Source of the DNA: Triparma columacea
Lineage: Eukaryota; Sar; Bolidophyceae; Parmales; Triparmaceae
Length of the DNA stretch: 64,000 nucleotides
Assembly (NCBI GenBank): GCA_030267965.1
Contig: BRYA01000439.1
Location: forward strand, 1-64,000
Reading direction: 5' to 3'
A program made the translations under genes and the position numbers. Position 1 is the stretch's first letter, and every line of letters begins with the position of its first letter. The notes beneath the pieces were generated by a model that was not told the DNA's origin, did not search any database, and saw nothing but the letters and a program-made list of their open reading frames with translations. Of this stretch, positions 1-64,000 are shown one piece after another.

Positions 1-700
1 CATCCTGAGTCGGGAGGGTTGGGAATAAGAGGGAAGTCCGAGTCTATATATGCTTCCCAACACAACAGTGTCGCCGGAGGTCATGAGGCTGTTGCCAGTG
101 GTGAAACCACTCTCCACGCGATTGCTGACCTTGCCAAATAGTCCTTCCATGTCTTGTACTTGGTGCTCAGTGAGTTTCCTCCTTCCACCGAGGGCCGTTG
201 CGCTGACCATTCCCCTGACCCCTCCCTGCTCGGAAGTTCCGTCGAGCTCCGTAACGGGTAGATCCAAGGCCCCCTCGTTCGCGTTCTCCTGCTCCCTCCT
301 CAGTCGCATGCTTCTTTTCCTACCTTTGCCCCGCCGAATAATTCAGCTGCGGCTCCTTGCATGATGATTGCGTTGATAACGACAACATTGAGAAGACGGA
401 TGCTGTCGCTCTTTAGCCTTAGCATGTACGAGAAGGATCTCGGCATGAGGTTGACGACACGTAGAAGGCAGCTGTTATAAAGAGGTTGGCTGACATGTAG
501 AGAAGAGCAAGGCAGGTAGGCCAATCAATGGCGAGGGGACCAACACGTTGCGTAGAAGGGTCGTAGACGACGAGAGCACGGGAATTCCCTGCGCACAGGC
601 CCCCGGATGCAGTCAGTAGGAGGGCGGAGATTACGACGAGGAGAGAAATAAAGCGACAAGCTGTGCCGTTCCTTGTGCAGATTTCCTCACGACCCTCTTC
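1..700 (-). pseudogene. Partial, apparently frameshifted membrane-protein gene at left edge
   Basis: Three open stretches on the minus strand follow each other in different frames. The first (about 700 to 425) encodes a hydrophobic segment (FISLLVVISALLL) and a second one (CLALLYMSANLFITAAFY). The second (about 460 to 310) encodes LNVVVINAIIMQ. The third starts with an ATG at 309 and stays open to position 1 (about 103 codons, soluble and polar). No intron of normal length separates them, so the shifts look like real breaks or assembly errors. The hydrophobic parts suggest a multi-pass membrane protein. The family is not recognised and the gene continues outside the window. The weakest alternative is chance open frames. 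Confidence 0.3.
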
Positions 701-1521
701 TCCCCCGAGATCTCATAGTCTGAGGGGCCTTTACACGCCTCAATCGTGTGCCCTCCCGGGCTCCGAGCAGCTACTTGTACTGTACATCTGCACTTATCAC
801 TTAGCAGCCTGAGGCCAGTTTTTTGCTCAGCTCAATATGAAGATCATATGACACACCCTATTTTTGGAGAAAATGAAAACATATAACGTTGCAGCGAAAT
901 CTCAGGGGAATTTTTGATTTCGATAGATAATGCTTAGTTTAGTTAGTCCCTCGAAGGAATTCAAACGTCGACGTTGTTTAAAAATGTGGCAGCCTCTTCC
1001 TTGATAGCTAGGTTCCAATCTCCCCCAGGGTCGACATGATCGAACAGTTACGTTGTTATTACACAAAACGCCTCCGTCATACGAAGCCCCTATTTTGACT
1101 GCGGGAATAAGTGAAAATAGCTTTTAAGTGGGAATTATATGCGTGTCATCTTATAAAAGTAAATTCTCGTCACCGACAGTATGCCACATCTTCCTCCCTC
1201 CCTCAACGCGTTATCAAACACTCTCCGCTATATAATTCACGAAATACCTTATCCTCACGTCGGAGATGACTCACATATCAAATATTGGTACCTTTCGAAA
1301 GGATATTTCAAAATGGTTTTTAGCGGAGGAGGAATTCCTGATTAGAATTCGGATGGAATGAAAGGAAATTTTACCTGTAGGGTTAGGGTTGTAGGGACCT
1401 ATACTTTACCCAGAATCCTAATACCGGGTACGCCAATGCTCTTCTAGATAAGTGTTAATTTTGCTTCGTCGTTTTAAAAAAACAAAAAAAAAAATACCAA
1501 CTTCAGATAGAAGATGAGCTG
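701..1521. other. Intergenic stretch without a recognised gene
   Basis: About 800 bases, richer in A and T than the coding surroundings, with several short A or T runs such as the A-tract near 1477-1495. I see no coding frame with exon-like composition and no RNA gene. The right end is the 3' flank of the minus-strand gene ending at 1522. Confidence 0.6.
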
Positions 1522-3792
1522 TTATTTTACATCGTATACAATGCCCTTGAATGACAAGTCCTCTTCAACGTCCTCCTTCATGCTCCTGCTCAGACTGCTT
1601 ATGTGATCGTTCAGCTTCCCCAGAACCTCGTTGAGCCACGCCTTGCAGTCGTTGAGGTAGTCATCTTTGTCCGTCCCCCTCTTGTCGAAAATAGAGGCGT
1701 ACTCCAGCAGCTCTTCCGACGTGACGTTCCCGTCGTCCAGCCTCTCCTCGAAGAGAAAGCTCTCAGGGAGCTTGACATTGCAATTCATTTCGTCCAGAAT
1801 AGCCCCCTTGAGATTACTCCTCACGTCCACTGGTGAAACCCTTATTCCCTCGTGCATGTCCTTGACTAGCTTGAGGCAGCTCTCTCTCGTGGGGACAGCG
1901 ACGCTTGCGAGCTCCCACAGCCTCACGGCTGCGGGGAGCTTCATGCTGAAGTCGCGGTGGGCGTACTTCTCGAGGAACTGTAGCTTTTTTATCATGGGAA
2001 ACTGGAGGATGGTCCAACATCGCTCCAGCTTCTTTTGCAGGAGCTGCGCCCCCTTGAGGACCTGTCCCTTGTCCTCTCCCTTCGAGGAAGACCTCTTGGA
2101 CTTCTTCAGCAACCTCGCCCTCGGCTGAGGTTTCTTCGACCCAAAGGAGTCTCCACCCTCCTTCTTTTCTTCGCCCTCGTCCTCTTCTTCCCCCTCTGTC
2201 TCTTCCTCCTCGAAGTCCCATCCCTGCTTTCTGGACTCTCTGCCGCTCCCTCCTTCTCCGTCACTCTCCCCCGCCGCCCTCCTGCTCCTTCTGCCCACTC
2301 CCTTCTCCAGATACCTGTCGACCTCCCCTCCCTCTCCCTCGTCAATTCCATCCCCCATCTTGTCCACGAAGTTGCTCGTGAAGCCGACGGTCGTACTGTG
2401 TCTCTCGCTGTAGTTTGGCCTCCTCCCGGTCCTTTCGCTGTCATTCCAAAGCTTGTCTGCTACGTCCTCGCATATTAGGGGGGCGAAATTCTTCTCCCCC
2501 GCCGCGAGCATGCCACTGTATAGTCCCCCGCTATTGAACGCCAGGGTCTCTTTCCCCTCCCCCTGGCCCGACTTGCTTGTCAACGTTCGAACGTGCATAA
2601 AGTCCCTGAAGGTGTCGCTCTCACCCCTCGTCGAAGGCCTGGATCCCGGTGACGACGCTTTCTTCGCTGCCCCCCCGGATGCCTTGAATTCGTCGAAGCT
2701 CATGATGCCCCTATCTTTCAGCTGCCCAACCGTCTTGTCCATTTCCTCTTCGCCCTCAAATACCTCACTCCCTTGCACCCTGACCCCCCTTTTTTCCAGC
2801 TCCTGGGCCAAGGCGACCCCGGGCGATAACTGCTTCTGCTTAGGACCCTTAGAACTAGCATGGTTGACCTGAATGACACCGTCAAAGGCGGTGCCCTGGA
2901 ACATCTTTCCAAAGCGCTCCTCAAGGTCCTCAATCTCTGCGTCAGTTAGATCCCTCCCGTCGTCCCTGATCATCTCCTTCAGCACAAGCTCCTGAATTTG
3001 ATCCGGCTGCATTGACTTTTGCAGCCTAACAATCAATTGCGTGTGGGCCCTCTGTGCATTTGCCTTTGGGTGGAAAATGTTCCTGCTGTCCATCTCCTCC
3101 TTCTCCTCCAGGATGGCCTTTTGGATCTTTTCGCTAATTTCAGCTACCTTATTCTTTATGCGATCCCGAAGCTCGATCCTCCTCTTCTTGGATAGCTTGG
3201 AATGGAACGACGCAACCTCCGGTTGCAGAATCTCTCTCGACACAGGCCTATGGTTCATCGGAGTTGCAGTCGATCTCTCTTTCCAGATGACCTCTCCCAC
3301 CGGCAGCGTGACGTCCAAAACTGGTGCAGCGGAGGTGCTTAAGCTGCGTCCCGAGAACGAGTCCTCCTCACTCACTGCCCCACCACCCCCCACACCCCCA
3401 CTCCCCTTTCCCTTGCCTTCCTCCTCCCCTACAGGCCCGTCCTTCCCCTCCGCACCTGACTCGGCCGTCCCGGTCCTACTACTCCCCCTGGTATCCCCCT
3501 TGCCCCCCCCTTCCCCCTTGCCTCCATGAATGCTTGGGAGCATCGTCTCAACTGCCTCCTCGCTTTGCCTTCCTATTGCCCCCATAGATAGGCCCTTGCC
3601 GTTTTTCTTCGATTTCCTCTTCTCCTCGCTCTCACCCCTCATGTGCTTCAACGTCTTAATACCATCCAAAGGGTAAACCTGCCTGTGCTGCTTTTCCAGC
3701 AGTGCCGTTGGACCAATACTTGACTGCCTTACTTGCTCCAGCCTGAGCTTCCTCGCTATTGAGTCGCCTCCCTTCTCAGGAGATCGAGCCAT
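1522..3792 (-). CDS. Charged, largely disordered protein with a conserved-looking C-terminal helical region
   Basis: Single-exon gene of 756 residues if the ATG at 3792 (MARSPEKG) is used. The frame is open back to 3903, which would bring the start within 10 bases of the divergent MBOAT gene, so the inner ATG is preferred. The N-terminal two thirds is low-complexity, rich in Lys, Glu, Gly and Ser, with short coiled-coil stretches (for example EKIQKAILEEKEEM). The last 190 residues are more globular and include CWTILQFPMIKKLQFLEKY and a LWELASVAVPTRE segment. This pattern (Trp-x-x-Leu, KLxFLxKY, LWExA) recalls the C-terminal region of the CCDC87-like coiled-coil family of ciliated cells, but I cannot confirm that. 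Function unknown. Confidence 0.7.
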   Translation of the reverse strand: MARSPEKGGDSIARKLRLEQVRQSSIGPTALLEKQHRQVYPLDGIKTLKHMRGESEEKRKSKKNGKGLSMGAIGRQSEEAVETMLPSIHGGKGEGGGKGDTRGSSRTGTAESGAEGKDGPVGEEEGKGKGSGGVGGGGAVSEEDSFSGRSLSTSAAPVLDVTLPVGEVIWKERSTATPMNHRPVSREILQPEVASFHSKLSKKRRIELRDRIKNKVAEISEKIQKAILEEKEEMDSRNIFHPKANAQRAHTQLIVRLQKSMQPDQIQELVLKEMIRDDGRDLTDAEIEDLEERFGKMFQGTAFDGVIQVNHASSKGPKQKQLSPGVALAQELEKRGVRVQGSEVFEGEEEMDKTVGQLKDRGIMSFDEFKASGGAAKKASSPGSRPSTRGESDTFRDFMHVRTLTSKSGQGEGKETLAFNSGGLYSGMLAAGEKNFAPLICEDVADKLWNDSERTGRRPNYSERHSTTVGFTSNFVDKMGDGIDEGEGGEVDRYLEKGVGRRSRRAAGESDGEGGSGRESRKQGWDFEEEETEGEEEDEGEEKKEGGDSFGSKKPQPRARLLKKSKRSSSKGEDKGQVLKGAQLLQKKLERCWTILQFPMIKKLQFLEKYAHRDFSMKLPAAVRLWELASVAVPTRESCLKLVKDMHEGIRVSPVDVRSNLKGAILDEMNCNVKLPESFLFEERLDDGNVTSEELLEYASIFDKRGTDKDDYLNDCKAWLNEVLGKLNDHISSLSRSMKEDVEEDLSFKGIVYDVK

Positions 3793-3912
3793 GCTGCGCG
3801 TGTTTGTGTATGTTTCAGTGTAGATCTTCGCCGCAGATAATTTTCCCCCTTTCTTCTGAAGCTCTTTATTTAGCAGCCAGCTGCAGCACTGAGCATTGAA
3901 CAAAAAGAGAGG

Positions 3913-5539
3913 ATGGATAATCTCTTTGCGGTCATCGATGGGGCGATCTCCTTCGTTTATTCGTTCTCCAATGTCGCTGATTCCACGGTGTTGCTCGTCC
4001 CTTCCTCCCTAGCGTACCACATGGAGAAGATTGCATCGGCAATAGATATGGATGTCGAAACCACCTCAATGGTCCTTGGTTTGTTCATGTGCTACCCTTG
4101 CGGTATGGTCATGGCGGCCCTCCCGTATGGTCGGGTAAAGCATCTCTTTAGCTTCCTCCTCGGGGCGTTTCTTTTGCAATTCGTCCTTGGCAAGCAGTGG
4201 ATTCACCAGGTGAGCTCCAGGGGCATCAACAGCATCAGTAGTAACAGCAGCGGCAGCATTCCACTGACTACACGGTAATCAATCCCGCCCCTCCCCCCCG
4301 CCTCGCCCCCTTCCTGACTCCCCCCTCAAGGTTATCACCGCATTCGTCTCCTACACTTGCTTCCTCCTCCTCCCAGCCAATGTCAACAGGTACCTCGTGC
4401 CTTTGTTTGCCATTTCGTACTGCATCGCCGGCCACGTTCACAGGCAGTACACTAACTACATGGGCTGGGACCTCGACTTCACGGGGGCACAGATGGTCGT
4501 GACCATCAAGCTTTACTCCATGGCATGGAACTTGTACGACGGAGAGCTCATCAAGAAGGGTGGGGACCTTCCCAGGGCCACCCAAAAGTGCTCCAAGTTT
4601 GCGATCGATGGCTGCCCCGACGTGCTCGAGTTCCTCGGTTACATCTTTTGCTTTTCGAATGTCCTTGCCGGGCCTGCCTTTGAGTTCAACGTCTACCAGA
4701 ATGCAGCCAACGGGAGCCTCCTTTACAACCCCGATGGCACCGCCAAGGGGAAGATCCCGTCTAGAGTAAAGCATGTCCTCGTTCCTCTCTTTGCGTCCGT
4801 TTCTACGCTCGCCTTCTTCATGGTGGTGGGTTCCAAACTGCCTGTGATGGACCCTGATGACCCACAGAAGAACCTGCCCATTCCCCTCATCCAGTACCGC
4901 TCCGGTGAGCCAGTGCTTAACCGCTGGCTTTACTTCTTCGTCGCTGCCGGTTGCAACCGCTTCAAGTACTATTTTGCGTGGAAAAATGCCGAGGGTGCCT
5001 GCAACGTGTGGTTCGCTGGCTTTGAAGGTTTCGATGACAAGGGCGAGGCCATAGAAGAATGGGGCGCGTCTGAGAACGTTGACATTTGGCTCTGCGAAAC
5101 TGCCTCTAACGTGCAGATGGGGACAAAGTTCTGGAACAAGAAAACTGCTCTTTGGCTCAATAGATACATATATACCAGGACATCTGGTAGCCTCCTCATC
5201 ACGTATTTCATGAGCGCCTTCTGGCACGGATTTTACCCAGGCTACTACCTCTTCTTCATGTCACTCCCGATGCTCACCGCTTGCGAGAGAATTGGAAGGA
5301 AGAAGATCTCCCCTCGGCTCAGTACCGGTGGGAGGTTCTCCCCGTACGGCTGTTTGACTATCATCGTAACCCACACATTCCTAGCCTACTGCTCCGCCCC
5401 CTTTATGCTTCTTTCGTGGGAGTGGAGCATCGAAATGTGGTCGAGCTTCAACTACGCGGGTCACATAGCAATGGCTGCTTTTTATATCTCTTGTTCCCTC
5501 ATTCCTTCCGTCCCCAAGCCAAAGAAGAAGGCCGCGTAA
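3913..5539 (+). CDS. MBOAT-family lysophospholipid acyltransferase
   Basis: Two exons, 3913-4209 and 4331-5539, joined in phase 0 (GTGAGC donor, CAAG acceptor) give 501 residues. The protein is multi-pass, with hydrophobic segments throughout. The MBOAT signature is clear: NVQMGTKFWNKKTALWLNR carries the Asn motif, and SAFWHGFYPGYYLFF has the catalytic-type His at about residue 398. This combination is typical of the LPCAT/ALE1 lysophospholipid acyltransferase branch, which re-acylates lysophospholipids with acyl-CoA in the ER (Lands cycle). The C-terminus ends KKAA, a KKXX dilysine ER-retrieval signal, which supports ER residence. Head-group preference cannot be read from the sequence. It is divergent from the gene at 3792 with about 120 bases between starts. 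Confidence 0.9.
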
Positions 5540-5718
5540 AGAGTGGCGAGGGGGAGGGGGGGGGCGGGTAGGACGGAAATGAGGGGGGGGCGGTTCAACT
5601 ACATACTCCATCGAAATAAATTAACAGCCCCTATTCAGAATCATACATATATATACTGCATTTGACTTCACCATCAGCACTGGCTTCACCATCAGCCGCC
5701 CTCTATATCACGCTCGCC

Positions 5719-8700
5719 CTATATCCCTAAATCATCCACGTCCACCACCACCGCTCCCTCGTCCTCCTCGTCCTCCTCTAGCTCCTCTGACAGCTTCTGC
5801 AGCTTCTTTTCAAGCTCCGCCAACCCCGGGGGGGGCTCCCAGAGGCTCTCCTGAGTCAAGTTATTGTGCCAGAAGGTCATGCCGGTCTTTGGATCCCTGT
5901 ACGTGGTCCACTCTTGAAGGAGCCTCATCCTCTCCCTCTGCGCCCTGGCAATGGCTTTTTCGGTTTTGTCTTTATTTGTCTTATCCTTACTATTTCGGCT
6001 GCTGCCGCCGCCGCCCTTCGCTTGCTGCTGAGCTCCACTGGCTCCGTTTGCCCCCCCCCCCCGGGTGGGAGATGCCCCCCTTTGACCCTCACCGCTTCTT
6101 CCGCCGTCTCCGGCCTCCTCCACAGCGTCGCACTCCTCCGGCCTCTCCCACTGAAATTCGTAAGTCTGCTCGTTGAAGTAGAAGGTTTTTCCCATCCCCC
6201 CCGTGTACTGGATCCAGTTCCCAATTTTCTTTATCCTCATGCTAGCAGTCTTTGTTAGGGTATCCCACCTGCTCGTTGCGTCGTCCATGGCTTTCTTTTG
6301 CATCTCCTCCACCTCCTTTGGCTTCTTCCAGCTGTTGGTTTTCGTCTTTTGGTCGTACCAAAACATGCTTCCGACGTTTTGGTCCTCGTAACAGATCCAG
6401 CTCCCCCACTGTTGCAATCGAACGCTCCTCTTCGTTCGGAGGCTCCACATTGAGTCCACCCTCTCCAAATCTTGCTCGCCCCTCTTCTCCTTGACCCTCG
6501 CCCTCGCTGCCGACTCAGACTGCACGATTTCGTACACCTCGTCGTTCTCCTCCAACTCCGTCTTGATAGATCGATGGCCCTGCAAGGTTGCAAGGAAGAA
6601 GACGCTGTCGAAGTGGCTGTCCGTCGTCGCATGGTGGAGGTGGAACTCTGCTAGCAACTGCTCGCAGTCGGTGTGCCCCCTCTTGATGGCGAGGTCAATC
6701 GGCCTCAAGTCTTTCTTGTTCCTTACGCCAGGTTCCACGGCAAGGTCGAGTAGAAGTCTGCAACAGTCCACGCTGCCGTTACAGGCCGCCGCGTGGAGAG
6801 GAGTGTCGCCCCTCCTATCAACCTCCTGGAAGCTCCCGCCTTCAATCTCGAGGATTTCCGTTATGAACTCTGCGACGTCCTTCCTGTTCATCGCGCAAGC
6901 CACAAAGAGGGGGCTTCTCTTCTGTTTATCCTTGAGTTTGATGTCGCAACCCGCGTCGAACAATATTTCGAGGCAGCCCCTGTTCGTCGCGAGGTGAGCA
7001 GGGCTGATGCCGAGGTTGTTGGTCTGGTTCACCGTGGCCCCCCCTCTGCTGATCAGCAGCTCGATGAGCTCCGCCGAGCCAGCGGAGGAGGCAGCGTGGA
7101 GCGGTGTGTCGCCGTTGGAGTCGCAGAGCATTACCAACTGAGGCGCCACCTCAATCAAGTAAACAGCGGTCATTGTTTGGCTGTTGGCGCAAGCGTAGAA
7201 CAGCGGGGAGCGCTGCGCCTTGTCAAAGCAAGATATTTCATTCGGGTCGTTGTTGTTGATATAGGTCATGCAGTCAATGTGACCGGACGCAGCAGCGAAG
7301 TGGACCACGGGGAGGTCACCTCTCTTGCACCTGCAAGCGTCGCAGACCTTGAGCTTCCAGTCGTTATCCTCCTCCTCCTCGTTATCCTCGTCAGGCTCCT
7401 CCATAATGACGCTGCCCCGTCGACCCCCCCCGCCCCCTCCCTCCCCCTTTTTCAGAACGTCGTAGAGAGAACCCGTGCTTTTGAGCATTCTCTGCCCCCC
7501 CTCCAAGTTCCGCTCTCCCATTTCCCTGGATTTCTCAGTCAAGTTCCTCAAGGCACGCTCCTCCTCGTCCCTTCGTTTTTGGATCGCGAGTCTCTGCTGC
7601 TTCAGCTCGTCGGCTTGCTGGGCTAGCTCTGCGAGAGCGGCCTTGTGGCTCTCCATCCTGGCCCTCTCCTCCTCGACAATTTCAGCAAGCTCGTCCTTAG
7701 CATTTAGGGTCTTCTGCTGGGCCGAAATCTCGTTCGCTTGGTCTTCAATGTTCTTGAGCTGTACATCGGCGGCCGCACGCTGCTCCTGCAGCTTGAGCTG
7801 CTCGTTCAGCTGGGCCTTGAGCTGGTCGAGGTTCCTTGCCATTTGCTCCCTCGTCTTCTTGGCCTCCTCCTTGGCCTTTTCTGCCTCCTCTTGGATCTTC
7901 AGGAGTTCCATCTTCTGCTGTTCTAGTTCCATCTCAGCTTTTTTGCTGCTCTCCGTGACGCTCTTGGTCGCCTCTTCTGCAGCCTTCAGCTTTTCCTCCG
8001 CCTTTTTCTTCACATTTTTTTGCGCTTCTGCCTGCTTGAGCGTCTTTTTAATCTCCTCTCTCTCCTCTAAAGTCTTTTTCGTCAATAAGATCCTCCTCTC
8101 TTCCTCCGCCTTTGCTTCCTCCTCGGCTAGTCTCGCGGCCTCGGTGTTCTCGAGCCTTTTTCTCTCAGCCTCCTTTCTCAGCCGCTCGACCTCCTTGGCC
8201 TTTTCGGTCTCCTGCCGAAGCTTCCTCTCAGCCCAGATTTTCTTTTGGGCGATGGCGTTGCTCTCGGCTACTATCGCCAGAAGGGCTTCCTTGTCCTCCT
8301 CGGATTTTGACATAGCGTCTAATTTCTTGTCTGCGTTCTCCTTCGCTTCCCTCTCGGCCTCCTCCAACTGCGCAATTTCTAGTTTCATTTTTTCCTGCGC
8401 CTTGAGCCGGGACTCCTCTGCGCTCTTCATCTCCTGCACCGCGGTGTGCGCTGCCTTCTGCTCCTCATTGAGCCTGTCAATGATTGCCTGCTTGTTGGTC
8501 TCGGCCTCCTGCGCGAGCCTGGTGGCCTCATCTGCCTCTGCTTGTTCTATCTCCTTCCTCTTGAACGCCTCCTGCTTTCGCTTGGCCTCCGCCTTTGCCT
8601 CCTCCTCAGCGACCTTGGCCGCCTCCAGCGTCTTCAGTCGGACCTCCTCGGCCTCTCTCTTTCTCCTTTCTGCCTCTCGTGCTTCCAGCTTTGTCTTTTC

Positions 8701-9513
8701 AGTTGCTTCAATCTCCTTCTTTAGCTGCGGTGAGAATTTGGAATGCGATTAATTCGGTTAGGTGGGGGAAGGGGGGGGGTGACAGGCATCAAGTGGCTCG
8801 ACCAACCCAGCTCATCAAATTCAGCTCATCAAACTCACCTCCTCCTCCACCCTCAGCCTCTTCTCTTGGGCCTCGGCCGACTCCTTCAGCGCTCTCTCCA
8901 TCTCCTCTTTTTCCTTCTCCGATAGCGCCATCGCGGAGAGCTTCTCGTTGGTGGCTTCCTCCTGCTGCCGCTTGGCAGCATTGGCCTCGGCTATTGCCTT
9001 GGTCGCCTTTTTCATTTCGTCAGATGCCAACATCTGCGATTGCCGCCTCTTGTACTTGGCCTCCCTGGCCCCCTCCTCGGCCTTGAAGGCCGCCTGCATC
9101 TCTCTCTGATACACAGTAGCCGCCTCGCTCTGCTTCGCCTTGTTCACCTGGGATAGCTTGGACTGGTCGAGCGTCCTGTTAGACGGGGGGGTAGCCACGG
9201 CAAGGTTCGAGGGGGGAGGGGTGACCTTGCCGTTAGGAGCTAGCTGCAATATTCCCTGCCCCATACTAAGGGGCGGAGGGGCGACACCACCACCAGGAGG
9301 ACCTCTCGAGGGTCCCCCCCCTGGGCTCAAAATTGAAGTCCTAGGGTTGTACTTCCGCATATCCAGCACTCCCTCGTCTTTCTCGTCCTCGTCTCCAAAG
9401 TCAAAGTCCTCTTCTGTAAAGTCCCTGCGCCCAATGCTAGCCGCATTGGAGACATAGCGAGAAGATGATGGGGGAAGGCCCTGCTTTGAGAATGGGTTGG
9501 GGGGGAAGACCAT
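5719..9513 (-). CDS. Coiled-coil / ankyrin-repeat / triple WW-domain protein
   Basis: Two exons on the minus strand, 9513-8839 and 8724-5719, phase 0, give 1226 residues. The start is the ATG at 9513; the frame opens a little further at a TTG. Order of parts: disordered acidic N-terminus with Gly/Pro (1-100), a very long Lys/Glu/Ala-rich coiled coil (about 110-640), seven ankyrin-type repeats (about 695-922; motifs GDTPLHAA, SPLFYACA, RGDTPLHAAACNGS), then three WW domains at about 998-1027, 1060-1089 and 1161-1191 (for example WFYD-like FWYDQKTKTNSW, FYFNEQTYEFQWERP, FWHNNLTQESLWEPPPG). An acidic tail ends the protein. No catalytic domain is visible, so it is probably a scaffold binding Pro-rich ligands. 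The divergent neighbour at 10031 also ends in three WW domains, hinting at shared function. Confidence 0.85.
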
Positions 9514-10030
9514 CGAAGATGTCAAGGAATAACGGGTTCAAGATGTGGTGAGAGGGGCTCTTGGGGGTGTGCGTCCAGGCCGTAAGCCCTTCTACTTCAG
9601 ACTTAGAGATCAAATATATAACCTGATCCTCCTCCAAAATCAATCCTGAAATCAAAGTTTCCACTCTTTTTAAGAGAGACAAAATGAGGGAATCCCTTGG
9701 CTTCTAACGGCAAAAATTAAAGACGGTGCTCAGATAGTGCGGAAGCCAACTGGGAAGCCTTCAGAAGTGCGGCGGGATGGGCAGAAAATGTTGATAAAGT
9801 TGCTTTAATGTTGAAATTTGAGCGAAAATGGCGCACTGAGCGGACTGCTCCGGGATTTGTGAGGGGGTGGGATCATCAAGTAACCGAAACGATTTCTCCG
9901 CGCACCATGTCACCTGAAACCACCCAAAAAATAAAGAAAATGTTGTTTCTTCCATCTCCATCTCAATCTCCATCTCAATCTCCACCTTGATCCACAGCAG
10001 CACAACCCCAACAGATATAAAATCTCGGGG
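9514..10030. other. Divergent intergenic region between two WW-domain genes
   Basis: About 517 bases separate the starts of the ankyrin/WW gene (minus) and the IQ/WW gene (plus), so it should hold both promoters. It contains no convincing coding frame. A hexameric CATCTC/AATCTC pattern repeats at about 9954-9985. An ATATAAAAT stretch lies at 10014-10023, too close to the ATG to be a normal TATA box. Confidence 0.5.
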
Positions 10031-13000
10031 ATGGCCACAACCTCTCGCCCCGAAACAGGGGATGTTGTGGTAGTTGATAGTTCATTTGAGAATCTTCCGT
10101 CCGGGGAGGGGGTAAGTAGGGCGGTAGACGCTGCATCTGTGGAGTTTTTGGGCCCAAGGCCCCCTCGTCCTCGAGGGTCTGCCCTCCTTGATCTCTCCTC
10201 CTGTCGCCTTCTGACTCGTCCTCTCTCCTTCCCCCATTAGCTGAATGACATCCGTGGATTCTTCCAGGGCGACTTCGCTCTCGATACGCCAGAGAGCTTC
10301 GAGGCAGAGATTAGACTTAGGACGGCCGCCATGGGAAAGTTGTTGAAAGAGCAGGGTGCTGATGCTGCTGCTGCGGGTTTCGACATGGAGACCGCCTCGG
10401 TCGACGATGGCAAGCAGAGTAGTGCTTCCAGGAAGAATGTGAACGCTGCTGCCGAGAGGGTGGCTGCAAAGAAGAAGAGAATGGCGCAGACTCTGGCTCC
10501 TCAGAAGGGGGGTACCATGGGATTGCTGAATTTGGAGACGCTCAAGACGCTGTTTTCTGCCTCGGTAGATGCATCTTCAGGGGCGGGTGGCCTCAGTGAG
10601 GAGTCGATCATATATAAGAAGGCTAAGAAGGCCATGGTGGCCAAGGTGAGAATGAGACTGGGAGGAACGAAGCGACAATATTGACTCCATGCAGTAGTCC
10701 TAACGCCTTCTTTGTTGTCTTTTTGCCCTCCCCTTCACACCCTTTCGATCCTCTCGCAGCAAAAGAGGGCGCTCAATGAGGTCCTCGAGGGGGACTCGGA
10801 CCTCATTAGGATCGTCAAGGAGGCCGAACACATCAGGGAGCTGCAGAAAATGGAGGACGGTGAAGAAGTCCGGCCATCCAGTGAACCGGGGAGGAAGAAG
10901 AAGAAGCTGAGCAATGACCCCACCGCAAGCACCATTAGGAAAAAGGGAAAGGGTAAGAAGAAGAGGAAGAAGGAGAAGGAGAAGCAGGATTTCTCCAGGT
11001 TCCAGCGAGACCTCCGCGTAGTACAACCAGATTCGGAAACAGACGCGACAATTGCCGCAAGGAAGAAGAATGCCGCCCCCAAGGTGAATATTGCCAATGT
11101 GGTAAAGAAGGCAAACATGACCTTAAGAGAATTCCAGCTTATAGAGATGAGGTACAATGACGTTGCGCAGTTCTCTGTCGACATGCCGCAGCTTCTCCTT
11201 AACGCCCTCGAGCAGTACTCGGACCCGAGCGACGAGATGACTGCTTCCGTCATAAGTAGGGACGAGGCCAAGGCCGCCCTGGAGCAGTGCGAGATGTCCT
11301 TCGATATGAACGATCTCGAAGGCATGCTCGACGCGGCCTCCGAGAATGTGCTCGACAAGAACTCCGTGAACTTCAGGTCTTTCTGCGCCAAGGCGATGAA
11401 GAAGTACAGAAAGGACACCGTTTGCATCCAACTGGGGTCGGCCAAGGCGAGGAAGGCGACCGCCGCCCGAGACAACCCTCTCTCCATGTTCAGCATCGGC
11501 GAAGACGAGGCGACGATCGATGACGACGGGTCGAACATGGCCCCGCACGCGGCCTTTTTACTGAATAACTCGAGCGATGGTCAGATTGTTTCGACAAACC
11601 CGAACCTGCCCCCCCTGAAGATCCAGCAGGCCTTGGCCGTTAAGCACCTCAAGAAGGACGGCAATTTCGACGAGAACTTCGGTAGGGAGACCCCTCACCT
11701 GCTTCAGTCAAACTCCCGCGCTTCCATTCAGGACTTGCGCAGGGAGCTTGCCATGGCGGAGGCTGGTTTGCAGCAATTAAACTCCGAGGTTAAGAAGGGG
11801 GTGCAGTGGGTGCAGCTGAATTGCCCGACCGCCGTGAAAAACAACCGCGCCAAGAAGTACTGCAAACAGTGGGGCGTTGAGAAACTAAAGCGGTTCCTGA
11901 TGGGCCAAGACGCTTCGAATCTCATGAAGGGCTTCGAGAAGTGGAAGGATTACGTGCAGTTTGGAAAGAATGTGAAGAGCGTCGAAAAATTTATCAGGGT
12001 CAAGACGTGCTACAAGATTTTCACTATGCTCTCCACCTTCTGCCTCCGCCAGCAGGGGTCGGCGCTGACGCACTGGAATAACGTCATGATCATGCAGAGG
12101 AACAAGGAGTTCAACACCTGCTGCATTGAGATCCAGAGGTTGGTGCGCGGCTTCCTCGGGAGAGCGTTCGCTCACGAGGTGCTGAGAGATGCTAGCGCAT
12201 GCAAGATCCAGAATAGGTGGAAGTGCAAGAAAGCCAAGGCAATTACTGACGGTCTTAGGGTTCAGAAAGAGAGGAACGACGCTGCGACACTTTTGCAGAG
12301 AAGGTACCGGGGTTACAAGGACGTCGAGGCTGCCAAGTTCTTTGTGCAGGGCAAGAGGGAGGAGAAGGGCGCGCTGTCGATTCAAACTAGGTGGAGAGGC
12401 CGGGGCGACAGGGAGAGGGTTGCCAAGCTCAAGGAGGAGAAGGAGATGAACGATTCCGCGAGCCTGATGCAGAGGAGGTTCAGGGGCTTCGAGGCCAGGA
12501 AGGAGGTGGCGAAGAAGAGGAGAGAAAAGGAAATGCATGAAGCTGCGTGCGTTATACAGAGGAGGTACAGGGGCGTGCAGGGTCAGCTCCTCTACGCGCA
12601 CAAGAAGCTCGAGAGGGATTCGGCGAACATGATCGCTGGAGCCTGGAGGGTATACAAGGCCAAGCAGACGACTGCCGGGAAGATGCAAGCTTTCTTGAAG
12701 AAGAAGCAAATGGAGGAGGAAGACAAGGCGGCAAGGGTATTGCAGGGCAGGGTGAGGATACATGGCGCTAGGAGGAAGACAAACGGGCTTAGGAAGGCCA
12801 AGCAGGACAAGGAGGAAGACCAAGCCGCTAGGATTTTGCAGAACAGGGCGAGGGGATTCCATGCCAGGAAGAGGGTAAACAGGATGAAGGAGCAGAAGGC
12901 TGAAAAGGAGGAGCAGGATACCGCCGCCACATTGCTTCAGGGAAGGTTTAGGATCAGGGAGGCGAAGAAAAGCTGCAACAACAAGAGGGAGAACAACAGG

Positions 13001-15571
13001 AGGATGGAGGAGGAGAAGAAGAGGAGGTGGCAGGCCCAACACGACGCAGATCTTAGGAAGGAGATGGAGGAGCAGGACAAGGCTGCGAGGATCATGCAGG
13101 GCAAGGCTAGGCAGTTCGGCGCGAAGAAGGCTGTGGGGAGGAAGAGGAGGGAACGGGACAGGCAGAACGCTAGCAAGACCATCCAGAAGAACTACAGGAC
13201 GCACCGGTTCCTGATGAAGTTCAACAAGAAGGCCCACGAAAGGAAGCTCAGGTGGATGAAGGAGGCCGAGGAGAAGGCCAAGATCGAGGCCGAGAAGGAG
13301 AGGAGGAGGAAGGAGATGGAGCTCAAGGAGATGAACATGGCTGCGACGAAAATTCAGAACGTCTTCAGGGGTCGGAGGGCTCGGAGGAAGGTGGAGAAGA
13401 GGAGGAACGAGCTGGCGGTGTTGGAGGCCGAGGCGGAAAGGAAGAGAATCCTCGCAGAGCAGAACGCCGCCGCCCAGAGGCTCTGCAACTTTTTCAGGGT
13501 CATCACGGCAAAGATCAAGGTGCGCCGGAAGAAGGAGGAGCACAAGAAGAGGATCGCGGACCTGGAGGCGGCGGGAGACCTGGGGGCGGCAGAGATCGAG
13601 GAGATGAAGAGGAAGATGCAGGCGGAGATCCAGGCCATGGAGCTCAGCGCTAGCATGCAGGCGGAGCAGGACAAGAAGGACCTGGCGAACGCAGAGGCTG
13701 ACGCGGCCAAGGCGCTGGAGGAGGAGAAGAAGCTGGAGGACGAACAGGAGGAGGTTGAGAGGGAGAGGGCGGCGCTGAAGATACAGGGAGTTTACAAGAA
13801 AAGGAAGGCGAGGATCGAGGCGAGGAAGATTAGGAAGGAGAAGATAGCGCTGAGGGAGCAGATGAAGAAAGAGGAGGAGGAGAGGAAGGTTAGGGAGGAG
13901 ATCGAGAGGAAGCTGAGGGAGCAAGCGGAGGAGGAGGAGAGGAAGAAGGCCGCCGCTTTGTTGATAGAGCAGAACAAGAGCGCGGTGATGATACAGGGCT
14001 GTTACAGGTCTCGGATGGCTCGGAGGAAGGTGCAGGCTAAGAAGAAGGCGATGCTGAAGGAGTCGGAAATGATCAAGAAGAAAGCTGAGACCATGAGGCT
14101 CCGGATGGCACGGGAGTCAAAGGCTCTCAGGAGGTTGCCCAACCCCAGCGAGGCCAGGGACAAGAAGCTCAAGGAGATTGAGGAGCTCGGGAAAAAGTGC
14201 GAGAAGCTGGAGGAGCAGGCAAAGGTCACTAGACAGGACGCCATCAAGCACGGGATCGGGGGCAACATGGCAGCGAGCGCTGAGAGAAAGAAGTTCGAGG
14301 CCGAGCAGGCCCGGCGGATCGCCCTTATGGAGGAGGAGAACAAAATGCACGAGGCGGCCCTCAAGATCCAGGGATGCTTCAGGAGGAGGAAGGCGAGGAT
14401 GGTGCTGGAGGAGAGGAAGCAGATCGCTCTGATGAGGGCCCGGTCGTCCGAGATGACGTACGACGCCCCGGACGCCGGACCCCCCATGGGAACGTTCATC
14501 AGGCCTGGGAGCGTCAGGATGCTTGCCAGGGACGCAGACATGAAGTACCTGGGGGACGACATGGAGAGCATGATGCAGCAGCAGATGGGTCGGTTCCTGG
14601 AGAGCCAGCAGGCCCGGGCGGCGAAGGAGTACGCGGAGAGGAGGGCGATCGAGAAGGAGAAGGCAATGAACGACCTGGCCATTGCGCAGAAGGAGTTCAA
14701 CCTTGTCATGGGGAGGGAGGGGGTGAGCGTGGCGGACACGACAATGGTGGAGAAGGAGGTGGAGAAGGCGAGGGAGGAGGGGAAGAGGCTGGCGGAGGAG
14801 GCTGCGAGGAAGGTCGAGGAACAGGCAGCGAGGAAGATGAAGGAGATGGAGGAGAGGTTCGAGGCGAGGATGAAGCTGCTGGAGAAGAGGGAGACCAGGC
14901 TGGCGAACATGGAGATGGAGAGCGAGAGCGCAAAGCTCATGGCCCTCCACGCCCAGGTGAGCGCTGAGAACGCCAAGAGGGAGCTGGATATTAAGAGGGA
15001 GATGGAGGAGGTAACGAGGAGGAGGAGGGAGCTGGAGGAGAGGGAGGCCGCCGCGGGTGCCGGGGCCATGGTAACCAGCAACCCGGATGAGGTGGCCCGG
15101 GTGAACCAGGGGCGCGCGATAACCCCCAGCAGCAGGGTCGTTTGGAAGAAGATCTGGGACAACGAGGCGAACTCGTACTACTACCTCAACCAGGAGACGA
15201 ACCAGGCGCAGTGGGAGAGGCCGGAGGGGAGGGGGGTAAGCATCGTCGAGGGGGGGGGGGGCGGACCGCAGCAGGGGGGGGGGGGCAACGCCAGCGGGGG
15301 GGAGGTCACGGACTACGACACCGACGCAGGCGAGACTGCGGGGGCCGGGGGGGGAGGGGGAGGGGGGGGGGGGAAGAAGTGGGAGGAGTTCCAGGACGAC
15401 TCGGGGAAGAGCTACTGGTACAACGCGGAGACTCAGGAGTCGGTGTGGGAGGACCCGTACAAGGACCCGATGAAGGAGGAGGCGAAGAAGTGGGTCAGCC
15501 ACATTGACCCGAGCACGGGGGTGGCGTACTGGTACAATAAAGAGACGGGGGAGACCAAGTGGGAGGATTGA
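10031..15571 (+). CDS. Giant IQ-motif scaffold with three C-terminal WW domains
   Basis: Three exons, 10031-10111, 10241-10645 and 10760-15571, all phase 0, give 1765 residues. The N-terminal 600 residues are mixed helical. From about 12120 onward come more than a dozen IQ-like motifs in tandem (such as AACVIQRRYRG, AAVMIQGCYRSRMARRKV, AALKIQGCFRRRKAR), spaced by Lys/Glu/Arg-rich helices, which predicts binding of calmodulin or centrin light chains. A long charged coiled coil follows. The last 150 residues hold three WW domains separated by Gly runs (KIWDNEANSYYYLNQETNQ, SYWYNAETQESVWEDP, AYWYNKETGETKWED). The last WW ends at the stop codon without its usual proline. No motor or enzymatic domain is seen. 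A ciliary or cytoskeletal scaffold is inferred. Confidence 0.88.
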
Positions 15572-15686
15572 GGGGAAGGGGGGAGGAGAGGGGGAGGGGG
15601 GAGGAGAGGTGGGTTCGTGTGTAACGTTTAGTTTTGTTCTTTAACAAATATATATTGTAAATAAATATTCAAACCCTCCCGCTTGT

Positions 15687-16781
15687 TCATCCCGAAAGGT
15701 AGGATTTGAACATGTCGTAAGTAGTCATTGTGACCCCAGTAGCCGGTGCGAAGAAGAGGCACCTAGCCGTCGCCCCCCTCCAAAGTCCTTTTATCCCCCC
15801 CTCCTTAACAATGGTCTTCAAGCTGCTCGTTATCGTCGAGTACCTTTCCAGGGCCTCTTTCCCTGCCGTCGACGAGGAGGAGGATGACGGCGTTAGCTTT
15901 GACGTTGCCTTCCCCTCCGTCTCCACCCCATGCGCCCCTCCCGTCGCTCCTCTCACGACCTGCATGCGTAGCTTGGCAAGGTCAAGAGGAGTCGTTACCC
16001 AAGCAGCCGCTAGCCCGGCCAAGACGCTCGTCGCCACCGTCGGGGCCAGGGGTAGGTGGAGGTCGGAGGAGGAGGAGGAAGAGGAGGAGGAGGAGGATCC
16101 GTACCCCCCCTTCAGGTACATGGGTCTAGCGGCTGACTTGAGGGCCTCGTACATGGCAAAGTACAGTCCTGAGAAGGGGCCAAAGGATAGGAGGGTCGCG
16201 GCGTAGCCCCTGTAAACGCCCCTGACCCCCTCGTTCCTCGCAATATGTGTGAGAGCACCGAGGGAGGTTGAGTAGGGGGGACTTGGGTGTAGTGTTGAGA
16301 CTTGGCAACGCTCCTTTACGACGTCTACGGGGACGTAGATTACGCAGGCGAAGGCCTCGGCGAGGAGACCTGAGGTTAAGTGAATGAGGAAGGGGGGGAA
16401 GGAGGGGGGGAGACTTGACTTGAAGTAATCATATGAGGTTAGGTAGAGAACAGTACCTGGTGTACCACCTATGATTGCTGCTCCTACTCCTCTGTACATT
16501 CCTTTTATACCATGTGTCTTATGTAGAGTTGTTAGGTTTGTGTATAGAGAGGTTTGAGAAGAAGTTGGTGATTGTATACGTGATTTGAGAGTATCTATTG
16601 GATGACATGTTAATCGGGAAATAAGTCCTGATGCTGATGATGATATTATACCTATTGTTGATTCGGATAATTGGTAGGATTTGGAGGAGGAGGAATGGGC
16701 TGAAGGAGATGAAGGGGAAGGAGAGGGAGAGGAGGGAGAGGAAGATGAGGAAGAGGAGGAAGAGGGGGAAGAGTTTGTCAT
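15687..16781 (-). CDS. Mitochondrial carrier family (SLC25) protein
   Basis: Single exon, 364 residues from the ATG at 16781 (the frame is open further but without support). After a Ser/Pro-rich N-terminus come three carrier repeats, each with a signature: CHPIDTLKSRIQ, YVPVDVVKERCQ and TTPLDLAKLRMQ (the PxDxxK matrix-gate motifs), each followed by a YRG- or WRG-type segment. This is a complete six-helix carrier of the inner mitochondrial membrane. A Ser-rich insertion (GYGSSSSSSSSSS) sits in the cytosolic loop before the third repeat and enlarges the protein relative to the usual 300 residues. Substrate cannot be assigned. It is divergent from EFSec with about 214 bases between starts. Confidence 0.92.
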   Translation of the reverse strand: MTNSSPSSSSSSSSSPSSPSPSPSSPSAHSSSSKSYQLSESTIGIISSSASGLISRLTCHPIDTLKSRIQSPTSSQTSLYTNLTTLHKTHGIKGMYRGVGAAIIGGTPGTVLYLTSYDYFKSSLPPSFPPFLIHLTSGLLAEAFACVIYVPVDVVKERCQVSTLHPSPPYSTSLGALTHIARNEGVRGVYRGYAATLLSFGPFSGLYFAMYEALKSAARPMYLKGGYGSSSSSSSSSSSDLHLPLAPTVATSVLAGLAAAWVTTPLDLAKLRMQVVRGATGGAHGVETEGKATSKLTPSSSSSSTAGKEALERYSTITSSLKTIVKEGGIKGLWRGATARCLFFAPATGVTMTTYDMFKSYLSG

Positions 16782-16890
16782 GAGGATCGAGGGGTGTGAA
16801 TATTTGATTTTATTTGACTGATATCTCCAAAATGTCGCCAAAATGTTGCCAAAATGCAGTCTCTATTTCAATTCATGAATGTATATCACT

Positions 16891-16924
16891 AATAAGGCAG
16901 AAATAAGGCAGAAATAAGGCAGAA
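16891..16924. repeat. 11-bp direct repeats upstream of EFSec
   Basis: AATAAGGCAGA occurs three times head to tail between the divergent carrier and EFSec genes, and degenerate AATGT/CGCCAA repeats precede it at 16830-16858. It is either a simple-sequence tract or a clustered binding site. Confidence 0.6.
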
Positions 16925-16995
16925 AAGCACAAATACCAGGTAAGGCACAAATATAGGATTATTTGTCTTTAAAATTTGTATGTGTATTACGAAAT

Positions 16996-19900
16996 ATGAC
17001 GACATCCACAACGTCATCCACAACGTCATCCATGCTATCAATAAATCTGAATGTAGCTATAATTGGACATGTTGATTCAGGTAAAACTACCTTATCAAAA
17101 CTACTATCTGACATGGGAAGCACGGCATGTGAGTGATTGCTGCCTTTTGAGCCATTTTCAGGCCTTTTGAGGGTCTTTGAGGGCATTTGAGGGTATGTGT
17201 TGGGTAGATGTGGTGCTATATGTGGGTATATGTTTGTGTATGCGTATATTCAAGGAGTCAGGTCCTCAGGCCTCGTCAAGGAAGATTATTCTCAAATGCA
17301 ACACACAGACACTCAGATAGACACTTCAACTGGTCGCCGCCGCTGATTCCCCTGATGAGAATGCCACCAACGTGGCTACTAAGATCTAAGATATTGTCTT
17401 TATTGACTTATTTATATGTTGTTGGTGGGAGTAAACCAAAGAACACTCCCACCAACAAAACAAAAACTCCCTCCAACACCACAACAACACTCCCTACCTG
17501 ACACCACAACAACACTTACACTAACCACTCACTAACCACACCACACCACTCACTAACCACAACAACACTCCCCACAGCATTTGACAAATCACCAGCAGAA
17601 GCCTCACGTGGCATAACCTTAGACCTCGGTTTCTCAACCTTTCTATCATCAACCCCAAACTCCACCTCCCCTCCCCTCCGCTTCACCGTCTGTGACTGCC
17701 CCGGTCACTCCTCCCTGATAAGGCAGGTCCTCTCCTGCCGTTCCATAGTCGACGCAGTCGTTCTAGTCGTGTCAGCGGTGGAGGGGGTGCAGGCGCAGAC
17801 CGTGGAGGTGAGAAGCCCGAGAAAGCTTTTTTAAGNNNNNNNNNNNNNNNNNNNNNNNNNNNNNNNCCCCCCCGGCCGCCCTACCCAAGGCAACCTGTTG
17901 AGGTTTTTCACTGTCAATTTTTTTCTTGCTAACTCTCCCCCCCCCTCCCCCTCCCCCTCCCCACCACCACCACCACCACCACACCCTCTCAAAAGTGCCT
18001 TGTGATAGCCGACACCGTGTTGAAGGGTCCTTCCCCCCACGCCCGTGGTCTCGTCGTAATCAGCAAGGTTGACTGTTCCCCCTGTTGCCTCCCCGGCACC
18101 CCGCGCTGGGATGAGGTCACTTCTGAGGTTAGGGACCTCGTTAAAGGGACCAACATGGAGGGTTGCGAGATCGTCCCCTGGAGCGCCAGGGAGGCGTCGA
18201 AGTACGGGGAAGGGGTCAAGGAGGGTATAAGGTCCAGCGTAAACGTGGGCAACGTTATGAGGAGTAGGGAGGGGGGGAGGGACAGGGACCTGTATTTTAT
18301 GATCGACCACTCGTTCGCGATCAGAGGGGTAGGGACGGTGTGCACGGGGACGGTGGTGGAGGGGGAAGTCAAGGTTGGGGACGAAGTTTGGTTCCCGAGG
18401 TTCAGGAAAGCGTGCAAAGTCAAGGTGAGAAGAACGAGAACGAGAACTAGGGAGGGGGGGGGATACGATACCACCGAAATCCACTAACACGAGGAAGCCC
18501 TTTTTCGCGATCCGCTCTTTCTCTCCTCGCTTCCTCTCTCACCCCCTGAAAAAATCTCAGAGCATCCAGTCCTTCAAGGAGCAGGTCTCCTGCATAACCA
18601 CCGGTGACAGGGCTGGCATATGCGTCTCCGGTCTCGACGCCAAGCAGCTCGAGCGCGGCGTCTGCGTCGGCACCGGTTCAGGCGTCGTAACAGTGAAGGA
18701 GGCCTGCGCCCTCGTTTCGAGGGTCAGGATGTTCAACCTCCTACCCATGAAGCCTGGGAAGTTCCACGTCACGGTGGGGAACGAGACGGTCATGGCTAGG
18801 GCGGCGTTCTTCGGGTCGAGGGAGCTGGGGAAGAAACCGGGGGGGGAGCTGTGGGACACGGAGGACTACGAGACGCAGGATCACTACATAGACGGCGACG
18901 GGGGGGGGGAGGGGGTCCAAGAAGGCGAAGGCGAAGGTCAGGGGTCGGGAGGGGGATCCGAAGGGTCCATCCAACCCCAGTGGGCCCTCCTGACGTTCGA
19001 CAGGCCCGTGGTGTGCAGGAGGACGGAGCGAGTTATTGGCAGCAGGCTCGACACCGAGGAGAAGTGCAGGCTGGCCTGGGAGGGGGAGATTAGGGAGACT
19101 TGGGATGGGAAGGGGAAGGGGAAGGGAATAGAGGATAGGCTGGTGTTTTACACGATTAAGGAGAAAAGGTGCAAGGTTGACAAGGTGGGGGAGGGCTGGA
19201 AGAGGTGAGAGGGTGGGGGGAGCCAAGCCTGGCCGGCGGCAGGAGCGAAGTATTGAAGGGGAAAGGATTGCAATATCAGCCCCCCAAACCTCCTGGAATA
19301 CGAAGCCCCTTATCGCTCTCCTCCCCATGGGTTGGAGGTACGACACGCCTTATGCTAACACGCCCCCCCCCCCCCCCCCACCGCTTAGGGAGTCTGACGG
19401 GAAGACGGTGTGGTTCGAAGTAATCGCCAAGAACCTCTTCGGGAAGGGGGCGGCAATGGGGGACTTCAAGGGCCTGAAGCTCCTCTCCCCGGAGGGGGAC
19501 GTGGGGGTGCTGCAGGGGGCGTTTGGGACGGAGGGAAAGTTCAGGGTCTCGTTCCCTGGGGGTACGCAGGTCGGGGAGGGGGGGGAACTCTTGCTCAAGT
19601 TCAAGGTGAGAGGGGGGGCGAGGCTAAGGCATAAAAGAACTGTATGGTCTTCTCGCCCGCAAAAGAAGCAATCTTCCTAACCCCTCCCGGTTCTCGCAGA
19701 GGATAAAGGGTGACAAGACCAACAAGATGGAACAGGGTTTCATTGAAGTCCCTGAGAGGGCTGCGGGGGAGAGGATCAAGGTTGAGGGCGAGGATGAGAA
19801 GGTGGGTAAGAAGGGTAAGAAGGGGGTTGATGCCCCGCCTCCTCCCCCGACATCAAAGGTCGACACGGACCGTGTGGGGGAGGTAGAGAAGGACAAGGGG

Positions 19901-20098
19901 GACGGGATCTTCATAGTCAGCTCTCTGTTCACGGCCTCCGACAACGTCAAGCTTTTCGTGGACGAGAAGGTGGAGAAGGTTGGAGGGGGAGGGGACGGGA
20001 GGGTCGTGGCAGCCTTTGGAAAGGCGGGAAAGTGCAAGGTCCGGTTTGAGGACGGGAGCGTTTCGGTCGGTGATAAAGTTAAACTCATGGGCAAGTGA
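16996..20098 (+). CDS. EEFSEC: Selenocysteine-specific elongation factor (EFSec/SelB)
   Basis: Six exons: 16996-17128, 17578-17807, 17996-18424, 18561-19204, 19389-19605, 19700-20098; predicted 683 residues. GTPase motifs: GHVDSGKTT (24-32), the family-specific SFDKSPAEASRGITLDLGFS switch I, DCPGH (G3) and ISKVD in place of NKxD. Later exons match EFSec domains 2-4, including LERGVCVG and KFHVTVGNETVMARAAFF. It delivers Sec-tRNA to ribosomes at UGA codons with SECIS RNA. The human protein is 596 residues. Here about 120 extra C-terminal residues contain what looks like a second copy of the domain-4 core (486-537 and 620-681). The second intron contains an assembly gap of 31 N, but the flanking exons join in frame (QAQTVE then CLVIAD, the expected family sequence), so the coding part seems complete. 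Confidence 0.93.
17440..17577 (+). repeat. CA-rich degenerate repeats in the first EFSec intron
   Basis: The 3' half of this 449-base intron is made of variants of ACCACAACAACACTCC and CACTAACCACACC. It is almost free of G and acts as an extended pyrimidine/adenine tract before the CCCCACAG acceptor at 17577. Confidence 0.6.
17836..17866. other. Assembly gap (31 N)
   Basis: A run of N inside the second intron of EFSec, flanked by T-rich and C-rich tracts. The true length is unknown. Confidence 0.98.
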
Positions 20099-20165
20099 TT
20101 GTGCAAAATTGAGGTGAATTACTTTGTGCTTATTGTGTCTTCGCTGTGTAAATATTATATTCATG

Positions 20166-21082
20166 TCATATCTTCTCCTCTATGGCAGAGAAGAAGATCA
20201 CGAAGACCAACCGCTTCTCATTCATTGGAACCGGGTGAGGTTTGTGGAGGCCTTCTGCAAGGACGAGACCGTCCCCCGCTCGGAGCGAAACCGGGGTGGC
20301 AGGGATGGATATTTCAGGCTGGCAGTCAAGCACCCCAAGAATGTCCCCGTCCGCCCCGCCGTTGTCGTACAAGCCCTGCACCACCACGGAGAGGGGAACA
20401 GGCTTACCCTCCCAGTCGCAGTCAACGTGCCTTTCCATGTCCCTGGGCTGGTTGCTTTTCCCAACATAGTAGTTCACGAAGGCGCTCTCGACTGGGAGGG
20501 TTGTTGGAGCGTCGGGAAGGTCGAACAACTCCATCAACTGGGAACGCACGCAGCTAATAATGGGATCCATAAAAGATGAGTCCTCCGCTGTCCACAATTT
20601 CTTCCCGTCGATGTAAATGCGGCTGTTCTTCCATGGTTTATCTAAGTATGTTCCAGGGTGACCACCGTCTGCCTCTGCGGGTGGGGGGAGAGGGAAAAAG
20701 AGAAGATATGTCAAGTTAGTGGACTTACTCTCTTCGCGTCCACCCCCCACTCCAACCCATCCCAACCCTCACCAAATCGCTCCGCCGCTAACGCACTGCT
20801 TCTTTTCAAAATTTCTTTGGGAACCATGTCGGGCACCTGTAAGAACTTTTTCTCAATAATTTGACGTACAATCGCGACTTTGTCTTTGAAAATAATCTCT
20901 GGTGCTTTTGTAGGGCTCTGAAACTCGGTGGTGGCGACGCTCAACAACTCTGTGGCGATTTTTTTGGCCTTTGTACAAGAAGCCTTGGGCCAGGTCACTC
21001 TGCGTGTCATTGCTCTTGTAGCCAAAAAAGACGCAGATTGGCAGATCATGAAGACTAGAATGAGCACGAACGAAGTTTTCAT
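20166..21082 (-). CDS. Putative plastid-targeted 2OG-Fe(II) oxygenase-like protein
   Basis: Two exons on the minus strand, 21082-20773 and 20674-20166 (phase 1), give 272 residues. The N-terminus is a signal peptide (MKTSFVLILVFMICQ) followed by SASFLATRA, similar to the Ala-Phe cleavage motif of bipartite plastid presequences in stramenopiles. The C-terminal half has a double-stranded beta-helix look: HVD at 186-188, a distal His at 247 or 250 within GLHKPHPV and Arg258 in EKRLVF, matching the HxD...H...R arrangement of iron/2-oxoglutarate oxygenases (prolyl-hydroxylase-like). Substrate unknown. It is convergent with EFSec, with 67 bases between the stops. If the presequence reading is wrong, it would be secreted. 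Confidence 0.65.
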
Positions 21083-21414
21083 ACTTGCGGGTTTGCTAAA
21101 AAAAACGCAAGTATAATCTTGGTGGGGTCAATTTTGTCGGAAAAATTATGGGATTGAGTCAATTTTTTAAGGTATGAAATGAACCCATCCCTATTTCCAA
21201 CGTAATGTCCTACATACGTATTATCTACGCTTTGATTTGGAATATCTTCCCCCCTGATTTCCCTCCACCCACTTGTTTGCAAAGTGGTCAATTTTTTAAG
21301 TTGCCGGGATGCACGGCCTATCATCATTTCCAGCCTTCAACCACTGAAAGCGTCAAGCTTTACGGCCTCAACCACGTAAATTAACTAACCCCCAAATTCG
21401 TTCCCTCAGTTGTC
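21083..21414. other. Divergent intergenic region
   Basis: About 330 bases between the starts of the oxygenase-like gene and the glutathione transferase gene. A near-repeat, TCAATTTTTTAAG, occurs at 21160-21172 and 21289-21301. No gene is seen. Confidence 0.45.
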
Positions 21415-22323
21415 ATGTCTGCTGCGCCTATTGCCCCAGTAAAACCGAAGTTTATCTACCTTCCTGTCGTTGGTCGGGGCGAGCAAATCCACCTACTCCT
21501 TGCCGAACACGGCATGGAGGTAGATTTCGTGCTCCCGGCTGGCTTTGGTGGGGAGTATGTTTGGGCTGACCAAGCAGCTCACGGAACCCTTCCTTCCTTC
21601 GAGACCATCGAGGAGGACAAGGTGAGTATGGGATAGCGTGAAGCAAGTGCTCGAACTCAACAACGAATACAACAACGTACACAACAACGTACACAACAAC
21701 AAACACAACAACGAACACAACAACGAACACAACAACGAAATACAATTAATCCCATTCGATCGCCACTTCGCACCTCCCCGCAGATGATCTTGAGCGACTC
21801 CTCTTCCATCATCGCCTACATCCTCGAGAAAACTCCCTCGGGCCCCGCCAACCCCAAGGACATGAAGTCCCGCGTCCTCTCCCGCGACTACTGGTCCTTC
21901 ATCCAGGACTACTACAACCACTTCCTCAGCCCCATGCACGACACCATCATGAACCACGCCGAGGCCCACTGGAGGCAGGGCCGCAACACTGACCCCCGGG
22001 CGTCCCCTACGCACGCCCTCAACAAGGACTACCTGGCGGAGCTTAAGACGTACCACACGCAGAGGATGAACAGGCTGGAGAAGAAGCTCGCTGCCGCCAA
22101 GACTGAGTTCTGCGCTGGGTCGGAGTTCACGTATGCCGACCTTTTCATTTACACCAGTGTCAACACGGTCCTCAAGTGCAAGGGATTCGGGCCCTTCAGG
22201 GAGTCATTCGGGGAGGCAGGACCCTTTGAGGGGTGCCCTACCCTTCTTGCTTTGGTGGAGAAGGTGGGGAAGCGCGAGAAGGTCGCCGCCCTTGCTGGTA
22301 AGTTTGACCAGGCTCCAGTTTAA
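21415..22323 (+). CDS. Glutathione S-transferase-like protein
   Basis: Two exons, 21415-21621 and 21784-22323, phase 0, give 248 residues. The thioredoxin-fold half starts with FIYLPVVGRGEQIHLLLAEHG, the usual GST beta1-alpha1 pattern with a catalytic-type Tyr near residue 15, followed by GTLPSFE with the cis-proline and DSSSIIAYI, equivalent to the glutathione-binding Glu/Asp-Ser motif. The second half is all-alpha, with FTYADLFIYTSVN being the typical GST C-domain N-cap. It is probably cytosolic, conjugating glutathione or acting as an isomerase; the class is closest in feel to sigma/mu types. The intron is made largely of ACAACAACGAACACA-type repeats. Confidence 0.85.
21652..21736. repeat. 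ACAACAACGAACACA-type tandem repeat in GST intron
   Basis: Roughly 12-15-base units built from ACAACAACGAA and ACAACAACGTAC repeat about seven times inside the single intron of the GST gene. It is a simple-sequence expansion with no coding role. Confidence 0.75.
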
Positions 22324-22437
22324 TAAACTTCGTTCATCAGTCTGGCGTTAATTTTGTTTGCACGAAAAAAGGTAGTGGATTTGTTGGTGTTTTGATTTTA
22401 TTTAACTTAGTCCTCGCCCCTTCCCTTACCCTTCCGT

Positions 22438-24048
22438 TTAAGCGCTCTCTACCTGAGCCTCGACATACTCCTTCCCCAAAATGGCCTTCACAGTCTTCCA
22501 CTCCTCCGTCTCTAGTGCCTTATTGTGGTCAAGGGCTCCTCCCTGCTTCTTCCCCTTCTCGTCGTACGCCACGGTCAGGGGGTCCGTTTCCTTGGGGACG
22601 TGGAGGTAGGCCGGCTCGACGACCTCGGTGACGAGCTCCTGGTCGATGAAGCTGATGTTCTTCTTGGCCAAAATTAGAACTCCGTCGGCGGGGGGAGGGA
22701 CGCGGTCGTCCTTGATGGGCTTGCCGTCGACGAGGGTCCCCTTGTACATGACGAGGGAGTCTGAGTTGAAGGCCATGAGGTGCTTGTAGCTGTAGAAACC
22801 GGGGACGGAGTCGAAGCCGGTTTGGACGGGCCAGCGGAAAGCGGGGTAGTCATCGTTTTTGTAGTCGAGACCGTTCTTGACATAGTCGAAACTGTTGAGG
22901 GGGAGGATCGGCCACGCGAAAAGGGTTGGGTTAGTGGTGTTGAGTGAAGCGATTCACAGGAAGGTTACATAGCCACTGTCGACACCCCCTCGTGCATCCG
23001 CAGCGCCCCTCCCCGCCCTCAAGGTTATCGCTGCGCTCCTTTCTCTCCCTCCCGCTCCCCCTTTACCACCCGATTCTCACCTCTTCTGCTGTCCGAACTC
23101 CTCGTCGGGGACAATCTTCCCCCCCTGGGTGTCGTCCCTGGCGGATTTAAAGTAGTCGAACGCCTGCAGGGTAGGCATGATCTCTACCATGGCCTTGGTG
23201 TAGACGTCGTCGTACTCGAGGGTCTTCTTGTCGTCGGTGGAGATGACGTTGCCGTTCTCGTCCTTGACATCGAAAGGGATCCTCGTGTCACCCTGGACAA
23301 AGACGGAGACCGCCTTGGTGTCCTTAAGCACAGAGGAGATGACGGAGGGGTCGGTACAGGAGGAGGGGAGGGTGGCCAGGACGAAACCGGCACGGGCGCA
23401 GGCGAACTGGAGGACGTGGTACTCGGCGGTGTCGGAGGGGAGGATTGAGAGGATGGTGTCCTTGGGGGCCACGCCAATCTCAAGGAGGCCGGAGGCTGAT
23501 GGTGGAGTGGGGGGGTTGGAGGAGTGAAGGAGTTGGGGGTGGGGGTGAGATGGTGGAAAGGGAGCACTTTCTGTAGAGAGCGGAGCCCACTTTCTGTAGA
23601 GAGCCCACTTTCTGCAGAGAGCCCATTCTCTCCCTCTCACCTAATGCGTCGCTGTACTTCTTCATTTCTGATATCGTCCTGTTTGTGGGTGAGAGGGGTA
23701 AGTGTCAGTCTAAAGTAGTGCTCCAAAACGTCTTAATATTCTCCTAAATGTGATCCTAAAGGTACTAATATCCACATATATATATATAGGTCAGTTCGTC
23801 CCTCTCTGATGACTCCCCTAACTTTCGATTTAAAGCATGTATGACATTCAAACACAGACTTACCACTTCATATTAGCCTGTTTATCATATCTAATAGCAT
23901 CACGATGAGGAAGTGTAGAATTAAGGCCATTTAAACTGTCAACGATTGAGGCGAGGCTCCGAGCTTGATTGCCCAAAATTAGCCCTCCATTACTCAACAC
24001 TCTCCTACAGGCTACACCTCTTGATACTCTTGATACTACGGATAACAT
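22438..24048 (-). CDS. Truncated acyl-CoA-synthetase-like (ANL N-domain) protein, probably mitochondrial
   Basis: Four exons on the minus strand: 24048-23864, 23678-23641 (38 bases), 23495-23081 and 22891-22438; phases 2, 1, 2; 363 residues. The N-terminus (MLSVVSRVSRGVACRRVL) is Arg/Ser-rich and looks like a mitochondrial presequence. Residues 45-135 resemble the start of AMP-forming acyl-CoA synthetases: LPHRDAIRYDKQANMKWT, a YSDALASGLLEIGVAPKDT helix, then FACARAGFVLATLPS. The ATP-binding YTSGTTGxPKG motif and everything after it are absent. Instead there is a 200-residue region containing two FDY-type segments (FDYFKSARDD, FDYVKNGLDYKNDD) and a Pro-rich C-terminal part. It therefore cannot be an active adenylating enzyme. 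It may be a structural or regulatory pseudoenzyme. The exon joins all keep frame, so a pseudogene is unlikely. Confidence 0.7.
23574..23629. repeat. Three copies of a 17-20-bp repeat in an intron
   Basis: CACTTTCTGTAGAGAG appears three times with slight changes between exons 2 and 3 of the acyl-CoA-synthetase-like gene. Confidence 0.7.
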
Positions 24049-24365
24049 GTCTCACACAATCAACCCTTCAGTCTTTAAATTAAAGGAGAAAAAGATGGAG
24101 TATGGAAAGGAAGGTCTGCTCTGTCCACTTTTGCGCCCTTTGGTCTGAACCTTTCCGAAACCTTGCTTTACAAAGATCAATCCAGTACACACCCACACAC
24201 CTCATTTAAAACAACACATCACACCACAAAGCGTCCCACGCTCCCGCCCCTTCCACTAAATTCAACCCCCCTCTACACCTTCCCCCCAATCCCTCTCCCC
24301 CACCTCCCAAATAACCTCACCCCCTCCCTCGTTTGAACTTCCTGTCCTCTCAAAAAACACCAAAC
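24049..24365. other. Divergent intergenic region
   Basis: About 317 bases between the starts of the truncated synthetase-like gene and CEP90. The half next to CEP90 is very C-rich and nearly free of G (24180-24340). No gene is seen. Confidence 0.45.
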
Positions 24366-27296
24366 ATGCCATCCACCTCTAAAAAACCCTCCTCCAACGA
24401 GAATTCAAAACTACTCTCCCTCGCTAGTGACATTGGGGTGAGCCGGGTCGCCCTCAGGGGCGAGGACCTGGCTAAACTGAGCTCGGGATCAGGTAAGCAT
24501 GAGAAGAAATCAAAGTAACACACGACCAACGGACTTGTGGGTGTAGGAATGATATCTATCCGGTGATGATCTCCGAATACCCCCCGCTTTACTCCAATAC
24601 AAATGTTCTAACCCAAAAATACAACCCCTCTCTTGGCTCACCACAGAGTCTAATTCTTCCCTCGGGAACTCGTCTGCCAGCAGCGGTGATGACTCTACTC
24701 TCAAAGTCGCCGCGGACCCATCTCCTCGTAAAAAGGGCGGAGACAGAGACGTTCCTGATCTGGACAACTCCAGCAGCCTTGACTCTGACAGTGGGCTGCT
24801 CAATGACAGCGACGACAGCGACACAGTGCACCTCAGCTTGCCGGGGAGCTTCGACGACACGCTCAACTTCGATAATATTGTTTTCGGCATCGAGAGGGGT
24901 GGAGGGGGGGGGGGGGGAGGGATGCACATGGGGATGGGGATGCACATGGGAGGGGGGGGTGTCGGTCCCTCCTCCCAGAAGCTGCTTGACAGGATCCAGG
25001 ACCTCGAGCAGAGCCTTACGAAGCAGAGGCTCAGGCACGAGGAGGAGGTCCGCAGTTTGAAGAACCGGTACGAGGACCAGTCTTCAAGGGTGACTACGGA
25101 GGCGCTGGAGAGGGATAGGGAACTGACACTCATGCAGCAGAGACTGGCGGATAGGAAGGAGAACTTCAGGGAGCTCGCGATATCAGACAGCCTATTTAAG
25201 GAGGTAAGGCGGAACGAGGAGCAAGCGTCAGGAGCGTCAGGATGAGCGATGCGACGACCCCCGCCCCTCCCTAAATCCCAACCCTCTCTTCGCTTCGCTC
25301 TCGTCGCAGCTGGAGAACCTCCCGGAGAGCCAGCTTACGCTGAAGGAGTTCGTGTGCGTCACGGCTCACAGGAGCACGAGGAGGTACAAGGAGGAGCTGG
25401 CTGGTAGCAGGGCCAAAGTAGATGAGATTCAGGAACTGCTCAATAAGACTACGGACGCGAACGAGAAAAGCTTGAGAGAGGCGCAAAGGGCTAGGAAGGT
25501 GGCGGAAGGAAGAGAGGAGGGCCTGAGGATCGATCTGACGACGAGTGAGGACAGGCTAAAAGAGGTGGAGGGGAAGGTGAGAACAGGAGTAGCGAAGCGA
25601 CGACAGTGACGCAATACCAACCTCCTCCGCTCCTTGCGCTCCTCGCAGGTCCGCGACTTCCAGAGGACCGTCGCTGACTTGAGGGAGAAGGGGCGCAAGT
25701 TCGACGAGACTCTACAGAGGGCCAAGACGGCAGAGAAGAAGTACGATGACCTCAGGAAACTGGCGGAGGACCAGGCTTCGGCGCTGAACAATGCGGCAGA
25801 CAACGAGAAGAAGGTCGTGCAGAAGAGCCTAGACAGCGAGGTGAGGTTTCGTTGGCGTTATTTAGGGCACAACGACAATTCTAATCATTAGCTCAACCCT
25901 TCCCGCACCCTTCCCGCAACTCGCTTCTCTCATCGTCACAGCACCAGCTCCAGCTGCTCAGGATGGACAAGACGTTCCTCCAGAAGGAGTTCGAGCTCGC
26001 GACGCAGAGGGCGGACAGGGCCGAGAAGGACAACATGAGGAACGAGGACCTGCTCAGGGAGAGCATGGTGAAGAGAGACGAGCTCCTGATGCAGCTCAAC
26101 GAGGCCAGGCACTCCGGCAAGGGGGCGTACGAGCAGAAGCTCGAGAAGGAGATCGGCAGGCTCCGCGAGGACAGCGCCCGGGAGATGCAAGAAATCAGGA
26201 ACAACAACGACCAGGTCTGGGAGCGGGAGAACAAGATGCTCAAGGAGCAGAAGGCGGACGCGTTCAAGCAGTACGAGATGGTGATGCACGACCTGCAGGA
26301 GCTGAGGAGGACGCACGAGGCGCTGGTGCTGAGGCACGCGAAGATGGGAAGCGAGCAGGAGGCGGGGGTGCTGGAGGTTAGGAACGAACTCAAGATGAAG
26401 GACTTTGAGGTGAGGCAAAGGGAGACGAAGCGGAAGTACGGGAAGGGGGGCGAAGCGGAGACGTGGATTGTTTGCTAACCTCCTGGTGCTGCGCGATCCT
26501 CGCACGCGAACCTCTCTCCTCGCAGATCGCCAAGCTGGCCGCCAGCCTCGAAGAGGTCAGGTTGGTCAAGAAGGAGTCGGACCTCCTGGTGGAGCACCTC
26601 CGGGCATCCCTTGCCGTTCACCAGTCCGAGTTCGCAAACCTGAAGCAGGAGGCCAAGGCTGACAAGGAGATCCTCCTCGACAAGCTCCGGGGGAAGGACG
26701 AGCAGCTCGAGGTCTACCTTCAGGCGGAGATCAACTTTGAGGCCCAGATAGAGGAAGGGGAGGACCCAGGGGCGATAGCGGCGCTGAGCGCTCCGAGGAG
26801 GAGGGTTCAGCACGCTGTCACGCTCGCGAGGAGGTGCGTTGACATCGAGAAGGCCAGGGTTGAGTTGGGCCTGCAGAATGATGTGCTAAGGGAGAGGGTG
26901 GTGGAACTGGAGGGAAGAGTGCAGGACGCGGAGAGGAGGATCGAGACGGTGAAGCAACCAACGAAGTACGTGATGGACAGCATCGCTGAGAAAGACGGGG
27001 TCATAAAGGCGCTCAGGGAGGAAGGGGAGAAGAGCAGGAAAGAACTGGAGGGGGTGAAGGAGGAGCTGAGGGCGGTGCTGGAGAGGAGAGAGGGTCTCGA
27101 GAAGGTGCAAGAAATCGTGAAGGGATTTGCGGGGGGGGGGGGTGACGTCCAGGGAGGATATATGCAGGGGAAATACGTTGTTGAAGAACCAGTGATGCCG
27201 CAGATGCAAGTGGAACAACAGGCGGACCTCAGTATTCACCTGGAGAGAAATACGAGCCCTACCAAGGGGGGATTTCACAAGTCTGGAGGAAACTGA
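24366..27296 (+). CDS. PIBF1: CEP90 / PIBF1 orthologue, centriolar coiled-coil protein
   Basis: Six exons: 24366-24492, 24647-25203, 25310-25576, 25649-25840, 25942-26409, 26526-27296; 793 residues. A Ser-rich disordered N-terminus and a Gly/Met-His insert are followed by continuous coiled coil. The C-terminal third matches PIBF1/CEP90 as I know it: an acidic segment (EINFEAQIEEGEDP), then APRRRVQHAVTLARRCVDIE, followed by a helix ending QPTKYVMDSIAEKDGVIKAL, and the LERREGLEKVQEIV end. In animals and ciliates CEP90 works with MNR/OFD1/FOPNL to build distal appendages and permit ciliogenesis. The gene implies a ciliated life stage. The last 35 residues after a Gly run are lineage-specific. 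Confidence 0.85.
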
Positions 27297-27421
27297 GGGG
27301 TTCGGGCTTGTAGGAGTGTGCATAAAAAGCATAGAGGTGGTAGATGAGAAACTCATGGTTTTGAAGACAGAACACCAACAAAAAAATTGTTTTTGGCTCG
27401 TTTAAGTAGGTCGTTTAGTAT

Positions 27422-27512
27422 GTTATTGACGCTGCATAAACTGTTTTTGACACTGTATAAAGTGTTTTTGACACTGCATAAACTGTCACTGTCTCTGTAT
27501 AAACTGTCGTTG
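27422..27512. repeat. 21-bp tandem repeat between convergent genes
   Basis: Units starting at 27422, 27443, 27464 and 27485, plus a partial one at 27506, follow the pattern GTTTTTGACACTGCATAAACT with a few changes. They lie between the CEP90 stop and the ferredoxin stop, probably in 3' UTR sequence. Confidence 0.85.
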
Positions 27513-27538
27513 ACGCAACAAATAATTCGCAACCTCAC

Positions 27539-28148
27539 TTACTTGAGGGCAAGACCTTTCTCGGCTATGGATTTCAACTTAGGGGCGGCAGGAACTTTAC
27601 CGACGCAGGCCTTGACGCGGGAACCACCGACAGAGACCGTGCAGCTGCCGCAGTCACCTCTGTGGGGCGGGGATGGAGGGTGGGGGGGTGGGGCGGGGAT
27701 GGAGGGTGGGGGGGTGGGTCAGTTTGGTAAAGGTGGTTTGGAGGGGGATGATGTGAATAATCGGTGGTCTGCGGTAGGCTGTACGTATTCCCTGCCATAT
27801 ATTGGGGTACTTTCGTATAAGTCGAGGCTACTTTCGTATAAGTCGAGGCTGAACACGCGTTGTTTGTTGATATGGAACCGCCACCTACTCCCCTCTTGTC
27901 GACATTCTGCATGATTTTCTTGCTACTTACTTCTTACAACTATACTTGGGCTTGTATCCTAATTTACTACATGCTGCGCTCATTTTAGATCCCTCGGCTA
28001 CCATTGCCTCCTTCCCGTTGTAAGTTAATTTCACTTTTCCAAAAGTCCTTGTCGAGGGTCTTTGTTTCAGGGTGATTGTTGGCTGAAAGGAGGATGTTAG
28101 AGACAGTAAGAGGGAAATGACGAGGATGAGCAATGTAAGTGATGCCAT
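27539..28148 (-). CDS. Plastid-targeted 2Fe-2S ferredoxin-like protein
   Basis: Two exons on the minus strand, 28148-27931 and 27659-27539 (GTAAGT donor, CACAG acceptor, phase 2), give 112 residues. The N-terminus is a signal peptide (MASLTLLILVISLLLSLTSS) followed by FQP, resembling the Phe motif at the start of the transit peptide in stramenopile plastid proteins. The mature part has a beta-grasp ferredoxin fold with four Cys at 71, 76, 79 and 91 in SCKKGDCGSC...KAC, that is C-X4-C-X2-C-X11-C. That spacing is like succinate dehydrogenase B or complex I domains rather than the C-X4-C-X2-C-X~29-C of photosynthetic PetF. The protein is short. An electron-transfer or NDH-like subunit role in the plastid is possible. 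Confidence 0.78.
27809..27850. repeat. Perfect 21-bp direct duplication in ferredoxin intron
   Basis: A 21-base unit beginning ACTTTCGTATAAGTCGAG occurs twice head to tail (27809-27829 and 27830-27850). A second G-rich duplication of about 25 bases lies at 27667-27717 in the same intron. Confidence 0.85.
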
Positions 28149-28216
28149 TATTAGCTTTTAAAAGTGATTTTCGTAGAATTTGGGAAATAGTCTGGGCAGA
28201 AAGAAAGCTTTGTCAG

Positions 28217-28894
28217 ATGTCAGTGTTTTTGTTGGGAGTGAAACGCCTTGAGAGAGACATGACTCTCATTTGTACGTTTCACATGCTCATATTCCTGTCA
28301 GCCAACATCGATATGATATCAGGCTTTATGTCTATCCCCGCCTTTGGCCGTGTGACGTGCCTCAACGCTTGCATTCCTCCTTTCGCTTTCTTTGGGTATT
28401 TCAAGGGTGGAAAGAACGACAAGCTTGAGCTCACAGAGTCACAAAAGGAGCTCAGGAACAAAATCCAGCTCGCTAAGTGCTCCGACGGCTGGAAGTGTGA
28501 CGAAGATGGCTGCTTCTTTGTCATTGAGGAGACTGAGGAAGGTGGAGTTGCACTGAAACCTGCAACTGAGGGGAATTTGAAGCACGGGACAACGTACGGA
28601 CACGGGGAGAAAATCGAGATGGATGATGGAGGGTTGTGCAGTGTTGAGGGCGAGGTTGGTTATGACGAGGGCAAGGTGTACGATGTCGTGGTGGGAGAGA
28701 AGCTCAGCGACCTCTTCACGCTCGAGGAGTGCATGATAGTTTACAACGACGAGAACGACCCGGATGACTACGAGCTCGTTTGCAACGGGAAGAATGAGGA
28801 CAGGGAGAAGTGGATGAAGCTGCTGAGAGAGAGTGATCAAGAAGAGGTCAAGAGGTTCTTGAGCGGGGGAGGGATGGCTCAGAGCCCGAACTGA
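28217..28894 (+). CDS. Unrecognised protein with hydrophobic N-terminus
   Basis: Single exon. The chosen ATG at 28217 gives 225 residues. Other in-frame ATGs at 28142, 28259 and 28331 are possible, and the first would overlap the divergent ferredoxin start. The N-terminal 60 residues are hydrophobic (LICTFHMLIFLS, then CIPPFAFFGYF) and could be a signal anchor or plastid-type leader. The rest is soluble and acidic, with several Cys (CSDGWKCDEDGC) and ends in a Lys/Glu helix. I recognise no family. The C-terminal half keeps a clear codon pattern, so a real gene is likely. Confidence 0.6.
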   Translation: MSVFLLGVKRLERDMTLICTFHMLIFLSANIDMISGFMSIPAFGRVTCLNACIPPFAFFGYFKGGKNDKLELTESQKELRNKIQLAKCSDGWKCDEDGCFFVIEETEEGGVALKPATEGNLKHGTTYGHGEKIEMDDGGLCSVEGEVGYDEGKVYDVVVGEKLSDLFTLEECMIVYNDENDPDDYELVCNGKNEDREKWMKLLRESDQEEVKRFLSGGGMAQSPN

Positions 28895-29373
28895 CGGAGG
28901 GGTGGGAGGCGAGGGGTGGGAAGACAGAGGTGGTGGCTGGGGGTGGGGTGGAGGGGGGGGGTAGGGGTGCTGACAGTGCCGGTGACTATACATGTACTGC
29001 ATTTGACATTACGAGACGTTGTTGCGCGCGTGAGGCCAGGTTTACTATAAGTGATCAATAAGATCGTTGACGACGCGAACCCTATTTTAATCAACGTAAT
29101 CACTGTTGCGTCTTGCTTGTTTGGCGCGTTACCGTAACAATTTTGACACTCATATTTTGCTTGAGTGCTTGAGTCATTGAGGAATCAAGTGAGACAACCC
29201 TGAATTTCATCTCAAAAAGAATTAAAATTCAACCAGCACACCATCCCTTGAAATCGTGCCGTCTTAGCCGTGACCTCCTCCTGTACTGTACTCCCCTTAC
29301 GACCCTCAATCGTCGCCCCCGCCTCTCCCTTCCTCCCTTCTTGGGCTTAACCGAATAGGGGCCCAAGTGAAAC
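28895..29373. other. Intergenic stretch
   Basis: About 480 bases from the stop of the preceding gene to the kinase start. It opens with a G-rich tract (28900-28965) and continues with mixed, AT-richer sequence. No gene or RNA is recognised. The upstream part is probably 3' UTR and the rest promoter for the kinase. Confidence 0.5.
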
Positions 29374-31057
29374 ATGTCAGAATCAGCGGATGGCTGCAAA
29401 GGATTGAGCAATGTGACATTCGCGGTGCTCAGCTCTGTCATAAGCTTGGCGATCGCGGGGGTGGGGTACATATTGGTGGGGATAAACGATAAATTGGTCA
29501 AGATTATGTCTGACCCGAGAAATAAAATAACCAGGCAGGAGGTGAGGGGGGAGTGGAGAGGGAAGGGGGGGAAGGGGGGGGCTGGGTTAGTGAGATGGTG
29601 CTACTTGTAGGGTAGGACCGTGCTGTTCACTACACAGGATTGTGCTCTACTCTTGATGCTCTCATGCTACCCCTGAGAGCGCTTGGCCTTGATCACGTGA
29701 CCTCATCTCACCTCCATTCCCACCTTCAGGCCGACCCCGTGAGCATAATGAGAGAGATTGGGGCTGCCCGCCCTGAGCAGGAGGTGAGAATATACAAGAA
29801 GTGAACGATCATCAAAAGGAGCGAAGCGACGATTTCAATGCACTGCAGAACTAACCTCCAACTCGTCGCTTTGCTCCTCACTCCTGACGCTCCCCGCAGT
29901 TTGGGTCCCGTGATTTGAGCGACCTAAAGGAGCGCGCGTTCAGCGCCAAGCCCGCCAGGAGGCTCAGCCTGAGCTTCAGCTTCAGGGAGCCAAAGAAGGA
30001 CACGAAGGAGTACGAGTGGGAGATCAAGTGGAAGGAGATTAGGCTGGAAGAGAAGGTTGGCGAGGGAAGGTGAGGATGCATATATCACTTTCTCTAAAAC
30101 CGACCGAACCGTAGCTCACTTCCCTCATCCCCCCCCCCCCTCCCGCAGCTTCGGGGAGGTATTCAAGGCGAACTGGTTGGGGACTACGGTCGCTGTAAAG
30201 ACCATGCATAATTCTGACAGTAATGCTTTGAAGATGGACAAATTCCTCGGGGAGATTGCCCTCACCTCTACCCTGCACCACCCTAACATTGTGCTCTTCT
30301 ACGGGGCCTGCGTTGAGATCCCCAACGTCTGTCTGGTGATGGAGTACCTCACCACGAACCTGTACGACCTACTCCACACCCGAAGCCAGCACCAGATACA
30401 TTTCTTCATTCTCCACAGGTTTGCTTGCGACGTGGCCAGGGGGATGAAGTACCTACACAGGAGGTGAGAATGGTCAAAACTGAAGATGGAAATGCGGAAA
30501 TGACGTTTCCTCTACTCTACTAATGCAACCGTTTCCGGTGACTTTTTTCGCTCCTCCCCCCCAGAGCCAAGATCATCCAGAGGGACCTCAAGTCAAGAAA
30601 CGTTATGGTTGATAACAACTTCAACGCGAAGATGTGCGACTTTGGCCTCAGCAGATACATCAAGACCGACAAGACAATGACCTTCTGCGGGACCCCCTAC
30701 TGGACGGCCCCGGAGATCATCAGGCAGGAGCCCTACACCGAAAAGGCTGACGTATACAGCTACGGGATTGTGCTCTGGGAGCTAATCACCGCGCAGGAAC
30801 CCTACAGCGGAATGGAGAGCATGGAGGTGGCCTACGCCGCAGCAGAAAGGGGGCTGAGGCCTAGCATTCCCAGTGTTTGCCCCGAGGGTTACTCAGAGCT
30901 CATGCAGAGGTGCTGGAGCGACGAGCCGGACGAGAGGCCAGACTTCACCGAAGTCATGGTCATATTGTTTGAAATTAAGCGGTCTTTTGAGAACCTCATG
31001 ACCCCCGCTATGAGAGCGTCGACTCGTAGGAAGAGTATCGAAGAGTATAGGGAGTAA
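29374..31057 (+). CDS. Membrane-anchored TKL (Raf/MLK-like) protein kinase
   Basis: Five exons: 29374-29541, 29730-29783, 29900-30069, 30149-30463, 30565-31057; 399 residues. The N-terminus carries one hydrophobic segment (FAVLSSVISLAIAGVGYILVG, about 16-36), then a short cytosolic linker. The kinase domain is complete: glycine loop GEGSFGEV (128-135), VAVK Lys148, alpha-C Glu166, DFG at 261-263, CGTPYWTAPE and APE. It ends with DERPDFTEVM, a TKL hallmark. The catalytic-loop HRD is QRD (241-243), with DLKSRN otherwise intact, so the catalytic Asp is present. Activity is likely but the His-to-Gln change is unusual. It is probably a serine/threonine kinase of the plant/protist MAPKKK-like group; substrate unknown. 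Confidence 0.9.
29817..29878. repeat. Inverted repeat forming a hairpin inside a kinase intron
   Basis: The arms AGGAGCGAAGCGACGA (29817-29832) and TCGTCGCTTTGCTCCT (29863-29878) are reverse complements with one change, which would be a G-U pair in RNA. They lie inside the intron 29784-29899. A similar GCGAAGCGACGA or TCGCTTCGCTC motif occurs in several other introns of this window. Confidence 0.85.
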
Positions 31058-31177
31058 GGAGGGGGACTATCGGATAATGGAGGAGATATTGTAATGTACG
31101 AGACAGTAATTTGTTTTCATTTTGGTTTGCGTTATTATCATATCATGCCCTCCCTTCGGGTATGCAAACCTCCTCCC

Positions 31178-34100
31178 TCAAACGTTATTAACATCGCTCA
31201 TATCATAAGCCCCCCCCACCCCCTTCTTCTTTTCGTCGAACATGGGATTTTCCGACATCCTCACGGTGTCGTCGTCGCTGTCGTCCTTCTCGGCATCCTC
31301 GCCCCCCCCCTTCGAGCCCCCCGAGTAGGACTTCCCGAAGCTCTTGACGCGGTCCCTCCCCTTTTCCCCGAAGCTCTTGACGCGGTCTCTGCCCTTCTCC
31401 CCGAAGCTCTTGACGCGGTCCCTGCCTTTCTCCATCAAATCTTTGGCCTTCACGACTCCCCTAGCGCCCTTGCTCTTGAGATACCTAAGCTTGGCAGCCG
31501 CAAACTCCTTGTTGATGACCGTCTTGGTGACAAGCTCTCCATTTGCGTCCTCGCTGACTTCGATTTCTTTGGATTCCATCACCTCTCCGGCGGCTGCCTC
31601 GACTGCAGCGATGTTTTTCGCTTCATCACCTTTCAGGTTCATCACCTTTCCGGCGGCTGCCTCAATCGCAGCAATGCCGTCCTCGCCCTCTGCTTGCTTG
31701 AAGTCCCCATCTCCAACGAGCAAGCCGACAACTTTGGCGACTCGCTCCTCGATGGTGGGCATGAGGTAGTTGAGCAGCTTCTTATTGGCGACGGCCTCGA
31801 GAGTGGCCGTTGGGAGCACCTTCAGGAGGGGAATTTCCTCCTTCAAGTTCTTAACGGCATTTGATCCAGCCTCGACGATTTCTGCCGAGATGATAGAGCA
31901 GATGGCAGGCGTGAGCTGGTCGATCAGCTTCCTCCAAAGTCTCATGTCAGAGGCAAAGGTGCGTTGATCAAACGGGGTCGACATGCGGCTACTCATATCC
32001 ATGGACATGCGGTTGTCCATGTTTTCACCGAGGGTCTTTTGGAGCTCCTCGATGAAAGCCTCTGTCCCTTGCTCCATACACTCCAGGTTACTCATGCCAG
32101 TCCTCTTCGCCGCCATTGCTGCGGTATAGAACTTGGTAGTCGGGGTTTTAAGCTTCGCTTGAAGCTTCCCCGGGAACTCTTTTAGGGCATCATCGCCAGC
32201 CTTCGCGACTGCATCAATGACCTGCTCTGCCTGTGTAGTAAAGATGTTCTCGGGGTGGCAACAAGAGATCCGCTCGTAGAGGCTCTGGACGGGGCCCCAA
32301 CACGACCTGAACAAAGTACGCAACATACTGAAGGTGATAGTTGCCAACGTCGCGTCAGTCATCACCTTAATGGCGTTGGCGAAATCCACGGCACCGAGGT
32401 GAGCGAAGAAGGGCATGAGAAGGGTGAGGAGCTGCATAAAGTATATGAAGAACTCGCTGAAGTTGCTTGACATCTTCTGGTAAGGCAGAAGGAACCCGAG
32501 ACAAACCATCGACCCGATTGCAAGGGCGGCGCTCATGCCCGCCTGCACAGCGCCATTGTCGGCAGCCACGGTAAGGATGAAGATGAAAAGGATCTTCCTG
32601 AAGCAATCCAAAAAGAAGAAAGTGAAGCCCACAGCAGTCATCTTGGAGAACACGCTACTGAACGATGCAAAAAAGAGGGTCGTGACTCTGTTCGCAATCG
32701 TGTGGTTGTAATTCTTCCTGTCGAGGTCAAGGGACCACTACCAGTGAGGAGGAGGGAGGAGGTGTTAGGGGGATTTCGTGTGTGGAGTGGAGGAGCGAAC
32801 AAAACCGTTCCTGCGACTCGCTTCGCTCACCTTGCCGGTTCTGTTCTTCAGCTGGTAAACAGCCTCCATGTACCGTTCCTTGATGGACAAGTTGCTCTCC
32901 TTGGAGTTGGAGTCCTTGTACTTCACAAGTTCGATGTCCGAGGGCATGGCCTCCTCGCGCTGTTCCTTTGACATGCTTCTTAACCTCGAGTCCATGGCCA
33001 TGGAGACGGTGCGAATACGCTTGTTGGGATTCCAGCAGAACCAAGCGAAGAAGCCGAGGACGCCCAAGACAGCGATGATCTGAAGAGACGCCAAGAACTT
33101 CACAAAACCATGAACTTCACCAGAGTTTATAGTAACCATGGCCGTCTGGACAATACCCTGGTAGTAACAGAAGAAGAGGAGGACCTCAGGGGCGGGAAAG
33201 AGAAGAGAGGCAGGGAGCCTGAACTTGGGGTTTTTGAAGTGGATTGCCAGCTTGCGAGTGACGAATCCAGCAAAGCGCAGGTGCAATTTCACTAACACGA
33301 GAGAGCCAACGAGAATGAAGATGAAGTTTCCGAGCCACAACTCCTGCGATGCATGAGAAAAATATTAAATCTCGCGGTGTTAGAATGTATGGTATCACTC
33401 CGCCCATGTTCGCTCTATGCACATCTCACCTCAGCGCTCATATCCATGGAGAGGAGGAACTGCTCGTTGGCACTCAGCGTGACCCCGCTGCCGGGGATCG
33501 GCTCCTTGATCCTGGTCCCTATGCGGAAAGGTGGCCTAACTTGAAAGTTTAACCATGACATGCCCGACCCTATTCCTTTGAAGGAGAGCGTTTCGGCCAC
33601 ATCGGGGAGGGCCAACTGCTGCCCCAGGGATGCGAACTGTACGACAAAGATCATACTGATAGGATCGCCCCCCCCAACGCCCCCCCCCCCCCCACCGGCG
33701 CCAACACCGGCGCCCGCCCCTCCACCCGTGACGGCTCCGCCAACACTCGCAGTGACAGCTGTGGCAGCAGCGACCGAGGCCGTCGTGGTGACGGCCTGGA
33801 TGAGCGCAGGAACCCCAGTTGAAAGGCAGTACGTGGAACCCTCACCGCTGGCCTTCCCCGAGGGGCACTTGGTACAGGTCGCGTTGCTCGTGGCACCCAC
33901 GACGTTGCTGTACGTATTTTCCGGGCACTTGGTGCAATTCTGTTTGAACATCATGCCTAACTTGTCGTTGTAAGTTCCAGCGATGCAAGTGCGGCAAGAA
34001 GACTGAGCGGTCTGGTTGTTCCACTTCCCCTGCACAGTGAAGCGCAGGCAGCGGCGACGAGTGAAGTGGGGGCGAAGGTTAGTGGATGATAAGTTGAGGG

Positions 34101-35359
34101 GTTATGACATCCGCAGCTCGCTCTCACCTTTGCGCAAATCGTCTGAGCTGCCTGCCCCTCGCCACTATAGTAACTGCGGAAGCGAGGGTGTGGGTGCGTC
34201 GGGAGAGGGGTGAGTAAAGGTACAAGGAGCTGACCGCAGAGTATCCGCCAAACTCACCCCTTCTCGCAGTCCGTGCACTTTTCTTCCATCGTCGCAGCAA
34301 TCGTAGGGCTATACTTTCCCGCAGTGCAGTTCTTGCAATCACCTACGGTTTCGGACTTCATGTGGATGTTGTACTTCCCCCCCTTGCATTTTGTGCACTC
34401 GGGAGATCGAGCCTTGGAGTTGTACTTCCCCTTGGCGCAGTCAGTGCAAGAGCTCGAAGCAGGGTCAGAATACATTCCCTTCCCACAGTCGACGCACGCC
34501 TGCGAAGAGTGCTACGGTTAGAACTGCATGTGGGTCGGAAAACCCGCCCCCTCATTGTCGGCGCTACCCCAACGGCGTCCTAACGCCTTATGCCTTTATG
34601 CGTAACGCTGACATTGTTGTCGCTCAACTCCGGCACTTCTTATCACTCCTCCTCCCTCCTCACCTCTTCTCCTGTGGATCCTGTGTTTGGGTTGGCGGTT
34701 CCGCCAACACACTCAGTGCAGGAGGACTCGGACGGCGACTTTGTGTTCACGTTATACTTCCCGGTGCCGCAATTCATGCACGAGGCAGACCCAGCCAAGG
34801 AGTACTTTCCCTTCCCACAGTCCTTGCAGTCCTCCTCAGTCGTGGATCCAGTGTCGGGGTTGTAGGTCCCAGCGACGCATAAATTGCAGTAAGACACGGA
34901 GGGGGAGGCAGTTTGGGAGTTGTACCTCCCGGAGTCGCATTCCGTGCACACGCTTGACCCAGCCATTGCGTACTTTCCCTCTGTGCAATCCTGGCAGGTG
35001 GCAGAGCTCGTCGCCATCCTGGCAGCACTGGCCTTCCCCGCGTCGCAAAGCGCGCAAGACGACTGGCCAGCAGTCGAGTACTTACCAGAGGGGCACTCCA
35101 ATCGAGGCGCCGACTCCTCGTTGTCGACTCCGTTGGTACCCCAGCAATCACAATTAGTGCAATCGTTGTACCCCGGGCAGTAGTAACCGGCCTCGCAGGT
35201 TCTGAATTGATTAATCAACGTCACCTCACCGTAGCAGTACGTTCCTTCGCCTTTGAGGTTGCGTGCGGTTGGTGGGATGGGAAAATTTTCAGCAGAGGAA
35301 GAGGGGCACGAGAAGAGGAGGAGGAGGAGGAGGAGGGAGAAGAGGAGGGGGGGGGTCAT
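31178..35359 (-). CDS. Large Cys-rich receptor-like multi-pass membrane protein
   Basis: Six exons on the minus strand: 35359-34664, 34499-34258, 34173-34128 (46 bases), 34029-33430, 33343-32831, 32737-31178; 1218 residues. A signal peptide (MTPPLLFSLLLLLLLFSC) precedes tandem Cys-rich repeats of the ephrin-receptor/TNFR-like GCC2-GCC3 kind (C-x2-C-x-x-GKYS motifs, about 30-380). A Gly/Ala/Val-rich stretch and a membrane region follow, with about six hydrophobic segments (for example LGNFIFILVGSLVLVKL, IIAVLGVLGFFAWFCW, FFIYFMQLLTLLMPFFAHLG). A cytosolic tail with amphipathic helices holds three 11-residue repeats (GRDRVKSFGEK). This architecture is common in stramenopile genomes. Sensor, adhesion or channel roles are all possible. 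The last acceptor (CACTGGTAG at 32738) was chosen because it is the only one keeping phase. Confidence 0.8.
31337..31435. repeat. 33-bp coding tandem repeat
   Basis: Three units of 33 bases begin at 31337, 31370 and 31403 (GAAGCTCTTGACGCGGTC core). They encode the repeated GRDRVKSFGEK in the tail of the Cys-rich membrane protein. Confidence 0.9.
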
Positions 35360-35436
35360 GGCTGAGATGGTTTGGAAGAGAGGTGGGCGATGTCCCGGGG
35401 GGGGTGAGAAAATACACAGGAGTGGTTGTATTCGTA

Positions 35437-35795
35437 ATGACGATGGCGTTCGTGTATGCGCCGGTACTGAGGCAGAAGGCCAGGGTTGTCGAGCGAGATT
35501 TCAATTTTATTCATGGCTGGTGGGTTAAATCATTCAACCTTTTGACAACCGATATCATGTAAGGAAAGGATGCAAAATCTTGCCTTTCGAACGACACTTG
35601 GGACAAACACACTGACACTACGCCAGGTTGATGTTCGTAGTATATATTGCGTGCGATGATGACAATTTTTCGAACCCACAAACTGGAGAAAACTCACTGT
35701 TCCTTTTGCGAAAGGGAGAAAGATATTCAGATGATCTTTTGGGCCCAATCCCAACCCCACAGGAAAGGCCAAGTCCAGATGTGCTTCATTTTTGA
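35437..35795 (+). CDS. Possible small two-exon membrane protein
   Basis: Exons 35437-35558 and 35627-35795 (GTAAGG donor, GCCAG acceptor, phase 2) join to give 96 residues. It starts MTMAFVYAPVLRQKARVVE, continues with DFNFIHGWWVKSFNLLTTDI across the junction into MLMFVVYIACDDD, and has a hydrophilic Pro-rich end. The frame is open for several codons upstream (KYTGVVVFV), so an additional 5' exon is possible. It was too split to show as one long frame. The in-frame splice and membrane-like composition are the only support. No family is recognised. It is divergent from the Cys-rich gene, whose start is at 35359. Confidence 0.4.
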
Positions 35796-35997
35796 ATGTT
35801 CTCGCATAAATATCCGCAATGAGTTCCCCCCCCCCCCAAGACGCCGAAGAAGTCGTTAAATCGCGTGCAGAGCCATCATCGTATATTTTTTAAGTAACTT
35901 TACAAAAATTCTTTACCCCAAATGCCGTTGTTCAACCGTAATTAGACGGTATGTTTTTACTGCAAATTGATGATCATAAGTATGATAGGTGTTTTCT

Positions 35998-36471
35998 TTA
36001 GTCTTGTATTCGGCTCAAAAAGTTTTCGTCATCACTTGATTCACTCTCCTCCTCTACTTTACTCCGGGAACCCCCAACTTCCTCAAACCACAAGTTGGCG
36101 CCGTAATATATGCATAGCTCCTCCCCAATCTTCACGTCTCTCCCCGCGAAGTACCTTATCACCATCCCCACCTTGTCCAATCTGTAGTCAACATTAGGAG
36201 GGTCCGAGTGATTGAAGATCGAACCGTAACCGAGGGCCAGAAGGCGATCGCCATCCTTGCAGTTGAAGAGGTAATGCTCTAGCACAGTGTGCTTGGCGTG
36301 GGAGTCGTAGGACGACTTGGGCACGAGCAAGCAAGGAGCCTCGTGTATCAAGTCTCCCCGGGAAATTGGCGCCCTTGAAAACAACCCCCTTCCCCGGCCT
36401 TCTACGTCACGAATCACGAATGTAAGGGGGGTGGGTGGGGGGTTCTCAGTGGGTGGGGGGCTGCTCGACAT
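35998..36471 (-). CDS. Small SET-domain protein
   Basis: Single exon, 157 residues. It is almost only a SET domain: GRGRGLFS near 25-32, the GYGSIFNHSDPPN motif (81-93) carrying the NHS cofactor-binding signature, and GEELCIYYG (116-124) with the catalytic-type Tyr. Pre-SET and post-SET Cys clusters are missing, and an acidic tail (EEESESSDDENF) follows. It resembles the short SET-domain proteins of protists. It may methylate a lysine in a histone or another protein; the target is unknown. The length is minimal for a SET fold but all core motifs are present. Confidence 0.85.
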   Translation of the reverse strand: MSSSPPPTENPPPTPLTFVIRDVEGRGRGLFSRAPISRGDLIHEAPCLLVPKSSYDSHAKHTVLEHYLFNCKDGDRLLALGYGSIFNHSDPPNVDYRLDKVGMVIRYFAGRDVKIGEELCIYYGANLWFEEVGGSRSKVEEESESSDDENFLSRIQD

Positions 36472-36579
36472 GGGGTGTTATTTGAGGTTTATCGGTCTGT
36501 TGTGAACAGGGATTGGAATGGTTGGATGGATTGAGATAGTAAGTACGGTGAAACTTTGATGTCGCGAAGACAGTTTTGG

Positions 36580-37080
36580 CTATGGGCGCTAACGACAGAG
36601 ATTTTGATGTCTGGGAGGTGTACAGAAAGTTTTTAGCAAGGTCTGTATCAGTAAAATCGTGTCGCTTTTTATTTTGACAATGACGATGAGCTTATTACTT
36701 TCTGAATTTTATTTTAAATCATAATTAATCAATAAAATACTAAATTTTGCTTTTAAATAATATACAGATAAGATCTGCAGAAATTAGAAATAATTTTTGT
36801 ATTTTTTTAATTATTTCAATCAGGCTCATCAGAATTTATTAAATTGATTAATATTCATATAAAACAAAAGGCGCAAGATCTAAGGAAATTTGTAAAAACA
36901 TATACTTAAATGATTTTTACATAATGTGTTGTATACCTTGTTATTGATTGAGAAGATTTATATATGATTTATTTATGTCCCAAAAAAGTTTCAAATTTAT
37001 GAACTTGAAGTTTATTCCGATTTTTTTCGCAAATTTTTTTTCCACTCCGTAGCCTTCTAGATGATATTCAAATTCAGCTC
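36580..37080. other. AT-rich island (about 22% GC in its core)
   Basis: By hand count, 36661-37020 has about 22% G+C, against well over 50% in the neighbouring genes. It lies between the SET gene promoter and the 3' end of the VPS9 gene. One minus-strand frame (36941-37141) is open for 66 codons, but its composition (Lys, Asn, Ile, Phe-rich) only reflects the base bias. No tandem repeats are seen. In diatoms, short low-GC stretches of this size act as centromeres; here that is only a comparison. Confidence 0.8.
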
Positions 37081-37252
37081 TCGAGCGTGAAGCGTATGTT
37101 GGGCTGTAAGAAAAGTAGGTAGGATTGAATAAACAACGCATTTTATCTCAACCCTGCCCTGTGCCCCATCAACCAACCCACCGCAACCCTTGACGTTCAT
37201 GCATTGGTATCCACGGTGGGGACGCGCTCTGGTGCGCTCCTGAGCTTCCTTG

Positions 37253-39168
37253 TTAGCCCTGAATCAACCGATCGAATTCCTCCTTATTGATATTCAGTAC
37301 ATTTGCGTCAGCGGTGAGGATGAACTCGATTGCACTTCTAAGATTGCAGAAACAGTACCCTTGCTTGGTCATGAGGGTGTTCCTGTTCGTGTACGCCTCG
37401 ATGTACTCGCAGTTGGAGATCAATCTGGGCACGTTAGCCTTGAGAACGACGAGGATGAAGACTGGGAGGAACTCGTCAGCTCCTGCTGCTGATCCGTTGC
37501 CGAACCTGAAGGCGCTGAAGATGAGGCTACAGCTCTTTGCGACTGCATTAATTTTATCCCCGGGCGCCCTGTAGTTATTGATCTTCTTGAGCTCGTCTTG
37601 GGCGAGGTCGAAGACGGTTTCGTTGCATATCTCCTTCTTGACGTCGAGCATGTCAGGGGTGATGAAGCTAAGCTTTGCGCACCTCTCTTGCAGCTGCGGA
37701 CGAGGTGGAGGTCAATAATAAGATCGTATATATATATATATACCCCCCCCTCCTCGCCCTTTTCTTACCTCCTTGTCCCCCTTATCGTCAATGACCTCCT
37801 TGAAGGCCATGTCTGCAATCTTGGTCATGACGTACTTCTCCAGTCCATTCCTTGCCGATATAAGTCCAGGGTCTCCGATGTCCCTCCATGCTGGATGGGT
37901 CTCGAAGGTGCACTCCATATGATATCCAAAGCCTGCGCACCTGTCCTTGATCTCCCTGCTCCCGTAAAACTCGTAGTCGACGGTGCTCACACCCTTGACC
38001 ATGGGCGGGGGTGGCGTACCGTCGCCGTTGGGGCCTAAGATGCTCCCCACGAACCTCCTAATGAAGTCGACGAGGTCGGCGCTGTCTGGGAGCATCAGCC
38101 TCTCCAAGAAGTCCTTGTAGCTCAGCTCGTACTTCTCTTTCCTTACTTGCTGTCTCGCCTCGTTAGCAAACAGCCCCCCCTGCTCCTCATCGCCGCCGAG
38201 GCCGTACTTATTGAGGCTGGAAGTTGCCACCTGCAATGAGCAACATGAGTCGCGAAAGGGTTGGGATAGTACGTGAGAATTCTGGCGGTGTCGAGGAAAC
38301 AGGGTGTGTATGTGTACTTTGCAAAAGTGTGCTATCGAAAGTATTTCGTCGCCTCGCTTCTTGTTCTCACCTGCTGCTCTTCCCCCGCTCCCCCTTCCCC
38401 CTCGTCCACCATCCCACCAGAGGACGTCTTCTTCGTGAAGGAGTTAATCTGCTCGCTATTGTTTATCTGCTGTATGTATTTTCCTTGTGCGCCGTACTCG
38501 TACACGTCGTCGTCGTCATCGTCGTCGAAAAGAGTGCTCTGGTTGGGGGCCTTCTTCCTCCCAACGCCCTTAAAGATGTTCCCGTCGTCTTCTTCCCCGC
38601 CCTCGCCCCCCTCACCCCCCTCTTCCTCATCTTCCACAAAGTCCGAGATCTGTAGGCTGGACGCCGACGTATTTAGTCCCATGACGCTCAGCCTGTCATT
38701 GAGTACCTTGTTGAATCTATCAGTTGTACTGACCCCCCTCTTCCTGCCACCAGCCGCGGGGTCTTCCTTGGCGAGTGCCGCCGCGAGCTTTTTCTTGAGG
38801 TCCCTTATTTCAGCGTCCTTTTCCTTTAGCAACTCCAGGAGCTTCTTGTTTTCTTTCTGGAGTGCCCCAGGAGACGCCGCAAAAGAAGATGGGGGTGCCG
38901 GGGGGGTCTGAGAAAAGCTTTCAAGATTCGAAACATCCGAGTCGCCAACGATCGGAGATGAAGGAGGTACAGGAAGAGAAATAGTAGAAGCAGCAGGCTT
39001 TGCCACGGGGGGCTCGGGCTTGGTCACTGCTAATGAACTAGCTTCCTTGGGTGGAGATCTAGAGAGGGAGGAGCTTACAATGGGAGTCGGTGACGCATCA
39101 TTATCGTAGTCCTGCGAGCGCTGACGGGCTCGGGCGAGTTTGGCTGCCAATTCACCCCCAGCAGGCAT
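37253..39168 (-). CDS. VPS9-domain guanine nucleotide exchange factor (Rab5-type GEF)
   Basis: Three exons on the minus strand: 39168-38371, 38230-37769, 37693-37253; all phase 0; 566 residues. A Ser/Pro-rich disordered N-terminus, a short coiled coil (ENKKLLELLKEKDAEIRDL) and an acidic Asp run precede a helical bundle (LSYKDFLERLMLPDSADLVDF) and a VPS9 domain. Key VPS9 features: GADEFLPVFILVVLKANVP with the conserved Asp at about 493, then SNCEYIEAY and GYCFCNLRSAIEFI with Tyr at about 533, matching the catalytic Asp and Tyr of Rabex-5. It should activate Rab5/Rab21-type GTPases on early endosomes. No zinc finger or RUN domain is seen. Confidence 0.9.
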
Positions 39169-39433
39169 CGTAACTGATTTGATGAAGAAGGGAAAAGTGA
39201 TTACTAACTGGCTGATGCACGTATCTAGGGAAGGAATTCTCAGACTAAGGAGTAAAGTACGTGAGTTTAGAGTGAAGCTTACGATAAAGGGTGATGTGAA
39301 GAAAAATTAAGAGTTTGTTCTTCAAACAAAACTCTGGGATGGAAAAGGTGAGGAGGAGGGGGCCGACTTGCTCATGCTCAATTCAATGTACCTAATACTG
39401 TGCGCCGTTTTCTCGCGTAAACAAACCACACTT

Positions 39434-41890
39434 TTATAATTCCACCGAGCTTACAAGCCTGATGTCCCTGCTTCCGCCCCCAACTCCAACCTTCCACTCC
39501 CCACCCTTTACCACGAAGTCGCTAACGAAGCTGTCCCAAACGCTCCAGTCGCGGTCTTCGAACTTAAACGGGATAATGACACTTTCACCCGCTTGTAAGA
39601 GTGCTGTCTTAACGAATGATTTTAGCTCGTATCCCTCGCCACTGTCAAAGTAGACCTGAACGACCTCCTTTCCTGCCATTTCTCCTGAGTTGGTGATTTT
39701 GATCTCGCCCCCGTCCCTTTTGATCCCCCCTCCCTCCCCCCACTCGTACTCAAAATTTGTGTAACTCAGTCCATGGCCGAAGGCGAACCCGACGTCCTTA
39801 TCTTGAAGCCTTCTATACCCAACAAGCACCCCCTCCTCATACACACACTCCCTCAATTCGAGAAAGTTGCACGGCTCCACAGCATCGTCCTCGCTGAGCA
39901 AGAATGTCACCGGGAGTTTCCCGGAAGGATTTACAGAGCCAAAAAGAATGTCCGCGACAGCGTGTCCGGTCTCCTCTCCGGCGAGGAACACGTTCAAGAT
40001 CCCATCAGCCGAATCAGCAAAGTTTGACAGGACCGTCGCCCCAGGCGTTATGGTGACGACAACAGTGGGGATCTCTCCCGTCTGCGCAAGGATCTCTTTG
40101 AGGAAGTCGTCTTGGTCAAGGTACAGGTTTTCTCTATCAGTACCTTCCGTGCTAGTTGTAGCCCCGCAAAGAATTACAACGTCCGCGTCGTCCATAGCTT
40201 CCACACCGTCTTCCACAGAGTCTGAGATGGATTCTACAATTTCAATCCCCCTTTCGGCACTCGCCTCCTTGATGCCTCCCAAGACGCTGATAGGGGACGC
40301 AGGAATAACACGCCCCGACCCGCCCATGACGAAGTAGTTCCCGACGTTCCAAATCTTGAGCATCCTCTCAATATCATTGGGCGGGTCGCACGCAGAGCCA
40401 ACGACGGCAATCTTTTTAATACCATCATCTAGAGGGAGGACGCCACCGTCATTTTTTAGCAGCACCGCACCTTCAGCTCCAATCTTTCTTGCCAAGGCGA
40501 CGTGCTCATCGCTCGTAGCAGTCTCGTTGAAGTAAAGGTCATCACAGCCATCGGGAATTTCGCACAAGGATGGGAATTTCACGTTCCCTCCTTCCTCCTC
40601 CGCCATCAAGCCGACTCCCATCATCCCCCCGACGATCCTTGCCACCATATCATCGACGACCGCAGGGTCTAACCTCTCCAGGTTGGCATCTCCAAAGTTT
40701 CCGTCGTCACCAGGCATGTCCATATCTAAGCCAGCGTTCGGATAATCTACGTCATGCACTGCCCACCAATCGCTCATGACAAAGCCTTCGAAGCCCATCC
40801 TTCCCTTGAGGTCCCTTCTCAGCAGCTCATCGTTCCCGCAGGCGTGCGTCCCATTAACGAGGTTGTAGGCTCCTTTGAAACTAGCAACGCCAGATTGAAC
40901 GGCTGCCAGAAAGGGAGGGTAGTAGACCTCCATCATCGTTCTCTCATCAGCAACAGAGTTGACTTCGTTACGGAAAGTCTCTTGATTGTTGAGAGCAAAA
41001 TGCTTCGCTACGGCCATGACGCCCGCGCCCTGAACGCCCCTTACGTAGGCTGGGGTCAGCATGCTGCCGAGGGCAGGAGATTCGCCAGAAATGTACTCTG
41101 CATTTCTTCCACCCTTTGCAATACGATGAACATTGATGGAAGGACCTAGAATAACGTTGGCACCCTTGGATCGATGCTCAGCGCCGAGTGCCGTCCCCCA
41201 GCTTTCCATGAGGTCGACATCCCACGCCGCGCTGACTCCGAGAGAGCACGGCCAGGAGGTTACCTGTCCAACTTGCCTAAGGTCCGTCGTGCGGAATCCC
41301 TGTGCCGCGTCCTGCATTTTGATGGAAGGGACGGACAAGCGGGGAATACCAGGAATGTTGCCGATGTAGTACCCGTCCTGCTGAATCTTCGTCTTCCACC
41401 CAATACCATTGACGAGGCTGTACTTTTCTTCTTGAGACATCTGATCGACGATATATTGCGACGGGGGCGAGGACAGGGGGGAAACGGAGGAGCACACCTC
41501 GGTCGGATCGTAAGCCGAGAGCAACTTCTGGTAAGTCGTTCCCATATGCGTCATAACTGCGGTACACTCAGAGTGAAGCTGAGCTTCAATGATCTTCCCA
41601 CCCCCCTCATCAGTGCACCCGTTGTCCATGTCAGTGACAGAGACACGCTGAGTCCAAGACAAATATAGCCCATCGTCCTGACACACTGGGTCGTAGTTGC
41701 AATTCGACTGAATGTACCCAGAACCATCATCATAGCTCATGCAGGAGCATTGGTTTGTGGCAAGTGTCATGTTCGCCACAGTGTGACCATCAACCATCGG
41801 GATTTTGCAATCCGCATCAGAGTAGACCCCAAAATATACTGTGCCTCCTTGTACGGATGAGAAGCACAGGAGGAGAGACAAGATCTTCAT
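39434..41890 (-). CDS. Secreted glycoside hydrolase family 3 enzyme (beta-glucosidase-like)
   Basis: Single exon, 818 residues, with a signal peptide (MKILSLLLCFSSVQG). Residues 17-135 form a Cys-rich extension not part of GH3. The GH3 TIM-barrel follows: KHFALNNQET (His297), VNSVADERTMMEVY, and GFVMSDWWAVH with the nucleophile Asp at 374. The second alpha/beta domain (KIAVVGSACDPPN, ILCGATTSTEGTDR) and a C-terminal fibronectin-III-like domain (GHGLSYTNFEYEW onward) complete the usual architecture. It is likely to cleave beta-linked glucose or xylose from extracellular glucans. No membrane anchor. It is divergent from the cathepsin gene. Confidence 0.95.
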   Translation of the reverse strand: MKILSLLLCFSSVQGGTVYFGVYSDADCKIPMVDGHTVANMTLATNQCSCMSYDDGSGYIQSNCNYDPVCQDDGLYLSWTQRVSVTDMDNGCTDEGGGKIIEAQLHSECTAVMTHMGTTYQKLLSAYDPTEVCSSVSPLSSPPSQYIVDQMSQEEKYSLVNGIGWKTKIQQDGYYIGNIPGIPRLSVPSIKMQDAAQGFRTTDLRQVGQVTSWPCSLGVSAAWDVDLMESWGTALGAEHRSKGANVILGPSINVHRIAKGGRNAEYISGESPALGSMLTPAYVRGVQGAGVMAVAKHFALNNQETFRNEVNSVADERTMMEVYYPPFLAAVQSGVASFKGAYNLVNGTHACGNDELLRRDLKGRMGFEGFVMSDWWAVHDVDYPNAGLDMDMPGDDGNFGDANLERLDPAVVDDMVARIVGGMMGVGLMAEEEGGNVKFPSLCEIPDGCDDLYFNETATSDEHVALARKIGAEGAVLLKNDGGVLPLDDGIKKIAVVGSACDPPNDIERMLKIWNVGNYFVMGGSGRVIPASPISVLGGIKEASAERGIEIVESISDSVEDGVEAMDDADVVILCGATTSTEGTDRENLYLDQDDFLKEILAQTGEIPTVVVTITPGATVLSNFADSADGILNVFLAGEETGHAVADILFGSVNPSGKLPVTFLLSEDDAVEPCNFLELRECVYEEGVLVGYRRLQDKDVGFAFGHGLSYTNFEYEWGEGGGIKRDGGEIKITNSGEMAGKEVVQVYFDSGEGYELKSFVKTALLQAGESVIIPFKFEDRDWSVWDSFVSDFVVKGGEWKVGVGGGSRDIRLVSSVEL

Positions 41891-42318
41891 TTGCGGTCCG
41901 ATCCAATCCTTGGGTTGGAAAAAGGAATCCCCGCGTCAATCTCGTAAATGTAGAGACGACCGGACGAGGAAGACTATGAAAATGAAAAGGCGGGAGAAAG
42001 AAAGAGAAGGACGACTCCTTGCGGTCGCTGTTCCTTCTAGTACTGAATTGAGGGGAACAGAAGCAATTCTCTTGACGGAGCTTGAGAAATAAGAAAAACA
42101 GGTTTATTCAATTTCGGTCTAAAATCTCTATATTTTAAGGTACGACTCTGTAAGAGCTTCTAAAATACAGTGACTCACCCCCTACCTCATTTGTAGTGCG
42201 TCTTGTCCTCCTCATGATCCATATTTTGCATTCACTCCGACATCGTCGTGTCGAGGTTGCATTACCACTTTCTCACCTCCTCCCCCCTCCCTACCCCCCC
42301 TTCTCCCCCCTCCCCAAG
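41891..42318. other. Divergent intergenic region
   Basis: About 428 bases between the GH3 and cathepsin starts. It holds an A/G-rich stretch (41975-42020) and ends with a long C/T tract (42260-42317) immediately before the cathepsin ATG. No other gene is seen. Confidence 0.45.
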
Positions 42319-43992
42319 ATGAAGTTCACAGCTCTCACTCTCACCCTACTATCAGTGTGCAACGCTTCTGAGATTGTTCGCAAACCTGCCGATGAGCTCT
42401 ACAGCAAAGGCAGCCCCACCTATGCTCGCTTCATAAACTCCCTCAACGCTTACCGTCACCACGCTGGCAAGGCGGTCAAGTCTGAGTACGACGAAATTTT
42501 GGACAAGTTTGGGAAGAAGAAGGCCAAGGCCAATGACCTCCTTGACAGCTATGGCGAAGAGGCGAAGAAAGTTAAGGGGACTGTCCTTGACTACTCAGAC
42601 GATCTCGAGGGCGATTTTAACGGCTGGCTCGAAGGTTCCAGCAAGGAGACCAGTAAGTCCGCCGCCGATGACGACGCTGCTGCTGCCGCTGCCGCCGCTG
42701 ACGACGATGGGGATCTCTCGACCTTTGACCATGACTCCTGGAAGGACTTCATCCCCAAGGACGCGAAGGCCTCCTACAACAGCCCTCACGCCTACGTCAA
42801 GGACCTCCTCCCCAAAAGCTTCTCCTGGCGTTCCCATCCTTCCGACGGCAACGTTCTGACAAAGAACCTCAACCAACACATTCCCCAATATTGTGGCTCC
42901 TGCTGGGCCCACGGCTCCATGTCCACCCTCGCTGACCGCGTCAAGCTCGCCCGCAATGCCCTCGGCGGTTCAGCTTTGAACGGTCCAGAGCTTAACCCCT
43001 CCATCCAGGCCATGATTGCGTGTGGGAAGGACGTCGCTGGATCCTGCGACGGTGGATCGGCGTTCGGGGCCTGGACTTGGACGAAGGAGGCCGGGGGAAT
43101 CCCCGTCGACACCTGCCTAGCGTACGCCGCGACGAACGACTACGAGTGCAAGGACCCTAAGGACATGTGCAGGAACTGCATGGGGAAGGTCGCAGAGCCC
43201 AAGGGGCCGGATGACTACTTTTGCTACGCTGTCAGCGCGGAGGAGGACCAGACGGTGCCGTGCTTCGGGGACGAGTGCAAGACGCACTCTTACATGACCC
43301 TTGGAGTCGAGGATATGGGCGTCGTGTGCGAGGGCAGCGTGAACAGCACCAAGGCGGAGCACGACGAGAACATCGCCCTGATGATGCTTGAGATTGCAAC
43401 CCGTGGGCCCATCACCTGCGAGCTTGATGCTGGGCCCATGATGAGCTATTCCTCTGGAGTGCTCAAGGGCCACGGACCCAGCGTCGACCGCGACCACATC
43501 ATCGAGGTCACAGGGTGGGGGACGGAGGACGGCGACGACTACTGGGAGATCAGGAACTCGTGGGGAGAGTACTGGGGGGAGGAGGGTTTCATGAAGCTCC
43601 TTAGGGGCAACGACGAGCTCGGCATCGAGGATAGGTGCTTCTACGTCATCCCCGAGGGCTGGGGCTCCAAGGGCACAGGCAAGTACATTGAGTATGACAA
43701 GGACAAGGTGGCGGAGTACGCGGCCACGGCAGTCGTCATGCAGTGGGCGAAGGAGATGGGGTTCCCCATGGGCCTTTTCGGCTCCAGCGCCGATAAGCTT
43801 GAGTCGGCCGGGAGGGCTGGGATCCTTGGGAGTGGAGATGATGTTGAGGGGGGTGAAGGGATGGGATTCTTAGGGGCAGTGGCCGTGGCCATGGTCGGAG
43901 TTGGCGTCGGGGTTTGGGGGGAGAGGAGGAGGGGAGAGAACGGGGGTTACAGCAGGATTCAGGAGGAGAGGGGGTTCACGGTGGGACTTTGA
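42319..43992 (+). CDS. CTSZ: Cathepsin X/Z-like cysteine protease with C-terminal membrane anchor
   Basis: Single exon, 557 residues from the ATG at 42319, which heads a signal peptide (MKFTALTLTLLSVCNAS); the frame is open upstream but without leader features. A 140-residue propeptide-like region has an Ala/Asp run. The mature domain starts LPKSFSWR and has NQHIPQYCGSCWAHGS, the cathepsin X/Z signature, with active Cys195, His393 (DRDHIIEVTGWG) and Asn413 (IRNSW). Cathepsin X acts as a lysosomal carboxypeptidase. Unlike the animal enzyme, it continues about 100 residues to a hydrophobic helix (GFLGAVAVAMVGVGVGVW) and a basic tail with YSRI, a YxxPhi sorting motif. It is therefore probably an anchored vacuolar or lysosomal enzyme. 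Confidence 0.92.
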   Translation: MKFTALTLTLLSVCNASEIVRKPADELYSKGSPTYARFINSLNAYRHHAGKAVKSEYDEILDKFGKKKAKANDLLDSYGEEAKKVKGTVLDYSDDLEGDFNGWLEGSSKETSKSAADDDAAAAAAAADDDGDLSTFDHDSWKDFIPKDAKASYNSPHAYVKDLLPKSFSWRSHPSDGNVLTKNLNQHIPQYCGSCWAHGSMSTLADRVKLARNALGGSALNGPELNPSIQAMIACGKDVAGSCDGGSAFGAWTWTKEAGGIPVDTCLAYAATNDYECKDPKDMCRNCMGKVAEPKGPDDYFCYAVSAEEDQTVPCFGDECKTHSYMTLGVEDMGVVCEGSVNSTKAEHDENIALMMLEIATRGPITCELDAGPMMSYSSGVLKGHGPSVDRDHIIEVTGWGTEDGDDYWEIRNSWGEYWGEEGFMKLLRGNDELGIEDRCFYVIPEGWGSKGTGKYIEYDKDKVAEYAATAVVMQWAKEMGFPMGLFGSSADKLESAGRAGILGSGDDVEGGEGMGFLGAVAVAMVGVGVGVWGERRRGENGGYSRIQEERGFTVGL

Positions 43993-44511
43993 GGGGTAGC
44001 AAGGGTGGAATAAAGACACAATTTTCGAATCGGAGAGGTACAGGGACAAGCAGCACAACATCCGTATGATAGCAGCGAGCTTAACAAGCTATAGAGCCAG
44101 TTTAGGGGTAAAGATTGTTTTCATTATTGTTGAATGGACGTTTAAAGTTCACTCCCTCCCTCGCGACGAAGCACATGATAATGGGAGCGCAATTTACTCC
44201 ACGCTATGGCGTCATCGTACTTCGCACATTTTTTCGGCTTGGGTCTCTGCAGGATAAAAATGAGGTCCTTATTAGGAAGGTGCAGATAAAACAAGTTTGA
44301 TATGGGAAAAGGAGCTTTGGAGAGCAAAAGATAATAAGGAATATCAGGCTGAAAAGGCATTACCCTAAGCCCTGAATTCGAGAGTCTCTCTTAAGCACCT
44401 GTAACCCCCCTTTGGTAGCATAGTTGTGCGGTGAAACCGTGTGTGCAGTGAGATTTTGGTTGAAATTCCATCGATTCCAAGGGCGATTCTTTACTTGTAA
44501 AATTCGTCAAA
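43993..44511. other. Intergenic stretch
   Basis: About 519 bases between the cathepsin stop and the RING gene start. Mixed composition with no coding frame. A weakly tRNA-like stretch at 44412-44480 was examined and not accepted. The right part should contain the promoter of the RING gene. Confidence 0.5.
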
Positions 44512-46363
44512 ATGGGCCAGTCCTCGTCATCGATTTACTCCAAATCACAGCTTGACGCCTACTGTAGACCAACGGGGAAGTTTGAGAAATTATCAGGATG
44601 GGTAAGTCTTCCGTAAAACGCGAAAAAAACAAAAACATAGACCTTCCCGAGACTTGTGGACTTGTTCTTCTTGCAAAATCATGCAAAACATGCACATCAC
44701 GCACATCACCACCACTTCACCACCACTCTTAATAACTACTCAAACCCCAAACCACGCATTATCCTCCACTGCAGACACCCAAACAGATAAGAAAGCGCAT
44801 TGGATCAGGTGCCCTAGCCCCAAGAACCAGACCAACGGAGACGCACCCTGGGAAGGAGTGCCTGATATGCTTTGAGGACTTTCAGTGGTACAACGTTACT
44901 ACTTGCTGTGGGAAGGTTGTGTGCACTGAGTGTTACTTGCAAGTCCAGGTGAGAGGGGGAGAAGAGGAGGAGGGGAGGGAGAATGAGGTCTAACACGCTC
45001 CCCACGCCCTCAGAACTACAACAACAACCTGCCATGCAGCTGGTGCCAGAAGGTCGGAGGTACCATCCGAATGGAGAGCTATCGTCAGGCTCAAGAAAAA
45101 GCCGCTAGATCCGGCGTCCCCCCCCCTCCCCCCGTCCGAACTCCTTCAGCTCCGATCTCCACCCCTCCCCCCTCCTCCCCCCACGGCCTGGCTCCCTCCC
45201 CCACCGCGGCCACCCCCTCCCCCACCCCCAGCCCCGGTTCCTTCGGTTCCGCCCTAGATACCTACAACCGCACCAGAACCCGTTCTAGGGCCTCCTCAAC
45301 CGACTCTGATATTAATCCCCTGGAGGCATCTTTGTCCCCCTCGCAGTTGTCTGCGTCGCCGATGATGTCTAGCGTAGAGGAGAGGCGAAGGCTGGAGGAC
45401 GAGATACGGAAACAGGTGAACGCGACAAGGACGTACAGCTCCCCTTCACTGCCCTCAAGGCAGAGGAACGGTTCCTCCTCCTCCTCTGGGAGCAGGAGGC
45501 AACGGGGCGGGGGGGCGGCGGGAGGTGGCGGCAGGGCGATGGGCCGGAGCTTCGACGAAGTCATGAGGATGCTGAGCGCCGGGGAAGGCGGGGGCCTGGG
45601 AGACCTGACCCCTCTTGAGGTTCTGGAGGCCGCGGTCATGATGTCCGTGGAGGAGGCCGGGGGCGGTGCGGGGGGGGGGGGGGGGAGGGACGAAGGCGTC
45701 AACGGGGGAATGACGGAGGAAGAGGCAATGAGGAGGGCGATTGAGGAGAGTGAGAGGGTGGGGAGGGAGGAGGAGGAGAAGAGGAGGAAGGAGGAAAGGG
45801 AGGGGGAGGAAAGAGAGGAGAGAGAGAGGGAAGAGGAGCGACGGGAGGAGGAGCAACGAGAGGAAGAGCAAAGAGAGGAAGCGCAACGAGAGGAAGCGCA
45901 ACGAGAGGAAGCGCAACGAGAGGAAGAGCAACGAGAGGAAGAGCAACGAGAGGAAGCGCAACGAGAGGAAGCGCAACGAGAGGAAGCGCAACGAGAGGAG
46001 GAGCAATTCAGGGTCAGCCCCGTGAACGGCGAAGGCGAGGAGGAAGGGGCAGACACAGGAGCCAATGGCGATGCTACAGACGCCGCCGCCGCTGCCGCAG
46101 CTCCCACATCCACGAACCCCCCCACCTCCACCCCGCCTCCGCCCCTAACTTCCAAGCCATCTCCCACCGCCTCTCCTCCCCTCCCCCCTGTCCCTGCTGC
46201 ATCTTCCTCCTCCACCCCCCCTTCCCCCCCCACTTCTAGACCTCAACATCCTCCCCATCCTTCACCCCCTTCACCTCCCACAATTTTGACCAACCCTCCC
46301 CCAAGTGGCTTGACCTTCGACGACTCAGAGAGCGACGGGGGAACCCCACAACCTGTAAAGTAG
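44512..46363 (+). CDS. DA2/SIP5-type RING finger protein with UIM-like motifs
   Basis: Three exons, 44512-44601, 44775-44948 and 45014-46363, phase 0, give 537 residues. It begins MGQSSSS, a likely N-myristoylation site. The zinc-binding region spans the second junction: Cys59, 62, 74/75, 80, 83, 96 and 99 in ECLICFEDF, TTCCGKVVCTECYLQ and PCSWCQK, the order seen in plant DA2 and yeast SIP5 proteins. After a Pro/Ser-rich linker come EEEAMRRAIEESER and a second ubiquitin-interacting-motif-like helix, a long Glu/Arg/Gln repeat (about 260-315) and a Pro-rich tail. It is probably an E3 ubiquitin ligase, with a membrane link through myristate. Partner unknown. Confidence 0.82.
45850..46004. repeat. 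15-bp coding tandem repeat (EEAQR/EEEQR)
   Basis: About ten units of GCAACGAGAGGAAGC-type sequence encode repeats of Glu-Glu-(Ala/Glu)-Gln-Arg in the RING protein. Units are nearly identical, which suggests recent expansion and likely length polymorphism. Confidence 0.9.
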
Positions 46364-46464
46364 CGCACAAATCCAAGCCACAAACTTGCCATAAACAACA
46401 CAATCATTTTTCACGAGAAACTTTCGAGAAGTGTTACTTCATAAGAACCCCCTCCCCCGCCCCA

Positions 46465-47666
46465 TCACTCGCCCCCTTCATCTACTCTGTTCGCTCGCTT
46501 CCACACCGCCCCTGTGCTCTTCAGCTGCTGCAGCCCCGTCCTGATTGGCCTGACCTCCTGGATGATGCTCTCTTGCCCCTCCGCAAACTGGTTCGGGTAC
46601 CACAAGTGAACTGTGAGGGCCCCTGCCTTTCTGCCGACGGCCTCAACCATGTCGGTGACCTTGGAGTAGTCGCGGACGGTCATAGTCTTGTCCGCAGTCA
46701 ACTTTGACGTCATGAGCATGTTGTCGGCCATGTAGTCAAACCCATAAGCCAGGACAACGCCCTCCTTTATCTCAACGTCCCTGGAGGTCGCGGTGGAATT
46801 TCCTGCCATCACCTTCCAAGGGTAGACCTTCTGGGGAGCCAGGAAGCTGCCGTCGCCCTCGACCTCACTCTTAAGAATATTGAGGAGGTCCTGGAAGTCA
46901 TCGCTTTTCTTTGGGTCGACGAATTCACTATCCTTGGAGACAACGTAGGAGGATATGAAGTTTTTGACGTCGTACGAGCTAAGTCTGGGTTGGGGGATTC
47001 GGGGGATTTTGGAGATGGTGTTAGTGGTGGCGTGATAAGCTTTCTTCCTCTCCCCCTCTCCCCCACTCTCCCCCCGCCTACTCACCCCACGTGAATTCCC
47101 TGGTAGAAGCAGTCTGGCAACCTAACGTGTCCCCTTACACCCCCCTTATAACGCCCCTGGATGCTGACTAACCCTTCCCCCCCTTCCCCTTCCTCCAACT
47201 TCCTCCTCCTCCCCACTCCCCCCTCTCCCCCCCCCAGCTCGATAACCTCACTAGCATCAATCTCGCTAATAGCAGTCCTGTAGACCATGCTGAGACCTCT
47301 CTGTTCTAGCATACCAGGGATGTACCTATCAACCTTGATTGCATCTACAGGCACATTTCTTTTAGAGGCAGAGGTTGCCCATACCATCCCTATGAACATG
47401 CTAATGAACGCCACTACAGCAACCCCAATCAGCCCCCTGTAGTGATACTTGAACACTTCCACCACCTCCCTGAGCGCCCCAACGCCCTCCAGCTCCTCTT
47501 GGCTGTAGCTTTTCCCCTCAAACTCATGGTCCACCCTGTTGACCCTGGGCGCTGCCTCCTCCTGGCCCCCAGAGGACATTGTGTCGGTGTCGCTGTCACT
47601 TTCTCGCCCGTCATCGCCCGAAAACTTGAGTAGTTCGACGTGTTCTCCCTCGTGTAGTGAGCTCAT
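46465..47666 (-). CDS. Unrecognised single-pass membrane protein
   Basis: Two exons on the minus strand, 47666-47086 and 46984-46465 (phase 2), give 366 residues. An ATG ten codons upstream (47696) is also possible. The N-terminus is acidic and Ser-rich, then comes one strong membrane helix (LIGVAVVAFISMFIGMVWA, about 90-108). The rest follows without another hydrophobic segment, so it is probably a type II protein with a lumenal C-terminal domain. That domain includes HVRLPDCFYQGIHVG and YGFDYMADNM. No family is recognised. Its start is about 90 bases from the divergent gene at 47757, another secretory-pathway-type protein. Confidence 0.7.
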
Positions 47667-47756
47667 GGGGCAGGAGGGAGGAAGAGTTTTCCTCATTTCG
47701 TCCCGTTGAAAAAAAGTTCCTTTTTTTCGACTTTTCTTTTCCATTTCTCTTTTGGC

Positions 47757-49096
47757 ATGAATATCTTCTTTCTCACTTTGATCCTCGCGATCTTCACCGT
47801 CGCATGGGGGGAAGATATGGCTAAGAAGCTCAAGGACGAGCTTGAGGACAGGCAGGCTATGGCATTTGCCAAAAGTTTGTGAGTATCGGTGTCGTGGTTG
47901 ACGGTTGTTGTCCTTGAACTCAAAAAAGTTAAGGCAATTACGAGCCGAACCATTAAATACCAAGCCCCCCCGCGCGATAATATCGCTCCTATGACCCCCC
48001 CTCCCCCGCACCTCAAGATTCTACCCCCCATCTCACCCCTTCCCTCCCCCCACTCCACAGGGAGGCCTCTATTGGGAAGCAAAAGTTGAAGGATATGGTC
48101 GATCATGCGCAGGGCAAGAAGAAGTCGTCCAGCCTCCTGGTTGACATGTTGGAAAAGAGTGGCTCCTTTAATGGCGAAGCTGAAGTTCATGTTGAAGATG
48201 GCGAGGGAGGAAGTGAGATTGGAAGAGGAATGAGTGAAGAAGGCTGGTAGTTTGAAGTGCTAACGCAACGCAACGCATCGCCTCCCCCCTGCCCCCCCCC
48301 GCAGTAACTTTTATGAAGGGGAAAGATCTCCTCAATAAGATGAGGGACCAGGAGGCATTTACCGACAAGGTTAAGCAGAACGCTGACGGCTCCCTCGTCA
48401 GCGAGGAAGAGGGCACGATCAGCCTAGACGAGCTCAAGGACTCGAAGGAACACGGGCAGCTCCAGGCCTTCATTGCCATCGGCCGCCTCGGCCACCTCAT
48501 AATACAGTCCGTCGGCTACGCCAACGGAAACCTGACTAACATCCAGAGTTCCCCCCGCTACACACCTCCCACCCACGCGGAACTCGAGAAGGTGAGAATC
48601 TTACTGCGACGAAAAGACACCCACGCCATAAGCTGACCCTTTCCGCTCATCGCTCTTTTTTTTGTAGATGGACAAGCGTGGTAGGCCCAACATGCCCGAG
48701 CTCATCACGATCTCCGTTAGCAACGGGGAGACCTACGAGCTGGAGTTTGACTTCAACCGGAAGTACAGACTAGGAGTTGGCTTGATTTCCGGGTGGAGGT
48801 TGAATAGGGGTACCATGGAGAGGGAGGTGAGACAAAGACAAAGGATGTGCCGCTTGACTGCACCCGAACTGCCACAGCACCAAATCCGCTAACGCTACCC
48901 TCTCCGCTGCTCGCTTCGACCGCCATTTCAGAAAGACCTGGTCCTCCCAGCGCCCGAATTGGAGCCCCTGCTGTTTGGGTACAAAATCAAGGACATTGAA
49001 AGTTTCTCCATCAAGTTTGGAAGCCTCCTGATGGTCATCGGCACCATAAGCTACCTTTCCGGGATGTACTTGGACAGCAAGAGCAAGGCTGACTAG
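47757..49096 (+). CDS. Unrecognised type I membrane protein
   Basis: Five exons: 47757-47878, 48061-48212, 48305-48591, 48668-48826, 48932-49096; 294 residues, all joins in phase. It begins with a signal peptide (MNIFFLTLILAIFTVAWG) and ends with one membrane helix (FGSLLMVIGTISYLSGMYL) and a short Lys-containing tail (DSKSKAD). The lumenal part is charged and helical, including LLNKMRDQEAFTDKVKQN and LITISVSNGETYELEFDF. The topology suggests an ER or Golgi membrane protein. No family is recognised. The frame-perfect five-exon model is strong support for a real gene. Confidence 0.75.
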
Positions 49097-49182
49097 GACC
49101 CCCCCCCCGAAAACTTTCCCGCAAATCAAAATGTATCACCTAAACTGGAAACACTGCATAACTTTTGGCACAAGCTCAACTG

Positions 49183-50068
49183 TCATTTTTCAACCTTAGC
49201 TCTCCCCTTCTCTTCCTCATTGTTCTTATGCCCGTGCCCATGCCCATGCGTTGAGTGCCTCTTCTTCTTCTTGTTAGCCTTGGTTGGCGCATTCGCAATC
49301 ATGAGCAACCTCTTCTGTTCAATCTCCTTGGCGTCCTCCTCGTCCAAAATGTCATGGGTCACCATGAACGCGTGCATTGTCACCTTCTTCAGCTGTCCTC
49401 TCTTTATCCCGAAATTCCCATCGTCCATGAACCAGTCTACAAACTCGTCAAGCTTGATCATTTGCGTCGGCTCCCGGTCAAACTTCAAAAATATCTCATC
49501 AACCATCTTCTCTACGTCAGAGTCCTCAGGCTCGGAGCCCTTGCCCTGCAGCTTTACCATGCTCCGCAGTGACGAAAAAATCATTATGAAGAGCTCGTCG
49601 AAGGTCACCTTGGAAGACTTCGAGAAGTCGAAGAGGTCAAAGACCTTCTTCACCTTCGTGGTCAGGTCCGCTGTGCAGCTGATGGTCAGCCCACAGAGGA
49701 CCTCAAGCACGTCAACCAAATTCGCCGCCTCGGCATCGAATGTCTTGACGAGCCTGTGTGCGGCCACCTTGCCTTCTGGGACGGCAGACTGGATGAGGGC
49801 CTGGAACTCCTGGCAGGTTATCCCAAAGTCGAGATTCTGCGACACGTATAGGGTATGTACATTGTCAACCTGCGTGATACCCCTGGTAAAAAGAAGACAA
49901 AAGGCGGCAAAGGGTACGTGAGAGTGTCAGAATCTCTCACCCAAACCCCCGACCCAAACCCCAAACCTCCCCCTTCCACACTACTCCTTACCAGTTTTCG
50001 AACATCGTCGGGCCCTCGTTGAACTGCTCTACTATATCCTCCTCCGGCATACTCTCTAGCGCGCCCAT
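49183..50068 (-). CDS. EF-hand-like protein with His-rich tail
   Basis: Two exons on the minus strand, 50068-49992 and 49882-49183 (phase 2), give 258 residues. It starts MGALESMPEE (possible myristoylation) and has a calcineurin B/calaxin-like helical layout: LVDVLEVLCGLTISC, then KVFDLFDFSKSSKVTFDEL and a later EIFLKFDREPTQMIKLDEF. These EF-hand loops are degenerate: the first keeps D-x-S-x-S, and the second lacks the central Gly. Calcium binding may be weak or lost. The C-terminus is basic, with HSTHGHGHGHK that could bind metal. A ciliary dynein-regulatory or signalling role is only a guess. It is divergent from the kinesin-like gene. Confidence 0.75.
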
Positions 50069-50315
50069 TCTTCTCCAAAAAAAGTAAGAGCCTGCAACAG
50101 AAAAGTAAACTGTGAACTTTAAAACTAGTTCCGATACTCCATCAGAAGCTCCCCCCCCTTGGGACTTTCACGTTAAGCTGACTTGCTCACGGACATCAGT
50201 CACTATAACGCCCCTGGGAAGCCCCTCCTTGAGTTCTATTTCCGGCCCAGGCTCTCCCCAGCTTCAAACCCTCCCCCGAAACCCCTGAAAGGGTTCACCC
50301 TTCTTAGCCACCAGG

Positions 50316-53300
50316 ATGTCCCTTCCGTCGGGTGTCCCCTCCTTCACGTATGTCGCCTTTAAGTCGGCCTCAACTGAGCTAGAAATGGACGATCTGTCCA
50401 AGCAAGACAACACCCTTCAACTTATCGAGCCCAACAAGGACAAGCCCAAAGAGTTCGACAACCTTGAGGGGGTTTACGACAGTGACACCACGACTGACAA
50501 CACCATATACTCGGAGATGTTTGGCATTGGAGATTCGGACGAGATCGCGTCCCGACCCCGCCCCCTTCAGGCTTTTGTTGACAACTCCATGTCCCTCTGC
50601 GCCCTTGTTGTTGGCCCCACGTCTGGCGACAAGACGCGCCACTTCCAGGGCTCCAACGAAGACGAGCATGGTATGATCGGATGGGTGGCCGATCAGCTCT
50701 TCATGCAGCTCCAAGAGAAGGAGGACGCCGCTCAGAATCAGTACAAAGCTACAGGTGAGAATTGAGAAGAAGCTAGCAGCACGACAATTCTAAACGCTAA
50801 CGCAACCTTCTGCGCGACCCTCTTCGATCTCCTGACTCGCTTCGCTCGTTACAGTTTCTATAACGTTCCATGAACACTACGGGGAGATCATCACCGACCT
50901 TCTCAACCCAACCAATCGGGAACTCAGCATCAAAATCGACCCAGCCTTTGGCTATTGTGTGCACGGCATGACGAAGCACGTCGTTACTTCAGCAGAGGAA
51001 CTAAGGTCGAAGCTTGACTATGGAAAAAACTCCCGAAATGTTGCAATGTTTTCGACTGGCCCCGCCAACGAGTCTACGGGAGCCATATTCGAGATCGTGC
51101 TGAAACAGGAGGAGGGCGATGGCCCTAATTCTATGCAGACGATGATGTCTCGCATTCTCCTAGTTGATACTCCCCCCACTACTCCTCTGGTTGCGGGAGC
51201 CGAGAAGACCCGCAAGATTAAGGGTCCAGACCTCGCCAAATCTTTGTTCACGTTCGTTGACGTCTGTAAGGCACTCGCATCGAAACAGAAAAGAATGAAC
51301 GCACCGTTTGAACAGTCGACCTTCACGACTGTTCTCCATGACTCCCTTGGGGCTGATGCTCTCGTCATGTGTCTTGGAACCCTTTGCCAGGGGGAGCCCG
51401 AGGTCTCGTCGAAAACAATGAAGCTTCTTAGCCACTTCAAGAAGATTAACAACTACCCGATCGAGAACACGGAGTTGACGCAGGGGATAATGATCAAGTA
51501 CAGGACTGCCATCTCCAACCTTTTGGACAGGATAGAAGAGCTCAAGGTCGAGCACGCGGCAGCTCCGAAGGAGGACAAGGCCGCCTTGGAGCGTTTGAAG
51601 ATGCTCGAGGAGAGCCTACTGAAGGCGAACCACGAAGGTTCAATTGCCAAGGAGGATGGTTCAAAGGTTTACCGCATGTTGGAGCTTTTCAAGGCCAAGT
51701 ACAGCAAGCTGGTGGAGGACAAAGCCAGACAAGCGGAGGAGCTCATCCTGTCCGAAGAGCAGAAGTTGGAAATCAGCAAGGCCCTCCTCGACCTGAAGCT
51801 CGAGTTTTCCGAGGCAAACGAGAAATTTCAGAACGAAAAGGTGAGAATGTCAACATCATTGTTGCATGCCATAGCACAGCAACTGACGAACCCTTTCTCT
51901 CTCATCGCAGTACGCCCTTGAACTAAAGGCTTCCAACAAGGAAACCCAACTCCAAGACACACAAATTAAGTTGACAGACACCATGAATTTGCTGAAGGAC
52001 TCGCAGACGGCGGAGGAGGAGGCTCGGAAGGCGCAAAAGGAGATGCAGGAGGAACTTCAGAAAAAGGTGAACGAGTGCATCTCCCTCGAAGAGAAATACA
52101 GGGCCTCCAAGGACAACAGCACCGGGTTGGGCACCGAGGTGGCCACCCTAGTGAACCAGAAGGATCAGTTCACTAAGATGAACGCGTCCCTTACCGCCCA
52201 GCTTGAGACTGCCACGGCAAAGATATTAGATCTTGAATCTGAGGTGTCAAAGAACGAGGAGGCAATAGAAAGGTGAGAAGAAGATCGGCGGTGATAACAT
52301 TACAAACGTGCACACACACGGGGCCTGAAATAATTCTTACCCATTGTACGTTCACCCCAGGCTCGACGACGATTTGGGAAGGATCAAGTTAGAGCTTGAA
52401 GAGACGCACGCGCAGAAGAGTAAGGTGGAGCTAGAGCTCAAGAAGAAGGAGATCGGCTTTGAGCAGGCCAGGCTCGACATCGAAAAGAACACCGAAAATT
52501 TTGTTAGGCAGCGAGAGCACGAGCTCTTTAGCATCAGAAAGGCTTCTGAGGAGGAAGTTGCGGCCATCCGCAGGGAGAAGGAGGAGATCATCCGGACAAA
52601 TAACAAACTTGAGGGCGAGAAAAGGAGCCTTGATCGCAAAATTAGGGACATGAAGACCGACATCCAGCGCATCAAGGATGAGTCTTACTCAAAGAATAGT
52701 AACAGCAAGAGGCTCGAGGCCCAACTGAACGACGCCAGGGAGTCCTACAGGTCAAAGCTCCTAAGTTACCTTGGCGAGGAGGCCATGGCCGCCAAGTTGG
52801 CCGCCGACGATATCAGCAAGTTCATCGACAGCGACGACCAGAAGAAGGAAGACAAGCAGTCGGGGGACAAGGAAGCCGCCACGGCCTCCAGCATGGCCAC
52901 TGCGAACTCTCGCGCCGCCCTCGAGGACCTCATCAAGACCTACAAAACCAGGGAGAAGGATCTCCTCGACCAAATGGAAAAGATCAAAGAGGCCAACGAC
53001 AAGAACAAGAAGAAGAACCGAATCTTGTTCAACAGCTACTACAAGCTGAAGGACCAGCTCGAAGACGCAACTGATGGGCAGTTGGACGCAGAGGATCTCC
53101 CCGAGGAGAACGAAATGAAAATCACTGACTCAGAACTCGAGAAGGAGCGAGACGACGAGCTCCAGGCCCTTCGTCAAGCCGTTTCCCAACTGAGGAGCGA
53201 TGGAGCTATCCAGAAGGATAGAGCAGTGGAGCTCACGCAGTCATACAGGGAAATTTCGCAGCAGCAGGACGAAAAACTCAAGGAACTCGCGAGCAAATTT

Positions 53301-53924
53301 GCCCACGTGACGGCAGAAAACGATAGGCTGATCAAGGAAAGGGAAGAGCAAAAGGACCAAGCAACACTCAAGGCACTTGAGACGAATATGGAAGAGATGC
53401 AGAAGAACATCTTGGAGCAGATTCAAAATGTTAAAATCGAGGCCCCCGAGATCGATTACTCCAAGGCCAAGAGGAAGAGAGGAAAGGGTGAGGGGGCCGA
53501 CGGAGGAGCGAATGGGGCCACCGGTGGACCAGGAGTCGACGAGGCTGCAATGAGGGAGCTACAGCAGCTAAGGTCTAAGGTAAAGAAGCAGAATATGGTC
53601 ATGGACGAGCAAAAGCATTTCAAGAACGAGAACTCCAGCCTCAAGGCCGAGCTTAGCAAGATGAAGCTCCAACTCATCGAAGCTAGGGGATCTAGTGGTG
53701 GAGTTGGAGGAAGAGGCAGCGGCGAGGGAGGAGGGAGTGGAGGAGGCGACTCGTCTCTTCTCAGGAAGCAGCTCCACGAGTCGGAGATCCAAAAGCACCA
53801 GCTGACAACGAAAATTACCATGCTAACAGAGGAACTCGAAGCATACAAAAACTACATGAAGACGACAGTTGTCAAGTACAAACAGGAGATTGCTGCAATG
53901 AAAAAGCTACAAAACGCGTCCTGA
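50316..53924 (+). CDS. Kinesin-like protein with degenerate motor domain and long coiled coil
   Basis: Four exons: 50316-50754, 50855-51840, 51911-52272, 52361-53924; 1116 residues. The first 380 residues follow the kinesin motor plan: GPTSGDKTRHF (100-110) at the P-loop position, VSITFHEHYGEIITDLLNP (the EIYNExxxDLL strand), ILLVDTPP at switch II, GPDLAKSLFTFVDVCKAL (the NKSLxALG helix) and FTTVLHDSLGADALVMCLG. The P-loop consensus GxTGSGKT is altered and switch II lacks DLAGSE, so ATP hydrolysis is doubtful. From about 400 to the end it is almost all coiled coil, with a Gly-rich break near 1040. It is probably a structural or microtubule-associated pseudo-motor. Confidence 0.82.
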
Positions 53925-54031
53925 AATAACAAGGCACGCGCTTAGAACACGGATATGGAAAATGTCAAAACTTTATGATTGTTACTTGAACGACACGACA
54001 TTACTTATTCATCTTCTTCCATCTTGCTTCT

Positions 54032-57000
54032 TTATTTTTTTTGAACTAGCGAAGAGATAATCTTTTGGCTGAGATTGTGGGTTACTTGGCTTTTCATTGA
54101 AGTGTTTGTACTTCTCGTCTCTCCTATGAATTGCTTTTGAAGTGTCTTTCGAAATCTCTCCTGACCCTCCTTTATGGTCTTTTTGAGTTCCTCCACCTTT
54201 GCCGCTTTGTACCTCTTCCACGCCTTTGCGCTTTCCTCGGTGAAGAACTTCTCTGCCCGCCTAAGCGCGGCGACAGTGGAACAGAGGACGATAACACCGG
54301 TAAGAAAGAGGAGGACTACATTGAAGGCGAAGGAGGCCACGGTTAGCTTGTAAAAAGTGCTCCCTGATGCCGCCAGACCGTGACTATCCCAGACGTTATC
54401 GCAAACAAGATTGCTAGCCCGGAAGCACATGCATTCTGAGATCCTTCCACTTTCAACTGCGACCGTCTCGTCCCCCGCACCCCGCAGAACAACGAAAACA
54501 TTGTTTATTCCCCCATCTTGGGAACTGCAGCAGCCGCAAGAGTATAGTAAGCCGTTTTCGGCCTCAAAAGGACAGCTTTGTGTAACCACCTCCTCCTCTT
54601 GGATGGTAGGAATTGACCACATCCGGCCATCGTCATATCCATAGAACATACCAGTTGCGTTTGACTTGAAATCTACAGGCAAGGAAACGCAATCGACAAC
54701 ATTATTTAGGATTCCCATGACGTTGTAATCGTGTTGCGCCGAAGTAGAGGAAGCCATGAAGAGGATCAATGAAGGAATGTAAGTGTAGACCACGTTCTGA
54801 AGGATGGCAGCAAAAGAGCACACCACAATACCCAAAAACGCAAGAAATGGAGAGGTCTGGCCTTGCGAAGCGTAAGAACCATCATAGCTGTCGTACCCTG
54901 CCCCGTAAAAGATGCAGAACCCAGAAACACCTAGCAATCCCATCGAGCACAACAGGGCGACGAAGTTGAGCTGGTAAGCCACCTTTCGGAGGATATCCAT
55001 GTTCGCGTACCCTTCGTCGGCCCCCCCCACCTTGCCGCCGGTCTGCACGTAACCTTTCTTCTTCCTCGTCAGGACGTATGCTGCATCTACGACGTCATCT
55101 TCGTCCGAAGAGGAAGTGCTTTCTTCATCCTCCATTTTGTTGTCCAGGTACCTCTTCGACTTCTTTGTCAACCTCCTTTCTCTTGCAGCAGTGCTCTTCT
55201 CTTTCACGACAACGGCCTTTCCCATATCACCAACGGCCTTTCCCATATCACCAACGAGCTTTCCCCTTCCTTTAAGAAGCTTCCCCATAAAATTCTCAGC
55301 GTCTCCGATTACGAACACTTTCCCGTCGGAGCCCCCCCTCTCTCGCCCTCCCGACCTCCAAAGTTTTACATCTTTCACGTCTTTCTTGTAAATTCTCTTA
55401 ACGTAAAATACCCAAATATGATCCCCGTAAATCGAAATTGTGCCACATAAAAGCATGAGAGGCATCAAGAATGGCAAGACATTTACCACAGGATTATCTT
55501 TGTCGTCAATTATAGTTGTCATTATGGCAACACCAAAGATGTACAGCGTCGAGTAGGCGAGAAGGAGGGCCATCTTGTTGGTCCTTTTGTCAAAGTGAGG
55601 TGGGTGCAAGTGGGTAGTTATGACAAAGACAGCCTGGATGAGGAAGTCAATGAGGACGGTCGAAAATTCCGTCTCAACAAACGTGGACACAAATGTCAAG
55701 CCAACGCCCACCCCAAATGAGGCACGCTCAGCAGTTGTATCGACAAGGGACTGGGAGTGCATGCGCATCTCGAGAATGACTTGGTCACTTTTCCAGTCAA
55801 AGAAGTTTCGTTTTGCCTCGATGCAATCGAGCTTCTTGTCAACCCGAATGAACCTGATCGCCATAGGCAGATATAAACAGATAGCCACAACCGCAACGAC
55901 CATTAGCACGTTGTGTTCAGAAGTATAGCACGCGACTTCCTCCTGTTCTCCGAATCCGAATGAGAAGTCAAAGACCGTCGTGCCATTCGCGGTACCTGCT
56001 TGTTCCTGTAAGAACGGATCGAAGTCGTCAGCTGCACCTCCGCCATCGTCGTCGTCATCGTCACCATCACCGACGACTGTTTCAGAGAGAACGCTCTCCC
56101 CAGTAAGTTCGCTTTTTTGGCAGCGAAAGATTTTCAGGAGATTGGAATTAATTGGAATGGCCAAAAAGCCACTGCAAAGCTCGCAGTAAATACTGATAAA
56201 TTTCCACGCTCCCTGGTAGCGCGTGTTGGATGGATACATGAACTTAGCGAATTCCAGATACTCCTGCACCGTGAAGATGAAAAGAAAAAGGAAAACGAAA
56301 CAGGTTACCACGACGAAGATTGCTGTGAAGGGAATGTCGGGAAGGATAATCATAACATTGACGAAATTATCCATAAAGTTCGCAACGACTTCGTAAGAAA
56401 TCGGCGCCTCAACATTTTTGAAAGCAAACGCGCTTCGCTGGAGGAATAATGCCAGTTGAAGGAGCTGGAGAGCACGCAATTCGTAGTAGTTGACTTTCTC
56501 CTGAAATCTGCTGGCCATCACCACAAATTTCGAGGTCTTTGATTTTTCGATCGCGCTATTCTCGTCGTTGTATACAATGATGCCCTCTGTTTCACCGCTT
56601 CCTTCCTCTTCACAAGTGAACAATCCCCTCCCAACACACAGCCCATCGTACTGCTGGGCGTATTTCAGCTTGTGTCGCACAACCTTTGAGCTGCTCGTAT
56701 ATAAGTATTTGCCAAGGCAAGTGATATTGTTTATTGGATCCTCATGAAAGGTTGGACATATAGACCACAGGTACGGATGCTTCCAGTGCAGCGTGTTGAT
56801 AACGAATATTTCATTTGAGGTCACAAGGTATCCAAACCCTCCGTGGGCCATACATTTGAGTATCGTCGCCCCGTCTTTGCCGATGCGAGCCGACTTCCAT
56901 ACCTTCTTGAAGGGTCTGTTCTTGTTGTTTCCTTTGGGACCAGAATGTATTTCCTCGGGATAGTTCTCAACCAGACTTCCAGTCCCGTTCTCCCCAACTA

Positions 57001-58858
57001 GTGCTAAATCCGAATCGAATTCGAGAAGGTGAACGTAGTTTTGGCAGCAAACCATGAAAAGATCATCCACGACAGCAAAGCAAATTATTTCAGGAACCGA
57101 TTTTCCTCCCAGAGCCTTTCCGACGATCCTTCCGCGCTCCTTTTCAAACGCCAAGATACCTCCAAACTTTGTAACGATAAACCCCGCGTTGTTAAACACT
57201 GGCTCTTCTGGTGTTGCAATCCCACAAATTTCGGACGCCACCTTCATACGCCACAGTTGCTTGCCGTTGGCAAGGGACACGGCGTACAGCGTACCCTCGC
57301 CGGTGCGGAGATTCATGCAAGAAGCATACAGGGTGTTTGGTGTCGGATCATGGTGAAAGCAGGTAACTTCTTGATTCGTAGTCGCCGTCGATTGATTCCA
57401 CAGGCTTTTCCCTTCCTGGATGTCAACGCAGTCAATCTTACCATTTTTGTAACCAATCACGACTGTCTGCCCGATGGCCAACGTAGTAGTTGGCTGACTT
57501 TCCCCTTTGATGTTCCAAAGCTCAACCCCTTTTCGGTTGGTACAACGGACAGTGAAGTCATTAGCCGCGGTCACCACCGTTGAGGACTCCGTCACGCAAA
57601 TGGCAATGAGCTCACGCTTGTGTCTGAGGTTTGCGTAGAGCTGGTACTCAGTCTTTAAGTCGTACACTGCAACAGTTCCAGAGTCGTAGCCGAGAGCAGC
57701 AACAGACGGTGATATGGCCGTCTCTGTCACATTTTTTTTTGCCTCATCTTTCCAGATTAAACTCCCCGTTTCGTAACTAACATAAAAGACGCTTCCAAAG
57801 TGAGAAGAGAAGATGACTGACTCTCCATCAAACTCCACTGTCTCCACCTCCGTACTTGCCAGCTTGTTCTCCCATACTATTGAGCCTGTTGTAGTATTCC
57901 ATAACTGCACAACCTTGCCATCTCCGCAAGAAAGCACAGTATCAAGACCAGAGCACATCTCAACTTCATTCACTGCGAAAGTGAATAGCGTTGGCATTAA
58001 TTGGGTTACAATGGGCAAGCCAATGATATGCACACAACAACAAAAATATTGCCGAGGATACTGAGGACCTTCATTCTACCCATTCTCACCTCTTCCAAAC
58101 GTCACACCTTGCCACAAGATGCTGCCATCCACGCAGCTCCAACACACGACTAATCCATCAGCAGAACCAGTCACGACGTATTTTGTGTCCAGATCTATAG
58201 AATTCACCTGGGAATCGCGATTTGACGACCAAAGCACATTGCCGTCACCAAATGCCTGCCTCAGAACAACGTCACCACCCCTTGTGCCGTAAGCGATGTT
58301 GTCGTTGCCGTCATCTTTCAAGCAAGTTATGCAAGCATCATTTGAGACATTCGTTGGCGTGTCGCTCCACAGAATCTCACCATTAAGCAGCGAAATAGAA
58401 ATGACGTGCCCTCGAACAGAGGTTGCAAGGAGGGTGTGCTCAAAGATGATCATTTTGGTGATCCGTGACTTAGAAATCTGCTTCGACCAGAAAACGGCTC
58501 CGTCGGTCAGCCAGAAGCTCGCCAATCTTCCGTTCTCCATCATTACAAACAAGAAATAGTCTGTCGCAACCAAACTCACAACCCCACTCTTCATGGTTTT
58601 GCTCCAGAATAAATTCCCGGTCTTCGTCGCCCGGACAACTACCACATTATTATCGTCACAACAAGCTATTATGTCCAAGCCGGGATTCATGGACAAACAT
58701 CTGATGTTCCCTGCACCTGAGGGATAAATCATGGAGATCTCCCCCGTCTCCGAATTGAGCGCCCTGATGGTCCTACCTTTGCAACAAAAACAAAGGGGAG
58801 TCTCATGGCTAGCATGGATGATATTGTTTGCAGCGGTCTGCGTGTAATCTGTGGCCAT
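54032..58858 (-). CDS. Beta-propeller (PQQ/WD-like) fused to a multi-pass membrane domain
   Basis: Two exons on the minus strand, 58858-58090 and 57972-54032 (phase 1, TTTCGCAG acceptor), give 1569 residues. The frame continues upstream only to a GTG, so the ATG at 58858 is used. The first 620 residues are a chain of quinoprotein/WD-like blades, each with a G-x-x-x-W motif (GNLFWSK, GAVFWSK, GEILWSD, GSILWQG, GSIVWEN, GKQLWRM). A membrane region follows with about nine hydrophobic segments (such as TAIFVVVTCFVFLFLFIF, VVAVVAICLYLPMAIRF, FAFNVVLLFLTGVIVLC). An Asp/Gly linker (GDGDDDDDDGGGAADD) and a duplicated GDMGKAV lie between segments. The C-terminus is a basic coiled coil. The family is unrecognised. 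A large membrane sensor is a guess. Confidence 0.82.
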
Positions 58859-59088
58859 TGTCTTACAATTCAAAGATGGAAAACTCGATTCTAAAATCCC
58901 CAAATCCCTTGTCGACACTTTTCGAGGTCTCCACGTTCAGTACTTCCCGAACAACGTAGGCCAAAGGTCGAGGGGGTGTGTGAGAATTCCTCTCTATTTC
59001 AAGCAGGTCTTCCTAAAACTATCCGAAATATTATTTGGGAGGGTCTCTCTCGGACTTTGATCTGTTGTGGATTGTGGAATCCTGACAG

Positions 59089-60837
59089 ATGAAGTCTCCC
59101 TCCCCAACCCTCCGGATTGGAAGGGAATCGATAAGTCCGACTGCTTCGTTGACTTCAAATCCGGTGGACTTCATTTTTGCTGACAGTAAGCCTCCCTATG
59201 TGAAAAATGGAGACAAGGCAAGGAGTTTCGGGACTTCTGGAAGATTTCCTCAGAGTCAACCCCAACAAATACATTACCCCATTCCGAAATACAGCAACTA
59301 CAGTGGGGTCGGAGGGGAGCTCTACGACATGACGGGGCGTTCGTGTGATGATGGTGCATTCTTTGCAGGACAGGTTGCTGGTGGGCACCCCCCTCTTCAT
59401 CACCTCCATTCCACGAGTCCCTCAAGACCGACTCCTCCCGGTGATTCGCCCAGTGCTACTAGGTGGGAGGGCACAGCTAGCGTGAGCTCAAGTAGGAGGG
59501 TGTCGGATGCGAGGGCAGAGATGAGGTCTTCAAGGTACGAGGGAAGGAGAGCCAGGTGGATCACCGAGACAGAGGAGAAAAAGGCCGAGGAGGAGCGAAG
59601 GAATAAGGAAGCGATGGCAAGGAAGGCGAGGGAGGCAGATATGGCGCGTTTGGAGGATGAAATGAGACACAACCACAAGAAGGAGGGCCTGATGATGATG
59701 GAGAAGAACGCCTTCACACTGGATAGCCCCAAGGCAATCCTCTACTCGATGAGGAGGTACTGCCTAAGTAAGCCGGTTCATAAGTTCAAGGATCTCTTCA
59801 TGCAATACGATGAAGACGGAAACGGTACGCTGGACTTTGAAGAGATCCATCACGGAATTCAGAGGATGGGCTACGATATTGATATAGATAGGGCCACCGA
59901 GGTCATGAAGATGATTGATCTGGACGGGAATGAGTGCCTCGACTTTGCCGAGTTCCGATGTGCCATCTTGGACGAGAGGATTGCGAAAGATTTTGAAGAG
60001 CACGAGAGAAGGATGTACAACGACTGCAAGCTGCAGGATGAGTATAGGGAAAGGTGCATGCAGGAGCCGTACTCCGCGTCTGTAATTGGTCCTGCGTGCA
60101 AGGCGAAGCCCTCAAAGGGGCACTTGTACCACTTTGAGCTCCTGAAAGAGATGAAGGAGGGAATGCGTCCGATGATGACAACCAAGGAGATGACCGTTGT
60201 CGACCTCGAGAAGAAGCGCTTGCAGTTGCAAGAGGAGCTCGCCGAGGAGAAGAGATTAGAAACCATTGCTCACGGAAAAAAAGATTCTGCTCAAAAAAAA
60301 GAATTTCTCGAGAATATGGACCAGAAGTTCAAGAACCTCCGACAAGCCTTTTCGAAGATGGACAAGGACAGCTCAGGGGCACTTGACAGCGAGGAGATGA
60401 AACAGGTTTGCTTCGAATTGAACCTGCCCGAGAGCTGGGTCGGAGCTCTGATAGAAGACTCCGACATCGACGGGGACGGGGAGATCAGCTACACAGAATT
60501 TGTCAAGGCATTAACGCACAAAAGTCATGTGGCAGCAGAGGAGGAGGTCTTTCCCGGCGACAGCAGCCCCGAGAGCTCCGTGTCGGAGCACCACTTGTTC
60601 GGAGATGTCGCAGGCAACTTTAATTTCAGGGAGGGCCCGCCTGTCCCTGCCGCTATGCCCAAGGCGGGGGGGTGGGACACTCGCACGAGACAATATAAAT
60701 CGAAGAAGCCGCTGTTGTTCAACGCCCACGCCAGTCACATAGACCACGGCGCAGTGCTGGAGGACGGCGTGACAGCACTGTGCACGAGGCCGTTGAGCTA
60801 CAACGTTAAGGCGACAGCACCAAATTTTCTGAAATGA
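59089..60837 (+). CDS. Protein with four canonical EF-hands
   Basis: Single exon, 582 residues. A Ser/Pro-rich N-terminus is followed by a Lys/Glu/Arg helix (KKAEEERRNKEAMARKARE), then two EF-hand pairs. Loops: DEDGNGTLDFEE, DLDGNECLDFAE, DKDSSGALDSEE and DIDGDGEISYTE, all with the expected Asp/Glu ligands and Gly or Asn at position 6 (the third has Ser-Gly). The pairs are separated by about 130 residues containing MTVVDLEKKRLQLQEE. The C-terminal segment ends with LSYNVKATAPNFLK. The layout resembles ciliary or cytoskeletal EF-hand proteins. The target is unknown. It is divergent from the propeller gene with 230 bases between starts. Confidence 0.88.
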   Translation: MKSPSPTLRIGRESISPTASLTSNPVDFIFADSKPPYVKNGDKARSFGTSGRFPQSQPQQIHYPIPKYSNYSGVGGELYDMTGRSCDDGAFFAGQVAGGHPPLHHLHSTSPSRPTPPGDSPSATRWEGTASVSSSRRVSDARAEMRSSRYEGRRARWITETEEKKAEEERRNKEAMARKAREADMARLEDEMRHNHKKEGLMMMEKNAFTLDSPKAILYSMRRYCLSKPVHKFKDLFMQYDEDGNGTLDFEEIHHGIQRMGYDIDIDRATEVMKMIDLDGNECLDFAEFRCAILDERIAKDFEEHERRMYNDCKLQDEYRERCMQEPYSASVIGPACKAKPSKGHLYHFELLKEMKEGMRPMMTTKEMTVVDLEKKRLQLQEELAEEKRLETIAHGKKDSAQKKEFLENMDQKFKNLRQAFSKMDKDSSGALDSEEMKQVCFELNLPESWVGALIEDSDIDGDGEISYTEFVKALTHKSHVAAEEEVFPGDSSPESSVSEHHLFGDVAGNFNFREGPPVPAAMPKAGGWDTRTRQYKSKKPLLFNAHASHIDHGAVLEDGVTALCTRPLSYNVKATAPNFLK

Positions 60838-61178
60838 AAAGGAAGAGATGGGGGGGGTGACGTGTGTTATGAGAAGAAAGAAGCTATTTTTGTATCCGCA
60901 ACAAACATCAGCTATGGTAGCAGAAGCTTCTCTTTTTTGTGAGCTTATATGAGTGTGTGACCTTTTTTCGCCCAACCTTTCCCCCTCTTGCCCCCTCCCC
61001 CCTCTCCCCACCCCCTTCCTCCCCCCCCTCCCCCCTTCCGTCTCAACTATTCCCTCCTCCTAACAAATTGACCAGCACCCCCAAACTACTAGTTCTATCT
61101 ATCAGTTATCAAATGTTCGTGGCTGCTCTTATTTCAAGCGCCGCCTTTCTTCTTTCTCCTCCATCTTCTCATATATCT
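60838..61178. other. 3' intergenic region between convergent genes
   Basis: About 340 bases between two stops. It contains a C/T-rich tract (60965-61065). No gene seen; probably the two 3' UTRs. Confidence 0.5.
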
Positions 61179-63164
61179 TCAACCCCACCAGCTGGGCTTA
61201 TACGAATACTGTCCCCTCCTGTAATTGTGCTGCGCCCCATACCCGTTCGCTGCCCCGTATCCCTTCGCCGCCCCGTACCCGTTACCGTTACCTCCGTAGA
61301 CTCCGTGCGCCCTGCTGTACCCTCCCGCCTGCGGCCTGCGCTTGTTTCCTGCTCTAGGGTTGTTGGAGGATGGTTCCCGCCCGGGGCGGTGGGGCTTGTT
61401 GGCGTAGGATGCCTTGGGGGCCGCGGAGTACTTAACGCCCCCATTGGGCCGGGCGCCGGCTGCCCTATTGTTGGACGGGCGGGGTGGTAAGTCGCTGGCC
61501 TTCTTCTCGGGCCTGTCATTTCTCTGGTTCTTCTGCTGGTTCTGCTTGATTGGCGTCAAGGCCTTGCGGACGGGGGCGCTAGAGTTGCTGCTCTCGCGCC
61601 TCGTAGGCTTTTCAGAATGATTTCTGGCACCCTTGACGACCTCGGCGGCTCCTCCCTTGGCCTTGATGGGCATGGGGGACTTGGCTGCGATGGGAGCCTT
61701 GTTTTCCTCCTCAGAAACCGAAGCCAGTCCGTTGGGGTTGTTCTTCTTCTGAATGGCCTCCTTCCTGTCGCGCGCTGATACGGGCCAGGCTTCGGGGGAC
61801 TTGGGACGACTATCGGGGTAGCAGGGCTTGGGGAGTGCCGCGGAAATGCGGCGCTTGGGTCCGTGGGGGACCTTGATGGTCTCCATCAGGTCAATGGGCC
61901 GGTGGGACTCCGGGGCCACGGACCCATACCCCCCGGGCTTCATGTACTTCTGCACCTCGGGGGAGTTGAGGAGGTCCTTGGCGGAGGGCCTGGACCGCGC
62001 GTTCACGCGCATGAGCTTGGAAAGGACGGTGGACATCTCGTAGCTGTAGCACCTGGGGATGGACTTGTAGCGTCCGGCCATGACGGCGCGCTTGAGCTGG
62101 GGGAAGGAATCTCCGAGGAAAGGAGGGTGGAGGGCACAGAGCTCGTAGATGAGGCACCCGAGGGCCCACATATCCGAGGACTCGTTGTATGGCTTGTTGG
62201 CCCATATCTCGGGGCTCATGTAGTAGGGGGTACCGATCTGGGTCTTGAGGAGGCCGTGCTTCATCCTACGACGAGCGAAGTGAGTGGGGTTTAGCGAGAA
62301 GCGGGAAGGTTTGCGCTAGTAGGTGCGTTCGGAGTCGCCGCTTCACGACATTGATATCTGCCCATTCTCACCTCTTGGAGACGTTCATGTCCCCAATCTT
62401 GATGGTCCCATCGTCGCAAAGGAAACAGTTCGCAGGCTTGAGGTCGCGGTGGCATATCTTCTTGCTGTGCAGGTGGCTCAGCGCCTCGAGGCACTGGATC
62501 AGGTACGCCCAGATGACCTTCTCGTCGATGTACTGCCGGCGCTTCTTGTAGCGCTCGACCTTCTCGGCGAGGTCGCCGTAGGAGCAGTATTCCATTATGA
62601 TGCACAGCTCGGTGTCGCCGCGGTCGAGGAAGGCCTCGAGGAAACCGACGACGTCTGCGAAGGGTGAGACGGAGTGGGTGTAATTGGGTGAGGTTTGTTC
62701 GGGGTGTGTCCTATGGGGGCTTGACCAAGGGGGGGGGAGTTATCGGAGGAAGAGAGGGACCAGGCAGGTGTGGCGAACAGAACTCGCCATCAGGCAACTT
62801 ACACGGATGCTTGACGCTGGAAAGGAAACGTATCTCATTAAGAGTATCAGCAATCTCAGACTGCGAAGGGGGGGGGGAGGTAGGGGTTGTTAAAAAATGA
62901 TTTTAGGGGAATTAGAAGGAAACGGAACTCACCTGCTTCATCTTACTGATATTGACGCGCTTCAGAGCGTACGTCTTTCCATCAGCTCTCCGCTGAACCT
63001 GAAATGTGGGGAGACAAAAAAAGGTCAAGGCCGGGGTGTGAGGGGGGAGGGGGCTGGAATTTGAAGGACTGAGGAAGGGGGAGCGTTTAATTACGAACCT
63101 TCGTCACAGAAGCGAACGCGCCGGCCCCCAATTTCCCCACGACTTTGAAATCCTTCATCGGCAT
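61179..63164 (-). CDS. NEK-family (NIMA-related) protein kinase
   Basis: Five exons on the minus strand: 63164-63099, 62998-62933, 62860-62803, 62654-62372, 62265-61179; 519 residues. The first donor is GTTCGT, unusual for this genome. Kinase motifs: GKLGAGAFASV, ALKRVNI with Lys35, alpha-C Glu53, HRDLKPAN (132-139), IGDMNVSKR (DMN in place of DFG, a variant found in several protist NEKs), GTPYYMSPEIW and SSDMWALGCLIYEL. The typical NEK activation segment is complete. The C-terminal 250 residues are Lys/Pro/Asn-rich and end in a Gly/Tyr-rich stretch (NYRRGQYSYKPSWWG). NEKs control cilium length, disassembly and mitosis. With CEP90 in the same window, a ciliary role is plausible. Confidence 0.92.
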
Positions 63165-63480
63165 GATGAAGAGGAATAGTATAATTTGGAGTTGCTAAAA
63201 GCTTTACCAACGTTCTCTTTCCTCTGCCGGGACAACACCGGAGAGATCTGAGGAAAGTCAGTCGGTCACTTTTCATTGGGAAAAAGTGAGTCCATACGCG
63301 GCGGTTGCGCCACGTACGTCTACGTGGAGCTTTGTTGATCTGTTTGACTCGAGAGACGGGCTGCCGNNNNNNNNNNNNNNNNNNNNNNNNNNNNNCCGGG
63401 TGGCAGCGGTTCCTCGTATCATGGGTCTCGAGAGTATGGGATTCATTTAGGGAGGGCCCTGGGGCTGACTGCACAAGCAG
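63165..63480. other. Upstream region of the NEK gene, with gap
   Basis: About 316 bases without a recognised gene, including the promoter of the NEK gene and a run of 29 N. Sequence to the right of the gap begins the repeat block. Confidence 0.4.
63367..63395. other. Assembly gap (29 N)
   Basis: Run of N next to the tandem-repeat block, where assembly is expected to be difficult. Confidence 0.98.
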
Positions 63481-64000
63481 GGAAGGCTCACAAGGGTGTA
63501 GCTTCCATTTGTGTCGAGAACACTGCTGCAGGGCAGCGGGCTTTCGTTCCCTCTTGTCTTGGGATATTGTTACTACTCTATCTAGGCAAGCTCCTATTAT
63601 GGATGGGCCCCTTTGCCGAAAGGGGGGCCAGGGACTTGAGGGTCTGGTAATTTTCGACCCTCCCATGGAAGGCTCGCACGGGCGTAGCTTCCATTTGTGT
63701 CGAGAACACTGCTGCAGGGCAGCGTGCTCTCCGGTTGGATGCCGTCGATATTTTGACGTTCCCTCTTGTGTTGAGATATTGTTACTAATTTATCTGCACA
63801 AGCTGCTACGGATGGGCCCTTTGCCGAAAGGGGGGGCCAGGGACTTTAGGGTCTGGTATCTTTCGACCCTTCCAGGGAAGGCGCGCATGGGCGTAGCTTC
63901 CATTTGTGTCGAGAACACTGCTGCAGGGCAGCGCGCTCTCCGGTTGGATGCCGTCGATATTCTGACGTTCCCTCTTGTGTTGGGATATTGTTACTACTTT
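63481..64000. repeat. Tandem repeat block of about 190-210-bp units at right edge
   Basis: Units starting with GGAAGGC at 63481, 63667 and 63876 share GTAGCTTCCATTTGTGTCGA, then GAACACTGCTGCAGGGCAGC, GTTCCCTCTTG, GGGATATTGTTACTA, GGATGGGCCC, CCGAAAGGGGG, CCAGGGACTT and TTTCGACCCT. Units differ by short insertions (a GTTGGATGCCGTCGATATT segment is present in the second and third only). The block reaches the window end. No protein-coding frame runs through it. It is probably a satellite or subrepeat array. Confidence 0.85.

What the first reader, a model, noticed from the sequence alone, without database searches (positions are those of the whole stretch)
10646..62371. Introner-like family of introns with common ends and shared internal motif
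About 37 of 48 inferred introns begin GTGAG and about 22 begin GTGAGA. Two unrelated genes share an even longer start: the NEK intron at 62371 and the propeller intron at 58089 both read GTGAGAATGGGYAGA and follow exons ending AAGAG, as does the intron at 23080. An element related to GCGAAGCGACGA or its reverse complement recurs inside introns near 10665, 25591, 25291, 29821, 32815, 38344, 50834 and 62335. Shared sequence among introns of unrelated genes is the hallmark of introners, mobile elements that create introns.
Basis: partly seen in the sequence, partly recalled or inferred. Interest (0 to 1): 0.75.

Follow-up and report, generated by a model that had tools for sequence, protein, structure and literature searches.

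The report
Mobile introns in a diatom relative
Many introns in unrelated genes of this small marine alga, a close relative of diatoms, are decayed copies of one mobile DNA sequence, so a single element has probably supplied a sizeable share of its introns.

Summary
The window is a contig of Triparma columacea (Parmales, sister group of diatoms). GTGAG alone is only splice consensus, but the introns share far more. A profile built from 45 introns of other contigs finds 31 matches (E<=0.1) in 262.7 kb, none in the reversed sequence; 21 lie in independently predicted introns on the same strand. Ten are in the window, including the NEK intron 62266-62371. The 5' end GTGAGAATGGACAAGAA (<=2 mismatches) occurs 435 times genome-wide (reversed control 23); the 3' end CTCGCTTCGCTCGTCGCAG 704 times (control 33). 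Two intron pairs in unrelated genes are 91% identical from splice site to splice site. One intron has a 96% identical copy lying antisense in another gene's intron; it stops just before the terminal AG. This favours movement as DNA over reverse splicing. No target-site duplication beyond AG was found, and the consensus has no terminal inverted repeats, though a few introns have inverted ends. Rough extrapolation gives several thousand copies. Intron gain itself (presence/absence) could not be tested. The propeller intron at 58089 shares only its first 15 nt and is not recovered by the profile.

The parts
62266..62371 (-). family intron in the NEK kinase gene, end to end, inside the kinase domain
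   Evidence: HMM 1-123, E 2.3e-6; spliced protein 100% identical to TrCOL_g6001; Pfam Pkinase spans the junction
50755..50854 (+). family intron in a kinesin-like gene; best window copy, end to end
   Evidence: HMM 1-123, E 1.9e-9; 78% to the 87-nt consensus; finds only itself when searched alone; Pfam Kinesin spans the junction
25204..25309 (+). family intron
   Evidence: HMM 3-123, E 3.8e-4
25841..25941 (+). family intron; CAACGACAATTCTAAT...CTCAACCCTTC block
   Evidence: HMM 5-120, E 2e-5
30464..30564 (+). family intron inside a kinase domain
   Evidence: HMM 1-113, E 0.011; spliced protein 100% identical to TrCOL_g5988; Pfam kinase domain spans the junction
29784..29899 (+). family intron with reverse module GGAGCGAAGCGACGA and forward module TCGTCGCTTTGCTCC, complementary over about 15 nt
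   Evidence: HMM 1-57, E 0.061
22892..23080 (-). family intron (internal part matched)
   Evidence: HMM 43-103, E 0.0034
18425..18560 (+). family intron, weak
   Evidence: HMM 1-112, E 0.09
48827..48931 (+). family intron; its end is my inference from the sequence (the gene finder ran on to 49096)
   Evidence: HMM 39-113, E 4.7e-5 at 48825-48918
32738..32830 (-). intron that starts with the 3' module in antisense (GTGAGCGAAGCGAGTCGC)
   Evidence: HMM 84-116 on the opposite strand, E 1.6e-4
38231..38370 (-). probable family intron
   Evidence: HMM 19-107, E 0.11; E 0.0031 with the first seed model, of which it was not a seed
   Evidence: no DNA relative at E<=1; no HMM hit at E<=0.1

Best explanation
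The introns are decayed copies of an introner: a short non-autonomous mobile element that carries its own 5' splice site (GTGAGAATGGACAAGAA...), branch site (CTAAC) and polypyrimidine/3' module (...CTCGCTTCGCTCGTCGC); 51 sampled family introns are 78-168 nt, median 112. When it lands in coding sequence on the sense strand next to an exonic AG, it is spliced out exactly and becomes an intron. Shown here: homology reaching the splice sites among introns of unrelated genes on different contigs; hundreds of counted module copies; for two window genes, spliced products identical to the deposited gene models; near-full-length copies in both orientations. Inferred: that it moves as DNA (transposon-like) rather than by reverse splicing, that the final AG comes from the target (the antisense copies stop just before it), and that each insertion created a new intron.
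For: Independent profile: 31 hits against 0 (reversed) at E<=0.1 in 262.7 kb; 12 of the 15 hits starting at model position 1 start at a predicted donor, and 8 of the 11 ending at position 123 end at a predicted acceptor. Module counts 704 against 33 and 435 against 23. 51 of 60 fetched 3'-module copies have a GTRAG donor in range; the frame is open through the spliced junction in 44 of 44 with enough flank and through the unspliced one in 8 of 44. 20 of 20 fetched exact 5'-module copies (of 22 in the genome) follow AG. Introns picked by the 5' module carry the 3' module more often than introns at large (9 of 20 against 18 of 116 at <=5 mismatches, p=0.005), so the two modules belong to one element. 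End-to-end pairs at 91%: L060/L086 and L068/L069, with exons no more alike than random pairs. Antisense copy of the L076 intron in L145: 85 of 89 positions, stopping 2 nt before the intron's end. Further antisense copies: L136 and L138 on C117, three on C275 (L151, which contains L146 and L147); L139 and L133 match the profile antisense at positions 1-119 and 18-122.
Against: No target-site duplication beyond AG and no terminal inverted repeat in the consensus. No intron-free allele or relative could be compared. The window copies are old: 57973-58089 and 50755-50854 searched alone find nothing but themselves, as did a stretch with the NEK intron. By the published pairwise both-ends rule only two clusters of two introns form in my sample of 190; of 67 similar pairs, 50 share the 3' end, 15 the 5' end and 2 both, which fits module exchange or insertion into existing introns as well as whole-element insertion. 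19 of the 100 listed 3'-module places do not end in AG, so the module also occurs away from an AG-type intron end, and 9 of 60 fetched AG-ending copies had no GTRAG donor within reach. No copy in the 262.7 kb is clearly intergenic by my reading, odd for an unconstrained DNA transposon. The AG before the donor in 46 of 51 is partly built in, because the script preferred donors after AG.
Confidence: 0.85

Rival explanations
1. Intron transposition by reverse splicing: a spliced lariat of the family inserts into another mRNA after AG, is reverse transcribed and recombines into the gene. Copies would be exact, sense-only introns without target duplications, as proposed for Micromonas and fungi.
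For: Whole-intron copies begin and end at the splice sites; 20 of 20 exact 5'-module copies sit directly after AG; no duplication beyond AG; no clearly intergenic copy among 31 hits by my reading.
Against: A near-full-length copy (1-89 of 91 nt, 96%) lies antisense to its host gene, and other antisense copies of 60-111 nt are in introns of C117 and C275. In four sense/antisense pairs the match stops before the terminal AG that a spliced intron would carry.
Confidence: 0.25
2. Secondary insertion: short mobile or satellite-like modules (the 3' 60 nt) spread into introns that already existed, by insertion, tandem duplication or gene conversion between introns.
For: Several introns share only the 3' 60 nt at 95-100% (50 of 67 similar pairs share the 3' end); tandem copies of the 3' module; antisense modules near intron 5' ends (204 against 5).
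Against: 5' module exactly at the donor in 20 of 20; end-to-end similar pairs; linkage of both modules.
Confidence: 0.2
3. Ordinary introns with an unusually long splice-site consensus and composition (purine-rich 5', C-rich 3').
For: GTGAG in 94 of 115 introns and a strong positional composition; shuffles that keep regional composition reach about one third to one half of the number of similar pairs at scores 12-18, and the best real pair (21.9) does not exceed the best shuffled one (28.2); own 5' and 3' halves pair hardly better than swapped ones (z -1.8).
Against: Dependence between columns, shared blocks of 38-60 nt and more, 0 hits at E<=0.1 in the reversed control, 91% pairs.
Confidence: 0.04

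Closest known systems
Introners of diverse eukaryotes (Gozashti et al. 2022, PMC9860276; outline, section 4 part 1, sections 8, 10 and 15, and passages seen)
   Same: Short introns of unrelated genes alike from splice site to splice site, aquatic protist host, carries its own 5' splice site, high copy number.
   Different: More decayed; no target duplication beyond AG and no terminal inverted repeat in the consensus; the pairwise both-ends rule gives only pairs in my sample. The main text names no Triparma, Parmales or Bolidophyceae; its supplement was not seen.
Micromonas introner elements (Verhelst et al. 2013, PMC3879977; search listing and passages seen)
   Same: Large invasion of a picoeukaryote by introns that copy themselves into genes; 'target site duplication' does not occur in its main text.
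   Different: Those are reported only in sense orientation in transcribed regions; here near-full-length antisense copies exist. No sequence comparison was made.
Fungal introner-like elements (PMC4457414; search listing and start of abstract only)
   Same: Near-identical introns multiplied in a genome.
   Different: Lineage; sequence not compared. Gozashti et al. [quoted passage not shown]
Aureococcus introners (figure legend in PMC9860276)
   Same: Stramenopile alga; carries both splice sites; DNA-level movement would fit the antisense copies.
   Different: Those have 8-bp TSDs per the legend; none was found here.

Membership tests
Introner | Similarity between introns reaches both splice boundaries | tested here: met
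   L060/L086 112 of 112 nt and L068/L069 whole intron, 91%; 9 of 31 HMM hits in the 262.7 kb cover model positions <=5 to >=118 of 123
Introner | Host genes are not paralogues | tested here: met
   For the two pairs, upstream-exon protein scores 22 and 22 against a mean of 19 and maximum of 26 in 60 random pairs; flanks differ by eye
Introner | At least four introns per family by pairwise E<=1e-5 at both ends (rule of PMC9860276) | tested here: inconclusive
   In 190 sampled introns: two clusters of two by both ends, one cluster of 31 by the 3' end, 38 by either end; the whole genome could not be clustered here
Introner | Spliced out precisely | tested here: inconclusive
   Two spliced window proteins are 100% identical to deposited T. 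columacea models, and the one aligned has no gap against T. verrucosa at its two kinase-domain junctions. The deposited models are themselves predictions made without RNA-seq for this species, so this is indirect
Introner | Presence/absence between strains or species | not testable with these tools
   No other Triparma DNA was available to search
MITE / DNA-transposon introner | Target-site duplications | tested here: not met
   No significant excess of matches beyond AG in 73 introns; a 2-bp AG duplication cannot be told from a splice-site need
MITE / DNA-transposon introner | Terminal inverted repeats | tested here: inconclusive
   The two ends of the consensus are not complementary, by inspection. 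An oriented inverted motif GAGCGAAGCGA/TCGCTTCGCTC lies subterminally, and L056 has the 3' module inverted at its 5' end and forward at its 3' end
MITE / DNA-transposon introner | Insertion in both orientations | tested here: met
   L145 antisense near-full-length copy; L136, L138 and three on C275
Reverse-splicing intron transposition | Sense orientation only | tested here: not met

The most novel reading that the evidence does not exclude
One introner lineage has supplied roughly 3,500-6,700 introns, of the order of a sixth to a third of all introns of Triparma columacea. It moves as DNA in both orientations, with antisense insertions also ending up as introns whose donor lies at the element's edge, and it takes the last two bases of its 3' splice site from the target.
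Probability: 0.35. Interest if true: 0.75.

Novelty: new member of a known kind. Interest (0 to 1): 0.6.

Why it matters
Introners are a leading explanation for bursts of intron gain. A family with thousands of copies in the sister group of diatoms would make that lineage a place to date an intron invasion: seven other parmalean genomes are published (Table 1 of PMC10328945), so presence or absence at each site is directly testable. Copies in both orientations bear on the open question of whether introners without target duplications move as DNA or by reverse splicing. Within the search library I found no paper that holds both 'introner' and 'Triparma' or 'introner' and 'Bolidophyceae', nor 'Triparma columacea' with 'intron'. 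The Parmales genome paper does not contain the word intron in its main text.

Tried and rejected
Gene finder: the first trained version merged genes and was replaced. One search looked for loci under wrong file names and was redone. Pairing of 5' and 3' halves as an own-intron hairpin: own pairs are hardly better than swapped ones (z -1.8), so no specific hairpin is claimed. Direct all-against-all alignment of 115 introns gives a two- to three-fold excess over region-preserving shuffles at scores 12-18, but the best real score (21.9) beats only three of six shuffle maxima (21.0 to 28.2); the family becomes plain only with profiles and genome-wide copies. Target duplications: rejected beyond AG. 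The 3' module was sought in viral contigs (IMG/VR): 0 exact matches. Rfam (gathering scores) and tRNA scans of the window: nothing. A covariance model without structure was built but could not be run on the genome. DNA searches with the single introns 57973-58089 and 50755-50854 found only themselves.

Picking of copies. One search lists 100 of its 704 places: 23 exact and 77 with one mismatch; 81 of the 100 end in AG and 19 do not. I fetched 60 of the 81 and none of the 19 in those calls, so '51 of 60 with a donor' is for AG-ending copies only. The nine without a GTRAG donor in range are L054, L055, L056, L058, L078, L080, L085, L094 and L096. Of 22 exact 5'-module places I fetched 20. In one search the acceptor was chosen by resemblance to the module, so its open-frame count (20 of 20 spliced, 7 of 20 unspliced) is weak evidence. 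The antisense loci are 20 of 204, picked by eye for the reverse module after AGGTGAG, so they show that antisense copies exist, not how common they are. Of 20 loci picked by the consensus search alone, 2 (L043, L048) look antisense to their host gene by my reading.
Full report
What the window is. The window is bases 1-64000 of an 82,715-base contig in a 37.85 Mb, 789-contig assembly. A kinase gene at 29374-31057, spliced by my gene model, is 100% identical over 399 aa to TrCOL_g5988 of Triparma columacea, on a contig of the same length. The NEK gene at 61179-63164 is 100% identical over 519 aa to TrCOL_g6001 and 76% to T. laevis f. inornata. T. columacea is in Parmales, Bolidophyceae. The published T. 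columacea assembly is 43.0 Mb in 1,858 scaffolds (passages of PMC10328945), so the held copy seems to be a reduced version (inference).

Checking the observation. No annotation was at hand, so I trained a simple splice-aware gene finder on 262.7 kb (contig C402 whole, parts of C36 and C62). It gave 98 genes and 156 introns, 115 of them confident. Of the 44 introns wholly inside the window, 32 start GTGAG and 20 start GTGAGA. The gene finder is approximate: the intron predicted at 48827-49096 is probably too long. GTGAG is the general splice consensus of the species (94 of 115). But the columns after it are not independent: GTGAGAATGGGC occurs 7 times against 0.38 expected. Contigs C36 and C62 were chosen because they hold GTGAGAATGGGYAGA, which inflates that count somewhat.

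A real family. MAFFT alignment of the GTGAGA introns and reading by eye suggested a consensus. An 87-nt version searched against the genome found 54 matches, best E 2e-11, with near-full-length matches at C28 (80%), C550 (78%) and window 50755 (78%). The 3' 19-mer at <=2 mismatches occurs 704 times against 33 for the reversed pattern, 23 of them exact. The 5' 17-mer occurs 435 times against 23, 22 of them exact. I fetched 60 of the 81 listed 3' places that end in AG: 51 have a GTRAG donor in range, 46 of the 51 after AG, a preference partly built into the script. In the 44 with enough flank the frame is open through the spliced junction in all 44 and through the unspliced one in 8; by my own arithmetic an arbitrary 89-nt stretch has some open frame about 58% of the time. 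A profile made from 45 of these introns, none from the 262.7 kb, was run on the 262.7 kb. It gave 31 hits at E<=0.1, against 0 in the reversed sequence (at E<=1: 36 against 5). 21 are in predicted introns on the same strand, 2 on the opposite strand, and 8 outside predicted introns. I read those 8: six look like sense introns of genes that the finder missed or cut short, two are antisense near intron 5' ends (C36 36957 and 37807), and none is clearly intergenic. Ten hits are in the window.

Recent copies. Among the sampled introns, L060/L086 (112 of 112 nt) and L068/L069 are 91% identical from the first to the last base of the intron, and in whole-genome searches the close match covers the whole intron query. 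Their exons are no more alike than random pairs. The two modules belong to one element: introns picked by an exact 5' module carry the 3' module (<=5 mismatches) in 9 of 20 cases against 18 of 116 for introns at large, p=0.005. Family introns lie more often in phase 2 than others (11 of 22 against 20 of 94, p=0.014) and follow AG in 22 of 22 against 85 of 94.

Copy number. Treating the two modules as two captures gives 412/(6/51), about 3,500, and 671/(2/20), about 6,700 (counts, controls subtracted). The density of HMM hits (31 in 262.7 kb) scales to about 4,500. These are rough: the samples are small, the contigs not random, and the stringencies differ. The same scaling of 156 introns gives about 22,000 introns in the genome.

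Orientation and boundaries. Downstream of AG|GTGAG within 30 nt the reverse module GAGCGAAGCGA occurs 204 times (control 5), the forward module 8 times (control 1). Part of this is an inner motif of the sense element (for example L117) and part is antisense copies. The clearest antisense copy: the intron of L076, bases 1-89 of 91, is 96% identical (85 of 89) to the antisense strand inside an intron of another gene, L145. L053 matches L136 antisense over 111 nt (86%), L062 matches L146 over 78 nt (95%), L071 matches L147 over 62 nt (97%). L146 and L147 lie within L151, a stretch of C275 in which three apparent successive introns, to my reading of one gene, carry antisense copies of the L062 type. 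In L076/L145, L062/L146, L071/L147 and L053/L136 the match stops exactly 2 nt before the end of the sense intron, so the final AG seems not to belong to the mobile unit. Sense copies sit after exonic AG, so an AG duplication is possible but cannot be told from the need for splice sites; nothing longer is duplicated. In L145 itself I see no AG duplication at the element's edges (sequence).

How it most likely works. Shown: descent of many introns from one sequence that carries a donor, branch site and 3' module; precise removal in two genes, judged by identity to deposited models and, for one, by no gap against T. verrucosa at the kinase-domain junctions; copies in both orientations. Inferred: transposition as DNA, creation of introns upon insertion, loss of antisense or misplaced insertions by selection. 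Reverse splicing fits the sense, splice-to-splice copies, but not the antisense ones unless those arose by later rearrangement. Sharing of only the 3' end between many introns (50 of 67 similar pairs share the 3' end, 2 of them both ends) and tandem 3' modules show that secondary exchange or duplication also occurs.

Comparison and novelty. In kind this is an introner. Against the rule of Gozashti et al. (PMC9860276, section 15), similarity to both ends and non-paralogous hosts are met for two pairs, while the minimum of four introns by pairwise comparison is not reached in my sample and cannot be tested genome-wide here. Micromonas elements are described as sense-only (PMC3879977, passages), which differs. 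I found no report for Triparma or Bolidophyceae in the library. The supplement of PMC9860276, which lists its species, was not seen, so an earlier record for a relative cannot be excluded.

What the check changed. On rereading my calls I corrected: seven, not eight, other parmalean genomes; 100, not 101, listed places, 19 of them not ending in AG; the shuffle maxima; L146 and L147 being parts of L151; the status of terminal inverted repeats and of precise splicing, both now inconclusive. None of these changed my odds.

Noticed in passing
63478-64000: Three near-identical repeat units spaced 186 and 209 bp (68-nt core 91% alike) with TTCCATTTGTGTCGAGAACACTGCTGCAGGGCAGCG, at the window's end close to a run of N.
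   Followed up: no
27421-27525: Tandem 21-nt units (TGTTTTTGACACTGTATAAAG type) between predicted genes.
   Followed up: no
31178-35359 (-): Gene whose predicted protein has many cysteine-rich short repeats and, by eye, a hydrophobic multi-pass part; one of its introns (32738-32830) begins with an antisense 3' module.
   Followed up: partly
G000 contigs C368, C750, C58: Several 3'-module matches in rows (about 0.8-1.1 kb apart on C368, 0.8-0.9 kb on C750, 0.6-0.7 kb on C58), and tandem copies of the CTCGCTTCGCTCGTCGC unit on C368; possible repeated gene segments or local spread.
   Followed up: partly
G000 contigs C106, C117, C275: Several copies close together, sense and antisense; on C106 a whole intron-like unit is repeated in tandem by eye (L053/L054), and three apparent successive introns on C275 carry antisense copies of one subfamily (L151).
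   Followed up: partly
window, throughout: Poly-G/poly-C tracts are frequent in introns and between genes, making low-complexity matches common and pairwise intron comparison noisy.
   Followed up: partly
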